A stretch of 64,000 nt of DNA from the NCBI RefSeq assembly GCF_000161935.1, contig NZ_GG698805.1, positions 116,673 through 180,672 of the forward strand. The letters run 5' to 3'. Below, piece after piece: positions 1-64,000 of the stretch (positions are counted from its first letter, which is position 1; the number at the start of each line of letters is the position of its first letter). The DNA is from Limosilactobacillus coleohominis 101-4-CHN (GTDB lineage: Bacteria > Bacillota > Bacilli > Lactobacillales > Lactobacillaceae). The translations under genes and the position numbers were made by a program. The notes below the pieces were generated by a model. It saw only the letters and a list, made by a program, of their open reading frames with translations, did not search any database and had not been told where the DNA came from.

Positions 1-222
1 GTTTCCATTAACCAAATAATCCAACCCCGCCTTAAAGAACTGACAAATGTTCAAGACGATCAACATTCGAAAGAATAATCCGCCACTGATGGGATGCAGG
101 TGAAAATGAATCACTTCAAAAAGAATTACGAGAATTAGATATAAGAGATTCGCTCGTAAAATATCTTTTGCCCAGTGGTGGTTTAAAATGTAGTACCAAG
201 TTCTAATTAGATAGTTTTTCAT
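1..222 (-). CDS. Membrane protein, N-terminal part (runs off the window)
   Basis: An open frame of 74 codons on the minus strand starts at an ATG at 222, behind an AGGATG ribosome site, and runs off the left edge without a stop. The visible part begins MKNYLIRTWYYILNHHWAKD. It has a basic, aromatic start followed by two hydrophobic stretches (about residues 26-38 and 50-64), so it is probably an integral membrane protein. I do not recognise the family. The gene is divergent from the L,D-transpeptidase at 414; the roughly 190 bp between them are AT-rich and should hold both promoters. Confidence 0.6.
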   Translation of the reverse strand, partial: MKNYLIRTWYYILNHHWAKDILRANLLYLILVILFEVIHFHLHPISGGLFFRMLIVLNICQFFKAGLDYLVNGN

Positions 223-413
223 TTAATTCATCCTAGTTTAAATTAGCTAAAATTACGGTAATAATAAAGAAAATGATGGCGGTTAAGTAAGAGATTTTTA
301 AATTTTCACGCATTGTATGGGACTCCGATTGACAAACGAAAATACTTTCATAAAATTGAATAACGTATATAAATTATCACATATTCAGAAATAATAAGAA
401 AGTTGTTTATTCT

Positions 414-1082
414 ATGACAAACTGGAAGAAAAATCTAATTTACTGCTGCTTCTGTGTGGTAGTGCTTTACTTTGGCGCGGTACGACCGTTGACTCATCAA
501 GCTTCCCATGTTGCGAAAAGCCGGACCAGTCAAACTGCTAATGAAAAATCGCCACGCAGTCACCACTCAAAACATCATCAACAGGCAGCGGCCGAGCAGT
601 CGATTCGCCGTCCTATTAATTGGAAAAAGTCATCGGAAACTAAACCATACCCCGATTTAACGAAGGTTAAAAATTTTAACGTCTTAGTGAAGATCAAAAA
701 GAACCGAACCTATCTGCGGGATGGCAAAAAGGTTATTTACACCATGTATAGTTCGGCAGGAAATTACCATCGTGATGCGCAAACAGGTAGTCAGACTAGT
801 GATACGCCGACGGGAACCTTTTATGTTCAGGCTGAACGGGGCGCCAACTTTTTCAATAGCAGTTTAAATGAAGGCGCTAATTATTATGTTTCGTGGCTGA
901 ACCATGGTGAGTACCTATTTCATAGTGTCCCCACCAGTGCAGATGGTTCATACAATCTTAAAGAAGCCAAAAAACTCGGTAAGTCAACTGGCTCCCATGG
1001 GTGTGTCCGCCTATCAGTGGCTGATGCTCAGTGGATGATGGAACATTTGCCGGTTGGTACCAAGGTAACAATTGAAGATTAA
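414..1082 (+). CDS. L,D-transpeptidase (YkuD domain), membrane-anchored
   Basis: A probable cell-wall enzyme acting outside the membrane. L,D-transpeptidases cleave the D-Ala from tetrapeptide stems and join the stem to another meso-diaminopimelate or Lys stem, or to another acceptor. The 222-residue product has an uncleaved-looking hydrophobic anchor at about residues 8-25, a Ser/His/Gln-rich linker to about residue 65, and a C-terminal YkuD domain. That domain ends with the catalytic motif SHGCVRLS (His and Cys around residues 195-197). The 'TPTGTFYV' segment is also typical of the fold. It is monocistronic and followed by a terminator. In lactobacilli, which mostly use D,D-crosslinks, such proteins often tune the wall or its stress response; that role here is inferred. 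Confidence 0.85.
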   Translation: MTNWKKNLIYCCFCVVVLYFGAVRPLTHQASHVAKSRTSQTANEKSPRSHHSKHHQQAAAEQSIRRPINWKKSSETKPYPDLTKVKNFNVLVKIKKNRTYLRDGKKVIYTMYSSAGNYHRDAQTGSQTSDTPTGTFYVQAERGANFFNSSLNEGANYYVSWLNHGEYLFHSVPTSADGSYNLKEAKKLGKSTGSHGCVRLSVADAQWMMEHLPVGTKVTIED

Positions 1083-1090
1083 GAAAATGT

Positions 1091-1135
1091 GAGAGCTTCA
1101 GAGTTCGGCAACGCCGGACGATGGGGCTCTTTTAT
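1091..1135 (+). terminator. Rho-independent terminator of the L,D-transpeptidase gene
   Basis: An outer stem (AGAGCTTC with GGGGCTCT, two G-U pairs) encloses a second small stem (TTCGG/CCGGA) and is followed by a short T run. Confidence 0.65.
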
Positions 1136-1193
1136 TATGTATAAAGTTGGAAAAGCGTTGATCGTACCGACCCTTTCATAATGTTAGTAATGC

Positions 1194-1221
1194 TTTACAA
1201 TTTAATTAATAGAACTATAAT
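1194..1221 (+). promoter_or_regulatory. Sigma-A promoter of the adhesin gene
   Basis: TTTACA and a perfect TATAAT are separated by 16 bp, about 45 bp upstream of the adhesin start at 1268. A strong AGGGGAGGAG ribosome site follows. Confidence 0.65.
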
Positions 1222-1267
1222 TATCAATGAATAAGTAACTACGCAATGTTAGGGGAGGAGACCAGTA

Positions 1268-4200
1268 ATGCTCTCAAAAAATAATTTACGGTTGCTGGAT
1301 GAAAAAAATGCCCAGCAACATCAACGGTTCGGTTTACGGAAACTGACGATTGGGGTTGCATCTGTCCTTTTAGGAACCACTTTTATGATTGGAACGGCAC
1401 ATGCAGCGGTTAATCAGTCATCAACACAGACAGCTACACCTGTCGCACAGCAGGTTCAACCAACATCAACTACAGATGATCAAATGATCAATCATGACAA
1501 CGGTTTATCTAAAAATGATCATCAACTGGGGACAACTACGCTCCAAACGACTGCCGCTCGACCAGCAACCGTGCAGGCAGTTACAGAAAACAAGACGCAA
1601 GATGTGACAACGCCAACATTTTCTGGAATGACTAATTGGGAACCAAATAATACTGCTAAAAAGTGGACGGGGAATGCAGCTGATGCCCAATATAAGGCCG
1701 GCGACCAATCAACAATTAACTATGTAATTCAAAGCTGGGGTGGGACAAATGTTGCCAACTCTGCTGACTATCAAGGAACTAGCAAATACTTAATCATGAT
1801 TCCAGCAGGCTTTGATACGCAAACTCTCATACCAAACCGTAGTGATGCTGCTTTAGGTTACCAACTGCAAAACCTGGGTTTGGTTGGCCCAAATGGTGAG
1901 CGGACGTTTATGCTGACATTAGCACAGACGCCAAGCTATGGTGCACCCTTGAATATTTCTGCGATCATTAGTCCATTAGCGACGGCGGGCGGAGCATACA
2001 CCTTATACAATCAGTGGTCGCCATTATTAATGCCCCTTAACGACCATATGAAGGCCACCGGTGAAAGTGGTGCTGGAGGCGGTACTGGCACAATTACACT
2101 GAGAAATGGGACTACTTATACGTATATTCGTGATTTAACAAGCTTTAATAATGCTCAATGGTGGGATAATAATTCCAAGCCAGCCTATATAATCGTACCC
2201 GGAGCACAACAACTAGCTAAAGGTAATTACAAGGTTACTGGTGTTAAGTCGAATCAAGTCGATGCGACTCAAACCGGCCAGGCGGGGTATGAAGAAATTG
2301 ACCCAACTATTCAAATTACCGGGGCGGTTTAAAATGGCGATTACGTTGATTTTCACCTCGGTATTCCTTACCATGATGAGCAAACTGGCGCAACAAAATA
2401 TGTTACTTATGACCATAATTTGGCTAAAGAATTTAAGGTTGCCAATGTTGGAACTGTTTATAACATGGGCGATTACTACCGGTTAGTCTTTGACAACCAA
2501 CTTGGCTTGCTTAATAGCCCAACCTTTACCCTCCAATTGAAGTGGGGTGCTAATGGTCAGCAGGCTTCTTTAAATAATTGGCAATCAAATTATGTTTATC
2601 AAACAACTACTGATCCAGATAAGGATCACACCCAATTTAAGTACACACCAACTAATGACGTTACCATTAACGGCCAAACGATGGCCAGCGGCTTTACCGT
2701 CAATGGGCAGTACATTTATACTGCGCAACCAATTGGGGTTGGTAACACACAAATCGGTGCTGGGACCTCCTATTCCACTAACCGGACGTGGAATCAGAAG
2801 GGTGATGTGCGAATCAACACTCAGTGGAATAACGTTCAAAATGCCAGCCTCTCAACCAAGGATTTAGGTGACGAATTTGACATTCGGACAACCATTACTA
2901 AGGATCCAACTGGACAGATTAATTTTACCTTTACCAGCGCCAATGATTTAGAAAAGGCAATTGAAAAGTCAGTTGCAGCGAATGACCAGCAGTCGTTGGC
3001 AAATGAAGTCGTTAATGATGGGCAAACCTACGTCAAGATGAACAGTAAGGCTGGTGAAAAACCAAAAATTAAGGCGACAGTTACAATGACGGTCACCACT
3101 GACGCAAAAAATCCAAATCAGGAAACAGCGGTTTGGCATGTTAAATTAACCAACTTAGAACCAGAAAAGAATCAGAAGATTGTTTTGAAGGGTTCAGTAC
3201 CAGTCGTCACAGTTTCTGCCAATAACTTTACCATGCCAGATGGGATTACTTCCTATGATCAAGATATGGCAGCAGCCAAAACGGTAGCAACAGGTACGTA
3301 TAATGGTGCGAAAACGAATAATACAGCTTTGATGAAGACTCTGCAGACTCTTCCGGTCGCCTTAACTCAATTTGTTTCATATCAAAATGGTCAACCCAAG
3401 GATTACTCTGGACAATTTGGGGCACCATGGACTGCTGGAATTGCTTATGATGGCAACAACACCGTTGATGGTGGAGGCTCGGCAGCCGACCTCGTCACCA
3501 ATACACTCAGTTTCAAAGATATTGATTCAGGTCAGGCCGTGGCCAATGATGTTTCATACCAAGGAGCGACTGGCTCGACGATTAAGTTCGAAGGTGGGCA
3601 AGCTGTTTACGATGGCCTGAAAGGGTATCATTTTGTAAAAGCAGTCAGTGTGCACAATGGTCAAGAAACGGTCTTAACAAACTTTGATCCTGATAAACTA
3701 GCGGCCTTTAGTTTTGGAACTGCTGGCAAGAGTCAACCACATGAATTCATTATTTACGTTCAAAAAGACCAACCGGTTCAACAAACGGCGAGTGTTACTG
3801 AGGTTATTTACTATAAGTTTGGTAGTAAGAGTGGTCAAGATGCCAGTCCGTCATTTAAGAAGACTGTTAACTATACTAAGACTGGTGATGGAGATTGGCA
3901 GGCTGATGGTAACTTTACTAAGGTTGTTTCGCCGATCATCACAGGTTACACCGCTAACTACGATCACATTGATGCACCAAAGCCAACTGATTTGAAAGAC
4001 GGCGCACAAGAAACTGATACGTACTATGTTATTTACTCAGCTAATGAGCAGAAAGCTGAAATCAAGTATGTTGATGATACGACTGGGAAGACTTTAAACA
4101 CAGATCGCGCCACTGGTTCATATAATTCACTAATCAACTTTAAGAACGATCCCGATCAACAAATTGCGGACTACCAAAAACAACACTATATTTTGGTCAG

Positions 4201-5499
4201 CAACGATTTCAATAATAGTCCAAAGTATCAAGCAGATAACCAGAAAAATAGTTTCACGGTTCATTTGAAACATGATCTTCAGAAGGTTACTAAGACGACC
4301 ACCAAGACCCGGACGATCAATTACTTCTTGGCGAATGGCCAATCTGCAGCTCATTCAGTCGAACAAAAGGTAATATTTACGGGAACTGCTCAACACGACT
4401 TGGTTACTAACCACACCGGTGATTACGCATGGAAGGTGACTACCGGGGATGCCAACTTTAAAGCAGTAACATCGCCGAAGATTGCTGGCTACCATTTTTC
4501 AACTGTTGAGAGTTCTACTCCTGATCGAGTTGACGGTCAGAACGTTCGTGCAATGGTGATGACGCCAAGCTCAGATGATGTTGGAGTAACTGTCTATTAT
4601 GCCAAAAATCAGCAGGCCAATTTAAACTTTGTCGATGATGAGACGGGGAATTTAATCCACCCATCCATCGCGGTTAATGGCGAGACTGGCAAACCCTCTT
4701 TGGCAACTTTACGGATGCTAATCAGAGTTTCACGATTCACTTTACCCATGCCCATGTATTGTTAAGTGCTCAACATCAGCGGACGGTGACAGAAACGGTT
4801 AACTACCAAGACCAAAAGGGAAATCAATTAGCAACGCCGCACAAAATGACATTGACCTTTAATGGTACTGGCTACCGTGACCTTGTCACAAATCAAAATG
4901 TCATTAGCGGCTGGAAACTTGCTAACGGTGAAGAGGATAGCGGTAGTTTTGCGAGTGTTGGTAATCCACAAATCAAGGGTTACCACGTCGTAGCGGCAAC
5001 CGATGATCAAGGCAACGATGTTTTAGATACCACTACTAACCAGGTTAAGGCGCAAACCGGGATCACACATACTTCACCAGATATTCAGGTACTGGTGACC
5101 TATGCTGCCGATCCGCGACCGACTCAGCCAACTAAACCTTCAGACCCCGTTCATCCAACTGAACCAACCAAGCCAGTTCAACCGACGAAACCGGTAGAAC
5201 CAACGCGGCCAGCTCAGCCAATCCAGCCCACTGAACCAACTCGACCAATTGCTACTGAACATCCTAAGGAAACGCAACCAGTGATTGTCCATGCTCAAGG
5301 AACACTAGCTGTCACATCCCATCAGAATGTGGTCCAGCACGATTCTGCTCAGCAGAAGAATTCGGCTGCAAAGACGAAAGCGACATTGAACCGCCTGCCG
5401 CAAACGGGGAATAGTAATCCAGTAGCGATTATTGGCTTAGGAATTGCCTCGTTGTTCGGAACATTAGGTTTCGCAAGTCGAAAACGTTCAACAAAATAA
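1268..5499 (+). pseudogene. Mucus-binding (MucBP) LPXTG surface protein, broken by a stop and a deletion
   Basis: A cell-wall-anchored adhesin, about 1,400 residues if intact. It starts with a YSIRK-type signal peptide (RFGLRKLTIG, ending GTAHA). A non-repetitive N-terminal region follows, then MucBP modules of the kind YVDDTTGKTL...T..INY. The C-terminus has a Pro-Thr-rich wall-spanning repeat (PTKP/PTEP units, about 5105-5280) and LPQTG with a hydrophobic tail and RKRSTK. Two lesions break it. The first is an in-frame TAA at 2330-2332, with the same frame reading on as NGDYVDFHLG. The second is a frame change near 4690-4705. At the second site the module is about 25-30 residues shorter than its upstream neighbour, so this looks like a deletion rather than a one-base slip. 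Sortase anchoring would be lost unless there is readthrough. Confidence 0.88.
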
Positions 5500-5646
5500 T
5501 TTCCTCAATAGGAAAAGTCACGAACGTGAGATAAGAAAAATGTGAATCAATTTGGTTGATGTTATCAAGGTTAATTAATGATATTTGTAATTATTTGATG
5601 GCAAAATTAAAAATTGATTTATTATTCAAATTGCCATATGATAGAC

Positions 5647-5676
5647 AAAACACGCTTTTTAACGTGTTTTCTTTTG
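5647..5676 (+). terminator. Rho-independent terminator downstream of the adhesin
   Basis: AAAACACG and CGTGTTTT pair around an 8-base loop, followed by CTTTTG. It lies about 150 bp after the adhesin stop and only about 20 bp before the histidine kinase start. Confidence 0.6.
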
Positions 5677-5695
5677 AACAAATTAAGGTGTTAAT

Positions 5696-6880
5696 ATGGA
5701 TGATAAAGTAACTCATCGAAAAATTGAACTTGAAATTTTACGGATGATCCGCTGGTTCTTCTTTTGCTGGATCTGGATGTTTGCTTCAATCATTAACAGT
5801 TTATCGGCTTTACGTGGCCCCAGTATAAATAAGTAGATTGTGCCATTAATCCTTATTTTTGGTCTCATTTTAATGATGCCTTACTTGGCCAAATGGTTGC
5901 CGGCTGAAATTCTGTTGATTGCTCAAGCGGTAGTAATTCTATGGCTAGGTTCAACCATGATTGACGAAAGTCAAATTATTTTTGAAATGGCATGTTTGCC
6001 GGTCCTCCTCTTTCAGGAATTAACGGTATTGCGTAACTTTAAGTATCCACCAGTAGTAACTATTTTGTATGCTATTCCATTCTTTACTGGTCATAAGGGT
6101 TTGGATATTTGGCTTTTACTGCTAGAAGCAGTTCTGACCATTGTAGTCCTGACTTATGCGGCCTATTACAGTGTCTATCGCCGTTTTTATCAAGCTGAAG
6201 AGTTAACACAAACCAACCATAAATTAAACCAGGCCAATGCCAAGATTGCGGAATTAACTTCGCAACGGGTGCGACAGGAAATTGCACGTGATTTACATGA
6301 TACGTTAACCCAAGATATTGTGGGGATTAACATGCAATTAGCGGTAGTTAAGCATTTGGCTGATCAGCAGGATTATCCGAAAATGCGTCAAATGCTGGAA
6401 CGGACAGAAGGAATGACATCATCAGCAATTAAAGAATCCCGTCAGTTAATCCAACAATACCGGAAGGCAGCGGAAGATCAACCACAGCGGTCGTTGAAAC
6501 AGGCGATTGTGCGGTTAATTAACGATATGCGGGAGAATTACCAGTTGCAAACAAAACTGCAATTTACGCAGGATTTGTTAATCGAAAATGAAAAACTGCA
6601 TGATATTAGTCAAGTCGTTAGGGAAGCCTTGATGAATGTGGTTAAACACGGTCGTACTACACAAGCGGCAGTTGAAATTCACCATGATCAGAAATGGTTG
6701 ACAATTTTGATTATTGATCACGGTCGACGTTTTGTCCCACCGACAAAATTAACGAATCACTTTGGATTGAAAAATATGAATGAACGAGCCGCTAAACACG
6801 GTGGTCAAGTCACGGTTGAATCTCTTAACGATGGAGTTAAGGTCGTGGCCCGGTTTAAACTTGAGGAGGAAACTTTATGA
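5696..6880 (+). pseudogene. NarL-family sensor histidine kinase, interrupted by TAG
   Basis: A membrane sensor kinase partnered with the response regulator that begins inside its stop codon. From the ATG at 5696 the frame encodes a transmembrane N-terminus (IRWFFFCWIWMFASII) and then hits TAG at 5834-5836 after 46 codons. The same frame continues without another stop to 6880. It gives further membrane helices, a dimerisation helix with the phospho-acceptor motif ARDLHDTLTQD (HisKA_3 type), and a HATPase domain (VREALMNVVKHG, then GLKNMNERA). Translation could restart at the GTG or ATG after the TAG, but the first helix would be lost. CAG or AAG would each give TAG by one substitution. The neighbouring regulator is also damaged, so the system is probably inactive. 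Confidence 0.85.
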
Positions 6881-7501
6881 AACACACAATCATGATCGTT
6901 GATGATCATCCCATTGTTCGGGAGGGACTCAAACAGGTTATCGAAAGTTATGATGATTTAGCAATTGTTGCGATGGCCTCGGATGGTGAGGAGGCCCTGA
7001 GAAAACTAGATGAATTAGATAGTTTCCCAGAATTGGTGATTGTTGATTTATTGATGCCCAAGATGGATGGAGGATCTTTAATCGACCAGTTAGTCGGTAA
7101 GACTGAAATCATGATTTTATCAACGGAGATTGACCCGCAAATTGCACGGCAAGTAGTTAAGAAGGGAATTCGTGGTTACCTATTAAAGAATGAAGATCCC
7201 TACAAGATTGCGGACAGCATTGAAGATATTCTCCGGGATCCAAACTACATCGCGATCAGTCGGGAAGTTTTGTCATCAGTACTGAAAGATGAAGAACACG
7301 GTGGTGACGTCGAACTTTCCGCCCAACAGATTAAATTGCTGAAGATGATTGCGGATGGTAAAACAAATGCTGAAATTGCGGAAAAACTTTTTTGTCACCA
7401 CTCGGACTGTCAAAAATTACTTATCCTCCGTTTATGAATTGCTAAAGGTGCATAATCGAGCGCAAGCGATTGCGGTTGCAGTAAAAAAGGGTCTGATTTA
7501 A
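6877..7501 (+). pseudogene. LuxR-type response regulator, frameshifted in its HTH
   Basis: The partner of the upstream kinase; the start overlaps its stop (ATGA). The receiver domain is intact: MIVDDHP at the N-terminus, phospho-acceptor Asp in VDLLMPKMDG at about residue 56, and a Lys near residue 107. The C-terminal LuxR/NarL helix-turn-helix begins (LSAQQIKLLKMIADGKTNAE) but changes frame in a run of six T at about 7388-7393. The frame after removing one T continues as VTTRTVKNYLSSVYELLKVH to a stop at 7499-7501, which is the expected recognition helix and end of a roughly 207-residue regulator. As written the product is 186 residues with a scrambled end. A one-base homopolymer insertion could be a real mutation or a read error. 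Confidence 0.87.
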
Positions 7502-7506
7502 AGGCA

Positions 7507-7534
7507 TTGCAGTTCTGACCATTAGTGGTATATT
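7507..7534 (+). promoter_or_regulatory. Candidate promoter for the 37-residue ORF
   Basis: TTGCAG and TATATT are 16 bp apart, about 35 bp upstream of the small ORF at 7571. Confidence 0.5.
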
Positions 7535-7570
7535 AATAGTTAATCGATAACGAAAAACGGGGGAATTATA

Positions 7571-7684
7571 ATGAGTAAGTATGTTGTTGAGTTAAGTGCA
7601 GAAGACTTGCAAATGTTGAAGGATTGTCATTCCAAGAACCCTTCCATTATGAAGTCATTAAATAACGCAGAAAAGAAAGATTAA
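7571..7684 (+). CDS. Small protein of 37 residues, unknown function
   Basis: A short gene with its own promoter candidate, a GGGGGAA ribosome site 6-7 bases before the ATG, and a terminator 7 bases after the stop. This layout supports a real transcription unit. The product starts MSKYVVELSAEDLQMLKDCH and is charged, with no membrane segment. The 'ELSAEDLQML' part resembles a short amphipathic helix. One Cys is present near the middle. I do not recognise the family. It sits between the broken two-component system and an unrelated membrane protein, so context gives no function. Confidence 0.6.
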   Translation: MSKYVVELSAEDLQMLKDCHSKNPSIMKSLNNAEKKD

Positions 7685-7691
7685 TGCAAAT

Positions 7692-7730
7692 GACAATTTC
7701 CCGGGAAATAACGGGGGATTGCCTTTTTTT
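7692..7730 (+). terminator. Rho-independent terminator after the small ORF
   Basis: A 12-bp stem (GACAATTTCCCG with CGGGGGATTGCC, one mismatch and two G-U pairs) is followed by seven T. Confidence 0.75.
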
Positions 7731-7747
7731 ATTTGAGGTGAGGAATA

Positions 7748-8359
7748 ATGCGCCGAGTTTTAGCGGTCGCATTAGCTGTTGTTTTAAATTCAATTGGTCA
7801 TTCGATGACAATCGTTACGAACATGGGAAGTATGCCATGGCCGGCTTCAATCGTTAATATCATGCATACACTGCAGTGGACCATGACAGAAACTATTTTT
7901 ACCGAGGGACTTGTGGTAATTATTTTGAATGCGCTTATTACTGGCCGGATCATTTGGGCGAACCTCGGCAAGGAATTTGCTTTTCTGATTCCGTATAGTA
8001 TTTTAATGCAGTGGTTTGCTGGATGGTGGCGACACTTTGGGATTGATCGTTTGCCCATGGTATGGCGCTTAGCTTTTGATCTGTTGGGCCTGGTGACAGC
8101 ATTTACTGGTTTTGCTATTTATCAACGTGCTCGGTGCTGCCATCCGCACGATGACTTGTCCGTCACACTGAAAAAACATTTTAACGTTCACTTTACAATG
8201 GGTTTTAACATGGTCTTACCCATCATCATTATTGTGATCTGTGTGCTGCATAATCATGCCTTATATGCAGTGCATGTGGGAACGGTCATTGGCTTGCTTA
8301 TTCAGCCCCGCATTGTTAATTTCTGTGATGAGCACATGCCAGCCTTTTGTCGATGTTAG
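7748..8359 (+). CDS. Integral membrane protein, YczE/YitT-like
   Basis: A 203-residue protein with about five hydrophobic helices and an N-terminal segment (LNSIGHSMTIVTNMGSMPW) like that of the YczE/YyaS/YitT membrane proteins. Members of this group have no well-established transport substrate. A GAGGTGAGG ribosome site precedes the ATG. The stop at 8359 is 11 bases before the PhzF-like gene, so the two are probably co-transcribed. The C-terminus is rich in Cys and His (residues 129-134 and 190-203). The family assignment rests on general resemblance and is moderate; a plain 'unknown multi-pass protein' is the safe reading. Confidence 0.6.
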   Translation: MRRVLAVALAVVLNSIGHSMTIVTNMGSMPWPASIVNIMHTLQWTMTETIFTEGLVVIILNALITGRIIWANLGKEFAFLIPYSILMQWFAGWWRHFGIDRLPMVWRLAFDLLGLVTAFTGFAIYQRARCCHPHDDLSVTLKKHFNVHFTMGFNMVLPIIIIVICVLHNHALYAVHVGTVIGLLIQPRIVNFCDEHMPAFCRC

Positions 8360-8370
8360 GGAGTGAAATC

Positions 8371-9183
8371 ATGATTTCAATGTATGTCGTGGATGCCTTT
8401 ACTGATGAATTATTTAAGGGGAATCCTGCTGCGGTTTGTTTAGTCAAAGAGTGGCCGCAGGAACAACTAATGATGAATATTGCTAAGGGAAATCGTTTTT
8501 CTGAGACTGCTTTTGCAATTCGTCGGGATGCAAACCACTATGACTTGCGGTGGTTTACGCCCGGTGGGGAGATTGATTTATGTGGGCACGCCACTTTAGC
8601 GACGGCCTTTGTGATTTTTCAAGAAGCAGCCCCAGCGGATAATGATACCATTATTTTTCAAACGAAGAAAAGCGGTCAGCTCGTAGTGACTAAAAAGAGT
8701 GATCGCTATGAAATGGCATTTCCATCGTACGATCTTAAAGCGATCCCAGTGACTGCTGAAATGACGGCCGCTTTTGGGGTTCAACCACGTGCAGCATATC
8801 TTGGCCGTGATCTGTTATGTGTGTTTGAAAATCCGGAAACGGTTATTAAGGAAACGGTTATTAAAATGAACCCTGATCAAACGAAGTTAGCTCAACTACC
8901 AGGCCTTCTTCAAAATGTGACGGCCAAAGGGCAAAAGTATGACTGCGTCTCCCGATCTTTTGCACCTAAATTGGCGGTGCCAGAAGATCCAGTTTGCGGC
9001 AGTGGTCATTGTCATATTATTCCGTATTGGGCACGCAAGTTAGGTAAAAATGAATTAGTAGCTTACCAGGCTTCTGACCGAGGCGGCGTTTTGTATTGCA
9101 CATACGCTAGAAATACCACCAAATTGGCGGGGAAATCAGTTCTGTATTCTGCGGGACAATTAAATTTGTCAGAAAAAAGTTAG
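8371..9183 (+). CDS. PhzF-family isomerase-like enzyme
   Basis: A 270-residue member of the PhzF/diaminopimelate-epimerase fold, with two similar halves. Visible signatures are FKGNPAAVC near the start, the catalytic-Glu segment RFSETAFAI (Glu near residue 45), DLCGHATLATA, and the second-half motif DPVCGSGHCHIIPYW. The substrate of most PhzF-like proteins is not known, and nothing nearby points to phenazine synthesis. I chose the ATG at 8371 because an AGGGAG site lies 7 bases upstream; an in-frame ATG at 8347 would overlap the previous gene and lacks such a site. Confidence 0.85.
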   Translation: MISMYVVDAFTDELFKGNPAAVCLVKEWPQEQLMMNIAKGNRFSETAFAIRRDANHYDLRWFTPGGEIDLCGHATLATAFVIFQEAAPADNDTIIFQTKKSGQLVVTKKSDRYEMAFPSYDLKAIPVTAEMTAAFGVQPRAAYLGRDLLCVFENPETVIKETVIKMNPDQTKLAQLPGLLQNVTAKGQKYDCVSRSFAPKLAVPEDPVCGSGHCHIIPYWARKLGKNELVAYQASDRGGVLYCTYARNTTKLAGKSVLYSAGQLNLSEKS

Positions 9184-9236
9184 GGGGCCCTTTGCTTTTA
9201 TATAATAATTCAGGTAAAGTAGAATTAAATGATTCA

Positions 9237-9272
9237 AGCTATGGCAAAGCAAATTGCCGTAGCTTTTTATTT
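9237..9272 (+). terminator. Terminator hairpin directly ahead of an MFS ribosome site
   Basis: AGCTATGGCAA and TTGCCGTAGCT form an 11-bp stem (one G-U pair) followed by TTTTTATTTT. It probably ends the PhzF transcript. The GAGGAGGGG ribosome site of the next gene starts only about 4 bases after the T run, leaving no room for a promoter in between. Confidence 0.8.
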
Positions 9273-9287
9273 TGAGGAGGGGATTTT

Positions 9288-10679
9288 TTGGCAACAAATC
9301 AAAAAGTAAGCGGACGAACGTATGGTGCCATTTTTTCGGTCGCCTTATTAAGTTTTATTGGAATTTTAACGGAGACCGCCACCAATGTGACCTATCCAGA
9401 ACTGTCGCGGGTGTTCAATATCTCGCTGGATACTACCCAGTGGATTACCGCTGGCTACCTATTAATGGTTACGATTGTAATGGGGACCACCTCTTTTCTA
9501 CTCAAACGGGTTTTTGTTAAAAGACTGCACTTGATTGCCGTAGCCGCTTTTATTATCGGTGACATTATTTGTGCATTAGCAGGGAACTTTCCGGTTTTGC
9601 TGTTTGGTCGTTTTGTGCAGGCTGCCGCGACTGGTTTGTCGACCCCGATGATGTTTCAACTGATTTTTACTAACATTCCGCGGTCCAAATTAGGCTCAAT
9701 GACGGGAATTGCTGCGATGGTAATTTCGTTTGCGCCGGCATTGGGGCCGACATATGGTGGATTAGTTGCCACGGCGCTATCATGGCGGATGATCTTTTGG
9801 TTAGTGCTGCCCCTTGCGATTATTTCTCTAGTATTAGGGCAGTGGTTGATTACTAATATTCCGTTGGCAGAGACGAAGCCATTTAGTACGGGCAGTTTTA
9901 TACTTTTGGCACTAGCAATGATCATCTGGATTTATGCTCTTTCGATTATTGGAAAAACTGGCTTTGATTTCAAGTTTTGGGTAATTTTGTTAGCTGCATT
10001 ACTGCTCTTTGCTGGATTTGTGAAGGCCAACGGGAGCGGAACCACGTCCCTAGTAGACTTGGGGATTTTTAGGGACCTACCCGTGGCCCTTGATGGCTTG
10101 AATTACTTTAATTTACAGTTTATCAATATTGGGATCTCCCTGGTGATTCCAGTTTATTCTCAATACACGTTACACGCGTCTGCGTTTGTCTCCGGGGTTG
10201 TTTTGCTGCCGGGAGCGATCTGTGGCGCGATTATCTCACCATTTGCTGGTCATCTGGCAGACCAGTATGGTTTTAAACTGCCAGTGCTATTAGGGAATGT
10301 TTTATTCGTGATTGGTGGACTGGGTTTTTGGCTACTTCAGCCTCACCTAACGCCCCTGTTAATGATGGTATTGTTCATTATTTTGCGAACCGGCTTTAAT
10401 TTTGCCTTCTCAAACACGATTTCAAATGCGACGGTCAATGTGGCTGCGGAAAGTGCCGCGGACGTCAGCTCACTTTTTAACATGATTCAACAATTCGCTG
10501 GTGCAACGGGGGTTGTTTTTCTAGCATCGTTAATGGCGATTTTTCAGAATCATGGGACCGGATCGATGGCCCAACGGACCTATGTTGGTGGACAACTCGA
10601 TTTTATTATGACCGTAGCTTTGACCATCCTCACATTAGTGATTTCATTATTCAATTATCACCATCAAGATCAGCGCTAA
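9288..10679 (+). CDS. MFS transporter, DHA2 (EmrB/QacA-like) drug-efflux type
   Basis: A 463-residue proton-coupled exporter of the 14-helix DHA2 group. Evidence is the length, about 14 hydrophobic segments, the N-terminal NVTYPELSRVFN and QWITAGYLLMVT segments typical of EmrB-like proteins, and the motif-C-like PALGPTYGGL in helix 5. It starts at TTG (9288), the only start matching the strong GAGGAGGGG site. The substrate is unknown. A second protein of the same family and length (12037-13428) follows about 1.3 kb later, across the broken alcohol dehydrogenase; they look like diverged paralogues. Confidence 0.85.
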   Translation: MATNQKVSGRTYGAIFSVALLSFIGILTETATNVTYPELSRVFNISLDTTQWITAGYLLMVTIVMGTTSFLLKRVFVKRLHLIAVAAFIIGDIICALAGNFPVLLFGRFVQAAATGLSTPMMFQLIFTNIPRSKLGSMTGIAAMVISFAPALGPTYGGLVATALSWRMIFWLVLPLAIISLVLGQWLITNIPLAETKPFSTGSFILLALAMIIWIYALSIIGKTGFDFKFWVILLAALLLFAGFVKANGSGTTSLVDLGIFRDLPVALDGLNYFNLQFINIGISLVIPVYSQYTLHASAFVSGVVLLPGAICGAIISPFAGHLADQYGFKLPVLLGNVLFVIGGLGFWLLQPHLTPLLMMVLFIILRTGFNFAFSNTISNATVNVAAESAADVSSLFNMIQQFAGATGVVFLASLMAIFQNHGTGSMAQRTYVGGQLDFIMTVALTILTLVISLFNYHHQDQR

Positions 10680-10729
10680 TAAATACCAATCATGCATTTT
10701 GCATATAGAAATTAATCAGTAATAGGTAT

Positions 10730-10758
10730 TTCACATTTGTTAATCAGCGAACTATAAT
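10730..10758 (+). promoter_or_regulatory. Promoter of the alcohol dehydrogenase gene
   Basis: TTCACA and a perfect TATAAT lie 17 bp apart, about 65 bp before the ATG at 10825. Just upstream, AAATACC (10681) and GGTATTT (10725) can pair into a hairpin without a T run, possibly the end of the MFS transcript. Confidence 0.65.
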
Positions 10759-10824
10759 GTAGTCAGTAATGTTGATAGCAGTTGATAAATGACTGTAGTT
10801 AAACAAAGAAAGGAAGCTCTAATC

Positions 10825-11868
10825 ATGAAGAATGCGATTTTAGCTCAAGCTGGCGAAATGAAGATTGTTGATTCACCAAAGCCAACCATTCAAAAGGATG
10901 ACGACGTGATTTTAAAGGTCGTCCGGGCCTGTGTTTGTGGATCTGACCTGTGGAATTTCCGTGGTATTAACAAAGTCGAACCAAATTCGGAAAACTCTGG
11001 GCACGAAGCCTTAGGAATTGTTGAAGAAGTTGGTGATGCCATTACCACCGTTAAGCCAGGCGACTTTGTAATTGCACCATTTACCCACGGTTGTGGACAT
11101 TGTGCAGCTTGACTTGCTGGTTTTGACGGCGTTTGCCAAGACCATAGTAATAACTTCTCTACTGGGACACAAGCGGAATACATTCGTTTCCAACACGGTC
11201 AATGGGCATTGGTTAAGGTTCCTGGTCAACCAAGCGATTACAGTGAGGGCATGCTGAAATCTCTATTAACACTCGCCGATGTCATGGCGACTGGTTACCA
11301 TGCTGCACGGGTTGCCAATGTTCAACCTGGTGACACGGTGGTTGTCATGGGTGACGGGGCTGTTGGCCTTTCCGCAATTATTGCGGCTAAGCTCCGTGGT
11401 GCTAGTCGAATTATTTCCACTAGTCGGCACGAAGATCGTCATCAGTTAGCGGTTGAATTTGGTGCTACTGATAATGTTGCTTCGCGTGGTGACGATGCCG
11501 TTAAGGAAATCATGGATCTTACTAATGGGAGCGGCGCAGATGCTGTTCTTGAATGTGTCGGGACAGAACAATCAACTGAAACGGCAATGAAGGTTGCTCG
11601 TCCAGGGGCTGCCGTTGGTCGAGTTGGATTACCGCACATGCCAGCAATGGATATGACGCAATCCTTCTATAACAACACCACGATTGCGGGTGGCCCTGCT
11701 TCAGTTACGACCTATGATAAGCAAATCTTATTAAAGGCAGTGCTGGATGGTAAGATTAATCCAGGTAAGGTCTTCACGAAGACCTTTACCCTTGACCAAA
11801 TTAATGATGCTTACCAAGAAATGGCGGACCGGAAAGTCATCAAGTCATACGTTAAAGTTAGTGACTAA
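10825..11868 (+). pseudogene. Zinc-dependent alcohol dehydrogenase, interrupted by TGA at a zinc Cys
   Basis: A medium-chain dehydrogenase/reductase that would oxidise or reduce alcohols with NAD(P). The 347-codon frame has the catalytic-zinc residues (VCGSDLW, GHEALG), the structural-zinc loop and a Rossmann segment (VVMGDGAVGLSAI). An in-frame TGA at 11110-11112 falls in the structural-zinc loop, CGHCAA-stop-LAGFDGVC. The C-x2-C-x2-C-x7-C pattern expects the third Cys there. The frame is otherwise open to 11868. A Cys codon becomes TGA by one base. Selenocysteine would be an alternative reading of TGA, but I see no clear SECIS hairpin and lactobacilli are not known for it. The start at 10825 has an AAAGGAAG site. 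A strong terminator follows. Confidence 0.88.
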
Positions 11869-11884
11869 TTAAATAAGCTCAATC

Positions 11885-11927
11885 GGCTTTCAGGGTCGCG
11901 GCAAACCGTGGCCTTGAAAGCCTTTTA
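11885..11927 (+). terminator. Rho-independent terminator after the alcohol dehydrogenase
   Basis: A long stem (GGCTTTCAGGG... with ...CCTTGAAAGCC, a CAAA loop between GCGG and CCGT) is followed by TTTTAT. Confidence 0.85.
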
Positions 11928-11977
11928 TGTATTGTGCTATGCCGACTTGCGATCTACACAAAATTTTAATTTGAGAA

Positions 11978-12006
11978 TTGTTTTTTACCCCAATCCCGTG
12001 TATGCT
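11978..12006 (+). promoter_or_regulatory. Promoter of the second MFS gene
   Basis: TTGTTT and TATGCT are 17 bp apart, about 30 bp upstream of the GTG start at 12037. Confidence 0.5.
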
Positions 12007-12036
12007 GATTAGGCATTAGAAAAAGAGGAGTAAAAA

Positions 12037-13428
12037 GTGAGTCGAAAACAAAAATTCGTATTATCAATCATGGTGCTAGGAACGTTCTTTGGAATCATGT
12101 GTTCTACAATGATGAACATTGCCCTGCCGACTCTAATGCGGGACTTTGATTTATCGTCTGCGCGGGTTCAGTGGGTCAGCAATGGGTATATGTTGGTTAA
12201 CGCCCTGATGATCCCGGTAAGTGCGTACCTGATTAAAAAGTATTGCTACCGCAACCTGTTCTTAATTTTCACCGCAATTTTTGGGATTGGAACGGTCATT
12301 GGTGCGGTGGCGCCGACATTTAATATCATTGTTGTAGGGCGGATGATTCAGGCCATTGGTTCTGGAATTATGATGCCACTGGTGAATGTGATGGCGATGA
12401 AGTATGCCACGGATGGTCATCAAGGAGCGGTAATGGGGATTGTTGGTTTAGCATTTAATTTTTCACCAATTATTGGTCCTTCGGTGGCTGGGTTAATTTT
12501 GGACTTCTTTAGCTGGCGCTATTTATTTATTTTAGTGCTACCATTTATCTTGATCACGTTAGTATTATCGTGGATTGAGATGCCAAGCTTGGCCACAAAA
12601 GAAAACCCGCAATTTAACATTACGGGTTTGATCACTTGTAGTATTAGTTTATGGTTCTTGTTAAATAGTTTCTCTAATTTTGGTAGTCAGTCATTCCTGA
12701 GCTTCGGCGTTGCCGGTGCACTCTTCATTGGCTTGTTGGCCTTAGTGATTTTTGTGGGCACCCAGTGGCATAGTCAACACCCGTTCGTTAACTTACGGAT
12801 TTTCCGTCACACCCAGTTTACGTTGGCGGTGATGGTCAACTTTCTATTGGTTTCAACGATGTACGGTAATACGATTTTGTTACCGTTATTAGTGCAGAAT
12901 GTAATGCACCAGAGTGCTTTTGTTTCGGGGTTAGTAATTTTGCCAGGCGCCTTGTCAACTGGATTACTATCACCAGTTAGCGGGAAGTGGTTTGACCGTT
13001 ACCCTATTCGCTGGATGGTGACCTATGGATTGGTAGTGGATCTTTTTGGGACCGCCATGCAAGCGTTTATTGGTGTCCATAGTGGAGCAACTTTTGCGGC
13101 ATTCTGGCAATTTGTCCGGCAATTTGGGATCGTAATGTTATTAATCCCACTCCAAACGGAAGCATTAGCGATTTTACCGAATGACCAATTACCGGATGGG
13201 GTAGCAATGTTTAATACGACTCGGCAAATCGCCGCAAGTTTCGGCATGACGTTTGTGGTCGCAATGGTTAACTTGACGGATCACCATTATCATATTGGAA
13301 CGTCCGCAGTTGGGATTCAGGTTGGGTTCATTACCTGTTTCGCAATTTTATGTTTTGCGCTGGTCATTGCCCAATTTTTCCACACTAATCGTCAGGAGTT
13401 TCAACATGCAGAAATGGGAAGGGAGTAA
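12037..13428 (+). CDS. MFS transporter, DHA2 (EmrB/QacA-like) drug-efflux type
   Basis: A 463-residue, roughly 14-helix exporter. The DHA2-type segments ARVQWVSNGYMLVNALMIP and NFSPIIGPSVAGLI (motif C-like) are visible, with FVSGLVILPGAL in the second half matching the first paralogue's FVSGVVLLPGAI. The start is GTG at 12037 with AAAAGAGGAG upstream; no ATG fits. The end overlaps the start of a DUF915 hydrolase by 23 bp, so the two are probably translationally coupled. The substrate is unknown. It is the same size as the MFS protein at 9288 and related to it. Confidence 0.86.
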   Translation: MSRKQKFVLSIMVLGTFFGIMCSTMMNIALPTLMRDFDLSSARVQWVSNGYMLVNALMIPVSAYLIKKYCYRNLFLIFTAIFGIGTVIGAVAPTFNIIVVGRMIQAIGSGIMMPLVNVMAMKYATDGHQGAVMGIVGLAFNFSPIIGPSVAGLILDFFSWRYLFILVLPFILITLVLSWIEMPSLATKENPQFNITGLITCSISLWFLLNSFSNFGSQSFLSFGVAGALFIGLLALVIFVGTQWHSQHPFVNLRIFRHTQFTLAVMVNFLLVSTMYGNTILLPLLVQNVMHQSAFVSGLVILPGALSTGLLSPVSGKWFDRYPIRWMVTYGLVVDLFGTAMQAFIGVHSGATFAAFWQFVRQFGIVMLLIPLQTEALAILPNDQLPDGVAMFNTTRQIAASFGMTFVVAMVNLTDHHYHIGTSAVGIQVGFITCFAILCFALVIAQFFHTNRQEFQHAEMGRE

Positions 13429-14230
13429 TGAGATAATTAAAAAAGGATCGTTAATTGGAATTGTTGCAACTGTGGTCGTACTGCTCGGTGGCGGTGGAGC
13501 GTTCGCTAAGCAACAAGCCGCTAAGCAGTGGGTTAATTCGACAACACCAACTATTTTTATTCATGGTTACGGTAGTAGTTATCATGCCGAAGAGTCGATG
13601 GTCAAGGCTGCTCAAAAGGCGGGGGTAACAAAAAGTGTCGCTTTGGCACGAGTTGATAAAAACGGGCAAGTCAAAATTTCCGGCGATAAGATCGCGGGAC
13701 AACGTAACCCAATCGTAGAAGTTAATTTAGCCAATAACAAACAATCTGATATGGCTGAAGGCGCGAAGTACATTCGCAATGTTATTCAAGCATTACAAAA
13801 ACGGGATCATATTACGAAATATAATTTTGTGGCGCACTCCATGGGTAACATGGACGCCTTCAGCTATTTAAATGACTATGGTACGCAGTCTGGAATGCCA
13901 GAACTGAAGAAACAGGTGGTCATTGCCGGTGGTGGTTTATCTGGTTGGACACGTGATAGTGCCAACGTTGAAAAGATGCGCTCGCATATGGATAACTTAA
14001 AGAATGTTTACCCGCATGCGGATGTCCTCGTCATTGGAGGTAACACTGGTAATGGGTCAGATGGACGGGTACCAAATGCGGCAACGCGTTCAGTCCGGGA
14101 GATGCTCGGTGACCGGCCAGCTTCATTCCGGATCAAGATGTTCCAAGATAAGCAATACACGCACAGTGGCTTGCATGAAAATAAACAAGTCTTTAAGCTG
14201 ATCAATAATTTTCTCTGGAAAAAGAACTAA
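13406..14230 (+). CDS. Extracellular alpha/beta hydrolase, DUF915 family
   Basis: A secreted or membrane-tethered alpha/beta hydrolase of 274 residues. After a hydrophobic N-terminal segment (LIGIVATVVVLLGGGGAFA) come the oxyanion strand TIFIHGYGSSYHAEESM, the nucleophile elbow AHSMGNMDA (Ser at about residue 146) and a C-terminal His (THSGLHENKQ). The substrate is unknown; the family is common in lactobacilli. I chose the ATG at 13406 because AGGAG lies 7 bases upstream, inside the MFS gene, overlapping it by 23 bp. Paralogues lie at 26627 (broken) and 40883. It is followed by a terminator. Confidence 0.85.
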   Translation: MQKWEGSNEIIKKGSLIGIVATVVVLLGGGGAFAKQQAAKQWVNSTTPTIFIHGYGSSYHAEESMVKAAQKAGVTKSVALARVDKNGQVKISGDKIAGQRNPIVEVNLANNKQSDMAEGAKYIRNVIQALQKRDHITKYNFVAHSMGNMDAFSYLNDYGTQSGMPELKKQVVIAGGGLSGWTRDSANVEKMRSHMDNLKNVYPHADVLVIGGNTGNGSDGRVPNAATRSVREMLGDRPASFRIKMFQDKQYTHSGLHENKQVFKLINNFLWKKN

Positions 14231-14236
14231 ATAATC

Positions 14237-14274
14237 AGGGGTCCGAAACCGATTAGGCTTCAGACCCCTTTAGT
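14237..14274 (+). terminator. Rho-independent terminator of the MFS-hydrolase operon
   Basis: AGGGGTC and GACCCCT pair with an extended inner helix and are followed by TTTA. It lies between convergent genes. Confidence 0.7.
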
Positions 14275-14276
14275 TA

Positions 14277-15625
14277 TTAATTATGTTTCAAATCTTCAAG
14301 GAAATCTAAATGTTTTTGTACGAACTTTGGATCGACATCAATGAAGAAGTAAGCGGCCGCAGATGCAAGGGCAACGAAAGCACCAAGTAATAGTGTTTTA
14401 GCAGTAAAGTTTGTAACCATATAGCAGGAAACTAACAGAGCAAATGCAGGGATTAAATATTTCCCGGGTAATGAAAAACCATGGTTAGGAAATTCATTCG
14501 AATGTTTAAACTTAATTACCGCGAGGATTGATGGAACATACTGGATAAAGGAAGCTAAGACAGTACAGTTAACCAGGAAGAGGTAACTTTGGGTACAGAA
14601 GAGGAGACAAATAATAGCGGTTACCCTGATTCCAGTGACTGGAGCATCGTGCTGGTTCTTTTTTCCAAAAACCTTTGGAATCATACCGTGTTCATTGGCG
14701 AGCGAAGCTACTAATGACGGTGTATTAAATGATGCACTAAAGGCCACGCCAAAGATACTAATAAGCATTCCACAGATAATGAGGTAAAAGCCCCATTTAC
14801 CAACGCCCATCCCAAAGGTATTTGCTAACGGGGTGGAAAAACCACCAAGTTTTTGACCGGCAATGCCGACGGCGACAAGCATCATTAAGGCATCAAGAAT
14901 GGTAACACTAACCATGACTGCAATGAGGACCCGTGGAATATTCTTTTCTGGATTATTCATTTGCTTGGCCGCAATCGGTAAAAATGAAAAGCCCGTAAAT
15001 AGGTAGAAAATTGGGGTAAAGGCGGCACCAAAGTGTTTCATAAACGGTAAGGGCCCCTTGAGTGCCGCAGTTGGAATAACCGGATTGAAGTGCGTAACGT
15101 GGATACAAAACGCACCAATTAAAATAAAGACTAGGAGGGTTAAAATTTTGGCCGCTGCGGAAATATTGTTAACGGCTTTTACTAAACTGCGACCAAAATA
15201 ATTAATGATCGAAATAGTAAGATGAGGACGATTACCTATCCAGCGTAGACCCATCGGTTATCAAAAACTGGTAAGAAACTTTTGAGAGTTGTTAGCAGCG
15301 CCACAATTTCCGCAGATAGGGTACAACAACCGAGAAACCAAGTAAAAATTCCCAATTCGTATCCGGTAAAACGACCAAATGCATTGTAGCCGTAAAACCA
15401 TGCAGCGCCAGATCCTTTAAAGCGGCTGGCTAAATCAGCGTAGCAAAGCGCAATTAACGAAACGGTAACTGCTGTACACAAGAGGACCCCGACTGAAGCA
15501 AGGTTCATATCACGATAAATAACCGCGGGTAACAGGAATGTTCCTGAACCGATAACACCATTAATACCAAGAAAGTAGATCGACATAAAGGACAGCTTTT
15601 TTGGTGTTGATTGAGATTTCATCAT
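14277..15625 (-). pseudogene. APC-superfamily amino-acid permease, frameshifted
   Basis: A roughly 12-helix amino-acid transporter of about 448 residues if intact. The N-terminal piece (15625 down to 15236) carries the APC signature FLGINGVIGSGTFLLP and helices 1-3. It ends at TAG after RWVYAG. The C-terminal piece (to 14277) resumes in another frame with INYFGRSLVKAVNNISAAAK. Between about 15200 and 15245, one reading gives a hydrophobic helix (VIVLILLF) in the first frame. This suggests at least two small changes: one at the TAG and a net one-base loss near 15205. Adding one base at GGA-TAG would also join the frames, but gives a less helix-like segment. The start has an AGAGGTG site. Substrate unknown. 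Confidence 0.85.
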
Positions 15626-15690
15626 CAAAACACCTCTTATTTAAAATTAGACACCCCCATTATAGTCATCAAATATTGATTCGTTAATTA

Positions 15691-15727
15691 AAAACCAGGA
15701 TCGCCGAGAGCGCGATCCTGGTTTTTA
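15691..15727. terminator. Bidirectional terminator between folT and the permease gene
   Basis: AAAACCAGGATCGC and GCGATCCTGGTTTT form a perfect stem around a 7-base loop, with T runs on both strands. It ends the folT transcript on the minus strand. Confidence 0.85.
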
Positions 15728-15728
15728 A

Positions 15729-16289
15729 TTATTTTGGTAATTGGTTTAATCGAGTCCGGCTAAAGGCGCGTAGAACAATTAGAACGATTAGACTTTCTAT
15801 TGGCCAAGTGATGACTTCCTTTGGTAATCGAATTGCGAGTAACGCAGTTAAGGTCCGGCTTGTTGAACCAGCATTCAGGCTCATGATGTAGAGCCAGAGT
15901 GTTGTAAAAACTACGTTCGTAATCAAAATCTGGAAGAATTCATAAACAAATACGCGTTGCCAGGTTAGCTTTTGCTGATAAAGAAACATTCCGGCAATCA
16001 CGCCTGAAATAAAGGCCGAAAAAGTAAAACCGGGAAAGAAGAGACTACCGGTATTAAGAACGGTATTACTGATCAAATCATTAATGATCATTACCATTCC
16101 GCCCATCCAAGGGCCCAAACAATAGCCAACTAATGCGGTTGCAATAAAGCCCAGCCCGATTTTTAAAACTGCTGGGTCACCAACTGATAGTTTGCCGAGA
16201 ATTACTTCCAAAGCCGTTAACATTGCGGCAAGTGTTAAATGACGAGTGGTCCACCGGGGACCAGAAAATGATAGAATTGACATGGTCAT
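15729..16289 (-). CDS. folT: Folate-specific S-component of an ECF transporter
   Basis: The substrate-binding membrane subunit for folate uptake. It works with a shared ECF energising module (EcfT and two ATPases) that is not in this window. The 186-residue, roughly six-helix protein has the S-component features LTLAAMLTALEVILGKLS at the start and GLGFIATALVGYCLGPW. The FolT assignment comes from these segments together with the candidate tetrahydrofolate riboswitch directly upstream. Two starts are possible: ATG at 16289, 4 bases after GGAGG, or ATG at 16283 with a better 10-base spacing. The gene is single, with its own promoter and a strong terminator. Confidence 0.8.
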   Translation of the reverse strand: MTMSILSFSGPRWTTRHLTLAAMLTALEVILGKLSVGDPAVLKIGLGFIATALVGYCLGPWMGGMVMIINDLISNTVLNTGSLFFPGFTFSAFISGVIAGMFLYQQKLTWQRVFVYEFFQILITNVVFTTLWLYIMSLNAGSTSRTLTALLAIRLPKEVITWPIESLIVLIVLRAFSRTRLNQLPK

Positions 16290-16312
16290 ACATCCTCCCT
16301 GAAGATTAATTT

Positions 16313-16427
16313 GTTAGGGAACACATTGACTGGTCGAGTGGTGAATGCGGAACCACAAGGCGACCAAAGCCTTCTTCCACCGTTCACATTCCGTTCCGGT
16401 GGACAGTAACCCAGTCGTTCCTACCCC
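16313..16427 (-). promoter_or_regulatory. Candidate tetrahydrofolate (THF) riboswitch upstream of folT
   Basis: Read on the minus strand, the leader folds into a closed domain. Its base is TAGGAAC-GACTGG pairing with CCAGTC and TTCCCTA. Inside lie GGGTTACTG, a hairpin arm CCACC...GGTGG holding GGAATGTG, then AGAAGGC and a GGTTCCGCATTC segment. The order and several short motifs resemble the THF-I riboswitch found before folT genes (GTAG, GCGTTAAGTG, GGATGT, ACGAAGCG, GCATCC). I matched it by eye only. Its position between promoter and ribosome site fits folate feedback on uptake. Confidence 0.55.
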
Positions 16428-16437
16428 AACACCCGTT

Positions 16438-16466
16438 AATATATCCTATAAGGAAACATTATGCAA
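16438..16466 (-). promoter_or_regulatory. Promoter of the folT leader
   Basis: On the minus strand TTGCAT and TATATT are 17 bp apart. Transcription would begin near 16431, just before the riboswitch candidate. Confidence 0.7.
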
Positions 16467-16545
16467 TAGTAATTTTATATAATTAACGATTTCACAATCT
16501 TTATTGGTTAATCACAGGAAAATAATTCGGAAAAAGGAGCAAATA

Positions 16546-17289
16546 ATGCAAATTATTATTTCACCTGCGCGGCGTATGCAGACGGATACGGATTCATTTC
16601 CGGTTGCTGGCCAGCCGCAGTTTTTGAATAAGACCAGGCAAATTCTCGAATACCTTCAGCAATTATCATATCCCGAAATTCGTAAATTATGGTGGAACTG
16701 TAGTGAGCGGATTGCCCGTCCTAATTATGAATGGGTTCACCAAATGAACCTCCAGGAGAATTTAACTCCAGCTATCATTGCATTTACCGGGTTGCAGTAC
16801 CAATCCATGGCACCCGACGTTTTCACGGATACTGAATTAGAATATGTTCAGGAGCATCTGAAGATTATGTCAGGATTTTATGGCATGCTGCGCCCGTTTG
16901 ATGGCATTGTGCATTACCGACTGGGGATGGGCGATCGTGCTCAGGTTGCCAGTACTAAAAATTTGTACCAGTTCTGGGGCGCCCAACTTGCGGATGACCT
17001 TTACCGTCAGGATCAGTTAGTTATTAATCTAGCATCGCAGGAGTACAGTAAAGCGATCCAACCATTTGCCATTGGGAAGCGACAGTTGGTTACTTGTCGA
17101 TTTGTGGAAATAATTAATGGGCGACCAAAGCAAAAAGCAACTTTAGCTAAAATGGCGCGGGGCAATATGGTCCGCTTTTTAGCTCGGCAAAATGCGACAA
17201 CTCTTGATCAGGTGCGTCAGTTTAACCTCGGATATCAGTATGATCCGGCACTGTCGACCACTGATTTAATCACTTTCGTAAAAGAATAA
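16546..17289 (+). CDS. yaaA: Peroxide-stress protein YaaA (DUF328)
   Basis: A 247-residue YaaA-family protein. In E. coli, YaaA lowers free iron and limits DNA damage during hydrogen-peroxide stress; the family has a DNA-binding fold. The typical start IISPARRM (here MQIIISPARRMQTD) and the core GFYGMLRPFDGIVHYRLGM are both visible, and the length is normal. The ATG at 16546 has AAAAAGGAGC upstream; an earlier in-frame start would lie in the leader. Lactobacilli make hydrogen peroxide, so a protective role is plausible. It is monocistronic and divergent from folT. Confidence 0.88.
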   Translation: MQIIISPARRMQTDTDSFPVAGQPQFLNKTRQILEYLQQLSYPEIRKLWWNCSERIARPNYEWVHQMNLQENLTPAIIAFTGLQYQSMAPDVFTDTELEYVQEHLKIMSGFYGMLRPFDGIVHYRLGMGDRAQVASTKNLYQFWGAQLADDLYRQDQLVINLASQEYSKAIQPFAIGKRQLVTCRFVEIINGRPKQKATLAKMARGNMVRFLARQNATTLDQVRQFNLGYQYDPALSTTDLITFVKE

Positions 17290-17356
17290 AGTGGCAGGTT
17301 GAAAATTTTCTAAAATCATTAATAATAAATAAAGATAATTGGGAGGAGTTTTATGA

Positions 17357-17950
17357 ATGAAAAAACTAGGTTTAGGCGTTGTGGCAATTTGTTTAGGTGT
17401 TTTATTATCAGGATGTGGACAACAAAGTTCGCCAACTAACCACCGCAATCCGGCAACTGAAAGCAGTTCGATACCTCAGACCAGTCAAAGTTCAGGCACC
17501 GCTGGTCAAGAAAATGCTAGTGAACAAACGGGGGAGCATCAAAATAGTTCATTATGGAATGGTACTAAAGATCGCCAATTAGAAGAGTTTATTAATTTGT
17601 GGGCACCCACGATGCACCAGTCGTACCAAAAGTATGATGGCAGTAACCAGTTGCACGTGTCCGTTGGTGGTAATTACCCGAGCGACTTAAAGCGTGAAAT
17701 TACCCCAGATGGTGGATCAATCGGCTGGGCGCCGTCTGGGAAGGGGCCTTACGACTACAACGTGGTTGCAATTTATAACTATGATGGGACGGAACCACCA
17801 CTTCCCAATCGGATTACCTATTTCTTTGCCTTTCATCATGGTAAACCAGTGGCATTAGTGGATCAGAGTCGGGATGGTGATCCACGCTGTCATCCAACTG
17901 CCAATACTGATGTGGCTAGCAATTTTACCCGAATTGCGGATGGTAAGTAA
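17357..17950 (+). CDS. Lipoprotein with DUF4767 domain
   Basis: A 197-residue predicted lipoprotein. The signal peptide ends in a clear lipobox, VLLSGC, with Cys20 as the lipidation site. A Ser/Thr/Gln/Asn-rich linker reaches about residue 60. The rest matches the DUF4767 type found in lactobacilli (LWNGTKDRQLEEFINLWAP near its start, and IGWAPSGKGPYDYNVVAIYN). Function is unknown. The ATG at 17357 is used rather than the out-of-frame ATG at 17353; a GGGAGGAG site lies about 9 bases upstream. Confidence 0.8.
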   Translation: MKKLGLGVVAICLGVLLSGCGQQSSPTNHRNPATESSSIPQTSQSSGTAGQENASEQTGEHQNSSLWNGTKDRQLEEFINLWAPTMHQSYQKYDGSNQLHVSVGGNYPSDLKREITPDGGSIGWAPSGKGPYDYNVVAIYNYDGTEPPLPNRITYFFAFHHGKPVALVDQSRDGDPRCHPTANTDVASNFTRIADGK

Positions 17951-18047
17951 CTATTTACAAAATCATGATTTGTAGTAAAATAACGTCAATCTTAGGTATG
18001 TGCAGGCGAAACCTATGCCAACTTTGCCGTTGATGGAAAGGAATACT

Positions 18048-18716
18048 ATGAGAATCAACGTTTTGCAGCACACCCCAAATGAAGGACCAGGTTCCATTCA
18101 AGAATGGTCACATGCACGTGGCCATGAAATGTATGTATATCATCCAGCTCAGTTTCATAAGTTACCGACGGCCGATCAGACTGACATGCTAGTCATTTTA
18201 GGTGGACCAATGAGTCCGAATGATGATGACGAATGGATCCACCAAGAACGTACTTTGGTCCGTCAATTACATGCTCAGCAGACGCCAATATTCGGAGCAT
18301 GTTTTGGTGCACAGCAAATTTCCAAGGCGTTTGGTGGCCAGGTTGGCGCGGCGCCACATAAAGAAGGCGGTTGGGCACCAGTATACCGACAGTCGACCGT
18401 GATTGAGGGAATACCGGAACAACTAGCGGCGCTCCACTGGCATCAGGAAATGTTTTCTATTCCCGATGGTGCAGAGTTACTCTTTTCTAGTGACTTAGTT
18501 ACTAATCAGGGTTTTGTCCTTGATAATATGGTGGGCCTTCAATTTCATTTTGAGCCACTGGCGGATAATGTTCGTGAGATTGTTGTTAACGATGGTGAAT
18601 ATGCACTTGATCATAATGACCTGCATCAAACACCGGCCGAGATTATCGACCATGGGGTACCAGCTGAGAATCAACAGGTAATGTTTACCATTCTCGATTA
18701 TCTTTCGCATCAATAA
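18048..18716 (+). CDS. Class I glutamine amidotransferase (GMP-synthase-like)
   Basis: A 222-residue stand-alone glutamine amidotransferase domain. The nucleophile elbow IFGACFGAQQI carries the catalytic Cys (about residue 85), and LQFHFEP supplies the His of the triad. The segment LVILGGPMSPNDDD is typical of GuaA-like stand-alone members. Such proteins act on small gamma-glutamyl or amide substrates, and the substrate here is unknown. The ATG at 18048 is supported by GGAAAGGAA 8-12 bases upstream; the longer in-frame start at 18000 lacks a site. Confidence 0.85.
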   Translation: MRINVLQHTPNEGPGSIQEWSHARGHEMYVYHPAQFHKLPTADQTDMLVILGGPMSPNDDDEWIHQERTLVRQLHAQQTPIFGACFGAQQISKAFGGQVGAAPHKEGGWAPVYRQSTVIEGIPEQLAALHWHQEMFSIPDGAELLFSSDLVTNQGFVLDNMVGLQFHFEPLADNVREIVVNDGEYALDHNDLHQTPAEIIDHGVPAENQQVMFTILDYLSHQ

Positions 18717-18878
18717 AAAAATGGACCATGATTAATTGTAAATTTGGCCGCTGCCATAGCCCGTGTTTTTTGCAAAGTAGCACCGAAATAGTTTGCCTGG
18801 GGGGGCAGTTCATTGATGATCTTGTTAGTGGTAAACTAAGGATAGTTGTCAGCTAGTATCATCGAGGAGATTAGAAGA

Positions 18879-20900
18879 ATGAAACGACAAGCTTACATGA
18901 GAAAATTACTGGCGGGAACCGCTAGTTTCTTGATTGGTTCCAGTTGTGCCGTGGTGCTTAGTCTGCACAATGCGTAGGCTGCTACCACCACTGCACCAGA
19001 TTCAGACACATCTCAACAGAATGCGCAGACAGGGGTTGAGCATGACCATTCAGTAACAATTGATGACCATTCTGGGGTAAGGTTAGCGGCACCGCAAGAT
19101 AATAACCTGACTGCAACCAACCAAAATAGCTCCTGGGTACTGGCACATCCTGGCATGCATGAACACGCTAGTGTTGATAATAACGGCGGTTACGACTCGG
19201 CTGTGTGGGGCAAAGTTGATGTTAATGATTGGACAACCTCTGCTTACCATGATGATAATAACCCGAACGTTATTTTAAAAATTACCGGCTATAAAGGGAC
19301 TGTTCAATTGGATGACCAGGGACGGGCTAAGGACTTGAACGTGATTATTCCTAATAGCCAAGGCTTTATTAATGCGGGAATTATTAAGCCTGGTCAAGAG
19401 GTCGGGATAGATAGTTTTAGTTCACTAACGGTTGATAATGATGGTACGCCCGTTGGACTGCTGAACGTCTTAGATAATACCTATATGACCGATCCTCAAG
19501 CCGGCCACTTGAATACTTTTGCTGTCAGCAAAACAGGCAATGCAAAGATCGTCTACCTCGGGCATGCCATCGGTTATAATCAAACATCTAATTCGGAAAT
19601 TGCTGGCATGATGCCGGATTTTGCAGAGCGAAGGTTTAATCACGCCCTGATTGATGTTGCCAATGTTGACACGCGAAACGTGACGGATCTGTACTGCGCG
19701 TTTGAGGGATTCCAGTCTGAAAAGACGGCGCTAGATTTATCCGGGTGGGGCGTTTCTCACGTGACTAATTTCTCTGATGCCTTCAGCGGCGGTTCCGGCG
19801 GACTTCTCATCGCTGGACTAAACTTGTCAAACTGGAATCTAATACAGGGTGTTAAGGGTATCAGTTATCATAGCAATAACCTTTTTAATCGGAGTTCTGC
19901 TTTTTTAGATATTGGCGAGTTACGGCTGGCCAACATGAAGTTCCCACAGACAACAATTACTATCGATGATGATAATGGCAAGCAGATCCAGATCCACGGT
20001 GGAATCGTACCTGCCATTTGGCAATTTGTTAACAATGGTGATGGTAATACGCTGGGGCAAACTAAGTTGATTGATTTGTCGGGTGACGACTTGACCGGCT
20101 TAACGTATGATCTGCTGGCGGCCATCAACCGGCAAAATGAAATTACCCCTATTTTTGTTCAGGGAGCCAAGTTGATTTTGAATAATGTGTCTAATGTGCC
20201 GCCATTGTCGCCAGACGCCAAAATTAAGGCAGTTCAGGTTCCGAATGGTGATAGTATCTTTGACTATATGACTGCACAGTGGCCGCATACGGGAATTACA
20301 TTTGAGACAAATAATGATCATCTGTTACAAAGCTTGGGTTCTGCCAACTATCGGGAGATGAAAGCGTTGAGGGGAACGTCTCAGCGGACGATTAACTTTA
20401 ACTTCCCGGCTAGCTTCATCAAGGCACATCCGGAAATAGCTAAGCAAGTCGTGCAAAAAATAGATACCTACCAACGGCATGCCATCATTGATAACGACTC
20501 GAAGAAAATTGTTGGGTACACCGACTGGCAGAATATCGGAAAGGAGCAGCAATTTGCCGTGGTTACGGTTCCGCAGATTTCTGGCTACCAAGCATCTATG
20601 GCTACAGTAGCGGCTCAACCGGCTCAAGTTGGCGACCAGATCGTGGTGAACGTTGATTATCAACCAACTGAGCAGGCAGATGACGAGCGGCAAGCAATAG
20701 TCCAAAATAGTTCAGCGCAGCCGCTGCACCGTGTTAATGAAAGCAAGCAGGATGCGCTGCCTTCTACAACTGTGCCACAGGGTCGACGCTCCATGCTGCC
20801 GCAAACCGGATCTAACGACGGAACATCGGTAGCTGTTCTTGGTGTGGCGGCCATGCTGACACTGCTAGGCCTGAGTGGCAAAAAACAGAAAAAACAATAA
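18879..20900 (+). pseudogene. BspA-like LPXTG surface protein, TAG at the signal-peptide end
   Basis: A wall-anchored surface protein of about 673 codons. The gene begins at ATG 18879 (GAGGAG upstream) with a signal peptide MKRQAYMRKLLAGTASFLIG. It reads an in-frame TAG at 18975-18977 right after SLHNA, that is at the predicted cleavage site. The same frame runs open to 20900. It contains DUF285/BspA-type repeats (VDTRNVTDLYCAF..., LDLSGWGVSHVTNFSDAF, LNLSNWNL), a MucBP-like C-terminal module (VPQISGYQAS) and the LPQTG anchor with a KKQKKQ tail. CAG to TAG is the simplest origin. As written, no anchored protein can be exported: translation from the first later start (19155) would have no signal peptide. 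Confidence 0.88.
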
Positions 20901-20938
20901 GGATAAGTAGGCGTGAAAAACGTTTAGTATCTTTGAAG

Positions 20939-20988
20939 AGTGGTCGTTAACGGCTGAGCTTGCCAGCTGTTAACGATCACTTTTTTTC
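20939..20988 (+). terminator. Rho-independent terminator after the BspA-like gene
   Basis: AGTGGTCGTTAAC pairs with GTTAACGATCACT (one G-U pair), with an inner GCT/AGC pair, followed by seven T. Confidence 0.85.
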
Positions 20989-21072
20989 GTTAATGGACAA
21001 TTGTTCAGTGGGAAAATGAATAATTTTTGTAATTCGTTTTATCATCAACAATGATGAGACTTTAATGATCAC

Positions 21073-21102
21073 TTGAAAAGTCGCCCACTCTGGGTTTATA
21101 CT
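21073..21102 (+). promoter_or_regulatory. Promoter of the second LPXTG gene
   Basis: TTGAAA and TATACT are 18 bp apart, about 40 bp before the ATG at 21144. Confidence 0.6.
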
Positions 21103-21143
21103 AAAAATGAAAAATAAATATTAATAAAAGGGTGGCGTGGTTA

Positions 21144-22462
21144 ATGAATTGTAATAATTATGGTGCTAAGCAGCGTTTTGGATTGCGAAAGCTCAGTATC
21201 GGTATTGTTTCAGTTATGCTGGGGTTGACAATGTATGGTGTCAATACGGCTCATGCTGATGGGAACCCAAGCAATATTACTACTAATGTCAATACCAACC
21301 GGATTGTTAGTCAGCCTGCATAAACTAATAAAGTGGTTCTGCCGGTCATTAGTCAAGCGGGGAAACAGTCATCGGCTGAAACTTTGGCTACAACCCAAAC
21401 CAGCCAATCGTTAGCAACTGATAATCAGCAAAATCAACTACCAGACTGGCAGCACATTGTTGCGGGCAAGGATTTCGTTAACCAGGATGGTCAGGTAATG
21501 CATGCTAAGAATGACAATAATGTTACCGTTAATTCTCATTATCAATTTCGGTTGACTTATCCTGATGGGCAAGTTAAGGATTTATATAACAAGACTATTG
21601 CAACCACTGTTTACTGTTACCAAAACCCATCTGGAGACTTTGTGTACTATACAAAAGATGGCGACTGGGCGATTTGATGGATGCTTATAATGACGTTGAC
21701 TCGCCTAACGGTAAAACAGCAGTGACAGTTCCCCGGATTGATTTAGCTGGTCCGAGTTATGATGGCTATTACGCAACGAGTGAAAACAGGCTTCACTATG
21801 ATAAGGCTAAGAAAGTCTGGTACTTGCCTGAACAAAAAATGCGTGCTGAACAGTCAATCACAGACGGCGAGCTATTAAATAAGATGAATACGGAAAAGAA
21901 GACTGTTCAGCGGGTTATTCACTACCGTTATATTGATGGTTCGCAGGCGGCCGCTGATGTTACCCAGCCAGTCACGTTTACTCACCAGTGGGAAACCTGG
22001 TGGGGTTACGGAAATGGTACTATGTCTAATGACGACGGTTGGACACCGCAGCAGGGTTCTTATGTAGCAGTTATCAGCCCAGTCCTTGATGGGTACACGG
22101 CAGACAAGCTGACAGTGCCTCAGGCAACGGCCCGATTGAACCAGGGCGATCAGGTAGTCAACGTTACCTACACGAAGAATGCACCTGTAAAGCCTAATAA
22201 GCCTGCTCAGCCGGTCGTTAACAATGATGATAAGAATACCAAGTTACCAGCAGTTCCTGCGCAACACCTTGCTCAGTCCGGCCAACAGCATATTGTATCG
22301 ACGGCTGTTCCTGCTGCTAATTCAGCAGTGTCGCCAGTTGCTCGTCACCATCGTCAGCAGCTGCCACAAACGGGCAACCAGCATGAAGCATTGGCAGCCG
22401 TTGGCGTTCTGGGGATGGGCTTAACGGCTCTGCTGGCATTAGTTGCGAAAAAGCGCCAATAG
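21144..22462 (+). pseudogene. MucBP LPXTG surface protein with stop and frameshift
   Basis: A roughly 439-codon wall-anchored protein with two lesions. The YSIRK-type signal (KQRFGLRKLSIGIVSVMLGL, ending NTAHA) is intact. An in-frame TAA follows at 21321-21323 (codon 60). Near 21667-21669 the frame changes: restoring one G in TGGGC would join DGDW to GDLMDAYNDV, so a one-base loss in a G run is likely. The remainder has a MucBP module (VQRVIHYRYIDGSQAA, then VAVISPVLDGYTADKL), a Pro/Lys linker and LPQTG with a hydrophobic tail and KKRQ. Its position directly after another broken LPXTG gene suggests a degraded adhesin locus. The G-run lesion could be a read error; the TAA is less easily so. 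Confidence 0.87.
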
Positions 22463-22491
22463 GCTAGGCATTTAATCATTTTTTGATAATA

Positions 22492-22524
22492 AAATGGGAC
22501 CAATGAATGGTCCATTTTTGTTTT
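22492..22524 (+). terminator. Rho-independent terminator after the second LPXTG gene
   Basis: AATGG-ACCA and TGGTCCATT pair with one bulged G, followed by TTTTTGTTTT. Confidence 0.75.
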
Positions 22525-22573
22525 AAAACGCTTTATAATTAGGGTATGAAATCATTAAAGGAGCAATAAAATT

Positions 22574-23212
22574 ATGAGCGGTAACTACCGGAGCGTGTTT
22601 GACATTATCGGTCCGATTATGGTCGGCCCCTCTAGTTCGCACACTGCAGGGGCAGTGGCGATTGGTAAGGCGGCGCGAGCAATCTTTCAAGAGCTACCTA
22701 AAAAGGTGACAGTTCACTATTATGAATCATTTGCGCAAACCCATCGGGGGCACGGAACCGATTTTGCGATCGCTGCTGGGATCATGGGCTTTCCACCGGA
22801 TGATGCCCGAGTTCCGATGGCACCAGAATTAGCTAAAAAAGCTGGAATTGATATTCGCTTTGTCGAAGAGCAGGGTCCTAGTCCCATTCAGCACCCGAAT
22901 ACTGCGATTCTAGATCTCTCCGATGGTGCACATCACAACACGCAGGTTGGTGGTTGTTCAGTTGGTGGCGGTGCGATTGAAATTCGCTCAATCAAAGTTC
23001 AAGGGGTTGAATTACATCCTACCGGTCCACTACCGATTGTGTTATATCTTGATCGGGATAAAAATAAACCGTTAGTGAATGGTCTTGCTAAGATGTTGGA
23101 CCGGAGTGCCAAACTAAAAAAACGGCAGACTAAGCTGGTTCATGATTGCGAGCTGTACGAATTTGACATGTTTAAGTATCTGAAACCGCAACAAATTGCC
23201 GAGCTGAAGTAA
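22574..23212 (+). CDS. sdaAB: L-serine dehydratase, beta subunit
   Basis: The small subunit of the iron-sulfur L-serine dehydratase, which deaminates L-serine to pyruvate and ammonia. The 212-residue protein has the family segment FDIIGPIMVGPSSSHTAGAV near the N-terminus and a C-terminal ACT-like part that is short here. AAAGGAGC lies before the ATG. The alpha subunit gene follows 40 bp later but carries a frameshift, so this subunit probably has no partner in this strain unless the lesion is a sequencing error. Confidence 0.9.
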   Translation: MSGNYRSVFDIIGPIMVGPSSSHTAGAVAIGKAARAIFQELPKKVTVHYYESFAQTHRGHGTDFAIAAGIMGFPPDDARVPMAPELAKKAGIDIRFVEEQGPSPIQHPNTAILDLSDGAHHNTQVGGCSVGGGAIEIRSIKVQGVELHPTGPLPIVLYLDRDKNKPLVNGLAKMLDRSAKLKKRQTKLVHDCELYEFDMFKYLKPQQIAELK

Positions 23213-23252
23213 AAGTTCAAGGGCATTGTTTGTCTAAAGTAGGAGCAATGTG

Positions 23253-24136
23253 ATGTTTGATAGTATTAAAGAAATGGTCGGTGCGGCCAACGAAAGTGGT
23301 AAGCCGTTGTCTGAGTTAGTGATTGAGACAGAAGTCGCAAATTCAGGTGTACCACGGACAGAAGTTTGGGATAAAATGAAGCGCAATTTAAATACGATGC
23401 GTCAAGCGGTAACGAAGGGTGAAACTGGCGAAGGAGTTCATTCACCAACGGGATTGACCGGTGGTGAAGCAGTTAAAATTCGTGAATACCGCAAGCATCA
23501 TCGGACCTTATCTGGAGATACGATGATGGGGGGGGCGGTTCAGGCTGCCATGGCGACCAGTGAAGTTAATGCATCGCTGGGCGTCATTTGTGCGACACAG
23601 ACAGCAGGATCAGCCGGAACCTTGCCGGGCGTAATTGAAGCATTACAGGAACGGCTCGATTTAGATGAAGCGGCTTTAATTCGGTTTTTATTTACCGCTG
23701 GGGGTCTCGGCTTGGTGATTGCTAACACGCCGGCATTGCCGGAGCAACTGGTGGGTGCCAAGCAGAAGTGGGGAGTGCATCAGCGATGGGGGCAGCTGCA
23801 GCTGTGGAAGCAGCGGGTGGCACTCCTCAGCAGAGCGCGGAGGCCCTTTCGATTGCCATTAGTAATTTACTTGGCTTAGTGTGCGATCCTATTGCGGGAC
23901 TTGTTGAGATTCCGTGTGTGAAGCGAAATGCGATTGGGACTGCTAATGCACTGGTTGCTGCCGATTTAGCCCTGGCCGGGTGCGTTAGTAAAATTCCTGC
24001 GGATGAGTGTATCATGGCGTTGGATAAGGTTGGTAAGCAAATGCCAACATCACTGCGCGAAACAGGGTTAGGTGGCCTAGCAGGCACCCCAACTGGTCAA
24101 GCAATTAAGGCTAAAATCTTTGGTCACGATGCTTAG
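23253..24136 (+). pseudogene. sdaAA: L-serine dehydratase, alpha subunit, frameshifted
   Basis: The catalytic [4Fe-4S] subunit. The N-terminal part (MFDSIKEMVGAANESGKP, then SPTGLTGGEAVK and TAGSAGTLPGVIEAL) is in frame to about 23735. There the frame must change: ANTPAL-PEQL as written should become an A-I-A-G-ATGGCQAEVGSASAMG reading, which needs one extra base between GCATT and GCCGG. The second frame then runs to 24136 and contains the cluster Cys residues (GGCQAEVG, VCDPIAGLVEIPC). The lesion is one missing base outside a long homopolymer. Start ATG 23253 has AGGAG 7 bases upstream. A DUF59 protein follows 12 bp after the stop. Confidence 0.88.
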
Positions 24137-24147
24137 TGGTGGTTGGT

Positions 24148-24462
24148 ATGCGAACACCAGAAATTATTAAGAATGATATTGTCGCTGAATTAGCCACCGT
24201 CATTGATCCTGAACTAGGGATGGACATTGTCAATATGGGCTTTGTTTACCGAATTGATTTGGATGATGACGGGATTTGTTTGGTGGAATTAATGCTCGAA
24301 ATTCTCGGGTGCCCGTTAACTGGGATCTTAGCGAAGTTAGTTAAAGAAGCTGTGCTGCGGGTTCCAGAAGTAAAGAACGTGGACGTTGAGTTTATCACGA
24401 CTCCGCGGTGGACGCGGGACCGGATGACAGATTATGCTAAATTAACGTTGGGCGTATATTAA
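24148..24462 (+). CDS. DUF59 (MIP18/SufT-like) iron-sulfur assembly factor
   Basis: A 104-residue protein of the MIP18/PaaD/SufT type, whose members help mature iron-sulfur proteins. It has the family core VIDPELGMDIVNMGFVY and a single Cys in LEILGCPLT, where the family usually places its reactive Cys, plus a RWTRDRMTD tail. It sits 12 bp downstream of the serine dehydratase alpha gene, an oxygen-sensitive [4Fe-4S] enzyme, so a role in loading that cluster is a reasonable inference. The ATG at 24148 is preferred to GTG at 24136. A bidirectional terminator overlaps its stop. Confidence 0.85.
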   Translation: MRTPEIIKNDIVAELATVIDPELGMDIVNMGFVYRIDLDDDGICLVELMLEILGCPLTGILAKLVKEAVLRVPEVKNVDVEFITTPRWTRDRMTDYAKLTLGVY

Positions 24463-24497
24463 AGGAGTTGGACGTAAAACGCCCAACTCCTTTTAAA
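24461..24497. terminator. Bidirectional terminator between convergent genes
   Basis: AAAGGAGTTGG and CCAACTCCTTTT form a perfect 11-bp stem. It overlaps the stop codons of both the DUF59 gene and the M20 peptidase gene. Confidence 0.85.
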
Positions 24498-25823
24498 GTT
24501 GCTGCAACACCCGATCTAGCAGGCTGACTGCTTGCACTGCGTCATTCAATTTAATGTTTTCGTTAGCACCGTGGGCTCGTGAATTAGCATTGCCAATCCC
24601 AAAGCCAAGTACGGGTAAACCTAAAAGGCGGCCGAAGGCATAGGCGGGACCGGCGCCGGCGCTATTCAAGACATATTCAACGCCATCAGCACCATAGATT
24701 GCCCTGGCGCTCTCGTTAACGAGTTTAACAAAAGGATGCTGAACATCGCTACGGTATCCTGGTTGGCCAACTAGATAGTTAACTTTAACATCCTCAAAGC
24801 CGTTTTTGGCGAGTTGCTTACGAACTAGGTCAGGAATTCTGGCTGGATCTTGACTAGGGGCCAAGCGGAAATCTAATTTAGCGGTGGCTAGTCGTGGCAA
24901 AACGGTTTTAACCCCGGCTTCTTGGTAGCCCGCGGTAATCCCTTCGATATTGATGGTGGGTTCATTAGCGAGGGCTTGCTTGGGTTTTGTCGCTAGAAGG
25001 GGCCGCGTTAACCCTTCTGCTTGTGCGACTTGTGTAGGATCAAAGGCTAGTTGCTCAACAAAGGCATTCTCAGCAGCAGTTAAAGCGGTGACGTCATCAT
25101 AAAGTCCTTCAATCTTAATTTGTCCAGTCATGTCGTCCCGGAGAGATGCTAACGCTTTGGTTAACCGCCATGGAGCTGATTCGGCGTAAGCAGCCTTGGA
25201 GGAGTGGAGATCAGCGTTAGCCGTTGTGACGCCTAATTCAATACAAGAGATGCCCTTGAGGCCACCAGTAATTGCTAATTGGCCAGCGGCGTTTTTGGCG
25301 CCTCCTTCCCAGATCACCGCGTCAGCTTGGAGTTGTTGCTGGTGGGCTTCGGTGTATTTGATTACGTGCCGACTGCCAATTTCTTCTTCACCTTCAACGT
25401 AGAATTTTACATTGACCGGTAAACCGCCGTGTTCTTGATAATACTTAAGCAGCGCGTGAGCCGGAAAATGAGCTCACCCTTATCATCGTCGACGCCACGG
25501 GCAAATAGGGTACCATCTTTGACAGTGGGGTTAAACGGATCTGTTGCCCATTGGTCAAGTGGTTATGCTGGTTGGGTATCATAGTGGTTGTAAAAAAGTA
25601 CTATCCGATCGCTGTTACCGTTAAAATCGGAGAAGATGACCGGGTTGCCACCTTGATCGGTCCACTTTTCAACGTGGTCCGCGCCTAATTGCTTAAATTG
25701 CTGAAAAATCCAGTTACTTGTTTCTGCAATACCGATATCTTGAGCAGCAATTGTTTTGAACCGTAAGAGATCACTGAAGTCTTGCCAATGGTTAAGAGTA
25801 TATTCTTGTAATGATTCTGTCAT
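24493..25823 (-). pseudogene. M20-family peptidase/deacylase, with stop and frameshift
   Basis: A metal-dependent peptidase of the M20 (ArgE/DapE/CPG2) family, about 443 codons. It starts MTESLQEYTLNHWQDF with GGAGG upstream. The metal motif FYNHYDTQPA is followed at once by TAA (25563-25565, where related proteins have Glu), and the frame continues [10 protein letters not shown]...[11 protein letters not shown] (second metal Asp). A one-base loss near 25453-25462 then shifts to [12 protein letters not shown]...GEEEIGS and the rest, ending at 24493. Both lesions are needed to explain the sequence, so the gene is inactive unless misassembled. It is the only gene behind a complete T-box leader. 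Confidence 0.88.
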
Positions 25824-25839
25824 GCTGGTTTCCTCCTTA

Positions 25840-26119
25840 AAATAAAAAAAGCCCCGCAAACTGCAGCTGCAATTTGCGGGACGTTGATAGACAACGTGTT
25901 ACCACCCGAATTTAAGACGACTTCACAATCGCCTTCTTACTGAGTACCCAAATGGAGACTCGGCCGCGTTAACGGGCGGACCCGTGCTTAGTTAATGATT
26001 CGCTAGGCAACAATTACCAGACCATCTTCGTTAAGGCTGGTTGACCGCTTTTCATCAACCGCGGCTTGCTGGGCAATCAGGCCATTAATTACTCTTCTGG
26101 AAAATTTAGGATTTAAATT
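25840..26119 (-). promoter_or_regulatory. T-box riboswitch upstream of the M20 peptidase
   Basis: On the minus strand the leader holds the T-box sequence GGGTGGTAACACG (near 25905), which base-pairs with uncharged tRNA. A strong terminator follows, CCCGCAAATTGCAG with CAGTTTGCGGG and seven T. A long stem I region lies upstream with an AGCAAGCC segment like the conserved AG bulge. T-boxes sense the charging of one tRNA. I could not fix the specifier codon by eye, so the amino acid is not assigned. Confidence 0.85.
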
Positions 26120-26125
26120 GTCATC

Positions 26126-26154
26126 ATAATGTTAAAAAAAGATGAGAAAGTCAA
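26126..26154 (-). promoter_or_regulatory. Promoter of the T-box leader
   Basis: On the minus strand TTGACT and CATTAT are 17 bp apart, directly upstream of the T-box leader. Confidence 0.6.
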
Positions 26155-26168
26155 CCGTTATTTTTAAT

Positions 26169-26507
26169 TTACATCAAGTATTTTTCGTAATTAATTGATG
26201 CACCAGCTACGGTGTCAGGACCACCTTGAAATTTAAAGGTAAGGCCGGTATCCGGTGAATAATCGATGTGGGTTTCTAAATTGGAGAAGAACCAGTCATC
26301 ATCAAAGTTGACATGGTAATTAATCCCGTCTTTTTGAATTTCATAAATCGGCCGATCGGGATGGTTGTCTTTGGCAAACCCTTGTTTTGAACCATGTTCA
26401 GCGGGAATTTTGGTTGAAGCAGCAAAAAACTTGACACCGTCACCAGGCTTGAGAGCGAGCTCTTTAATTAACCATTGACTGGCAGCATCAGAAATTTTGA
26501 TAATCAT
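26169..26507 (-). CDS. HesB/YneR-like protein
   Basis: A 112-residue protein of the HesB/IscA-like fold, similar to Bacillus YneR. It begins MIIKISDAASQWLIKELAL and contains VKFFAAST and a Gly-rich end. True IscA/HesB scaffolds carry three conserved Cys. This protein has none, so it is unlikely to hold an iron-sulfur cluster the same way; the family's role is not settled. An AGGAGGA site precedes the ATG. It stands alone between the T-box-peptidase unit and a divergent hydrolase remnant. Confidence 0.8.
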   Translation of the reverse strand: MIIKISDAASQWLIKELALKPGDGVKFFAASTKIPAEHGSKQGFAKDNHPDRPIYEIQKDGINYHVNFDDDWFFSNLETHIDYSPDTGLTFKFQGGPDTVAGASINYEKYLM

Positions 26508-26560
26508 GAAAATCCTCCTTCCATAATTAAAATGAATGGTAAAAAATACTCAACAAGTAT

Positions 26561-26590
26561 TTCACAACTGGGGTTTAATCTGGCTATAAT
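26561..26590 (+). promoter_or_regulatory. Promoter of the broken DUF915 gene
   Basis: TTCACA and a perfect TATAAT are 18 bp apart, about 37 bp upstream of the ATG at 26627. Confidence 0.6.
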
Positions 26591-26626
26591 ATTAGCATAT
26601 GAAAAGTAAATTGAGAGGGTGATTAT

Positions 26627-27317
26627 ATGGGAAAAACAAAGAAGTTTTCACTTATCATTACGGTTTTGGTAATTATCGTGGCGGCTTTGGCCGGTGTTCA
26701 AGCACATCAACGTCAGGTACGGGCGGCCAAGTACGTGGATAATCGGACCACCACGTTCTTCTTCCATGGTTGGGGAAGCAGTTACCGGGCAGAACGCCAA
26801 ATGGCAAATGGGGTGACTATGCTGAATCAGCAGTGAAGGCCGTCCAAAAGAAATACCAAATTAAAAATATTAACTTAGTGGGTCACTCGATGGGGAACAT
26901 TGCAATTATGTACTACTTGGTTAATAATGCTCAAAAGACTAACATGCCGACCGTTCGGCACCAAGTTGACATTGCCGGCCACTTTGATGGTGGGATTGGC
27001 TTTGGTTATAACAAGAAGACAACGCTGGATAGTCAAGGCAAACCATCCATTATGGAGAAGCACTATCGCGACTTCTTGCCACTTCGGAACACATATCCAA
27101 CAACATCGCTGGTGATCTGGATGATGGTTCCAAGTCAGATAGTCAAATTCCACTCAACTCAGCATTCTCTTTGAAATACTTAGTTGCTAACCGGGCTCGG
27201 TCTTACCAAGAAAAGACGATTCATGGCAAGATGGCCCAACACAGTAAATTACATGAAAACAAGCAAGTTGATAAGCTCTTAATTAACTTCTTGTGGGGAA
27301 AAGCACAAAATAATTAA
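26627..27317 (+). pseudogene. DUF915 alpha/beta hydrolase with internal deletions
   Basis: A paralogue of the surface hydrolases at 13406 and 40883. The N-terminus is present: an anchor (FSLIITVLVIIVAALAG) and the oxyanion segment FFFHGWGSSYRAERQMANG. The text then jumps to GDYAESAVKAVQKKY, skipping about 47 residues found in the paralogue at 40883, and the frame changes. The junction reads AAATGGCAAATGGGG, a short direct repeat that could have mediated the deletion. The nucleophile LVGHSMGNIA remains. A second small deletion near 27097-27105 shifts the frame again before GDLDDGSKSDSQ and the C-terminal His region SKLHENKQ. The last in-frame stop is at 27315. The promoter and terminator are intact. 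Confidence 0.87.
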
Positions 27318-27323
27318 TTGATC

Positions 27324-27368
27324 CAGATCCCGGATTTTCTGTTAAGGAAAGTACGGGATCTGCTTTTC
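27324..27368 (+). terminator. Rho-independent terminator after the broken hydrolase
   Basis: CAGATCCCG and CGGGATCTG pair around a 21-base loop with an inner TTTTC/GAAA(G) pairing, followed by CTTTTC. Confidence 0.75.
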
Positions 27369-27392
27369 AATAGCGCAAATTTCCCGTACAAT
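27364..27392 (+). promoter_or_regulatory. Promoter of the DHA1 MFS gene
   Basis: TTTTCA and TACAAT are 17 bp apart. The expected start of transcription near 27399 argues against the in-frame start at 27400 and for the ATG at 27457. Confidence 0.5.
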
Positions 27393-27456
27393 GGATTGAG
27401 TGACTTTAAAAGAAAGGACGTCAGGGACGAAAAATTCGTCAGGCGAGGGCGAGAAA

Positions 27457-28626
27457 ATGTCGAAATATCGAATGCAAGCAATCTTGTTTGTCTTTGTGGC
27501 TTTTATGCTGGGATGTAATGAATATATGATTGTCGGGGTGCTTCCCGACGTGGCCAGTGAATACCATAGTTCATTATCATCGCTTGGTTATTTGGTCACA
27601 ATGTTTGCAATTATCTACGCGGTGTTTACACCAATCATTACTTCATTGGCCAATCGGTGGCAACGTCACCATGTGTTGCTAACGCTGATGGTAATCTTCT
27701 TCATCGGAAATACGTGGACGGCGATGGCCACTAATTATACTTCGCTCCTGCTGTCACGGATGCTGACGGCATCGGTCGCCGGGGCCATCATTTCAATTGT
27801 CTTGGTGCTTGCCAGCTATGTTGCGCCACGTGAAAAACGGGCCAGCTTGGTCTCATGGGTTTTTGCTGGGTTCAGTATTGCCTCCGTTATTGGGGTGCCG
27901 TTAGGAACCGTTATTAGCCAACGGCTTACCTGGCACGATAGTTTTTGGATGATCACTGTATTGACGATCGTTGTCTTCGGTCTCTTAGTTTGGTTAGTCC
28001 CACATAATACACCGCAAGTGGCGGGTCACCTGAGCGATCAATTTTCCCTTTTTCGGGACAAGCGTGTCGTAGTTGGATCGCTGTTTGTAATTACGGTTTG
28101 TGCGGCTGACTATACTTTCTATACTTATATCCGGCCATTAATTACTAATTTGATGGGCTTTGATGATACGTGGTTGAACTGGATCTTATTCATGATGGGG
28201 ATTTTCTTCATTGTTGGTAACAAGTTTGGTGGTTATTTGGCAGATAATGGTGGGGTCCACCGTTTGCCATGGGTGTACGTCGTTATGACGGTATTGCTAC
28301 TGGGCTTGGCTCCAGCATTCCACATGAAATGGTTGGCGATTGCAATTGTCGCGGTTTTGTGTATTACCTTTGCCAGTTACGGGGCGTCGACTCAGTTGAT
28401 GTTCCTCGACATTGCCGAAAAGAATTACCCGCAATCCCTTGATTTGGCTTCATCGTTAAACTCGATTTTTGCCAATATTGGGATTTCGTTGGGGTCCTTA
28501 GCGGCTGCGGAAACTGTTCGATTCTCTTCGCTAGGAAACGTTGGTAACGTTGGGGCCGTCTTTGGAATTTTGGCAATCCTATTAATTACTTTCGTTGGTC
28601 GCCATTATCAAGTAGAGCGACGTTAA
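27457..28626 (+). CDS. MFS transporter, DHA1 (AraJ/YdhP-like) efflux type
   Basis: A 389-residue, 12-helix major-facilitator protein. The N-terminal helix pair MLGCNEYMIVGVLPDVASEY and the motif A region (ITSLANRWQRHHVLL) match AraJ/YdhP-type exporters for sugars or drugs, and motif C-like GFSIASVIGVPLGTVIS is present in helix 5. The substrate is unknown. I use the ATG at 27457, after GGCGAGGGCGAG, because the promoter leaves no room for the longer form. It stands alone between two strong terminators. Confidence 0.83.
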   Translation: MSKYRMQAILFVFVAFMLGCNEYMIVGVLPDVASEYHSSLSSLGYLVTMFAIIYAVFTPIITSLANRWQRHHVLLTLMVIFFIGNTWTAMATNYTSLLLSRMLTASVAGAIISIVLVLASYVAPREKRASLVSWVFAGFSIASVIGVPLGTVISQRLTWHDSFWMITVLTIVVFGLLVWLVPHNTPQVAGHLSDQFSLFRDKRVVVGSLFVITVCAADYTFYTYIRPLITNLMGFDDTWLNWILFMMGIFFIVGNKFGGYLADNGGVHRLPWVYVVMTVLLLGLAPAFHMKWLAIAIVAVLCITFASYGASTQLMFLDIAEKNYPQSLDLASSLNSIFANIGISLGSLAAAETVRFSSLGNVGNVGAVFGILAILLITFVGRHYQVERR

Positions 28627-28628
28627 TA

Positions 28629-28660
28629 AACAGCCGACCAATCAATGGTCGGCTGTTTTA
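28629..28660 (+). terminator. Rho-independent terminator after the DHA1 MFS gene
   Basis: AACAGCCGACCA and TGGTCGGCTGTT form a perfect stem with a short loop and TTTT. Confidence 0.85.
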
Positions 28661-28717
28661 GTAGTGTGGCCTATGCTAAAATAATTATTCAAACACAAAT
28701 TATTGGAGGAAGAGTTT

Positions 28718-29236
28718 ATGGAAACAACAGTCACTTTTGCTGGAAAGCAATACGTTGATGTTACGGCAAACGAGACGATTGCTCCAGTTCGAGCTTACAT
28801 TCAATGCTCATGGTTTAGTCCGGAAGAAATTAAGTTTATGGAGGAATGGTTAACTGCTTTAGGGAAGAACCCAACCGTCTCTTTAAAATATAGTCACCAA
28901 TTTAATGATATTAACGTGAATGAGCACCCAGAGGTGATGGATGATTTAACCTGGCAGCAAAATACCTATCAGATGGACATGCATGCAATGTACGGTAACG
29001 ACATGGGGATTGGCTTTTTTATGCCAAGTAAGCCGGATGTTGGCCAGGCTTATGAACAAGGGGTACTATATGCACTGCATAAGCCAAATGTGGTGGTAGT
29101 TCCTGATGATGAGATGACTATTCCCTTGAACTTAATGGTAGGGTGCGGGAATACCCAGATTATTAAAATGAGCGAAGTTGCTGAATTTGATTTTCATGAT
29201 GTCGTCTTTAAACCCTACCAAGGAAAAGTTTTTTAG
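28718..29236 (+). CDS. Nucleoside 2-deoxyribosyltransferase
   Basis: A 172-residue enzyme that moves the deoxyribosyl group between bases of 2'-deoxynucleosides, part of nucleoside salvage in lactobacilli. It lines up with the L. leichmannii enzyme. The shared features are an N-terminal YIQCSWFSPEEI, the segment VNEHPEVMDDLTWQQNTYQ, a catalytic-Glu region around DVGQAYEQGVLYAL, and a C-terminal PLNLMVGCGN..IKMSEVAEFDF. The family is usually 150-170 residues, so the length fits. The ATG at 28718 has GGAGGAAG 6-9 bases upstream. It is monocistronic; the asnA T-box promoter begins only 8 bp after its stop. Confidence 0.88.
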   Translation: METTVTFAGKQYVDVTANETIAPVRAYIQCSWFSPEEIKFMEEWLTALGKNPTVSLKYSHQFNDINVNEHPEVMDDLTWQQNTYQMDMHAMYGNDMGIGFFMPSKPDVGQAYEQGVLYALHKPNVVVVPDDEMTIPLNLMVGCGNTQIIKMSEVAEFDFHDVVFKPYQGKVF

Positions 29237-29243
29237 AAAATGC

Positions 29244-29271
29244 TTGCCTTTTTTGAAAAATGGTTTATAGT
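29244..29271 (+). promoter_or_regulatory. Promoter of the asnA T-box leader
   Basis: TTGCCT and TATAGT are 16 bp apart. Transcription would begin near 29278. Confidence 0.65.
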
Positions 29272-29277
29272 ATTTAC

Positions 29278-29560
29278 TAACAAGTTAATTAAAAAACGAT
29301 TAGAAAGACGAGTAAATATTAACATTCGTTTAGTGAGCTAAGGATAGTGCAAACTTAGCCGACCCTGTAATATTGAAAAACCCTTTCCAAGTTGCTAACC
29401 CAAATGGTCACCAAAGTAGGCTTAGTCGTCTCCAGCACGTTACCGCTGGTTGAGTATGTTAGTACTCGAATGAAGTGGTCTAGTGCAAACTAGATAACTT
29501 GGGTGGCACCGCGGAAAGAAGCCTTTCGTCCCATGATTGCAGGGACGGAAGGCTTTTTAT
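29278..29560 (+). promoter_or_regulatory. T-box riboswitch controlling asnA
   Basis: The leader contains the T-box GGGTGGCACCGCGG at 29501. A terminator hairpin follows at 29521-29556, GCCTTTCGTCCC with GGGACGGAAGGC and TTTTTAT. Upstream is a stem I region of about 130 bases. An AAC triplet (an Asn codon) at 29379-29381 lies on the 3' side of stem I, where a specifier would be expected; I could not prove it by folding. With asnA downstream, control by uncharged tRNA-Asn is the natural reading. Confidence 0.9.
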
Positions 29561-29598
29561 TTGCGCCCCGATTTAGCAATATGAAGGAGTGCATAATA

Positions 29599-30612
29599 AT
29601 GACAGAGTTAATTATTCCTAAGGACTACGATCCACGGTTGTCGATTCGTGAAACTGAAGCAGCGATTCGCTACATTCGGGAAACATTCCAAGATGAATTT
29701 GGTAAGGAACTGAACCTGCAACGGATGTCGGCACCAATGTTTGTCGAAAAGAGCACGGGCTTAAACGACAACCTGAACGGGGTGGAAAAGCCAGTTTCTT
29801 TCACAATGAAGTCATTACCAGATGAAACCATTGAAATTGTTCATTCTTTAGCCAAGTGGAAACGCCTGGCGTTAAAACGGTACGGATTCGGTATGCATGA
29901 GGGGCTTTATACCAACATGAACGCCATTCGTAAGGACGAAGAGCTGGATAACTTCCATTCTATTTACGTTGACCAGTGGGACTGGGAAAAGGTTATTGCT
30001 AAAGAAGAACGGACTGAAGAAACGCTCAAGGCCACGGTAAGAAAAATTTTCAAGGTCATCAAACATATGGAACACGAAGTCTGGTATAAATTTCCCCAAG
30101 CGGTTTACCACTTGCCAGATGAAATCCATTTTGTGACGACCCAAGAGTTAGAAGATCGTTGGCCGGACTTAACGCCAATGGAACGCGAAGAACGGATCGC
30201 TAAAGAGTTAGGGTGTGTCTTCGTGATGAAAATCGGCGATAAATTAAAGCGGTCTGGGAAGCCGCATGATGGCCGGGCACCAGATTATGATGACTGGGCA
30301 TTGAACGGTGACATCATTTTCTGGTATGAACCGTTGCAACGCAAACTGGAAATTTCTAGTATGGGAATTCGGGTCAGCCCTGAATCAATGAAGTATCAGC
30401 TAGAGCAAGCGGGGGCCGTAGATCGAGAACAATTACCATTCCATAAAATGCTTTTAAACGGTGAATTACCATACACGATTGGTGGTGGAATCGGTCAATC
30501 CCGGCTCTGCATGTTATTGCTTGGCAAGGCGCACGTTGGTGAAGTGCAAGCAAGTATTTGGCCAGAAGAAATGCGCGAAAAATGTGCAGCGGCAGGCATC
30601 CAATTACTGTAA
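29599..30612 (+). CDS. asnA: Aspartate--ammonia ligase (asparagine synthetase A)
   Basis: AsnA makes L-asparagine from aspartate and ammonia using ATP. The 337-residue length is normal for the family. Recognisable segments are [37 protein letters not shown], and the class II tRNA-synthetase-like C-terminal [23 protein letters not shown]. The ATG at 29599 is preceded by GAAGGAG. A longer frame from 29503 is not real, because it would begin inside the T-box. Control is through the T-box upstream. Confidence 0.95.
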
Positions 30613-30724
30613 ACCAGTGGTTGGGTGGTCGGGTTTGAATTTTTTATTAATAACAATGACTGCTAACGGTTTTGTCACAATTCCTACTTCACACTTTTAG
30701 TTAGCAGCATCGGAATAAATAAGC

Positions 30725-30780
30725 AATGGGATTCGAGAGTTCAACTTTGGCGAACACTGGGATCCCATTTGTGTGTATTT
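30725..30780 (+). terminator. Candidate terminator downstream of asnA
   Basis: AATGGGAT and ATCCCATT pair, with an inner GTTC/GAAC helix, followed by TTGTGTGTATTTTG. The T run is imperfect, and it lies about 110 bp after the asnA stop. Confidence 0.5.
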
Positions 30781-30862
30781 TGGTTGGTTAAACATTTGCC
30801 AACTGCAAAAATTAGAGTATAATGATAAAAAATTAAAAAAATCTAATTAAGTAGGTGGTGCT

Positions 30863-32206
30863 ATGTTTAGCAAAGTTGGACAACTAATCTTTCAAAATTA
30901 AGCGGTCGCGCAAACTGCTGATTTTACAATGGGCATTGAAATTGAAATGGACCGAATTGATAGTCAAGGAAATCTTAGTCAAGAACCCTATCCAGCTAGC
31001 ATTGGTGATGAAAAGACCAAACCATGGATGACCAATGACTTTTTGGAAGTGATGTCTGAAACGGTTACTCCAGCAGCCGATTATGCGCTGGAAGCGATGC
31101 ACTATCTCTACGCATTAAACACCACGCTCCGCAATGCGTTAGCGCCCGGAGAACTATTATGGCCTCTTTCAATGCCACCCCGGTTACCAAAGGATAAATC
31201 AAAGCTAGTGTTAGCGAAGATGGGCCCAAAAAAGGAAGCCTATTTACATGAATGGGCAAAACGACATGGCTATTCGCAAGGGACACCGTGTGGTGTTCAC
31301 ATTAATTTGAGTATTAAACCACACATTGTGGACTTAGTCCGCAAGCAGCTACCAGATCGGTTTCCAGATGAACGTTCCGCGATGAATTATCTGTATACGG
31401 TGGTGGCCCAAGGTTTTGTGCGCTATCGGTGGTTATTGACTTACTTATTTGGGGCGAGTCCGGTCGCGGAAGCTAATTATTTGGAACCCAATCAGAAACT
31501 AGCCCACCCGATGCGGAGTATGCGGCAAAGTTCGTACGGATTTGGAACTAAATTCCGCGGTGATTTTACTAATCTTGATCGCTATGTGGCCCGGATCGAA
31601 GAAGGAGTTAAGGAAGGAATCTTGACCTCGGATTATGAATTTCACGGTCCAGTCCGTTTTAAGGGTAACGCGGAGTTAAAACGGCTGCATAAAGAGGGAA
31701 TTAAGTATGTCGAATTGCGGATGCTTGACCTTGACCCAACCACGGCCGTCGGAGTAAAGACAGTCACGCTGCGCTTCATTCGGTTGCTTGCCAGCTACCT
31801 TATCATGCATCCAGCGATGCCAGAAAATGAAGTTGATGATGTCCTCAAACAAGCGGATGAGCGCAACCGGGTAGTGGCAGAAGAAGATCCACGGAAAAAG
31901 ACCAAGTATCAAGCAACAGCCTTGGCAATGATTAAGCGTTTGGCGCAGTATGCTAATCAAATTCAATTAGGCCCAGAATATACAGAAATCCTGGATGAGT
32001 TGGAAGACCGGATCTTGAATTCGCTGATGACTCCAAGTGGCCAGTTAATGAACTATGTTCAGGATGGCTCGCTGGAGGCGTACGCATTGCAACGGGCTAA
32101 GCGATACCAAGAGGCAGCGCTAGAAAGTCTTCATCCGTTCCATGGCTTTGAAGATGGTAAGATTTATACGACGAAAGAATTAAAAGCAGCGTTAGATGCA
32201 CTATAA
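30863..32206 (+). pseudogene. Glutamate--cysteine ligase with an early TAA
   Basis: GshA-type ligase, which joins glutamate and cysteine in the first step of glutathione synthesis. From ATG 30863 (GTAGGTGGTG upstream) the frame reads MFSKVGQLIFQN and then TAA at 30899-30901. It resumes in the same frame as AVAQTADFTMGIEIEMDRID. The catalytic start motif GIEIEMDR and the rest of the enzyme (for example GTPCGVHINLSI, YVELRMLDLDP) are intact to 32206. CAA or GAA to TAA is a single change. Restart at the ATG at 30929 would keep the GIEIEMDR motif but lose about 22 residues, and it has no clear ribosome site, so weak residual expression is possible. There is no fused GshB domain; the length fits a stand-alone GshA. 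Confidence 0.83.
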
Positions 32207-32210
32207 TCAG

Positions 32211-32245
32211 AAAGCGGCAGCCCAGTTTGGACCGCCGCTTTTTAC
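32211..32245 (+). terminator. Rho-independent terminator after the ligase gene
   Basis: AAGCGGC and GCCGCTT pair, with an inner CCCA/TGG pairing, followed by TTTTTA. Confidence 0.8.
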
Positions 32246-32590
32246 TATTCAAATAAAGCTTTTATTTCATCATCGGAAAGGTGAAATAAAAGCTTTATTT
32301 TTTGTTGTAATTGATCTTCGGGAATCCCTAACTGGCGTGTGATTGTGATCATTTGCTGGATAGCTTGGGTCTTTCCCTTTTTGATTCCTGATTCTTCACC
32401 GATTTGGATACCTTCTTGGCGTCCTTCTTCACGAATGTCTTCATCATGAAACATCATATGTGTTTTGTTATCCATATATTCATTCCTCCATCTGCGATTT
32501 TGACTGAGTTGGTGAATATAATTCCGTAGTTAATCGACATACTGATCATCTTGAACATCTTTATTATCTACGTAATGGAGGAAATTTTGG
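32245..32590 (-). pseudogene. C-terminal remnant of an Rpn-family (PD-(D/E)XK) nuclease
   Basis: Only the C-terminal part of an Rpn/transposase-like nuclease remains. In one minus-strand frame the text runs FLHYVDNKDVQDDQYVD, TAA (32530-32532), LRNYIHQLSQNRRWRNEYMD, then the charged repeat-like tail EEGRQEGIQIGEESG. Later codons end in KLLFHLSDDEIKALFE. The short intact frame 32245-32475 (76 codons) has a GGAGG site by chance or by reuse. The catalytic N-terminal domain is missing, and the remnant stops abruptly next to the end of the gene at 32599, which suggests a deletion. An intact relative lies at 36068. Confidence 0.7.
32251..32300. repeat. Perfect 19-bp inverted repeat at the Rpn remnant's 3' end
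   Basis: AAATAAAGCTTTTATTTCA (32251-32269) and its exact complement (32282-32300) enclose a 12-base loop. On the plus strand it is followed by six T, so it could add to termination of the ligase transcript. On the minus strand it codes the last residues of the remnant. Confidence 0.85.
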
Positions 32591-32598
32591 AGACATCA

Positions 32599-33333
32599 TT
32601 AGTTTCGTTCAGCTACCTTCGTAGCCCGTGCCACAAGGTCGTGGAAGATATTTTGGGCCACTTGGTCGTGTTTGTACATGTTTTCCGGGTGCCATTGCAC
32701 TGCGAGAATTTGATCGCTATCAACGGATTCCACGGCTTCAATCACTTGATCATCAGCAGTTGCCGTGACCTTTAACGATGGAGCCAGTTGATTCAGACTT
32801 TGGTGGTGACGGGAATTAACGTATGGACGGTCACCAGCCAGTTGCTGAATCCGACTGCCAGCAACTGTGGTAACGTGATGGGTTGGTAGGTTACCCGGTG
32901 CCTTTTGTGAATGTAACAGTTCAGCATGTGGATTTTCTGCCATGTCTTGGTAGACGGTGCCACCTAAACCGATATTAATCAGTTGCATTCCTCGACAAAT
33001 CCCCATCACAGCTTTACCTGCCTTAACGGCTTCCTTCAATAATTGGAGTTCAGATAAGTCACGCTTACGGTAGGTCATCCCTAGGCCGGGGTGGGGCTCT
33101 TCCCCATAGAAGGTGGGGTCGATATCCTCGCCGCCCGCGAAAATGATGCCGTCAAACTGGTCGACGTAGTTTTTTGCTAATTCTGGCGGCACACTGGGTA
33201 CGATGATCGGAAGAGCATGTGATTTAATGAGAGCTTCAATAATGGGACGGGGTGCAAATGATGCATCCCGTTCGTTAATGATATTGGTGGCCTCAGTTAA
33301 TGTGTCAGCAGAAATTGCAATTCGTGGAATCAT
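32599..33333 (-). CDS. Class I glutamine amidotransferase, gamma-glutamyl hydrolase type (PuuD-like)
   Basis: A 244-residue peptidase C26-type enzyme that cleaves gamma-glutamyl amides. It has IIFAGGEDIDPTFYGEE, the nucleophile elbow VMGICRGMQLINIGLGG (Cys near residue 115), HHVTTVAGSRIQQL and the triad segment AVQWHPENM. PuuD acts on gamma-glutamyl-GABA in E. coli; related lactobacillar enzymes have unknown substrates. It lies close to the glutamate-cysteine ligase gene, but on the opposite strand. The ATG at 33333 is chosen because GAGAGGATGAGG precedes it; an upstream in-frame start is possible. Confidence 0.85.
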   Translation of the reverse strand: MIPRIAISADTLTEATNIINERDASFAPRPIIEALIKSHALPIIVPSVPPELAKNYVDQFDGIIFAGGEDIDPTFYGEEPHPGLGMTYRKRDLSELQLLKEAVKAGKAVMGICRGMQLINIGLGGTVYQDMAENPHAELLHSQKAPGNLPTHHVTTVAGSRIQQLAGDRPYVNSRHHQSLNQLAPSLKVTATADDQVIEAVESVDSDQILAVQWHPENMYKHDQVAQNIFHDLVARATKVAERN

Positions 33334-33459
33334 ACGCCTCATCCTCTCATCTAAATTTAATAATAATAAAATACCATAAATTACCAGACTTTGTATAGAA
33401 TCAATACTCAAATTCCGGAAACTTTGGTACACTAATGAAGTTACGATAAAGGTGGTGGA

Positions 33460-34053
33460 ATGATGCATCCGCAATTAACGATTGGCTGGCTATTGCAACT
33501 ACTGATGACGGGATTAATCTTTGGCAGTTTATGTTGGGGAATTCGTTATTCGCCGCAGTTTAGTTTAGTTGAAGAACGGCTGCAGCATCGGATCATTCGG
33601 CAACAAAATAATTGGTGGTGGCAGCTGGTTGCCACCGCTTTTGACCCTAAGGCATTAGTCATGTGGGACTTTTTGCTTGCCGGATTATTGGTGGTGCAGG
33701 GACGCTGGCTTCGAGCAATTTATGTTCTAGTAATGCTAGCCTCTGTTGATGCATTTGGTATTTGGATAAAACATCATCTCAAACGACAACGACCAGCAAC
33801 ATTTGTTCAAGCCACCCCTACGTATAGTTTCCCTAGTGGTCATACGCTAGGAACCACCATGATGGCGATGATGATCGGAATGCTATTTCCACACTTACTG
33901 ATTTGCGATTTAGTGTTATTGGGCTGGCTTCTGGTTATTGGTTGCCGACTGACTCTCCATGCTCATTATCCATCAGACGTGTTCGGTGCAGTTGTGCTAG
34001 CTTATGGCTGGTGGATTGGCGGCGAGTTGTTATACATATTGATAACGAGGTAA
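33460..34053 (+). CDS. PAP2-family membrane phosphatase
   Basis: A 197-residue integral-membrane acid phosphatase of the PAP2 type, which removes phosphate from lipid phosphates such as undecaprenyl pyrophosphate or phosphatidic acid. The three signature blocks are present: KHHLKRQRP, the PSGH block in TYSFPSGHTLG, and CRLTLHAHYPSD (the usual SR...H...D, with Cys in place of Ser). About five membrane helices surround them. AAGGTGGTGG precedes two adjacent ATGs (33460 and 33463). The next gene starts 4 bp after its stop, and dacA follows, so a cell-envelope operon is likely. Confidence 0.87.
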   Translation: MMHPQLTIGWLLQLLMTGLIFGSLCWGIRYSPQFSLVEERLQHRIIRQQNNWWWQLVATAFDPKALVMWDFLLAGLLVVQGRWLRAIYVLVMLASVDAFGIWIKHHLKRQRPATFVQATPTYSFPSGHTLGTTMMAMMIGMLFPHLLICDLVLLGWLLVIGCRLTLHAHYPSDVFGAVVLAYGWWIGGELLYILITR

Positions 34054-34057
34054 AAGG

Positions 34058-34570
34058 ATGGAAGCACGTTTAATTCAATTTCATATTAGCCCACAGGTTA
34101 AGCAGCCTGCTGATCAAACGAAACAGCAGCCAACGCAAAATGGGTTTAATCTCGAATTTGTGGCGAAAAATAAGTACATTTCAGAAGATATGCGGGGCGT
34201 TCCGCAGTTTCGTCGTGAATTGCGGCATAAGATGCAACACATTGTCGATCAATTTAATGAATACTATCAGTGGAATATTGATAAGACTTCTGAAATGGAA
34301 GCAAACACGGAAAACTTCGGGGCGTTAGAAAACCTCAATGATGCCGCTAAGTATTTGGTTAGTCTGCTTAAGAACGACTTCTTGGTACCGGACGAATTGG
34401 AATTAACTGCAATCCACTTAGTTGGTGATTTCAACGTATATAACCCGGGAAATAATACGAAGTTAAAGAAGGATGCGGCGAAGATTCGCCAAGAGTCACT
34501 CGAACGGTTCCGGGCGAGCCAGCAACCACGGCCAATGCCAGCACCCATGAACATGGGTCCGCAAAAGTAA
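34058..34570 (+). CDS. Conserved-looking hypothetical protein, 170 residues
   Basis: A soluble, charged protein in the PAP2-dacA operon (4 bp after the phosphatase, 13 bp before dacA). It begins MEARLIQFHISPQVKQP and has no signal peptide or membrane segment. The middle is rich in charged and amide residues. The C-terminus is a short Pro/Met-rich tail (QQPRPMPAPMNMGPQK). I do not recognise a family. Its place between two envelope genes is the only hint of function. Confidence 0.7.
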   Translation: MEARLIQFHISPQVKQPADQTKQQPTQNGFNLEFVAKNKYISEDMRGVPQFRRELRHKMQHIVDQFNEYYQWNIDKTSEMEANTENFGALENLNDAAKYLVSLLKNDFLVPDELELTAIHLVGDFNVYNPGNNTKLKKDAAKIRQESLERFRASQQPRPMPAPMNMGPQK

Positions 34571-34583
34571 GAGGAGGATTATT

Positions 34584-35837
34584 TTGAAGAAACGATTAAT
34601 GCAGTTAGGGCTACTGCTTGCAACATTCGTGATGATTTTCAGTTGCTTCACAGCGGCCTTTATTTCAACGGCCCAGGCTGATCAAACTAAGTTAGAAGCC
34701 AAAGCGGCGATTACGATGGATGCGCAAACTGGTCAGATCCTGTTTCAACAAAATGCTAATCAGAAATTAGCGGTGGCTTCATGTACCAAAATTTTAACCT
34801 TAGCGGTGATTGAGCAAGACATTGCGGATGGAAAGCTGAGTTGGAATCAAAAAATCAAAATCAATCGCAAGGTCGCTAAAACGTCAACGGACTGGCACTT
34901 TTCTAATGTGGAGTTAAAAGCAGGTCATCGCTATACGGTTCGTTCATTGTGCGAATCAATGATGATTGTGTCGGCGGATGGTAGTGCGGAAGCCTTGGCA
35001 TTAGCTTCAGCCGGCAGTACCGCAGCTTTTAATAAAAAAATGCAGGCAGTGGCCAAAAAGGCTGGTGTTCATGATGCTAAAATCTATAATATGATCGGGC
35101 TGTCAAATGGTGAGCTTGGCTCTAATGGGATCAAAGGTGTCTCTAAGAAAGCGGAGAATGCTTTTTCAGCTAAGGATATGGCGTTGATTAGCCGGTATTT
35201 AGTGACTAAGTACCCGGATGCATTGAACATCACTAAGGCAACGAACGTTGAATTTAAAGTCGATGATAAGCAAAGTTATAATATGCTGAATATCAACGGA
35301 ATGCTGCCTAATAATGGAAATGCACCGAAAAATGGCACGATGGATGGCTTGAAGACGGGATCAACGGATAAAGCCGGTAACTGTTTTGTGGGGACTGGAG
35401 TTTTCAATAATCGCCGATTAATCACGGTCGTATTGGGAACCGATATTCATGATTATAGTAAGCAGTTTAAAGAAACTAACAAGATGTTGGAAGCCGTTCA
35501 AGGTGCTTACCAACCGGTAACTTTGAAACAACCTAGTGATTTGAAAAAGCTCACTAATCAAGTGCGGGTTGCGCATGGCAAACGTAAGACGGTAAAGATT
35601 GGTTTGAAACAAACAGCAGCATTGTGGTTGCCAAAGGGAAGCAAGATCAATCAAGTTAGTGGACAATTGACTTTGTCAAAGGGCAAACGGACCATTGGCC
35701 AACACAAGCTTCGTGTGCCATTGAAGAAGGGCGAAACGGTTGGTCAAATTAAGGTGACCCCGATTAAGGGCCAGCCAAGTTTGCACCTACCAGTGGTGAG
35801 CCAACAAAATGTCACTAAAAAATCATTAATGAATTAA
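34584..35837 (+). CDS. dacA: D-alanyl-D-alanine carboxypeptidase (DacA, PBP5-like)
   Basis: A low-molecular-weight penicillin-binding protein that trims the terminal D-Ala from peptidoglycan pentapeptides. A signal peptide ends around FISTAQA (residues 25-31). The S-x-x-K active-site motif is SCTK at residues 66-69, the second motif lies in VSADGSAEAL, and the KTG box is DGLKTGSTDKAG. A C-terminal beta-rich domain completes the 417-residue protein, the usual PBP5 size. The start is TTG at 34584 or an adjacent codon (GAGGAGGATTATTTTG precedes it). It is the last gene of the PAP2 operon. Confidence 0.9.
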   Translation: MKKRLMQLGLLLATFVMIFSCFTAAFISTAQADQTKLEAKAAITMDAQTGQILFQQNANQKLAVASCTKILTLAVIEQDIADGKLSWNQKIKINRKVAKTSTDWHFSNVELKAGHRYTVRSLCESMMIVSADGSAEALALASAGSTAAFNKKMQAVAKKAGVHDAKIYNMIGLSNGELGSNGIKGVSKKAENAFSAKDMALISRYLVTKYPDALNITKATNVEFKVDDKQSYNMLNINGMLPNNGNAPKNGTMDGLKTGSTDKAGNCFVGTGVFNNRRLITVVLGTDIHDYSKQFKETNKMLEAVQGAYQPVTLKQPSDLKKLTNQVRVAHGKRKTVKIGLKQTAALWLPKGSKINQVSGQLTLSKGKRTIGQHKLRVPLKKGETVGQIKVTPIKGQPSLHLPVVSQQNVTKKSLMN

Positions 35838-35965
35838 TTTTAAGGGAGACTGGGAATTAACCCAAGCTTTTTACTGTTTTAAAAGATAAGAATGTTGCAA
35901 CGCAGTAGCTGGCTGGCAGTTCAAACGCTGATAAGTCAGCATTTGACCAACCTAGCCATCCTTGC

Positions 35966-36018
35966 GGGGGTGGGAAGACGAACTAGACAAGCTAGTTCTG
36001 TCCCACTCCCTTTACGTC
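35966..36018 (+). repeat. Large intergenic hairpin (lactobacillar GTGGGA-type repeat)
   Basis: GGGGGTGGGA and TCCCACTCCC pair around an inner GAACTAG/CTAGTTC helix, with TTTA after it. The core 'gggagtgggac' is, from memory, a repeat seen in intergenic regions of several lactobacilli, often as a terminator. It lies about 130 bp after dacA in a 230-bp gap that holds no gene. Confidence 0.6.
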
Positions 36019-36067
36019 TTTAAATAATGGGCAGCAGAGTCTGTACTAATTATTTGGAGGATAATTA

Positions 36068-36862
36068 ATGAAGCAAGAGACGCAGTTAACACAGTATGAA
36101 CAGTTACGGAAGAAATGGGAATCACTTGGAATTGCGAGCGATGTGATGTTTGGAATGGTGATGCAGAAAAAAGAGTTATGTTTGGAACTAATTCAACGTG
36201 CTGTTCCTGAACTAAAGGTCCAAAAAATTGAATTTCACCAACACCAGTATACGGTGGATGGGCCATTAGACTCACGAGGATCACGATTTGATATTTATGC
36301 CCGCGATGACCAAGGGCGGATTTTCATGATTGAAATGCAGGTAGCAAATCATCATAATTTACCGTATCGGTTACGGTATTATTTGCGGCAATCTGATTTT
36401 GATATTTTGAACCCAGGGGACGGTCTTCATGAAATTATTTTTAATGCCAAAGCTGCAGTGATTCATGATAAGATGAAAATAAAGAGTTTTCTTCAATTGA
36501 TGGAAAATAAGGTTAATTTAAGAGACCCATTTGTGGTTAAAATTATGGAAACGATGCGAGAAATTAAAGCGGATCCAGAAAGGAGAAGGTGCTTTATGAC
36601 ATACGAGATGAATCTAGCGGATGCACGAGCCGCGGGTCGTGAACGAGGACTTGAAGAAGGCATGGCAGAAGGTCATAAGCAAGGGATGGCGGAAGGCCAT
36701 AAACAAGGAGTTGTGGAAGGTCGCAAAGAAGGGTTAACGGAGGCCGCGAAGAAGACAGCAGCAATATTGAAAAAGTATGAACCAAATCATAATGAGGCGG
36801 TTCATACATTGATGAATCAATTCGATTTATCCGCCGCGGAAGCTGAAACCTACCTTAAATAA
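36068..36862 (+). CDS. Rpn-family recombination-promoting nuclease
   Basis: An intact 264-residue member of the Rpn/YhgA-like PD-(D/E)XK nuclease family. In E. coli, Rpn proteins cleave DNA and promote RecA-independent recombination. The N-terminal domain has the nuclease residues in SRFDIYARDD (Asp near 75) and FMIEMQVANH (Glu-x-Gln near 88-90). The C-terminus has a charged repeat of Gly-Met-Ala-Glu-Gly-His-Lys-Gln-like units (about residues 198-223). Expansion and contraction of such repeats is typical. GGAGG precedes the ATG. A remnant of a related gene lies at 32245. Confidence 0.85.
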   Translation: MKQETQLTQYEQLRKKWESLGIASDVMFGMVMQKKELCLELIQRAVPELKVQKIEFHQHQYTVDGPLDSRGSRFDIYARDDQGRIFMIEMQVANHHNLPYRLRYYLRQSDFDILNPGDGLHEIIFNAKAAVIHDKMKIKSFLQLMENKVNLRDPFVVKIMETMREIKADPERRRCFMTYEMNLADARAAGRERGLEEGMAEGHKQGMAEGHKQGVVEGRKEGLTEAAKKTAAILKKYEPNHNEAVHTLMNQFDLSAAEAETYLK

Positions 36863-36868
36863 TTAAAA

Positions 36869-36905
36869 TAACGTCCTGGATGAAATATTATTCAGGACGT
36901 TTTTC
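36869..36905 (+). terminator. Rho-independent terminator after the Rpn gene
   Basis: AACGTCCTG and CAGGACGTT pair around a 14-base loop, followed by TTTTTC. Confidence 0.8.
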
Positions 36906-36921
36906 AGATCGCTGATCAATC

Positions 36922-36951
36922 TTGATGACGGTTGACTAAATCAGTTATACT
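36922..36951 (+). promoter_or_regulatory. Promoter of the tRNA-Thr gene
   Basis: TTGATG and TATACT are 18 bp apart. The -10 ends only 6 bp before the mature tRNA 5' end, so transcription would start at or next to the tRNA itself. Confidence 0.6.
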
Positions 36952-36957
36952 AACAGT

Positions 36958-37031
36958 GCCATCTTAGCTCAGCTAGGTAGAGCACATCCATGGTAAGGAT
37001 GAGGTCGTCGGTTCGAACCCGATAGATGGCT
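36958..37031 (+). tRNA. tRNA-Thr (anticodon GGT)
   Basis: A 74-base cloverleaf. The acceptor stem is GCCATCT/AGATGGC with discriminator T. The D arm is GCTC...GAGC, and the anticodon stem is CATCC/GGATG with the loop ATGGTAA, giving anticodon GGT. The T arm is GTCGG TTCGAAC CCGAT. CCA is not encoded. It reads Thr codons ACC and ACU. Confidence 0.93.
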
Positions 37032-37336
37032 TATTATTAAGATGATATGAGTTGTTCAACGTTGATTTAATCGGTTTTAAGCCTTTTAAAACCATCAAAA
37101 AATTTAGAGAATCTATTAATATTGTCGCAGACCTGCAACACGTGAAGCAAAGCGTGTTGCAACAGATTATAGGGAAGTAACGATTATCATCGTCATACCA
37201 ATGTTTAAGGGTAGTTAAATGTGTTGCAATTAACTAAAAAAACTGGTTATCAGTTAAATGTCTGATAGCCAGTTTATTCAGTGATCCACGCCTTTTGCTA
37301 CTAAATTGTTATAATTATTAACGGGTAGGTGAAAAA
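37032..37336. other. Gene-free stretch downstream of tRNA-Thr with hairpins
   Basis: No credible gene is seen in about 305 bp. It holds GGTTTTAA/TTTTAAAACC near 37072, a hairpin TGCAACACG/CGTGTTGCA at 37134-37161, and a related GTGTTGCAA copy near 37220. A terminator-like hairpin lies at 37241-37278 (AACTGGTTATCAG with CTGATAGCCAGTT and TTATT). A -10-like TATAAT near 37310 may serve the genes that follow. This could be a degraded insertion site behind the tRNA. Confidence 0.45.
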
Positions 37337-37510
37337 ATGGATAAGGTTTCGGTAATTGTTCCCGTATACAACTTGAAAAGGTATTTGGATGAGAATTTAC
37401 GAGCGGCATTAATTGATTTAAGGGACAAGGCACAACGAGTTAGTGATTATGATTACTACCAAAGAGCAATGGCTGCACTAACGGTGTTGGATGCATTAAC
37501 AAAGGAGTAA
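37337..37510 (+). pseudogene. Collapsed family-2 glycosyltransferase (internal deletion)
   Basis: A 57-codon frame with the unmistakable start of a GT2 enzyme, MDKVSVIVPVYNLKRYL. It passes directly into a charged helical end (LRDKAQRVSDYDYYQRAMAA) with no catalytic core. Normal GT2 proteins have 250 residues or more including a DxD. The simplest reading is one long in-frame deletion that fused the two ends. The ATG has GGTAGGTG upstream, and the stop is 7 bp before the GT8 gene. It may still be translated and coupled to that gene. Confidence 0.7.
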
Positions 37511-37517
37511 GAATCTC

Positions 37518-38714
37518 ATGGGAACTAAAAAAGCGATTGTCCTCTCTGGTGACAATCATTATACGGCGCAAATTACCACGACAATTAAGTCGATCGTGTA
37601 CCATTTGCGGCGTGTTAAAATTTACTTAATTAATTCAGATATTCCTCAGGAGTACTTTTTTAACTTAAATCTCCGGTTGAAGCAGCTTGATAGTGAGCTA
37701 GTTGATTTAAAGATTAATCCAGAATTATTCAGTAATGCCGAGTCGCCTAAAGCCCACATTAGTAAGATTACCTACGGACGTTTAATGATTCCACAACTGG
37801 TTACTGAAGATCGTGCACTGTACATTGATAGTGATGCGATTGTTGATCAAAGTATTAGCGAATTGTGGACAATGGACCTTGGTGATTATCCAATTGCGGC
37901 GGTCCATGATGTCTTCTTAGCAGACATTTTTAATGCCGGAATTATTCTGTTCAACAACAAGAAGCTGCGCGAGGATCCCGACTTGGTCGATAACATGCTG
38001 GCCGCGGCACAGCAGAAGGGAATCTTAGATGCCGACCAGACGGTTTTAAATCAATTCTTTAATCATCAGTATTTAGAATTAGGCTTGGAATATAACTATG
38101 TGATTGGTTATGATCGGGACGTTTCCTTAGCTCCTAGGAATGCGCCGGGGTATTTTGAGAAGATGCTTAATTGTCCTCAACCAAAGATTATTCACTATGC
38201 TTCTCCCGACAAACCATGGAATTTACAGTCCGCTGGTCGAATGCGAGAAAAGTGGTGGCAATATCATAATTTAGATTGGGTAACCATTACCCAGCATGGT
38301 CAATTGCCACAACTGACGAAGCCAGTTAAGGGCAAGTTTTTCACCCTAACCGCGTCCGATTCAATGATTCATTTAGCCAAATTGGCACAGGCGCTACCGG
38401 ATTACGAATTCCATGTGGCGGCCTTCTCATTAGTTAGCCCAACCTTGTTGAACTACATGCGTTTCCACAACGTTCATGTTTATGCCAGCATTTCCAAGCC
38501 ACGAGTTGAAGAATTAATGCATGATTGTACAGCTTACCTCGATATTAATCGGGAAACTAAGTATCAGGATTGGATTGAGCGCTTCGCCAAGAATGGCCGA
38601 CCGGTTTATTCATTTGCTAGCGATGCTGCAGCATTGAGTGACCAAGTTCACCAGGAAATTTTTGCTGATGACGATTACCAAAAGATGGTGCAAAGAATTC
38701 AGAAAAATGGGTAG
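37518..38714 (+). CDS. Family-8 glycosyltransferase with a second C-terminal domain
   Basis: A 398-residue cytoplasmic glycosyltransferase. The GT8 domain (about residues 1-265) has the metal-binding DxD in LYIDSDAIVD (Asp104-Ser-Asp106), the nucleotide-contact segment FNAGIILFNNK, and PKIIHYASPDKPW near its end. About 130 residues follow with a different character (GKFFTLTASDSMIHLAKLAQ, and DCTAYLDINRETK). They resemble the C-terminal part of glycosyltransferases used to modify Ser-rich surface adhesins. That link is an inference from wording only. The neighbouring GT2 remnant suggests a former glycosylation cluster; no adhesin lies next to it. Confidence 0.82.
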   Translation: MGTKKAIVLSGDNHYTAQITTTIKSIVYHLRRVKIYLINSDIPQEYFFNLNLRLKQLDSELVDLKINPELFSNAESPKAHISKITYGRLMIPQLVTEDRALYIDSDAIVDQSISELWTMDLGDYPIAAVHDVFLADIFNAGIILFNNKKLREDPDLVDNMLAAAQQKGILDADQTVLNQFFNHQYLELGLEYNYVIGYDRDVSLAPRNAPGYFEKMLNCPQPKIIHYASPDKPWNLQSAGRMREKWWQYHNLDWVTITQHGQLPQLTKPVKGKFFTLTASDSMIHLAKLAQALPDYEFHVAAFSLVSPTLLNYMRFHNVHVYASISKPRVEELMHDCTAYLDINRETKYQDWIERFAKNGRPVYSFASDAAALSDQVHQEIFADDDYQKMVQRIQKNG

Positions 38715-38716
38715 GT

Positions 38717-38756
38717 GAAAGCCGCCCAGTTGCATTTTAGCGACTGGACGACTTTT
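38717..38756 (+). terminator. Candidate terminator after the GT8 gene
   Basis: GCCGCCCAGT can pair with ACTGGACGAC (two mismatches), with five T after it. On the opposite strand the mismatches become G-U pairs. Confidence 0.5.
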
Positions 38757-38807
38757 TCTATATAATTTTTTCTAATCAGTTTATAATGTAAATAGGAGGT
38801 GTCGAGG

Positions 38808-39698
38808 ATGAATACAAATTTACAGCCAAAAATTACATTAAATAATGGTGTGAAAATCCCACAGCTCGGCTTAGGAGTTTGGAAAACATCGTTAGATGAA
38901 ACACGGACAATGGTGAAAACGGCCTTAGCAAATGGTTACGTCCTGATTGATACGGCCAAGCAGTATGGAAATGAATCCGGTGTTGGTGCCGGCATTCAAG
39001 ATGCCATCACAGCTGGTATCATTAACCGTGAGCAAATTTTTCTCACCACCAAGATTTTTAACGGTGATCAGGGGGATTATGATCGGGTTCGGCGCGGCTT
39101 TGAAGGCCAACTTAAGGATCTTCAGACGGACCATGTCGACCTGTTGTTAGAACACTGGCCAGTTAATGGTAAGTTTAATGAAACGTGGCGGGCCATGGAA
39201 GCCATCTTGAAGGATGGTCAGGCACGTGCCATTGGGGTCTGCAATTTCGATAATGGCCGGATGATCAACCTGATTGATCACGCGACGGTTCTACCAGCCA
39301 TTAACCAAATTGAATTCAACCCAGGCATTTTGCAACGCCCGATTGTCGAATTTTGTCAACAACAAGGGATTCAGCTAGAAGCCTGGTCACCACTTGGTAA
39401 CGGAAAGTTGCTTCAAAATGAACGAATTCAAGAAATTGCCCAACGGCATGGCAAGACGACTGCCCAAGTAGAATTACGTTGGAGTCTCCAACACGGCTTT
39501 GTCGCCATTCCGAAAACGACGCACGAACAGCGAATGCAGGAAAACGCTGATATTTTTGATTTCACTTTGAGCACCAACGAAATGTTAATGATTGACGCCT
39601 TAGACCAACAGCACCATGCTATTTGGTATGACAAATTCAAATGGTCCGGCAATCCGGACGGCGTTGATGACTACGTCGCGACACCAAGTAATTGGTAG
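38808..39698 (+). CDS. Aldo/keto reductase
   Basis: A 296-residue NADPH-dependent reductase of the AKR superfamily. The tetrad residues are visible: Asp and Tyr in LIDTAKQYGNES, Lys in FLTTKIFNG, and His in DLLLEHWPV (the usual LIHWP with an unusual Glu before His). The C-terminal cofactor segment FVAIPKTTHEQRMQENADIF is present. Small aldehydes or methylglyoxal are typical substrates for such enzymes; the actual one is unknown. AGGAGG lies 9 bases before the ATG at 38808. The antiporter gene follows 22 bp later, so the genes may form one operon. Confidence 0.88.
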   Translation: MNTNLQPKITLNNGVKIPQLGLGVWKTSLDETRTMVKTALANGYVLIDTAKQYGNESGVGAGIQDAITAGIINREQIFLTTKIFNGDQGDYDRVRRGFEGQLKDLQTDHVDLLLEHWPVNGKFNETWRAMEAILKDGQARAIGVCNFDNGRMINLIDHATVLPAINQIEFNPGILQRPIVEFCQQQGIQLEAWSPLGNGKLLQNERIQEIAQRHGKTTAQVELRWSLQHGFVAIPKTTHEQRMQENADIFDFTLSTNEMLMIDALDQQHHAIWYDKFKWSGNPDGVDDYVATPSNW

Positions 39699-39720
39699 CC
39701 ACTAAATCACGGAGGATTTT

Positions 39721-40881
39721 ATGAACTTTATTGCAACGTTAGCCATTATTTTGTTAGTCACTCAGGTTGTTTCACACTTTAGTATGCGGATGGGAATTCC
39801 CGATGTGATCGGACAGATCTTAGTCGGCATTGTGATGGGTCCCGCGGTTTTTGGATGGATTACCCAGACCCACATGATTAATGAATTTCAAGAAATTGGG
39901 GTCATTATCTTAATGTTTATTGCTGGTTTGGAAAGTGATTTGAGTTTGCTCAAAAAGTATTTAAAACCAGCGGTAGTGGTTGCCTTGATGGGAATGATTC
40001 TCCCGATTGTCGTAATGGGCGTCGCCGCTGACTTGTATGGAATGCAGTGGTTTGAGTCGCTCTTTATCGGGGTGATCTTTTCTGCAACCTCAGTTAGTAT
40101 TTCTGTGGCGGTCCTACGGGATTACAACCAGCTCGGCAGTAAAGAAGGGGCCACGATTCTAGGGGCAGCCGTTGCTGACGATATCGGTGGTGTGTTCCTT
40201 TTGAGTATCCTGATTAGTATGATGAATGGTCAATCGGGACAGCGGATGAGTTTGCCATTAGTTGTTCTTTTACAGGTGATCTTTTTTGGTGGTACTTATT
40301 TCTTGGTGCGGTGGTTGGCACCATACTTAATGGAAATCAGTTCTGACTTGTTGACGACCGCGGCACCAAGCGTTGTGGCGATGATTTTATGTCTAGGAAT
40401 GGCCGCTTTAGCGGATGCCGTTCACCTGAGCGGGGCTGTTGGTTCATTCTTCGCGGGAATCGCCATTGCGAATACGAAGAAAAAAGAAGTTATTAACCGC
40501 AGCTTTGTTCCAATTGGTTATGCGATGTTTATTCCGATCTTTTTTGTGAATGTGGGGTTAAGCATGCGTTTTGACCACTTCCTGGATTCATTGTGGTTCA
40601 TCATTATGATGACCGTACTGGCCTGTCTGACGAAGCTCCTTGGCTGTGGAGGCGGTGCTAAGTTAACTGGCTTTGACCTCAACAGTAGTTACATTATCGG
40701 GAGCGGGATGATTGCCCGGGGTGAAATGTCATTGATTACGGCCCAAATTGGTTTTCAAGCCCACTTACTTTCCGAAAAGTACTACTCAGATATCATTACT
40801 GTTATTGTCTTAGCAACGATTTTGGCACCGTTTATTTTGAAACATTCGCTTCACCGGATGCACGGTGCCCAGGAGGATTAG
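39721..40881 (+). CDS. Na+/H+ antiporter, CPA2 (NapA/KefB-like)
   Basis: A 386-residue monovalent cation/proton antiporter with about 12-13 helices. The start (IPDVIGQILVGIVMGPAVFG) is typical of the family. The ion-binding Asp pair is in AAVADDIGGVFLL (about residues 155-156), the arrangement seen in electrogenic NapA-type antiporters. No regulatory domain follows the membrane part. CGGAGG lies before the ATG. The stop is followed after one base by a DUF915 hydrolase gene, a pairing also seen with an MFS gene at 12037-14230. Confidence 0.86.
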   Translation: MNFIATLAIILLVTQVVSHFSMRMGIPDVIGQILVGIVMGPAVFGWITQTHMINEFQEIGVIILMFIAGLESDLSLLKKYLKPAVVVALMGMILPIVVMGVAADLYGMQWFESLFIGVIFSATSVSISVAVLRDYNQLGSKEGATILGAAVADDIGGVFLLSILISMMNGQSGQRMSLPLVVLLQVIFFGGTYFLVRWLAPYLMEISSDLLTTAAPSVVAMILCLGMAALADAVHLSGAVGSFFAGIAIANTKKKEVINRSFVPIGYAMFIPIFFVNVGLSMRFDHFLDSLWFIIMMTVLACLTKLLGCGGGAKLTGFDLNSSYIIGSGMIARGEMSLITAQIGFQAHLLSEKYYSDIITVIVLATILAPFILKHSLHRMHGAQED

Positions 40882-40882
40882 G

Positions 40883-41752
40883 ATGAAAAAAAGATGGTGG
40901 TTGCTACTGGTGATTCTGGTAGTTGCTGGATTAGGCTTTAGTTATTATTCTGGCTGGTTATTTGCTAAAACAGTTTCTTATCACCCCGTTAACGGGCGAA
41001 CGACAATTGGAACGCCCACACTATTTTTCCATGGCTATGGAAGTAGCTACCACGCTGAAGAATATATGGTGAATGGGGCAGTTAAAGAGGGAATTACAAG
41101 CAAAAATGCGGTGATTCGGGCCAACGTCCGTCCAAATGGCAGTGTGAAGTTGACGGGTAAAATTAAGGCCAAGAGTACGAATACCATTGTTGAAGTAAAC
41201 TTTGACAATCCACGGAACGGTAACTATCGAACGGATGGTCGCTGGGTCCGAAACGTGATTGTCACGTTACAAAACCGGTACCGTTTCAAGCGGATTAATT
41301 TAGTAGGTCATTCAATGGGAAACATGGCGATTATGTATTATCTACGGCAATTTGGTAATGATCAGCACCTGCCCAGTTTGAATAAGCAGGTGGCGATTGC
41401 TGGTCACTTTAATGGCCTGGTCATGGCAGACACGAATAAGAATCATGATCGTCTAGCCAAAAATGGTCGTCCTTTGAATAACGTTACAAAGCAATATCGC
41501 TATCTAGAAGGTCTACGCAAAACGTATCCACGTTCGGCGATGGTACTGAATATTTATGGAGATAAGGGTTCAGGAACGGATGGTGACCTCACCGTTCAAT
41601 CGGCGCAATCAATGCGTTACTTGGTTGCCTCCCGGGCGAAGTCCTTTCAAGAACAGGAGATGAAAGGCAAGCAGGCATCGCACAGTCGACTGCATTCCAA
41701 TCCAGACGTGAATGCGCTATTGAACAGTTTTTTGTGGAACCGGACAGTATAA
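40883..41752 (+). CDS. Extracellular alpha/beta hydrolase, DUF915 family
   Basis: A 289-residue surface hydrolase with an N-terminal anchor (WWLLLVILVVAGLGFSYY), the oxyanion strand TLFFHGYGSSYHAEEYM, the nucleophile elbow LVGHSMGNMAIMYY (Ser near residue 148) and a C-terminal His (ASHSRLHSNPDV). It is the intact paralogue of the broken gene at 26627 and more distantly of the one at 13406. AGGAGG lies 6 bases before the ATG, inside the antiporter gene's last codons. Substrate unknown. A strong bidirectional terminator follows. Confidence 0.87.
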   Translation: MKKRWWLLLVILVVAGLGFSYYSGWLFAKTVSYHPVNGRTTIGTPTLFFHGYGSSYHAEEYMVNGAVKEGITSKNAVIRANVRPNGSVKLTGKIKAKSTNTIVEVNFDNPRNGNYRTDGRWVRNVIVTLQNRYRFKRINLVGHSMGNMAIMYYLRQFGNDQHLPSLNKQVAIAGHFNGLVMADTNKNHDRLAKNGRPLNNVTKQYRYLEGLRKTYPRSAMVLNIYGDKGSGTDGDLTVQSAQSMRYLVASRAKSFQEQEMKGKQASHSRLHSNPDVNALLNSFLWNRTV

Positions 41753-41802
41753 AAAAGACAATCGTAACAGGATTATTTTCCCGTTACGGTTGTCTTTTTT
41801 AT
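41751..41802. terminator. Bidirectional terminator between the hydrolase and asd
   Basis: AAAAAAGACAATCGTAAC and GTTACGGTTGTCTTTTTT form a long stem with T runs on both strands. Confidence 0.9.
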
Positions 41803-41806
41803 ATCA

Positions 41807-42901
41807 TTACTTTGGTTGAATGTAACCTTGGGCCTTTAACAGTTCCGCAAATTCAATCGCACCACCAGCAGCACCACGTGCCGTGTTGTGGGATAAACCA
41901 ATGAATTTCCAATCAAAGAGCTTGTCTGGACGAAGGCGTCCAATTGAAATTCCCATGCCGTGTTCGAAATTAACATCGTAACGTACTTGTGGCCGGAAGT
42001 CATCTTCTAAGTATTGGATGAATTGCTTAGGCGCACTTGGCAAGTTGAGTTCTTGGGGAACTCCACTGTAATCTTCCAATGCTTGGATTAAGTCTTCCTT
42101 AGTTGGCTTTTGCTTGAAGTTAACGAAGGAAGCTACGGTATGACCATACAAAACTGGAACCCGCAAACATTGACTAGTGATGACAGGACTTTCTGCCTTG
42201 ACAATGGCCTTCTTGTCATCATCAATGTGACCGAAGATCTTCAATGGTTCATCTTCGGACTTAGCTTCTTCACCAGGAATGTATGGAATGACGTTACCTT
42301 GAATTTCAGGAGCCGTTTCTAATGTCTTTCCTGCTCCAGAAATGGCTTGGTAAGTACATGCCAACACTTGGGTTGGTTCAAACTTCTTCCAGGCTTCCAG
42401 CGCTGGGGTGTAGCTTTGAATCGAACAATTGGGCTTAACTGCCACGAAACCGCGTTCCGTTCCTAACCGTTGCCGTTGATACTTAATTACGTCAGTATGT
42501 TCGGGGTTAATTTCCGGAATTACCATTGGTACGTCCGGGGTCCACCGGTGAGCACTGTTGTTAGAAACAACTGGAGTTTCATGCTTGGCATATTCTTCTT
42601 CGATGTTGCGAATTTCATCTTTTGACATGTGGACTGCCGAGAAGACAAAATCAACTTGGGACGCAACCTCATCAACATTTTCCGCATCCAAGATTGTGAG
42701 ATCCTTGACACCATCAGGAATTGGGGTATCGCCCATCTTCCACCGGTCTTTGACTGCGTCACCGTACTTTTGTCCAGCACTGTGTTTACTTGCTGCCACC
42801 ACAGTTACTTCAAACCACGGGTGGTTCGCCAATAGCGTAACAAAGCGTTGGCCCACCATTCCGGTGGCACCAATGACGCCGACCTTGAGCTTTTGATCCA
42901 T
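41807..42901 (-). CDS. asd: Aspartate-semialdehyde dehydrogenase
   Basis: It converts aspartyl phosphate to aspartate semialdehyde with NADPH, the branch point to lysine/diaminopimelate, threonine and methionine. The 364-residue protein has the NADP motif VGVIGATGMVGQ, the catalytic Cys in VKPNCSIQ (about residue 158), the substrate segment AISGAGKTLE and the C-terminal SHNTARGAAGGAIEFAEL. Length and wording fit the archaeal/fungal-type branch of the family rather than the shorter E. coli type. The ATG at 42901 has GGAGGTTG 9 bases upstream. No other gene of the pathway is in the window. Confidence 0.92.
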   Translation of the reverse strand: MDQKLKVGVIGATGMVGQRFVTLLANHPWFEVTVVAASKHSAGQKYGDAVKDRWKMGDTPIPDGVKDLTILDAENVDEVASQVDFVFSAVHMSKDEIRNIEEEYAKHETPVVSNNSAHRWTPDVPMVIPEINPEHTDVIKYQRQRLGTERGFVAVKPNCSIQSYTPALEAWKKFEPTQVLACTYQAISGAGKTLETAPEIQGNVIPYIPGEEAKSEDEPLKIFGHIDDDKKAIVKAESPVITSQCLRVPVLYGHTVASFVNFKQKPTKEDLIQALEDYSGVPQELNLPSAPKQFIQYLEDDFRPQVRYDVNFEHGMGISIGRLRPDKLFDWKFIGLSHNTARGAAGGAIEFAELLKAQGYIQPK

Positions 42902-42975
42902 AATCACAACCTCCATATCTTTCTAATTGAAATTTAATTATAAACCGGTTACCGGAATAAACCAAGGATATTTTA

Positions 42976-43539
42976 CTAAATAAAAGTAATTAAATGGTGA
43001 ACTAAACCACTGTCGAATAGAACATAAATGCCAATTCCGATGTAACAAATTTTCATCGGTGGTTCTCCCCAGCGGCGAATTAAAGATTGGACGGGCTGAA
43101 ACTGGCGAATCCAGTTAATTAAAAAGACAATCAGAATTGTGAGTAGACCAATGTATACGATCGTCAGCGAAAACGTGATCCACGATTGATTGGCGAGAAC
43201 GGGTAAAAAGAGTGACAAGTTGCACCCGGCACAGACAGATAGATAAGTCAGTAGGGTGGTGAGGATTGGGCGACGCTGGGTACTAATTTGAAATTCTTCG
43301 TCACGATCGTGCAGGGCTGTCCAAATTGGAATGAGTCCTAAAAGGCCCAACAACCATTCTGGCAGAAAGTGTTGCAGGGTTTGTCCAATTAAAAAGGCGC
43401 CGGTCATTAAAATTAACAGGCCCATTAGATACCCAATCAGGACATCCCGCAGTGCGAAGTGCTGGCATAAGAAAAGTAAGATCACAAAGAAATCCAAATT
43501 AACCGTCAAAAATGTAATTGTAATCAAAGTTAAATTCAT
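42976..43539 (-). CDS. CadD-like cadmium-resistance/efflux membrane protein
   Basis: A 187-residue, roughly six-helix protein of the CadD group (LysE superfamily). Visible segments are TFLTVNLDFFVILLFL at the start, LGLLGLIPIWTAL and CAGCNLSLFLPVLA. CadD confers modest cadmium resistance in staphylococci; other members have unknown cargo. It is preceded by a 26-bp palindrome overlapping its promoter, and an ArsR-type regulator gene lies just upstream. This is the usual layout of a metal-sensing efflux unit. The ATG at 43539 has AAAGGAG upstream. Confidence 0.8.
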   Translation of the reverse strand: MNLTLITITFLTVNLDFFVILLFLCQHFALRDVLIGYLMGLLILMTGAFLIGQTLQHFLPEWLLGLLGLIPIWTALHDRDEEFQISTQRRPILTTLLTYLSVCAGCNLSLFLPVLANQSWITFSLTIVYIGLLTILIVFLINWIRQFQPVQSLIRRWGEPPMKICYIGIGIYVLFDSGLVHHLITFI

Positions 43540-43558
43540 GTTGACATCTCCTTTATAT

Positions 43559-43584
43559 AACATATTCAATATATGACATATGTT
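43559..43584. promoter_or_regulatory. Probable ArsR/CadC-type operator over the CadD-like promoter
   Basis: A palindrome AACATAT...ATATGTT (26 bp) with an internal TTCA...TGA pair. On the minus strand it overlaps the -10 of a TTGTTT-17 bp-TATATT promoter, so a bound repressor would block transcription of the efflux gene. Confidence 0.65.
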
Positions 43585-43587
43585 CGC

Positions 43588-43622
43588 AAAAAACAATCCC
43601 GAACTTAAGTAAGTCCGGGATG
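43588..43622 (-). terminator. Rho-independent terminator of the ArsR-type gene
   Basis: On the minus strand ATCCCGGACTT and AAGTTCGGGAT pair around a 4-base loop, followed by GTTTTTT. The T run also forms part of the next promoter. Confidence 0.8.
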
Positions 43623-43630
43623 ATTTAGTT

Positions 43631-43948
43631 TTAGATTTGATGATTCCAATGATCACGATGATTCATCGTATGTTGAACGTGCGCGAGCATATCATTTAAC
43701 ACTTCGATTATGTGGGGATCATCAAGGGTGTAAAAAATTTGTTTACCATCTCGATGGGCTTGGACCAACTGGTACTGGCGAAGTAGAGCCAATTGATGGG
43801 AGACACTTGGTTGGGGAAGTTCGAGTTGTTCACTTAACTCACTGACGTTGAATGAATGATTTTCCAGTAAATAGAGGATTCGAATCCGTTTTTCATTGCT
43901 GAGCAATTTAAAAATCTGTTCAGCAAAGTTAATTTGGTGTTGGTTGAT
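43631..43948 (-). CDS. ArsR-family metal-responsive repressor, start codon unclear
   Basis: A small winged-helix repressor with the recognition region VSELSEQLELPQPSVSHQLALLR and the wing HRDGKQIFYTL. The conserved N-terminal helix (NQHQINFAEQIFKLLSNEKR) is encoded but has no ATG, GTG or TTG in front. With the best spacing after an AGGGGG site, the codon is ATC at 43946-43948. The first canonical start (TTG 43906) would cut into helix 1. His residues near the C-terminus (HVQHTMNHRDHWNH) could bind metal. It overlaps or abuts the helD stop and probably represses the CadD-like gene. A lost ATG or a rare start codon are both possible. Confidence 0.75.
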   Translation of the reverse strand: MNQHQINFAEQIFKLLSNEKRIRILYLLENHSFNVSELSEQLELPQPSVSHQLALLRQYQLVQAHRDGKQIFYTLDDPHIIEVLNDMLAHVQHTMNHRDHWNHQI

Positions 43949-43950
43949 AA

Positions 43951-46269
43951 TTATTCCCCCTTTTCCATTGCTTCGCGACTAACCACCAGTTGGCGAGTCG
44001 CGGTCTCAGTAAAAGCGTCGCTCACGGGACCGTTACTGATCATGGACAACCGATGCGTGGCTCGGGTCGCCATGGTGTATAGTAGCCCGGTAGCTTGCTT
44101 GCCTAATGACTGTTGGCTCACATCTGCTAAAATCACCGTATCGAATTCCAGTCCCTTAGCTAAATAAGCGGGGAGGATGACCACACCACGATGTGGTAGT
44201 TTGGTGTCATGGCTCGTTAACCGGGAAAGAGTCGAGACTTTTCGATAAAGAGCATGGTAGACTTTTTGCGCCTGAGTTTGATTTTTAGTTAGGATCGCCA
44301 CCGTCGGGAGGGACTGGAGTTCCTGCTGCACCAGTTTCGTCAACTGCGCTGCCCATTCTTGATCATTATAGGTCATCGTCAGGGTTGGGACGTCTCCATG
44401 GCGGATAAAGGCATGGATTTGCTGACCATCTGGGAGGAGGGCCTTAGCAAAGTTGGTAATTTCAGTTGTTGACCGGTAGCTTTGCCGGAGGGTGATTAGT
44501 TTTGGATGGTGCGCTTGAAGATCTTCAGCCACGGTCTTTAGCAACTGTTCAGGGAGTTGAAGAGGATAGAAAAGCGCTTGTTCACTATCACCCAAAATCG
44601 TAAACCGGGCTTCTGGAAACGTGTGGTGGAGATAGATAAGCATCGCGGAGGAGTAATCTTGCATTTCATCAATAAAGACGAATTGGAAGTTCCGGTTTTG
44701 CCCGTTCCCGGTAATGAGGTCCCGTAAGTACATGAGTGGTGCGGTATGCATCAATGGTAATTGATGGAATTCAATCGCATGCTGGTATTGTTCAATAATG
44801 GCATGTCGAGTGGCAGTCGGAACTGCTGCCGGCCAGTGGAGATGATGAAGGAAATCAGCATACTGGCTACTGAAATCTAAAAAGTAATTGTTGTAGACAG
44901 CATCAGCGACGACGCGCAGCCGCTGATGAGCTAGTCGACGAGCCAGATAACGAACTTGCGCCTGCTCATCAGGAAAATCATCAATTGTATGCTTCCCCAT
45001 CAAACGGTGAATTGCTTGGGTATCGATCTGATTAAGCTCCTTTTGCAGCCAATCTTTTTGGGCCTCTTGGCGGGAACGTTTTTGTACTTCACGGATGAGA
45101 ATGTTCTTGGTGCGAATTAGCCGGTCTGGAATTGACATTGCCACTGGTTGCTGGTTAAAAATGTCTGTAATATGTTGGGCGCTGAAGAAGACTCGTTCAT
45201 GAAAATTAATATTAGTAAAACTGAGTTGTTGCTGGCCAGTCTGCAATTCACTTAAGTACTGTTGCACCGCTTCCATTGCGGCAGTTGATTCAAGAAAGTG
45301 CTGGCCGGCTCGAGGAGCCTGATTCTGCTGTTCATACCGATCAAAAATGGTTTCCACATTGAGGCCTTCAAAACGTCGTTTTAAAAAGCCGGTGAGGGTG
45401 ACCTGCCGCATGTTGCGTTCCCCCAAACTAGGCAACACTTCAGAAATGTATTGACTAAAAAGTTGGTTAGGTGAGAACAGGACAATCTGGTCGGCGTTTA
45501 AAGATTCCTTAGCGTGATAGAGCAGGTAGGCAATTCGTTGCAGAATTGTCGAAGTCTTCCCACTGCCGGCTACCCCTTGGACGACGAGGAGGTCACTACT
45601 GGTATTTCTGATGATATCGTTTTGTTCTTGCTGAATGGTGGCCACGATGTTTTGCATGGTTTGATCATTTTGCTGACCAAGTGCTGCTTGGAGCATTTCA
45701 TCGCCAACCGTTTCGTTAGTGTCAAACATGTTAGTGATTTGGCCATCCACGATGGTGAACTGACGTTTTTGCACGAGTTTGACCGTTTGTTGACCTGCTG
45801 GTGTATCATAGGTGACTTTTCCAAGGTTTCCGTTGTAGTACACACTGGAGATGGGTGCTCGCCAATCATAAACTAAAAAGTCGGTCTTATCGCTGTTCAT
45901 CAATGAGGCGATGCCGATATAGAGGGTTTCTACTTCATTACTGCCTGGTTCTTGAATTTGGATCCGCCCAAAGTAAGGTGACTTGCGCAGTTCTTGGAGG
46001 GTGGCTAACTGCCGCTTGAGAATGTCTTCATTTTCGGAAGCCCGGGCAACCAATTGGCGTTGCTGTTCCAGAGCGGAGCGAGATTCAGCAATATCATCAA
46101 TTTCGTAACGGTTGATTGAGGCATTTTCACCGTAGTTTTGTTCAACCGCGCGGGTTTCTTGATGCGCCGCTTTGATGGCTTGCTTGGTCTGTTGAATTTG
46201 CTGATCAATATTTTGAATGACTTGATCAACACGTGCCTGTTCAACGATTTTTTCATTTGTAGTTGCCAT
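43951..46269 (-). CDS. helD: HelD, RNA-polymerase-recycling superfamily 1 helicase-like ATPase
   Basis: A 772-residue UvrD/HelD-type ATPase. HelD binds stalled or post-termination RNA polymerase and releases it from nucleic acid. The N-terminal helical, charged region (residues 1-110, with Gln/Glu-rich coiled-coil character) fits the HelD secondary-channel arm. The ATPase core has Walker A GVAGSGKTSTIL at about 230, Walker B FIDEMQDYS at about 536, and the motif LRQSYRSTTEI. The length is normal. It starts at ATG 46269 with TGGAGG upstream, and is divergent from the ppx-mvaA operon. Confidence 0.87.
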   Translation of the reverse strand: MATTNEKIVEQARVDQVIQNIDQQIQQTKQAIKAAHQETRAVEQNYGENASINRYEIDDIAESRSALEQQRQLVARASENEDILKRQLATLQELRKSPYFGRIQIQEPGSNEVETLYIGIASLMNSDKTDFLVYDWRAPISSVYYNGNLGKVTYDTPAGQQTVKLVQKRQFTIVDGQITNMFDTNETVGDEMLQAALGQQNDQTMQNIVATIQQEQNDIIRNTSSDLLVVQGVAGSGKTSTILQRIAYLLYHAKESLNADQIVLFSPNQLFSQYISEVLPSLGERNMRQVTLTGFLKRRFEGLNVETIFDRYEQQNQAPRAGQHFLESTAAMEAVQQYLSELQTGQQQLSFTNINFHERVFFSAQHITDIFNQQPVAMSIPDRLIRTKNILIREVQKRSRQEAQKDWLQKELNQIDTQAIHRLMGKHTIDDFPDEQAQVRYLARRLAHQRLRVVADAVYNNYFLDFSSQYADFLHHLHWPAAVPTATRHAIIEQYQHAIEFHQLPLMHTAPLMYLRDLITGNGQNRNFQFVFIDEMQDYSSAMLIYLHHTFPEARFTILGDSEQALFYPLQLPEQLLKTVAEDLQAHHPKLITLRQSYRSTTEITNFAKALLPDGQQIHAFIRHGDVPTLTMTYNDQEWAAQLTKLVQQELQSLPTVAILTKNQTQAQKVYHALYRKVSTLSRLTSHDTKLPHRGVVILPAYLAKGLEFDTVILADVSQQSLGKQATGLLYTMATRATHRLSMISNGPVSDAFTETATRQLVVSREAMEKGE

Positions 46270-46447
46270 GCCAAGACCTCCATTGACAGATAATTGAACT
46301 TACTTATTTTAACATAGTGAGCAGCTGACGCTTAGTGGGATAATTTTTTTGAATTAGGTTAACTTTACTAATGTTAGTGAAGAAATATCATGGTACCATT
46401 AAAAGGGTATAATTTCGACAAAAAAATCAAAAAGAAGGTGATGGGTC

Positions 46448-47392
46448 GTGGAGAACCTCGCGATTGTTGATCTAGGGTCTAATTCCGCACGGTTAGCAAT
46501 AACCCAGATCAATCCAAATGGAACGTTTCACGAGATTAAGCGGGTCAAGGAAAATACACGACTCTCTGAAGGGATGGGTCCCGAAAAAATCTTGCAAACT
46601 AAGGCGATGAACCATACCATTGCTGCCCTGAAGCGTTTTAAAAATGTCTATGAACGCTTTAACAATGTACAAGTAATTGCCATTACCACGGCAGCGGTTC
46701 GCCAAGCACGCAATCAGCAGGAGTTCTTAGCTCGGGTTAAAAATGAAACTGGCATTGAACTACGGGTTTTGTCAGGTCGTCAGGAAGCTTATTACGACTA
46801 TTTAGGGGTTGTTCGGACACTTAAATTGGACCACTGCTTAATTTTAGATGTTGGTGGGGCCAGTTGTGAGTTAGTTTTGATCCAGCACCGGAAGGCGCGG
46901 GATATGATTTCTTTACCGTTTGGTGCGGTTAATATTTCAGAACAATTCCATCTAGGTGGCTTTGTTCGGGCAGCTGAGTTATTTCGAGCCCAGACAATGG
47001 TGACGCAACGCTATAATAAGGTGCCGTGGCTGCGTTATGCTAACCGGGTACCAATTGTTTTGTTAGGAGGTGCCAACCGGACGCTTGCAAGGATGAGCAA
47101 GACTCACCGACGGTCAAAGTACCGGGGAATTCATGGTTATCGTTTAACCTCACGGATTGTCTATGCTACTTACCGGGAGTTATTAAGCAAAAATCTTACC
47201 CAACGAAAAAAGATGCCGGGTTTGGAAAGTGATCGGGCGGACATCATTGTTGGTGGAATGCTGCCTCTGATTTGCCTTCTACAACGCAACAGTGATGGCC
47301 GGGTCATTTTCTCGGAAAGCGGGGTTCGCGAAGGAATTATTACAGAGTATATTCAGCACCGCCAAATCCGGGACGGTGACGGTCATGCGTAA
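46448..47392 (+). CDS. Ppx/GppA-family exopolyphosphatase
   Basis: A 314-residue ASKHA-fold phosphatase that removes phosphate from polyphosphate or pppGpp. It has the phosphate-1 motif AIVDLGSNSARLAI, TTAAVRQARN, and LILDVGGASCELVLI. The length equals the short, two-domain members of the family. The start is GTG at 46448 with AAGGTGATGGG upstream. It is the first gene of a tightly packed operon: the HMG-CoA reductase gene overlaps its end by 8 bp. The reason for pairing with isoprenoid synthesis is not obvious. Confidence 0.86.
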   Translation: MENLAIVDLGSNSARLAITQINPNGTFHEIKRVKENTRLSEGMGPEKILQTKAMNHTIAALKRFKNVYERFNNVQVIAITTAAVRQARNQQEFLARVKNETGIELRVLSGRQEAYYDYLGVVRTLKLDHCLILDVGGASCELVLIQHRKARDMISLPFGAVNISEQFHLGGFVRAAELFRAQTMVTQRYNKVPWLRYANRVPIVLLGGANRTLARMSKTHRRSKYRGIHGYRLTSRIVYATYRELLSKNLTQRKKMPGLESDRADIIVGGMLPLICLLQRNSDGRVIFSESGVREGIITEYIQHRQIRDGDGHA

Positions 47393-48638
47393 TGATTGGC
47401 TGAAAGGACTTTACCAAAAATCAGTCACTGAACGGCAACGGTTGATTGCGAAATATTGTCAGTTAACGTTAGCTGAAGAACAAACGTTACGCGACCAGAC
47501 CACGTCGATTAATAACGAATTGATCGAAAATTACGTGATGGACTATCAGCTCCCGGAAGGGGTAGCAATCCAGCTCAAGGTGAATGGTCAACATTATGTT
47601 GTCCCAATGGCCATTGAAGAACCGTCAGTAATTGCTGCTGCATGTAACGGTGCCAAACGGATTTCAGCCAGTGGCGGCTTTCAAGCTGCTCCACAAACCC
47701 GGATTGTGCGTGGCCAGGTTCTGATTAGTGATGCGGATGAGCAGCAGTTTAGTGAATGGTGTCAAAAAAATCGTGAAATTATTTTGCAAGTTGCTAATGA
47801 TGCGCACCCATCGATGAAAAAACGGGGAGCGGGTGCCAAAAACTATCAGGTACGGCGCACTGGACGGTTCCTTAGTTTAGACATTCTCATTGACGTTGAT
47901 CAAGCCATGGGAGCCAATAGTGTAAACACGATGGCAGAAGCCGTTGGTGAATATTGTCAGCAACATGAATGGCATGTTTTAGCAGCGATTTTGAGTAATT
48001 ATGCAGTTGATGCCGTGCAAACGTTGAAGTGTTTAGTACATAATGGCGAGCTTGCGACAAAGAAAATGACGGGGCGCCAAGTTGCTGAACGGATTGCAGA
48101 GTTGAGTGAAGTTGCGCAAGCAGATCCTTATCGCGCAGTGACCCATAATAAGGGGATTATGAACGGAATTGATGCTGCGGTCATCGCCAGCGGTAATGAT
48201 TGGCGTGCGGTTGAAGCTGGCGCCCATGCCTATGCGGCCCGTGACGGTCAGTATCGTGGCTTAAGTCAGTGGCGATTAGTTGATAATGGGCTAGAAGGAA
48301 TGCTTACTATTCCATTAACGGTGGGGGTGGTTGGTGGATCCATCAAATTGACCCCGCAATCCAAAGTTAATTATCAAATCAGTCAGATTAAAAATGCGCA
48401 AGAATTGAGTGCGGTGATTGCCAGTGTTGGCTTAGCACAAAATTTGGCGGCATTACGGGCACTTGCCACGACGGGAATTCAATCCGGTCATATGAAATTA
48501 CAGTATCGTTCACTTGCAATTAGTGTCGGTGCTAATACTAATGAAATTGAACCATTAACGGAATTATTGCGGACCGTGCCAAAAGTCGATACAACGGTCG
48601 CTAAGCAACTATTACAGCAGTTACGAAAGGAGCAATAA
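47385..48638 (+). CDS. mvaA: Hydroxymethylglutaryl-CoA reductase, class II
   Basis: It reduces HMG-CoA to mevalonate, the committed step of the mevalonate route to isopentenyl diphosphate. The 417-residue protein matches the bacterial class II enzymes. These features are visible: IENYVMDYQLPEGVAIQLKV, the catalytic Glu in IEEPSVIAAACNGAKRIS, the DQAMGANSVNTM motif (about 172-178), the Lys in THNKGIMNGIDA, and GVVGGSIKLTPQSK. The ATG at 47385 lies inside the ppx gene with GGTGACGG upstream. The next gene starts 2 bp after its stop. Cytoplasmic. Confidence 0.93.
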   Translation: MRNDWLKGLYQKSVTERQRLIAKYCQLTLAEEQTLRDQTTSINNELIENYVMDYQLPEGVAIQLKVNGQHYVVPMAIEEPSVIAAACNGAKRISASGGFQAAPQTRIVRGQVLISDADEQQFSEWCQKNREIILQVANDAHPSMKKRGAGAKNYQVRRTGRFLSLDILIDVDQAMGANSVNTMAEAVGEYCQQHEWHVLAAILSNYAVDAVQTLKCLVHNGELATKKMTGRQVAERIAELSEVAQADPYRAVTHNKGIMNGIDAAVIASGNDWRAVEAGAHAYAARDGQYRGLSQWRLVDNGLEGMLTIPLTVGVVGGSIKLTPQSKVNYQISQIKNAQELSAVIASVGLAQNLAALRALATTGIQSGHMKLQYRSLAISVGANTNEIEPLTELLRTVPKVDTTVAKQLLQQLRKEQ

Positions 48639-48639
48639 C

Positions 48640-49611
48640 ATGCCGAAACCATTTCAATTAAACCAGGAAGCCCAAAGCTTGTTGGATGCGGTCAATGAGC
48701 TTTATCCGGAGGGTAGCGTTTTCGTGCAGTTTGATCAAGATAAGGAACCCGTTGGCTATGTTCGTCATGACCAGGCCCGGCAAACAACATTGCCAGGTGG
48801 CTTAGTAATTACGGTGACAGACATGACGGCGCCAAACTATACGGCTTCCCATGAATTATTGCATTTATTGATGCTTTTGCGTGGCTTTCCGCAGATCTTC
48901 TTCCAGCTTTCACTTGGTGATGAGCAGTTGGATGAACAAATGATGATTATGTCAACTGACTTATATGATGTCGCAATGCACCGGGTGGTGGTGGCTGAAC
49001 AACGGAAGCACGGCTTAATTGATGAACAAGTCGAAGTCGAATATTTAAAAGGAATTCAAGCGACAATTTCTAAAGAAAACGACCAGGGCGATGACGATGA
49101 ACGGACGCTTCGGCTATTGACGCTGCTTGACGCACTGGTTTTTTATGGTGACCACATTGACCAAGTTAAGGATCAATTGACTACTGATTATCCAGTCGCA
49201 TTCGCAGCTGCCCAAAAGATGTATGATCAAATTACGGAACGGCGGATTGATTCTCCATTTGAAATGCGGCGTCAAATCGTCAAATTGTATCAGCTTTTTG
49301 ATGCGCAACTCCTTGAGTGGGGACTGCCAGCATTGCATAATAATGAATTTACAACGGTTTCGCCGGTATTAAGTGCGCGCCAACTACGGCTCAAGGTCCG
49401 GCAGGTCTTTGAAATCTTCCATTCAGATATGGAGGATCGGCAGGGACATGATGATGTTTACATTGGCCTTCGGCGGAATGACCACCAAAATTCCTTTACC
49501 TTACATGGGCCCGCAGGGAAAGATCGTGCTCAAGCATTTGTGAAGATGTATGACGAACCAGTGGAACAATTATTAAAGGAACTAAACGTGCCATTCATTG
49601 TAAGGAAGTGA
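48640..49611 (+). CDS. Unknown protein with a HELLH (zincin-like) motif
   Basis: A 323-residue cytoplasmic protein, apparently of the type annotated 'IpaB/EvcA family' in lactobacilli, an uninformative name. It has YTASHELLHLLMLLRGFP, a HExxH metalloprotease-like motif at about residues 71-75 in a hydrophobic helix. No clear third zinc ligand (Glu or His 20-60 residues on) can be assigned by eye, although acidic residues follow in LGDEQLDEQ. There is no signal peptide. It starts 2 bp after mvaA and ends 4 bp before the broken sirtuin gene, so it belongs to the operon. Protease activity is a guess; a non-catalytic role is possible. Confidence 0.75.
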   Translation: MPKPFQLNQEAQSLLDAVNELYPEGSVFVQFDQDKEPVGYVRHDQARQTTLPGGLVITVTDMTAPNYTASHELLHLLMLLRGFPQIFFQLSLGDEQLDEQMMIMSTDLYDVAMHRVVVAEQRKHGLIDEQVEVEYLKGIQATISKENDQGDDDERTLRLLTLLDALVFYGDHIDQVKDQLTTDYPVAFAAAQKMYDQITERRIDSPFEMRRQIVKLYQLFDAQLLEWGLPALHNNEFTTVSPVLSARQLRLKVRQVFEIFHSDMEDRQGHDDVYIGLRRNDHQNSFTLHGPAGKDRAQAFVKMYDEPVEQLLKELNVPFIVRK

Positions 49612-49615
49612 TCAA

Positions 49616-50205
49616 ATGGCAGTCGCAGAACAACAACTTTTTGATGGAGCAAATCATATTGTATTTCTAACTGGTGCGGGGGTTTCCACAATTACTGCAA
49701 ACAGAACCTGTACTTTCCGGATGCACGGCCCAATGTAATTCATGAAAAGCAGGCGGCGCTAACGCAGCAGGATCGTGCAACCGTAATTACCCAGAATATT
49801 GATAATTTATATGAAGAAGCAGGAACGAAGCATTTAGTCGACTTTCATGGCAATCTTTACCACGTCTACTGTGAAAAATGTCATGAAACAGTTCCAGTGG
49901 CCGATTATTTAAAGAGTCGGATTCATGAGAAGGATGGGGGAAGCTTGCGTCCAGACATCGTGTTATACGATGCAGGAATTTCTCAAGCGGCCATTTCACA
50001 GTCAGTGAATGCGATGGCCAATGCAGATTTGGTTGTTATTGTCGGAACGTCCATGAAAGTATATCCATTTGCGGGGTTACTGCAGTATGCTAATCCAGCA
50101 GCGAAAGTGTTGGCCATTAACCAACAAGCTTTAAATTTGCCAGTTGATTTTACAATGATTCAAGCAGACGCCACTAAATACTTTGCTGAATTGGCCGTTC
50201 AATGA
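49616..50205 (+). pseudogene. Sirtuin (NAD-dependent protein deacylase), internally deleted
   Basis: The start MAVAEQQLFDGANHIVFLTG and the NAD-binding GAGVST are in frame, then the text changes within about 10 codons. The other frame resumes at NLYFPDARPNVIHEKQAALT. About 45 residues of the normal NAD-binding region are missing, and the frame is shifted. The rest continues to 50205 with QNIDNLYEEAG, the catalytic-His region DFHGNLYHVYC and one zinc Cys pair (YCEKC). The second zinc pair is also gone (HEKDGGSLRPD), and the usual YGE has become YDA. This is an older-looking pseudogene, fourth in the ppx-mvaA operon. Confidence 0.87.
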
Positions 50206-50229
50206 TAGACTGAATTTAAAATAAAATCG

Positions 50230-50270
50230 TAGTCTCCAAAGTTGGTTTGCCAACCTTTGGAGACTTCTTT
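50230..50270 (+). terminator. Rho-independent terminator of the ppx-mvaA operon
   Basis: AGTCTCCAAAGTTGG and CCAACCTTTGGAGACT form a long stem around TTTG, followed by TCTTTG. Confidence 0.85.
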
Positions 50271-50301
50271 GTACGTACTAAGACGAAAGGAGGGCGATTC
50301 A

Positions 50302-51490
50302 ATGAGTAAACAGGTCAAATATACAATTGGAATTGTCTTATTTTGTGAATTTTTAATTTGTTTAGGGATGAGTCTCATTTTCCCGGTCATGCCGTTTATC
50401 CGGAATGAATATCACTTTTCGGCATTTGATATGGGAATGATGTCATCGCTATTTACCCTCGTGCAATTTATTGCTTCGCCGATCGTAGGCCGTATTTCTG
50501 ATCGGACGGGTCGAAAACCGATGTTAGTTTGGGGGCTGATTGGTTTTCGGCCTCGCTGAATTTGTCTTTGCTGCAACCAGTAAGCTCTGGCTATTTGACT
50601 TGTCACGGGCGGTCGATGGCCTTTCTGCGGCAATGTTTGTGCCGACTTCGATGGCGCTGGCAGCTGATATCACTACTCGTGAACAACGGGCAAAAGTAAT
50701 TGGGTGGCTTTCCGCAGCCTTTAGTGGTGGTTTAATGCTCGGCCCCGGACTTGGTGGTCTGCTGGCCAACATTAGCTATAAAATGCCATTTTGGGTTGCC
50801 GGAGTTTTGGGCATTATTAGTGCCATTGTGGCGTTCTTTGCCTTGCCAGCGGATGCACAAGAAGAGCGGCAAATCCATACTGAGCGGGCGGATGAAGAGC
50901 TGGCCGGCAGTAGTTGGGATGCCGTGAAAAAGATGATGACCCCGGCTCTGGTGGTTCTCTTCGTAATGATTCTCGTCTCTGCCTTTGGCCTGGCCGGCTT
51001 TGAAAGCATTTATAGCCTGTACGTTAACCAAGTTCACCATTTTGATCTGACTACCATTGCGGCTGTTTTAACGGTTAATGGAGTATTGTCTTTGATGTTG
51101 CAAGTCTTTTTATTTGATCACCTTGTGATTTGGTTCGGCGAAGTCCAGATCATTCGGTGGAGCTTCTTCATTAGTGTGATCGGGACGCTGATTGTGATTT
51201 ATGATCATTCCCACTGGCAGTTATTTGTGGCTATGTTAGTGGTTTATGAAGGCTTTGATATGTTGCGCCCGGCAATTACGACTTTACTGACCAAGATGAG
51301 TGAAAGTAATCAGGGATTGTTAAACGGGATTAACATGTCGTTAACGAGCATTGGTAACATCATTGGTCCACTGCTCTCTGGAGCCTTATTAGATATGAAT
51401 TACCAGGCACCATACTTAGTAGTGGCCGTTTTTATGCTAGTGTCATTCTTTATTACCTTTGGAGTGAGTCACGAAATGAAGATTGCATAA
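50302..51490 (+). pseudogene. MFS transporter (DHA1 drug-efflux type), frameshifted
   Basis: A roughly 395-residue, 12-helix exporter. The first piece (MSKQVKYTIGIVLFCEFLIC, and motif A GRISDRTGRKPMLVWG) runs to about 50545. The frame then changes in a run of four T. Removing one T gives LIGFGLAEFVFAATSKLWLF and an open frame to 51490, with motif C-like FSGGLMLGPGLGGLLAN. The lesion is one extra T in a short homopolymer and could be a read error. GAAAGGAGG precedes the ATG. Terminators flank it on both sides. Confidence 0.87.
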
Positions 51491-51491
51491 T

Positions 51492-51528
51492 TAAAGGGTT
51501 GGCAATTATGCTTTGCCAACCCTTTTTG
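51492..51528. terminator. Terminator after the MFS gene
   Basis: AAAGGGTTGGCAA and TTGCCAACCCTTT pair around TTATGCT-like loop bases, followed by TTGG. The stem is perfect and could also serve the minus-strand small ORF. Confidence 0.85.
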
Positions 51529-51529
51529 G

Positions 51530-51646
51530 TTAACTAAAATTAATGGTTTTACCCGCGACTTTCCAGATCCGTGGCAGACGATCCTTACGTTCATGCTGAC
51601 TTATCTGGTGAGTGGTTGGTAAACGGTGTAATAAGTGTTTAAACAT
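51530..51646 (-). CDS. Small basic protein of 38 residues, unknown function
   Basis: A short minus-strand ORF from an ATG at 51646 with a strong AAAGGAG site 8 bases upstream and a terminator directly after its stop. The product begins MFKHLLHRLPTTHQISQHER and is rich in Lys, Arg and His (about a third of residues), with a single Trp. No membrane segment or family is recognised. A good ribosome site and terminator favour a real gene, but conservation is untested. Confidence 0.5.
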   Translation of the reverse strand: MFKHLLHRLPTTHQISQHERKDRLPRIWKVAGKTINFS

Positions 51647-51913
51647 AACTATCGTCTCCTTTCATTTCATCCTTAAAATAACACGATGAAATGCCGTTTT
51701 AAAGGGATTTGTGGTACTATGAGAAAGTGATAAAAAATGAATGCAAAGGGCTATTCAGTCGAATGCAATTAATTACTGTTTTTCCATGACAAAATGATAG
51801 ATTATGCATAAATTGCCTGAATATAGTAAAAAATATACACTTAGCATTTTTTAATTAAAAGCCGAATTATGAGTAAATGAATTTAAATTCTTATTTGAAA
51901 AAGGAGGGATCAA
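51647..51913. other. Gene-free AT-rich stretch before the DUF72 gene
   Basis: About 267 bp with no credible ORF. It should hold the divergent promoters of the 38-residue ORF (minus) and the DUF72 gene (plus); a -10-like TATAGT near 51824 is present, but I could not assign a clear promoter. AAAAGCCGAATTATG near 51857 resembles part of a PurBox and is not a full match. Confidence 0.4.
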
Positions 51914-54884
<2,971 letters not shown>

Positions 54885-54909
54885 TTAAGCGGTTGTGAAG
54901 GAGTCCAGA

Positions 54910-55719
54910 ATGGTTAGTCCAGTCATCCCATTAAAAATTTATGATTCCCATACTCATTTGAATGATGATTGTTTTTATCATGATGTGCCAGCTTACCTGG
55001 CTCGGGCGCGTCATTATGGCGTAGTAACGATGAATATGGTAGGTTCAAATCAGGTTCTGAATGAACGCGCGCTTCAATTAGCGCATCAGTATTCCGAACT
55101 GCGCGCCATCGTTGGCTGGCATCCGGAAGATGCTAAGGATTATGATCAAAAAGCCCAAACTACACTACGAGCTCAGTTAGTGGATTCATGTGTAGTTGGG
55201 ATTGGTGAGATTGGCTTAGATTATCACTGGGATACTAGTCCGCACGCAGTCCAACAGCGGGTTTTTGAAGAACAACTAGCGTTAGCTCGTGAATTGCAGT
55301 TGCCGGTTTCCATTCATTGTCGAGAAGCACTAGCGGATACCTACCAAATTCTTAAAGCGAATCATGTTGGCGACTTTGGTGGGGTTATGCATAGTTTTGC
55401 TGGTGATGCCGAATGGGCGCGTAAATTTCTAGCACTGGGGATGCACCTCTCATACAGCGGCGTGGTGAGTTTCCATCGGGCAACCGCGGTGCATGAGGCG
55501 GCAAAGGTAACGCCATTAGATCGGATGATGGTAGAAACGGATGCACCATATCTGACGCCCATTCCTTACCGGGGTAAGCAGAATGAACCTGGTTTTACGT
55601 ATTATACGGTGTTGGCATTAAGCGAGTTATTAGACGAGTCACCACAGACGATCGCCCAGGTAAGTTATCAAAATGCTGATCGGTTATTTAAAGAAAGAGT
55701 CCCACATGAAAAAAATTAA
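54910..55719 (+). CDS. TatD-family metal-dependent deoxyribonuclease
   Basis: A 269-residue TIM-barrel hydrolase with the metal motifs YDSHTHLNDD at the N-terminus, GEIGLDYHWD, SIHCREA, and the late VETDAPYLTP. TatD proteins are 3'-5' exonucleases involved in DNA repair. The ATG at 54910 has AAGGAGTCC 7 bases upstream. It overlaps rnmV by 14 bp, a common order in Firmicutes. Confidence 0.92.
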   Translation: MVSPVIPLKIYDSHTHLNDDCFYHDVPAYLARARHYGVVTMNMVGSNQVLNERALQLAHQYSELRAIVGWHPEDAKDYDQKAQTTLRAQLVDSCVVGIGEIGLDYHWDTSPHAVQQRVFEEQLALARELQLPVSIHCREALADTYQILKANHVGDFGGVMHSFAGDAEWARKFLALGMHLSYSGVVSFHRATAVHEAAKVTPLDRMMVETDAPYLTPIPYRGKQNEPGFTYYTVLALSELLDESPQTIAQVSYQNADRLFKERVPHEKN

Positions 55720-56278
55720 AGAAGTCATTGTTGTCGAAGGCAAAGATGATACGAAACAAGTTCAGCGGGCGGTAGATGCAGACACGTTTGAAACAAACGG
55801 GTCTGCTTTATCGTTAGCTGACATTGAGCAACTAAAGAAGCTCCAGGTGCGGCGTGGCTTGATCGTCTTTACCGACCCGGATTTCAACGGGGAACGGCTG
55901 CGCAAAATGATCAGTCAAGCGATTCCAGGAGTGAAGCACGCCTTTATTCAACGGCGACAAGGTGTACCGACAGAAGCGCACGGCAGTTTGGGGGTGGAAC
56001 ATGCCTCGCAGCAGGTGATTCGCGAAGCTCTTAGTAATTTGTACACCGAAGAAGAGGTTGATCAGCCCGAATTTACCCGAACCGATATGGCAAAGGCCAA
56101 TTTGGTTGGGGGTGCGACTGCTCGGTACCGTCGTGAACGGTTAGGACAAATTTTGGGAATTGGTTACGGTAACGGAAAGCAAATGCTAAAACGGCTGAAC
56201 GTTTTTCGGGTCTCTCGAACGCAGTTCCAAAAGGCAATGGTACAAGTCAATCAGGAGGATGAAGATGGCCATAAGTGA
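55706..56278 (+). CDS. rnmV: Ribonuclease M5
   Basis: A 190-residue Toprim-domain RNase that matures the 5S rRNA ends. The Toprim motifs are clear: [20 protein letters not shown] with the catalytic Glu, and [14 protein letters not shown] with the Asp pair. The C-terminal part ([21 protein letters not shown]) is typical of the family. The ATG at 55706 lies within the tatD end with AAAGAAAGAG upstream. It overlaps rsmA by 14 bp. Confidence 0.93.
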
Positions 56279-57155
56279 GATTGGGAGTAGTCAACGGACT
56301 CGCGAAATCATTAAAAAGTACGGGATTCATGCCAAAAAAGGGTTTGGACAAAACTTTTTAACTGATTTGAACGTGCTGACGGGGATTGTCGATGCAGCCC
56401 AGATTACGAAACAAGATAATGTCATTGAAATTGGCTCCGGTTTGGGGGCCTTGACCGAACAATTGGCTAAATCAGCTGGTGAAGTCGTAGCCTTGGAAAT
56501 TGACACTGATTTATTGCCGCTTTTGGCGGATGTTCTGTCACCGTACAAGAATGTCAAGGTGATTAATCAAGATGTTTTGAAGGCAAACCTACCGAAGTTA
56601 ATTCAAGAAGAGTTTACTGATCCCAGTCGACCGGTTAAAGTGGTCGCTAATTTACCCTATTACATTACTAGTCCCATTTTGATGAACCTGCTTAATAGCT
56701 CTGTGCAATGGGCAGCCATTTGTGTCATGATGCAAAAGGAAGTGGCAGAGCGGCTAACGGCTAAGGTTGGGACTAAGCAGTATGGAGCTTTGACCTTAGC
56801 CATTGAATACTCGATGACCGCACAGCTTGCGTTTGGCGTATCTCGGCATTCGTTTGTTCCAGCGCCCAATGTTGATTCTGCCATCGTGGTACTAACACCG
56901 CGTACCACAGCGCTTACGGAGCAGCCTTTCGATCAAGCCAAACTATTTAGTTTGATTAAGACCTGTTTTGCCCACCGGCGGAAAAACTTGTGGAACAATC
57001 TGAAACCGTTAATGAGGAAGAATAAAACAAAACAGCAAGCGGTCAAAGACGCTCTGGATCATCTTCAGATTGCCAGCACCGATCGGCCAGAAACCCTCTC
57101 GCTTTTGCAATTTATTCAGTTAGCAAACGGACTGCATGAAAAACAAATAATTTAG
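56265..57155 (+). CDS. rsmA: 16S rRNA dimethyladenosine transferase
   Basis: RsmA (KsgA) dimethylates two adjacent adenines near the 3' end of 16S rRNA during 30S assembly; its loss gives kasugamycin resistance. It shows [15 protein letters not shown], the SAM motif [16 protein letters not shown], and the catalytic [11 protein letters not shown] (about 129-139). The 296-residue length is normal. I chose ATG 56265, 6 bases after AGGAGG, over ATG 56259, which abuts the site. It is the last gene of the tatD-rnmV-rsmA group. Confidence 0.95.
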
Positions 57156-57174
57156 ACTACGAAAAGAACATAGA

Positions 57175-57225
57175 GTAAGCCCCAGAGCTGGAATTGGTCA
57201 GTGCTGGAGCTTATTTGTTTATTCG
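57175..57225 (+). terminator. Candidate terminator after rsmA
   Basis: AAGC-CCAG and CTGG-GCTT pair around a 24-base region, followed by ATTTGTTTATT. The stem is imperfect. Confidence 0.55.
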
Positions 57226-57260
57226 TGACGCTTTTATCCACAGCTCCTCCTGAATTGTTC

Positions 57261-57289
57261 TTGCCTTAAATGATGAAGCAAGTTACTAT
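57261..57289 (+). promoter_or_regulatory. Promoter of ispE
   Basis: TTGCCT and TACTAT are 17 bp apart, about 37 bp before the ATG at 57326. Confidence 0.6.
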
Positions 57290-57325
57290 AAAAAGAAAAT
57301 AGACAACTGAGGGAGGGGTGAGGCA

Positions 57326-58177
57326 ATGATTGTCACGGAGAAGGCACCTGCGAAAATCAATTTGTCATTGGACACACCAATGCGCTACCTAGATGGTTCG
57401 CCGCAATGGAACATGGTGATGAACTCGATTGATTTGGCAGATTATTTAACCATCGATATTCATACCCGACCACAAACGATTAAGATTTACACTGATAGTG
57501 GCTTTTTGCCGAATGACCAACGTAATTTAGCCTATCAAGCCGCACATATCTTAAAGACCAGATTTCACCGTCCAGAAGGGGTCACGGTGCGCATTAAGAA
57601 AAATATCCCCGTGGCGGCTGGCCTGGGCGGTGGTTCTTCAGATGCTGCTGCAGTGTTACGTGGCCTCAATTGCGGCTGGAATTTGGGCTTATCCTTGAAT
57701 GAGCTGGCTGAATTATCATTGACGATTGATTCAGATGTTCCTTATTGCATTTATAGCCATACTGCCCACGTGACGGGACATGGAGAACAAATTCGTTTAT
57801 TGCTGCAGTGCCCTCATTACTGGGCGATCATTGCCAAACCAAGCGTCAGTGTTTCAACGCCGACGATTCTGCGTCAAATTAATTATGAAAAAATTGTACA
57901 TTTGGACAATGAAGGGTTACTCGAGGCCATTGAGCAGGAAAATTGGCAACATGCCTTTGCCAAAATGGGGAACGTTTTAGAACCAGTAACAATGAAGGAA
58001 TATCCTAAGATAAAAAAGCTCAAGGACGGAATGCTCAAATTAGGCGCTGACATGGCACACATGAGTGGTACTGGTCCGACCGTCTTTGGCCTCTGTCACA
58101 GCGAATCACGAGCTAAGCGAATTTATAACAGTATGCGTGGCTTTTGTGGTGAAGTATATTTAGTGATGTTGTTGTAA
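57326..58177 (+). CDS. ispE: 4-diphosphocytidyl-2-C-methyl-D-erythritol kinase (IspE)
   Basis: A GHMP-family kinase of the MEP isoprenoid route. The start EKAPAKINLSLDT and the ATP-binding Gly-rich block PVAAGLGGGSSDAAAVLRG (about 95-113), plus MSGTGPTVFGL near the C-terminus, are all intact at 283 residues. The same organism has the mevalonate enzyme HMG-CoA reductase at 47385, and no other MEP gene is in the window. In lactobacilli an orphan ispE next to rsmA is common, and its present substrate or role is unclear. GGGAGGGG precedes the ATG. Confidence 0.9.
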   Translation: MIVTEKAPAKINLSLDTPMRYLDGSPQWNMVMNSIDLADYLTIDIHTRPQTIKIYTDSGFLPNDQRNLAYQAAHILKTRFHRPEGVTVRIKKNIPVAAGLGGGSSDAAAVLRGLNCGWNLGLSLNELAELSLTIDSDVPYCIYSHTAHVTGHGEQIRLLLQCPHYWAIIAKPSVSVSTPTILRQINYEKIVHLDNEGLLEAIEQENWQHAFAKMGNVLEPVTMKEYPKIKKLKDGMLKLGADMAHMSGTGPTVFGLCHSESRAKRIYNSMRGFCGEVYLVMLL

Positions 58178-58196
58178 AAATATTGATATCCAAGAT

Positions 58197-58221
58197 AACT
58201 GGGAGCAATCCCAGTTTTTTT
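58197..58221 (+). terminator. Rho-independent terminator after ispE
   Basis: AACTGGG and CCCAGTT pair around AGCAAT, followed by seven T. Confidence 0.85.
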
Positions 58222-58304
58222 GTTGATTATTTTTGGAAAGTTCGGTAAGATATTTTTCGTAGATTAATAGTAATAATTACGATTAACGATAAAGTAGTAG
58301 TGCG

Positions 58305-59216
58305 ATGAAGAAAAAGCGGTGGGGTTTGATTGGTTTAATTACTAGTTTGGCTGTTGTCTTAATTCTAATGATCACTGGTTGGCAACCACATTTACATCGC
58401 CAGCAACGACCGATTCGGGTGGTCACCAGTTTGAACTTTTATGGTGAAGTTGCCCAGAGTGTTGCTGGTAAATATGGAGATGTGACGTCTTTTATCAATA
58501 GTTCAGCCGTTGATACACACGATTTTCAACCATCGACCAAGCAGGCGCAGCAGTTAGCCGAAGCTAATGTCGTGATCGAAAATGGTTTAGGGTATGATAC
58601 CTGGTTGCAAAAAATGACCAAGTCCACGGACCATGAGCAAGCCGTGATTAATGTTGGCCGAGAAGTGGCCCATAAAAAAGCAGGAAACAATGAACATGTT
58701 TGGTATCAGCCATCCACAATGAGTAATTTGGCCACCCAACTAGCCCAAAAGTATGCTAAATTAGATCCAAAACACCGCGCGTACTACTACGCCCGCGCCC
58801 AGCGTTATCAAAAGCAATTAGCTCCGCTTAACAAAACGATTGCGCAAGCCAAACGCGGAGTGGACTCCCAACGGAATGTTGTATTGGTGAGTGAGCCAGT
58901 TTTTGACTATGCTCTAGATAATTTGGGGTATCGAATCGCGAACCAGCGATTTGCAAAGGCGGTTGAGGATGATAATGATCCCTCACCAAAGGAAATTGCG
59001 GCGATGCAATCAGCAATTTGTCAGCATCGGGTGGCGTTCTTTGTTAATAATAAGCAGGAAAGTAACTCTACAATTAAAAATATGTTTAAACTTGCTCGGC
59101 AATCCGGTGTTCCGGTCCTCAACGTGACGGAAACCAAACCGGACCACCAAACCTATACCGAGTGGATGCAAACACAGTATCAGCAACTAATTAAGATTCA
59201 AGAACAGGGTGAATAA
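58305..59216 (+). CDS. Metal ABC transporter, substrate-binding protein (Zn/Mn type)
   Basis: The extracellular metal receptor of a cluster-9 ABC transporter, 303 residues. Ligand-like residues are His in SAVDTHDFQPS, His in NNEHVWYQPS, and Glu in VSEPVFDYALDNLGY. The Glu at the third site resembles manganese-binding PsaA-type proteins more than three-His zinc types; this is a family-level inference. The N-terminus is a hydrophobic segment (WGLIGLITSLAVVLILMITGW) without a lipobox Cys, so it would be anchored by an uncleaved helix. The ribosome site is weak. ATPase and permease follow with overlapping or near-overlapping ends. Confidence 0.85.
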   Translation: MKKKRWGLIGLITSLAVVLILMITGWQPHLHRQQRPIRVVTSLNFYGEVAQSVAGKYGDVTSFINSSAVDTHDFQPSTKQAQQLAEANVVIENGLGYDTWLQKMTKSTDHEQAVINVGREVAHKKAGNNEHVWYQPSTMSNLATQLAQKYAKLDPKHRAYYYARAQRYQKQLAPLNKTIAQAKRGVDSQRNVVLVSEPVFDYALDNLGYRIANQRFAKAVEDDNDPSPKEIAAMQSAICQHRVAFFVNNKQESNSTIKNMFKLARQSGVPVLNVTETKPDHQTYTEWMQTQYQQLIKIQEQGE

Positions 59217-59217
59217 G

Positions 59218-59892
59218 ATGGCATTGATTTCAGTTGATGACCTTAGCTTAGCGTATGGTGACCATACCGTTATTGAAAATTTAAGTTTTCAGGTCAATTC
59301 AGGCGACTTTTTAGTAATGATTGGTGAGAATGGTGCCGGAAAGACGACGGTGGTTCGTGCCTTATTAGGGGAGTTAAAGCCCCGCCGCGGTGAAATTAGT
59401 CGGGCCAATCACTTAAAGATTGGTTATGTCCCACAGTTTCGCAACTTACCGGCTAACTATCCATTAGCGGTCCGGGATTTTGTGGCGCTCAACCTTACTC
59501 AATCACGCTGGCCCTGGTTAAAAAAGACTGAGCAGCATCGTTTAGACCGGATTATTCGGAAAACTAATTTAACCACGATTGAAGACCGACCACTGGGGTT
59601 AGCATCCGGTGGTGAAAAGCAGCGGGCCTATTTGGCCCAAGCACTCGTTGATGATCCGCAACTATTAATTTTGGATGAATCGACGGCCAGTTTAGACAAT
59701 GAAATGAAGTACGATTTATTAGATTTTGTAGCTAAGTTTCAGCAAAATGGCTTGAGTGTGCTCTTTATCACTCACGATTGGGATTTAGCAAAGCGCTATG
59801 GAACACGCTACTTACAGTTATTACCAGATGGCTCCTACCAAAGTGGCCCCATTAATGAATTGCCTAGTGATGAGGAGGTGCGCAATGTTTAG
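59218..59892 (+). CDS. Metal ABC transporter, ATP-binding protein
   Basis: A 224-residue ABC ATPase. Walker A is GENGAGKTTVV, the signature is LASGGEKQRAYLAQAL (ASGGE in place of LSGGQ), Walker B is LLILDESTASLD (with Glu then Ser), and FITHDWD supplies the switch His. ATG 59218 follows AGGGTGA; a GTG at 59209 is also possible. It overlaps the permease gene by 8 bp. With the neighbours it forms a Zn/Mn uptake system. Confidence 0.9.
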   Translation: MALISVDDLSLAYGDHTVIENLSFQVNSGDFLVMIGENGAGKTTVVRALLGELKPRRGEISRANHLKIGYVPQFRNLPANYPLAVRDFVALNLTQSRWPWLKKTEQHRLDRIIRKTNLTTIEDRPLGLASGGEKQRAYLAQALVDDPQLLILDESTASLDNEMKYDLLDFVAKFQQNGLSVLFITHDWDLAKRYGTRYLQLLPDGSYQSGPINELPSDEEVRNV

Positions 59893-60679
59893 TCTCAGCT
59901 TTATGCGTTATGCGTTTGTGGCCGGTACATTTATTGCAATTGTCAGTGGAGTAATTGGGGTTTTTGTGGTGGCGCGGAATATGCCATTTATGACCCACAC
60001 TCTTTCAGAGATTGGTTTTGCTGGTGCATCGTTTGCTCTTTTTATGGGCTGGCCGGCTTTAAATGGGATGATTTTATTTACCATTCTTAGTTCAGTGATG
60101 GTTGGTCAATTGAGCATTGATGAATCTCGCCGCGAGTCAGTTATTTCGGCAGTGTCAGCGCTATTCATCGGGTTAGGAATTCTCTTTTTGTATCTTTCCA
60201 GTAAAACTGCCAGTTCAGCCACGAGTATCTTGTTTGGGAGCGTTGTCGGCATTAGCCGCCATGAGGTCGTGCAGCTGGTATGCCTCTCTGCGGTTGTTCT
60301 CGTGATCGTTTTCCTTATTTACCGTAAATTGAAATTTTCCTCATTTGATCCTGAGGGTGCAGCAGCGAACGGGTTAAACGAAACAGTGATTTCCGTCATC
60401 TTCCTATTGCTCTTGGCAATGAGCGTTAGTGTGGCAGTCCAAATTGTGGGGACACTATTGATTTTTGTCCTATTGACACTGCCTGCGGCCAGTGCAAAAT
60501 ATTACACGACCGGGACTGCCAAGATCATTGGACTAGCAATTTTATTCGCGCTATTGGGAATTTGGCTGGGATTGTACTTAGCCTACATTACAAACTGGCC
60601 AGTTAGTTTTTTCACTTCGACAATTGAAGTGCTGATCTACTTATCCGCCCTGTTATATCGGCAGCGAGCTAACGATTAA
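59885..60679 (+). CDS. Metal ABC transporter, permease
   Basis: A 264-residue membrane subunit of the ZnuB/MntB type, with about eight hydrophobic helices. Typical segments are FIAIVSGVIGVFVVARNMPF, THTLSEIGFAGASFALFMGW and VQIVGTLLIFVLLTLPAA (the family's ...GLLLVVALLTIPAATA). GAGGAGGTG precedes the ATG at 59885. It is the third gene of the operon; a terminator follows. Confidence 0.9.
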   Translation: MFSLSFMRYAFVAGTFIAIVSGVIGVFVVARNMPFMTHTLSEIGFAGASFALFMGWPALNGMILFTILSSVMVGQLSIDESRRESVISAVSALFIGLGILFLYLSSKTASSATSILFGSVVGISRHEVVQLVCLSAVVLVIVFLIYRKLKFSSFDPEGAAANGLNETVISVIFLLLLAMSVSVAVQIVGTLLIFVLLTLPAASAKYYTTGTAKIIGLAILFALLGIWLGLYLAYITNWPVSFFTSTIEVLIYLSALLYRQRAND

Positions 60680-60702
60680 AATGAAAATAATTGGTATTTA
60701 CC

Positions 60703-60731
60703 AAGCGAGCCGAATGAGGCCCGCTTTTTTT
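60703..60731 (+). terminator. Rho-independent terminator of the metal ABC operon
   Basis: AAGCGAGCC and GGCCCGCTT pair with one mismatch around a 6-base loop, followed by TTTTT. Confidence 0.8.
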
Positions 60732-60756
60732 AGTGAAATTATGGAAAAATCAGTTA

Positions 60757-60770
60757 AAAGCCGAACAATT
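60757..60770 (+). promoter_or_regulatory. PurBox upstream of purR
   Basis: AAAGCCGAACAATT closely matches the PurR site (AWWWCCGAACWWT core). It lies about 70 bp before purR, near a -10-like TATGAT at 60775, so PurR probably controls its own gene. Confidence 0.7.
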
Positions 60771-60836
60771 ATGTTATGATTTGAAGGTACACAAAACGTT
60801 TGTATTAACAGCATAATGAATTAAAGGAGCTACATA

Positions 60837-61667
60837 ATGAAAGTTAGACGAAGCAACCGGCTAGTGGACATGACTCGCTATTTACTGGATCACCCACGAG
60901 AACTGGTTTCCCTAAAGTTTTTTGGCCATCGTTATGACTCAGCTAAGTCATCAATTAGTGAAGATTTAAGTATTATTCGGAATACAGTTGAACGATGGGG
61001 TGTCGGTCGCCTGGAAACTCTTCCCGGAGCTAGTGGCGGTGCACGTTTGACGCCACTGTATTCTAAGAAAAACGCGGCGACAGTAATTGATGAACTGGTC
61101 CAAGCGGTGAATGATGATAGTCGATTGTTACCAGGTGGTTATGTTTATTTATCTGATTTGCTGGGGCGTCCGGACATTTTACGTGAAGTGGGTCGCTTGA
61201 TTGCTACCCAGTACGTTGATCAAGATGTTGATGTGATCATGACCGTAGAAACCAAGGGGATTCCAATTGCCCAGAGTGTGGCGATGTATCTCAATCGACC
61301 GTTTGTAATTGTTCGTAATTCTTCCCATATTACGGAAGGTTCGACCGTCAGTGTTAACTACGTATCAGGTTCATCCCAACGGATTAAAAAGATGGAACTG
61401 TCCCGTCGAACGATGAAGGAGGGCGCTAACGTGGTTGTAGTTGACGACTTTCTCAAGGGTGGTGGGACGATGAACGGAATGAAGTCCCTTATCCAAGAAT
61501 TTGGCGCCCACCTAGTGGGTATGACCGCGTTTGCAGAAGGTCAGTTTGACGGTGAACGACTAGTGGAAGATTGTACTTCATTAATTAAAGTGGATGCCCA
61601 AGATGGGGTTAACCGGCATTTAAGTGCCCAACCAGGCAACTATTTGGAAAAAGTTTTTAAGAAATAA
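60837..61667 (+). CDS. purR: Purine operon repressor PurR
   Basis: A 276-residue repressor that binds PurBoxes and is released by PRPP. It has an N-terminal winged helix (RRSNRLVDMTRYLLDHPREL...SKSSISEDLSIIR-like region) and a phosphoribosyltransferase-like domain. The PRPP loop is VVVVDDFLKGGGTM at about 199-212. The length and order match Gram-positive PurR. AAAGGAGC precedes the ATG. A PurBox upstream suggests autoregulation. glmU follows 15 bp later in the same direction. Confidence 0.94.
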   Translation: MKVRRSNRLVDMTRYLLDHPRELVSLKFFGHRYDSAKSSISEDLSIIRNTVERWGVGRLETLPGASGGARLTPLYSKKNAATVIDELVQAVNDDSRLLPGGYVYLSDLLGRPDILREVGRLIATQYVDQDVDVIMTVETKGIPIAQSVAMYLNRPFVIVRNSSHITEGSTVSVNYVSGSSQRIKKMELSRRTMKEGANVVVVDDFLKGGGTMNGMKSLIQEFGAHLVGMTAFAEGQFDGERLVEDCTSLIKVDAQDGVNRHLSAQPGNYLEKVFKK

Positions 61668-61682
61668 GGAGCAATGAGAGTC

Positions 61683-63050
61683 ATGCAACAGAAAAACGCA
61701 ATTATTCTGGCAGCCGGCAAGGGTACCCGAATGAAGTCTAAATTATACAAAGTTTTGCACGAAGTTTGTGGTAAAAGTATGGTGGAACACGTACTGAGTC
61801 AACTTGAAGCGGCTAAGATTGATAATATTGTGACCGTGGTTGGCTATGGGGCGGAAAGTGTGGAAAACACCATTGGTCCCCGTTCTAAGTTTGCCCTCCA
61901 AAAACAACAATTGGGGACTGGTCATGCCGTGATGCAGACTGAAGACCTACTAGGCGACATTGATGGTGAGACACTGGTAGTCAGTGGTGACACACCATTA
62001 TTTACGGCTGATACCTTTAACAAGTTGTTCGAATACCATAAGCAACGGAAAGCGGCAGTAACTATTTTAACTTCCGTTGCTCCTGATCCAACCGGTTACG
62101 GCCGGATTGTCCGGAATGATGTTGGTATTGTGGAACGGATCGTGGAACAAAAGGATGCTAGTCAAAAAGAACGGGAAATCCATGAAATCAACACAGGGGT
62201 CTACTGTTTCGATAATAAGAAGCTTTTTGCAGCCCTGAAGAAGATTAATAACGATAACGCACAGGGTGAATACTACTTGACTGATGTGATTGCTATTTTG
62301 AAGCAACAAGGTGAAGTGGTAACGGCATACAAGATGGCTGACTTCGATGAATCGATGGGGGTCAACAACCGGGTGGCACTGGCCCAAGCTAATAAGATCA
62401 TGCGGAAGCGGATCAATGATGAATTAATGATGAATGGGGTTACGATGGTTGATCCAGAAACGACCTATATTGATGCTGGTGTTAAGATTGGCCGCGATAC
62501 AGTTGTGGAAGGCAACGTTGTAATTAAGGGCAATACTGTCATCGGTAGTGACTGCTTGATTGGTGCTGGCTCCCGAATCACGGATTCACGGATTCATGAT
62601 GGCGTCCAAATTATTTCATCCACGCTGGAACAAGCGGAAATGTATGATGGCTCTGATATTGGTCCGAATAGCCACTTACGGCCCCAAGCGGAAATTGGTA
62701 AACATGTTCACATCGGTAATTTCTGTGAGGTTAAGAAAGCCTACATTGGTGAAGGAACCAAGGTTGGCCATTTAACCTATGTTGGTGATGCCACTCTTGG
62801 TAAGAACATCAACGTTGGGTGTGGAGTAGTCTTTGTTAACTATGACGGTGCAAAGAAGCACCATACCAATGTTGGCGATCACGCATTTATCGGTAGCAAT
62901 AGTAATTTAGTAGCCCCAGTTAACATCGCGGCTGATTCATTTGTGGCAGCCGGTTCAACCATTACGGACGATACTAAACAATTTGACATGGCAATTGCCC
63001 GTCAACGGCAAACAAATAAGGCGAATTACGCAAAAAAACTCCCGTGGTAG
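61683..63050 (+). CDS. glmU: Bifunctional GlmU (UDP-GlcNAc synthesis)
   Basis: It acetylates glucosamine-1-phosphate and then uridylates it to UDP-N-acetylglucosamine, the precursor of peptidoglycan and other envelope polymers. The N-terminal uridyltransferase has [13 protein letters not shown]; the C-terminal left-handed beta-helix acetyltransferase has hexapeptide repeats ([18 protein letters not shown]...) and [20 protein letters not shown]. The 455-residue size is normal. ATG 61683 is preferred because GGAGC lies about 11 bases upstream, while the ATG at 61674 is too close. prs follows. Confidence 0.95.
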
Positions 63051-63114
63051 TTGCTTTTTCGCACCCCAATTAATAAGATAAGAGTGGTAAAGGGATTTTA
63101 ATTTGGAGGACCTC

Positions 63115-64000
63115 ATGAAACAGAAATATTTTGACCCGAATCTGAAGATTTTTTCTTTAAGTTCAAACCGTCCATTGGCCGAAAAAATTGCCGATGAAGT
63201 TGGTGTCGAACTTGGTAAATTATCCGTTGACCGGTTTAGTGACGGTGAAATTCAAATCAACATTGAAGAAAGTATCCGGGGCGATAATGTATATATTATT
63301 CAATCCACGTCAGCACCCGTAAATGATAACTTAATGGAATTGTTGATTATGATTGATGCTTTACGGCGTGCGAGTGCCAAGACCATCAATGTGGTCATGC
63401 CATACTATGGTTACGCCCGTCAAGATCGGAAGGCCCGTTCGCGGGAACCAATTACAGCCAAATTAGTGGCTAATATGCTGCAAAATTCTGGTGTTGATCG
63501 GGTGATCGCTTTAGATCTGCACGCAGCACAAATTCAAGGGTTCTTCGATATTCCAGTTGACCACTTGATGGGTGCACCATTACTGGCTGATTACTTCATT
63601 AAGCAGGGAGTAGCGAAGGATGCAGTCGTAATTTCACCAGACCATGGTGGGGTTGTTCGGGCCCGCGCCTTAGCTGAATTTTTGAAGGCACCAATTGCCA
63701 TTATTGATAAGCGGCGGCCCAAGGCGAATGTTGCCAAAATCATGCATATTATCGGGAATGTTCAAGGTAAAAAGTGTATCATGATTGACGATATGATTGA
63801 TACAGCCGGGACGATCACCTTGGGATCAAAGGCATTAATGGAGGCCGGAGCAACCGAAGTCTATGCTTCTTGTACCCATGCGGTATTATCTGGTCCGGCA
63901 ATTGAACGACTAGAAGATTCACCAATTAAAGAAGTGGTGGTTACTGACTCAATTCAATTACCAAAGGAAAAGCAAATTGCGAAGATTAAGCAAGTTTCTG
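63115..64000 (+). CDS. prs: Ribose-phosphate pyrophosphokinase, 3' end outside the window
   Basis: It makes PRPP from ribose-5-phosphate and ATP. PRPP is the starting point of purine, pyrimidine, His and Trp synthesis and the effector of PurR encoded upstream. The visible 295 codons include [57 protein letters not shown], the PRPP loop [13 protein letters not shown] and DSIQLPKEK. The frame is open to the window edge; a full protein has about 320 residues. TTGGAGGA precedes the ATG at 63115. Confidence 0.95.

Follow-up and report, generated by a model that had tools for sequence, protein, structure and literature searches.

Gene decay in host-adapted lactobacilli is known from Lactobacillus ruminis, in which genes are broken by stops, frameshifts and deletions and for which, in strain ATCC 27782, 85 predicted pseudogenes, or 4.3% of the coding sequences, are listed (PMC3231920). 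The locus described here shows the same kinds of lesion and a similar share of broken genes (22/463 orthologues as called by script, uncurated and by a counting method that differs from the one used for L. ruminis), but it differs in that its lesions crowd into a segment of 28 kb. In-frame stops within otherwise coding frames are also the mark of suppressor tRNAs and of stop reassignment, from which the present case differs in that no such tRNA was found, terminators are normal and frame changes occur alongside the stops. With selenoproteins it shares a TGA at a Cys position, but no tRNA-Sec scores over the cut-off and the other seven stops are TAA or TAG. Judging by title, none of the matches listed in a search for literature on Limosilactobacillus pseudogenes concerns this case. 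We regard it as very probable that the affected genes are young, ordinary pseudogenes, clustered regionally, rather than the sign of a new reading of the genetic code.

The window, i.e. the whole stretch of 64,000 nucleotides that was analysed, belongs to a genome of 1.73 Mb in 12 contigs. The isolate is a gut lactobacillus, placed in Limosilactobacillus on account of its relatives. The nearest relative among the sampled genomes is Candidatus L. excrementigallinarum (the sister species hereafter), with a DNA identity of about 91% and a gene order that is common to both over 4.9-41.8 kb, with gaps. A sequence-only reading of the window had listed eight in-frame stop codons, and all eight triplets are indeed present at 2330, 5834, 11110, 18975, 21321, 25563, 30899 and 32530, those at 25563 and 32530 being TAA on the minus strand. 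Coding sequence continues in frame across each stop, as judged from the translations and, for five of the eight, from an aligned relative with a sense codon. The list was incomplete, since a ninth stop is found at 23210 and frame changes near 4.75, 7.39, 15.24, 21.67, 23.72, 25.45 and 25.85 kb, besides a DUF915 hydrolase split in three at 26.6-27.3 kb, so that about as many lesions again had been overlooked. The broken genes are as follows.

1268..5499, plus strand: YSIRK/Muc_B2/LPXTG mucus-binding-type adhesin pseudogene; TAA at 2330..2332 and a frame change near 4.75 kb
5696..6880, plus strand: sensor histidine kinase (HisKA_3/HATPase_c) pseudogene; TAG at 5834, codon 47 of 394
6877..7501, plus strand: LuxR-family response regulator, adjoining the kinase; frameshift near 7.39 kb (newly noted)
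10789..11868, plus strand: zinc alcohol dehydrogenase pseudogene; TGA at 11110, codon 108 of 359
14277..15628, minus strand: amino-acid permease over two ORFs; frame change near 15.24 kb
18879..20900, plus strand: LPXTG adhesin pseudogene; TAG at 18975, straight after a signal-peptide-like start
21144..22462, plus strand: LPXTG adhesin pseudogene with YSIRK-like start; TAA at 21321 and a frame change near 21.67 kb
22574..23242, plus strand: L-serine dehydratase (SDH) beta chain; TAA at 23210, codon 213 of 222 (newly noted)
23250..24136, plus strand: L-serine dehydratase alpha chain; frameshift near 23.72 kb (newly noted)
24493..25894, minus strand: M20-family peptidase pseudogene; TAA at 25563 and two frameshifts
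26627..27314, plus strand: DUF915 alpha/beta hydrolase pseudogene; incomplete, divided into three segments that each lie in a different frame
30863..32206, plus strand: glutamate-cysteine ligase (GshA type); TAA at 30899, codon 13 of 447, the remaining frame being uninterrupted from the internal ATG 30929
32248..32592, minus strand: Rpn-like gene remnant; 5' part lost, TAA at 32530
49681..51490, plus strand, outside the range of the earlier reading: NAD-dependent deacylase (internal deletion) and MFS efflux-type transporter (frameshift)

The alignment with orthologues that had been proposed as a check recovers a sense codon in the sister species at five of the eight stops (5834, 11110, 25563, 30899 and 32530), and in all five of these informative genes the ORF is unbroken there. 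An unbroken ORF is likewise present for the orthologues of both SDH chains, the response regulator and the DUF915 hydrolase, the latter being a single ORF of 286 aa. For the three adhesins (2330, 18975 and 21321) the search gave no usable orthologue, and continuity is derived from the signal peptide, Muc_B2 domains and LPXTG anchor being split across the stop. The domains of the first are divided among three ORFs, and of this gene the sister species has, at the edge of a contig, the 3' end alone; for the second, a search of 50 genus genomes gave nothing above 47% identity outside its own locus. The permease shows Pfam profile positions 1-117 and 129-404 on separate ORFs and has no counterpart at the same place in the sister species (an alignment gap), and the remnant at 32530 matches the Rpn family weakly, below the NCBIfam cut-off.

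The well-aligned stops are substitutions amid a local identity of 0.88-0.97, the exception being 5834. The TAA and TAG codons had been taken to derive from Gln, Glu or Lys codons by a single substitution, which fits 25563, 30899 and 32530 and fails at 5834, where the codon of the sister species belongs to that group, two bases are different and local identity is 58%; the TGA at 11110 stands at a Cys position. Frames running on for hundreds of codons beyond the stop are found in most genes, with 21321, 25563 and 32530 showing a frame change or truncation within about 120 codons. Several genes carry a second lesion of another kind than a stop, namely the adhesins with stops at 2330 and 21321, the M20 peptidase and the Rpn-like remnant, as do the partner genes of the kinase and of the serine dehydratase beta chain.

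All three stop codons are used normally in this genome. None of the 58 tRNA genes found with RF00005, all typed, reads UAA, UAG or UGA, a search that genes inside unassembled rRNA operons would escape. The search for tRNA-Sec gave 9 weak matches, none over the cut-off, whose places coincide with detected tRNA genes. Among 442 intact genes, 437 ends could be used, with 307 TAA, 98 TAG and 32 TGA; for 424 of these ends the sister species has a stop in the corresponding position.

Concerning the distribution of the lesions, 9/24 orthologues curated by hand are broken at 4.9-33 kb vs 18/436 elsewhere in the sample (Fisher p 1.5e-6), or 7/23 vs 15/440 by script calls alone (p 3e-5). This test was made after the region had been chosen for its stops, and the clustering stays significant after correction for about 60 windows of 28 kb, our rough count. 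The last 12 kb had been described as lacking in-frame stops. At 51.9-63.0 kb, 11 orthologues could be classified. Ten of them are intact, and the sole lesion of the other is a stop at codon 4 that probably reflects a different start site, hence the contrast holds, but the deacylase and the MFS transporter at about 49.7-51.5 kb are broken.

The broken genes yield dN/dS values of 0.005 (SDH beta), 0.014 (GshA), 0.020 (alcohol dehydrogenase), 0.025 (response regulator), 0.050 (histidine kinase), 0.062 (M20 peptidase), 0.101 (SDH alpha) and 0.157 (Rpn-like), the median of 435 intact pairs being 0.037. Since six of these eight lie at or below 0.062, the losses look young. Amino-acid changes on the window branch vs the other amount to 31 vs 8 in broken genes and 63 vs 44 in intact ones (Fisher p 0.031). 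SDH alpha, in which the codons beside the frameshift are misaligned, contributes 16 of the 31; when it is set aside the broken genes show 15 vs 7 (p 0.48), i.e. no clear rise of the kind that relaxed selection after loss would bring, which fits a very recent loss. A low dN/dS is equally expected of a gene still in use.

Stops with neighbouring frameshifts, in genes that are unbroken in the sister species wherever they can be checked, argue for ordinary recent gene loss. Recent, parallel loss was also what the sequence-only reading had proposed, and the unbroken sister ORFs, low dN/dS and accompanying frameshifts make it the best reading, with the corrections that frameshift and deletion acted besides stops and that the losses are clustered in one segment. 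We infer that relaxed selection was the cause, that each protein lost its function and that events took the following order. After the split from Ca. L. excrementigallinarum, selection would have been relaxed on a group of neighbouring accessory genes, namely those for the mucus adhesins, the two-component system, zinc alcohol dehydrogenase, serine dehydratase, M20 peptidase, hydrolase and glutamate-cysteine ligase, in which stops from single-base changes, along with deletions and short frameshifts, would then have become fixed independently of one another. The clustering would make this a clear case of a neighbourhood shed together. The isolate is predicted to do without several accessory functions, including three surface adhesins, and proteins called automatically in this segment will come out shortened or split.

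GshA is the least certain of these losses, because translation may restart at the ATG at 30929. That this gene alone is still functional by such a restart, its stop being tolerated, seems somewhat unlikely, yet deserves more weight than any other alternative. The dN/dS of 0.014 comes with a protein identity of 98.4% to the sister species, and the frame from 30929 matches the Pfam GshA profile over its cut-off, and the NCBIfam GshA/GshAB models below theirs, in each case from the first residues. However, the same picture is expected from very recent loss, most of the 22 codons that a restart would drop align with L. frumenti and G007, and by eye, unscored, no ribosome-binding site is evident before the ATG.

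That stops and frameshifts are errors of assembly or sequencing is improbable. We deal with a single assembly of one strain, in which a number of the frameshifts amount to one base gained or lost within a short homopolymer, and a consensus error may have occurred at one site or another, but errors do not account well for lesions that cluster in one segment and largely spare 51.9-63.0 kb, for well-aligned stops that are substitutions in well conserved surroundings (5834, with local identity 0.58, apart), or for amino-acid changes in broken genes that show no clear rise once SDH alpha is set aside. Still harder to sustain is a programmed on/off switching, in which repeat frameshifts and reversible stops would make contingency loci of adhesins and other surface traits. 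Surface adhesins are three of the eight affected genes, and runs of identical bases do contain some of the frameshifts, most of these lying in other parts of the genome; on the other side, lesions are found also in enzymes and regulators, and several genes have two or three of them, whose joint reversion is unlikely. A phase-variable contingency locus was accordingly rejected as a class for this segment, the well-aligned stops being substitutions rather than repeat slippage, with some frameshifts in homopolymers.

Decoding of the stops, whether through a suppressor tRNA, code reassignment or the insertion of selenocysteine, for which one could cite the coding frame past each stop, the good state of most measured genes and the sole TGA (11110) at a Cys position of zinc alcohol dehydrogenase, where selenocysteine is thinkable, is hardly credible and had been called the more exotic explanation. 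It would need decoding of three different stop codons that are in normal use, by a stop-reading tRNA, absent among the 58 typed genes, or a tRNA-Sec, for which no match is over the cut-off, and could not bridge the second lesions of another kind, frame changes included, within several affected genes or operons.

A separate matter is the spectrum of the changes. The five well-aligned stops of the window (11110, 23210, 25563, 30899 and 32530) are all G:C>T:A, which suggested the idea that the Limosilactobacillus clade lost MutY and kept Fpg, and that unrepaired 8-oxoguanine biases loss-of-function changes to G:C>T:A, accessory genes dying by such stops; we consider it doubtful. MutY (TIGR01084) gave no match at E<=1e-3 in genome G000, with a single model and no check against a lactobacillar MutY sequence, and with the same model alone it is over the cut-off in 0/14 genus genomes and 0/3 of a further sample. 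Among the matches listed, no paper on MutY loss in lactobacilli was recognised by title or start of abstract, which is not proof of absence.

One-step nonsense changes in both lineages are G:C>T:A in 10/14 cases (window 5/5, outside 5/9), an excess over the expectation from 4-fold sites (20%; P 4e-5 for all, 0.018 outside the window) and over flat rates (P 3.5e-4 and 0.05). The 14 were picked by hand. The stop at 30899 was kept despite its position at codon 13, since the corresponding codon is a sense codon in L. frumenti and G007. Left out were 5834 (two changes in a poorly conserved stretch), a stop found in a paralogue of 76% identity, another in a 147-aa gene that is much decayed (its inclusion makes the count outside the window 5/10, P 0.031), those from non-homologous or scrambled alignments, two unconfirmed ones (beside the 50.5 kb frameshift and at codon 32 of a 737-aa gene), three in the first 32 codons of a 455-aa gene, whose start site we take to differ, and others within the first 30 or last 8 codons. 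This lean of nonsense changes, together with MutY under the cut-off in all sampled genus genomes, points weakly to the MutY lead. If true, a clade-wide natural loss of MutY would be a standing experiment on how mutation spectrum shapes gene decay; confirmed with close strains, it would tie a missing repair gene to the type of pseudogene of the clade.

A strong mutator finds no support in the long-term tests. At 4-fold sites transitions make up 64% of 14,647 differences, hence G:C>T:A does not dominate; a ts/tv of 0.10-0.12 is given for S. pneumoniae delta-mutY (PMC11136922). A control spectrum from Secundilactobacillus was unusable, being too divergent and too small, and multi-copy elements were too few for polarising young changes (11 pairs, the longest of 876 bases at 89%). 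The asymmetry free of polarisation is absent at positions 1+2 (596 vs 576, p 0.58), and at 4-fold sites amounts to 1598 vs 1461 (p 0.014, 435 genes), or 1424 vs 1333 without the window genes (p 0.087). Outgroup-polarised G:C>T:A changes number 53 in the window lineage vs 33 in the sister species (p 0.045), stops included, and by codon position the counts, again with stops, are 25 vs 12 and 34 vs 16.

Stop triplets (six plus-strand, two minus-strand) are present at all eight coordinates claimed in the sequence-only reading, and translations show coding frame on both sides of each. The affected genes, named by Pfam matches except for the last, are the following.

2330, plus strand: Muc_B2/LPXTG adhesin
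5834, plus strand: histidine kinase (HK)
11110, plus strand: zinc alcohol dehydrogenase (ADH)
18975, plus strand: LPXTG adhesin
21321, plus strand: LPXTG adhesin
25563, minus strand: M20 peptidase
30899, plus strand: glutamate-cysteine ligase (GshA)
32530, minus strand: gene remnant with a weak match to an Rpn-family nuclease/transposase model

The list is nevertheless incomplete, as the window also holds a further stop, frameshifts and split genes. The response regulator (RR), the alpha chain of L-serine dehydratase (SDH) and the M20 peptidase are broken by frameshifts, the SDH beta chain is clipped by a stop at 23210, and the DUF915 hydrolase gene is spread over three frames. Frame changes are also found in the first (2330) and third (21321) adhesin genes and in the amino-acid permease.

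Among named relatives, the GshA protein search returned Candidatus L. excrementigallinarum, whose best segment is 99% identical, L. frumenti (75%) and three Secundilactobacillus (64-65%). The first, the nearest named relative (G005), is a metagenome assembly from chicken gut. Its contig C67 is collinear with window positions 4893-41822, with gaps, the main blocks showing ~89-92% identity. Orthologue alignment places a sense codon in G005 at 5834, 11110, 25563, 30899 and 32530, as well as opposite the additional stop at 23210, and the genes are uninterrupted there (see the table).

Uninterrupted G005 open reading frames (ORFs), and dN/dS (Nei-Gojobori, L. coleohominis vs G005) for eight broken genes
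HK: 394 aa; 0.050
RR: 207 aa; 0.025
ADH: 359 aa; 0.020
SDH: 222 and 294 aa; beta chain 0.005, alpha chain 0.101 (too high, as codons beside the frameshift are misaligned)
M20 peptidase: 466 aa; 0.062
DUF915 hydrolase: 286 aa
GshA: 447 aa; 0.014
Rpn-like: 181 aa; 0.157

Across 435 intact pairs the median dN/dS is 0.037 (quartiles 0.017 and 0.068); six of the eight broken genes stay at or below 0.062, hence most were subject to ordinary constraint until a short time ago. On the L. coleohominis and G005 branches, amino-acid changes number 31 vs 8 in broken genes and 63 vs 44 in intact ones (p 0.031), the broken-gene counts becoming 15 vs 7 (p 0.48) once SDH alpha is removed.

Readthrough of the stops by a suppressor tRNA was rejected, since none of the 58 tRNA genes found in the L. 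coleohominis genome (1,725,829 bases, 12 contigs) with RF00005, all typed with ARAGORN and possibly lacking those within unassembled rRNA operons, carries an anticodon that reads UAA, UAG or UGA, and all three stops close conserved genes (TAA 307, TAG 98, TGA 32; n=437), with a stop at the homologous G005 place for 424 of these 437 ends. For tRNA-Sec, nine weak matches were obtained in this genome, none over the cut-off. Stops accompanied by frame changes are the pattern of decay.

Concerning how unusual the region is, ORFs from 1.264 Mb of L. coleohominis, the window among them, were searched in 0.900 Mb of G005 and vice versa. Of 463 G005 ORFs classified by script (14 at stretch ends left out), 422 are intact in L. 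coleohominis and 22 are broken, while 12 have only terminal stops, 3 are partial and 4 reach 50-90% coverage; the reverse search of 464 ORFs (31 left out) gives 442 intact genes and 8 broken ones, with 6 showing terminal stops, 7 at 50-90% and 1 partial. Broken genes make up 7 of 23 by script at 4.9-33 kb vs 15 of 440 elsewhere (p 3e-5). Curation added GshA and the DUF915 gene as broken inside the region; elsewhere two script calls fell away, one being a start-site difference and the other a paralogue, as did two partial or short rows, and five partial or shortened genes came in, yielding 9/24 vs 18/436 (p 1.5e-6), a post hoc test, as the region was picked because of its stops. Among the 15 curated as intact in the region is a 3' fragment of the first adhesin, itself a broken gene. 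An earlier count with 17 broken elsewhere gave a similar picture.

The recent gene loss proposed from the sequence is thus upheld by uninterrupted G005 orthologues and sense codons for five of the eight stops, lesions of several kinds and mostly low dN/dS, and the broken window genes are ordinary, young, regionally clustered pseudogenes of a Limosilactobacillus. Such a load is nothing out of the ordinary for lactobacilli, since L. ruminis has 4.3% pseudogenes (PMC3231920).

Outside the range first reported, at ~49.7-51.5 kb (49681-51490), two more genes are broken, a deacylase by an internal deletion and an MFS efflux-type transporter by a frameshift; each is kept as a single ORF in G005. Outside the window, several frameshifts in the L. 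coleohominis sample are 1-base changes within identical-base runs, which may reflect slippage, phase variation or error.

The adhesins and the permease compare differently with G005. At the corresponding places it has no counterpart of the 3.8 kb (18743-22507) that hold two of the LPXTG adhesin genes or of the permease stretch (14287-15721); the matches flanking the former lie only one base apart, and those flanking the latter overlap by ~15 bases. For the first adhesin G005 covers the 3' end alone, and a DNA search of 28 genomes (L. coleohominis included) gave no orthologue spanning the stop; likewise, none was found for 18.75-22.5 kb in five genomes. The 18975 adhesin protein matches 27 of 50 genus genomes (L. 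coleohominis among them), matches outside its own locus being partial and at most 47% identical.

A lead of unproven standing links the type of stop to the absence of MutY. Five well-aligned window stops are each one-step G:C>T:A changes, as are 10 of 14 hand-picked one-step nonsense changes from both lineages. TIGR01084, the model used for MutY, hits nothing in L. coleohominis at E<=1e-3 and is over cut-off in 0 of 14 genus genomes, eight of which hold a lower-scoring relative that may be endonuclease III; all 14 carry Fpg above its cut-off. MutY passes in 107 of 118 Lactobacillales genomes, the other 11 (3 Limosilactobacillus, 7 and 1 from two further genera, g13 and g15) belonging to one common family. 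Counting against a strong effect, differences from G005 at 4-fold sites are mainly transitions, and polarised and asymmetry tests give a small G:C>T:A excess at most. This spectrum is far from the ts/tv of ~0.1 that PMC11136922 gives for a S. pneumoniae mutY deletion.

Two regulatory elements accompany the region: a T-box leader (29290-29536) spans 29503, the position listed as the start of an AsnA-type gene, and a THF riboswitch (16337-16430, minus strand) precedes an ECF transporter component (15729-16289).
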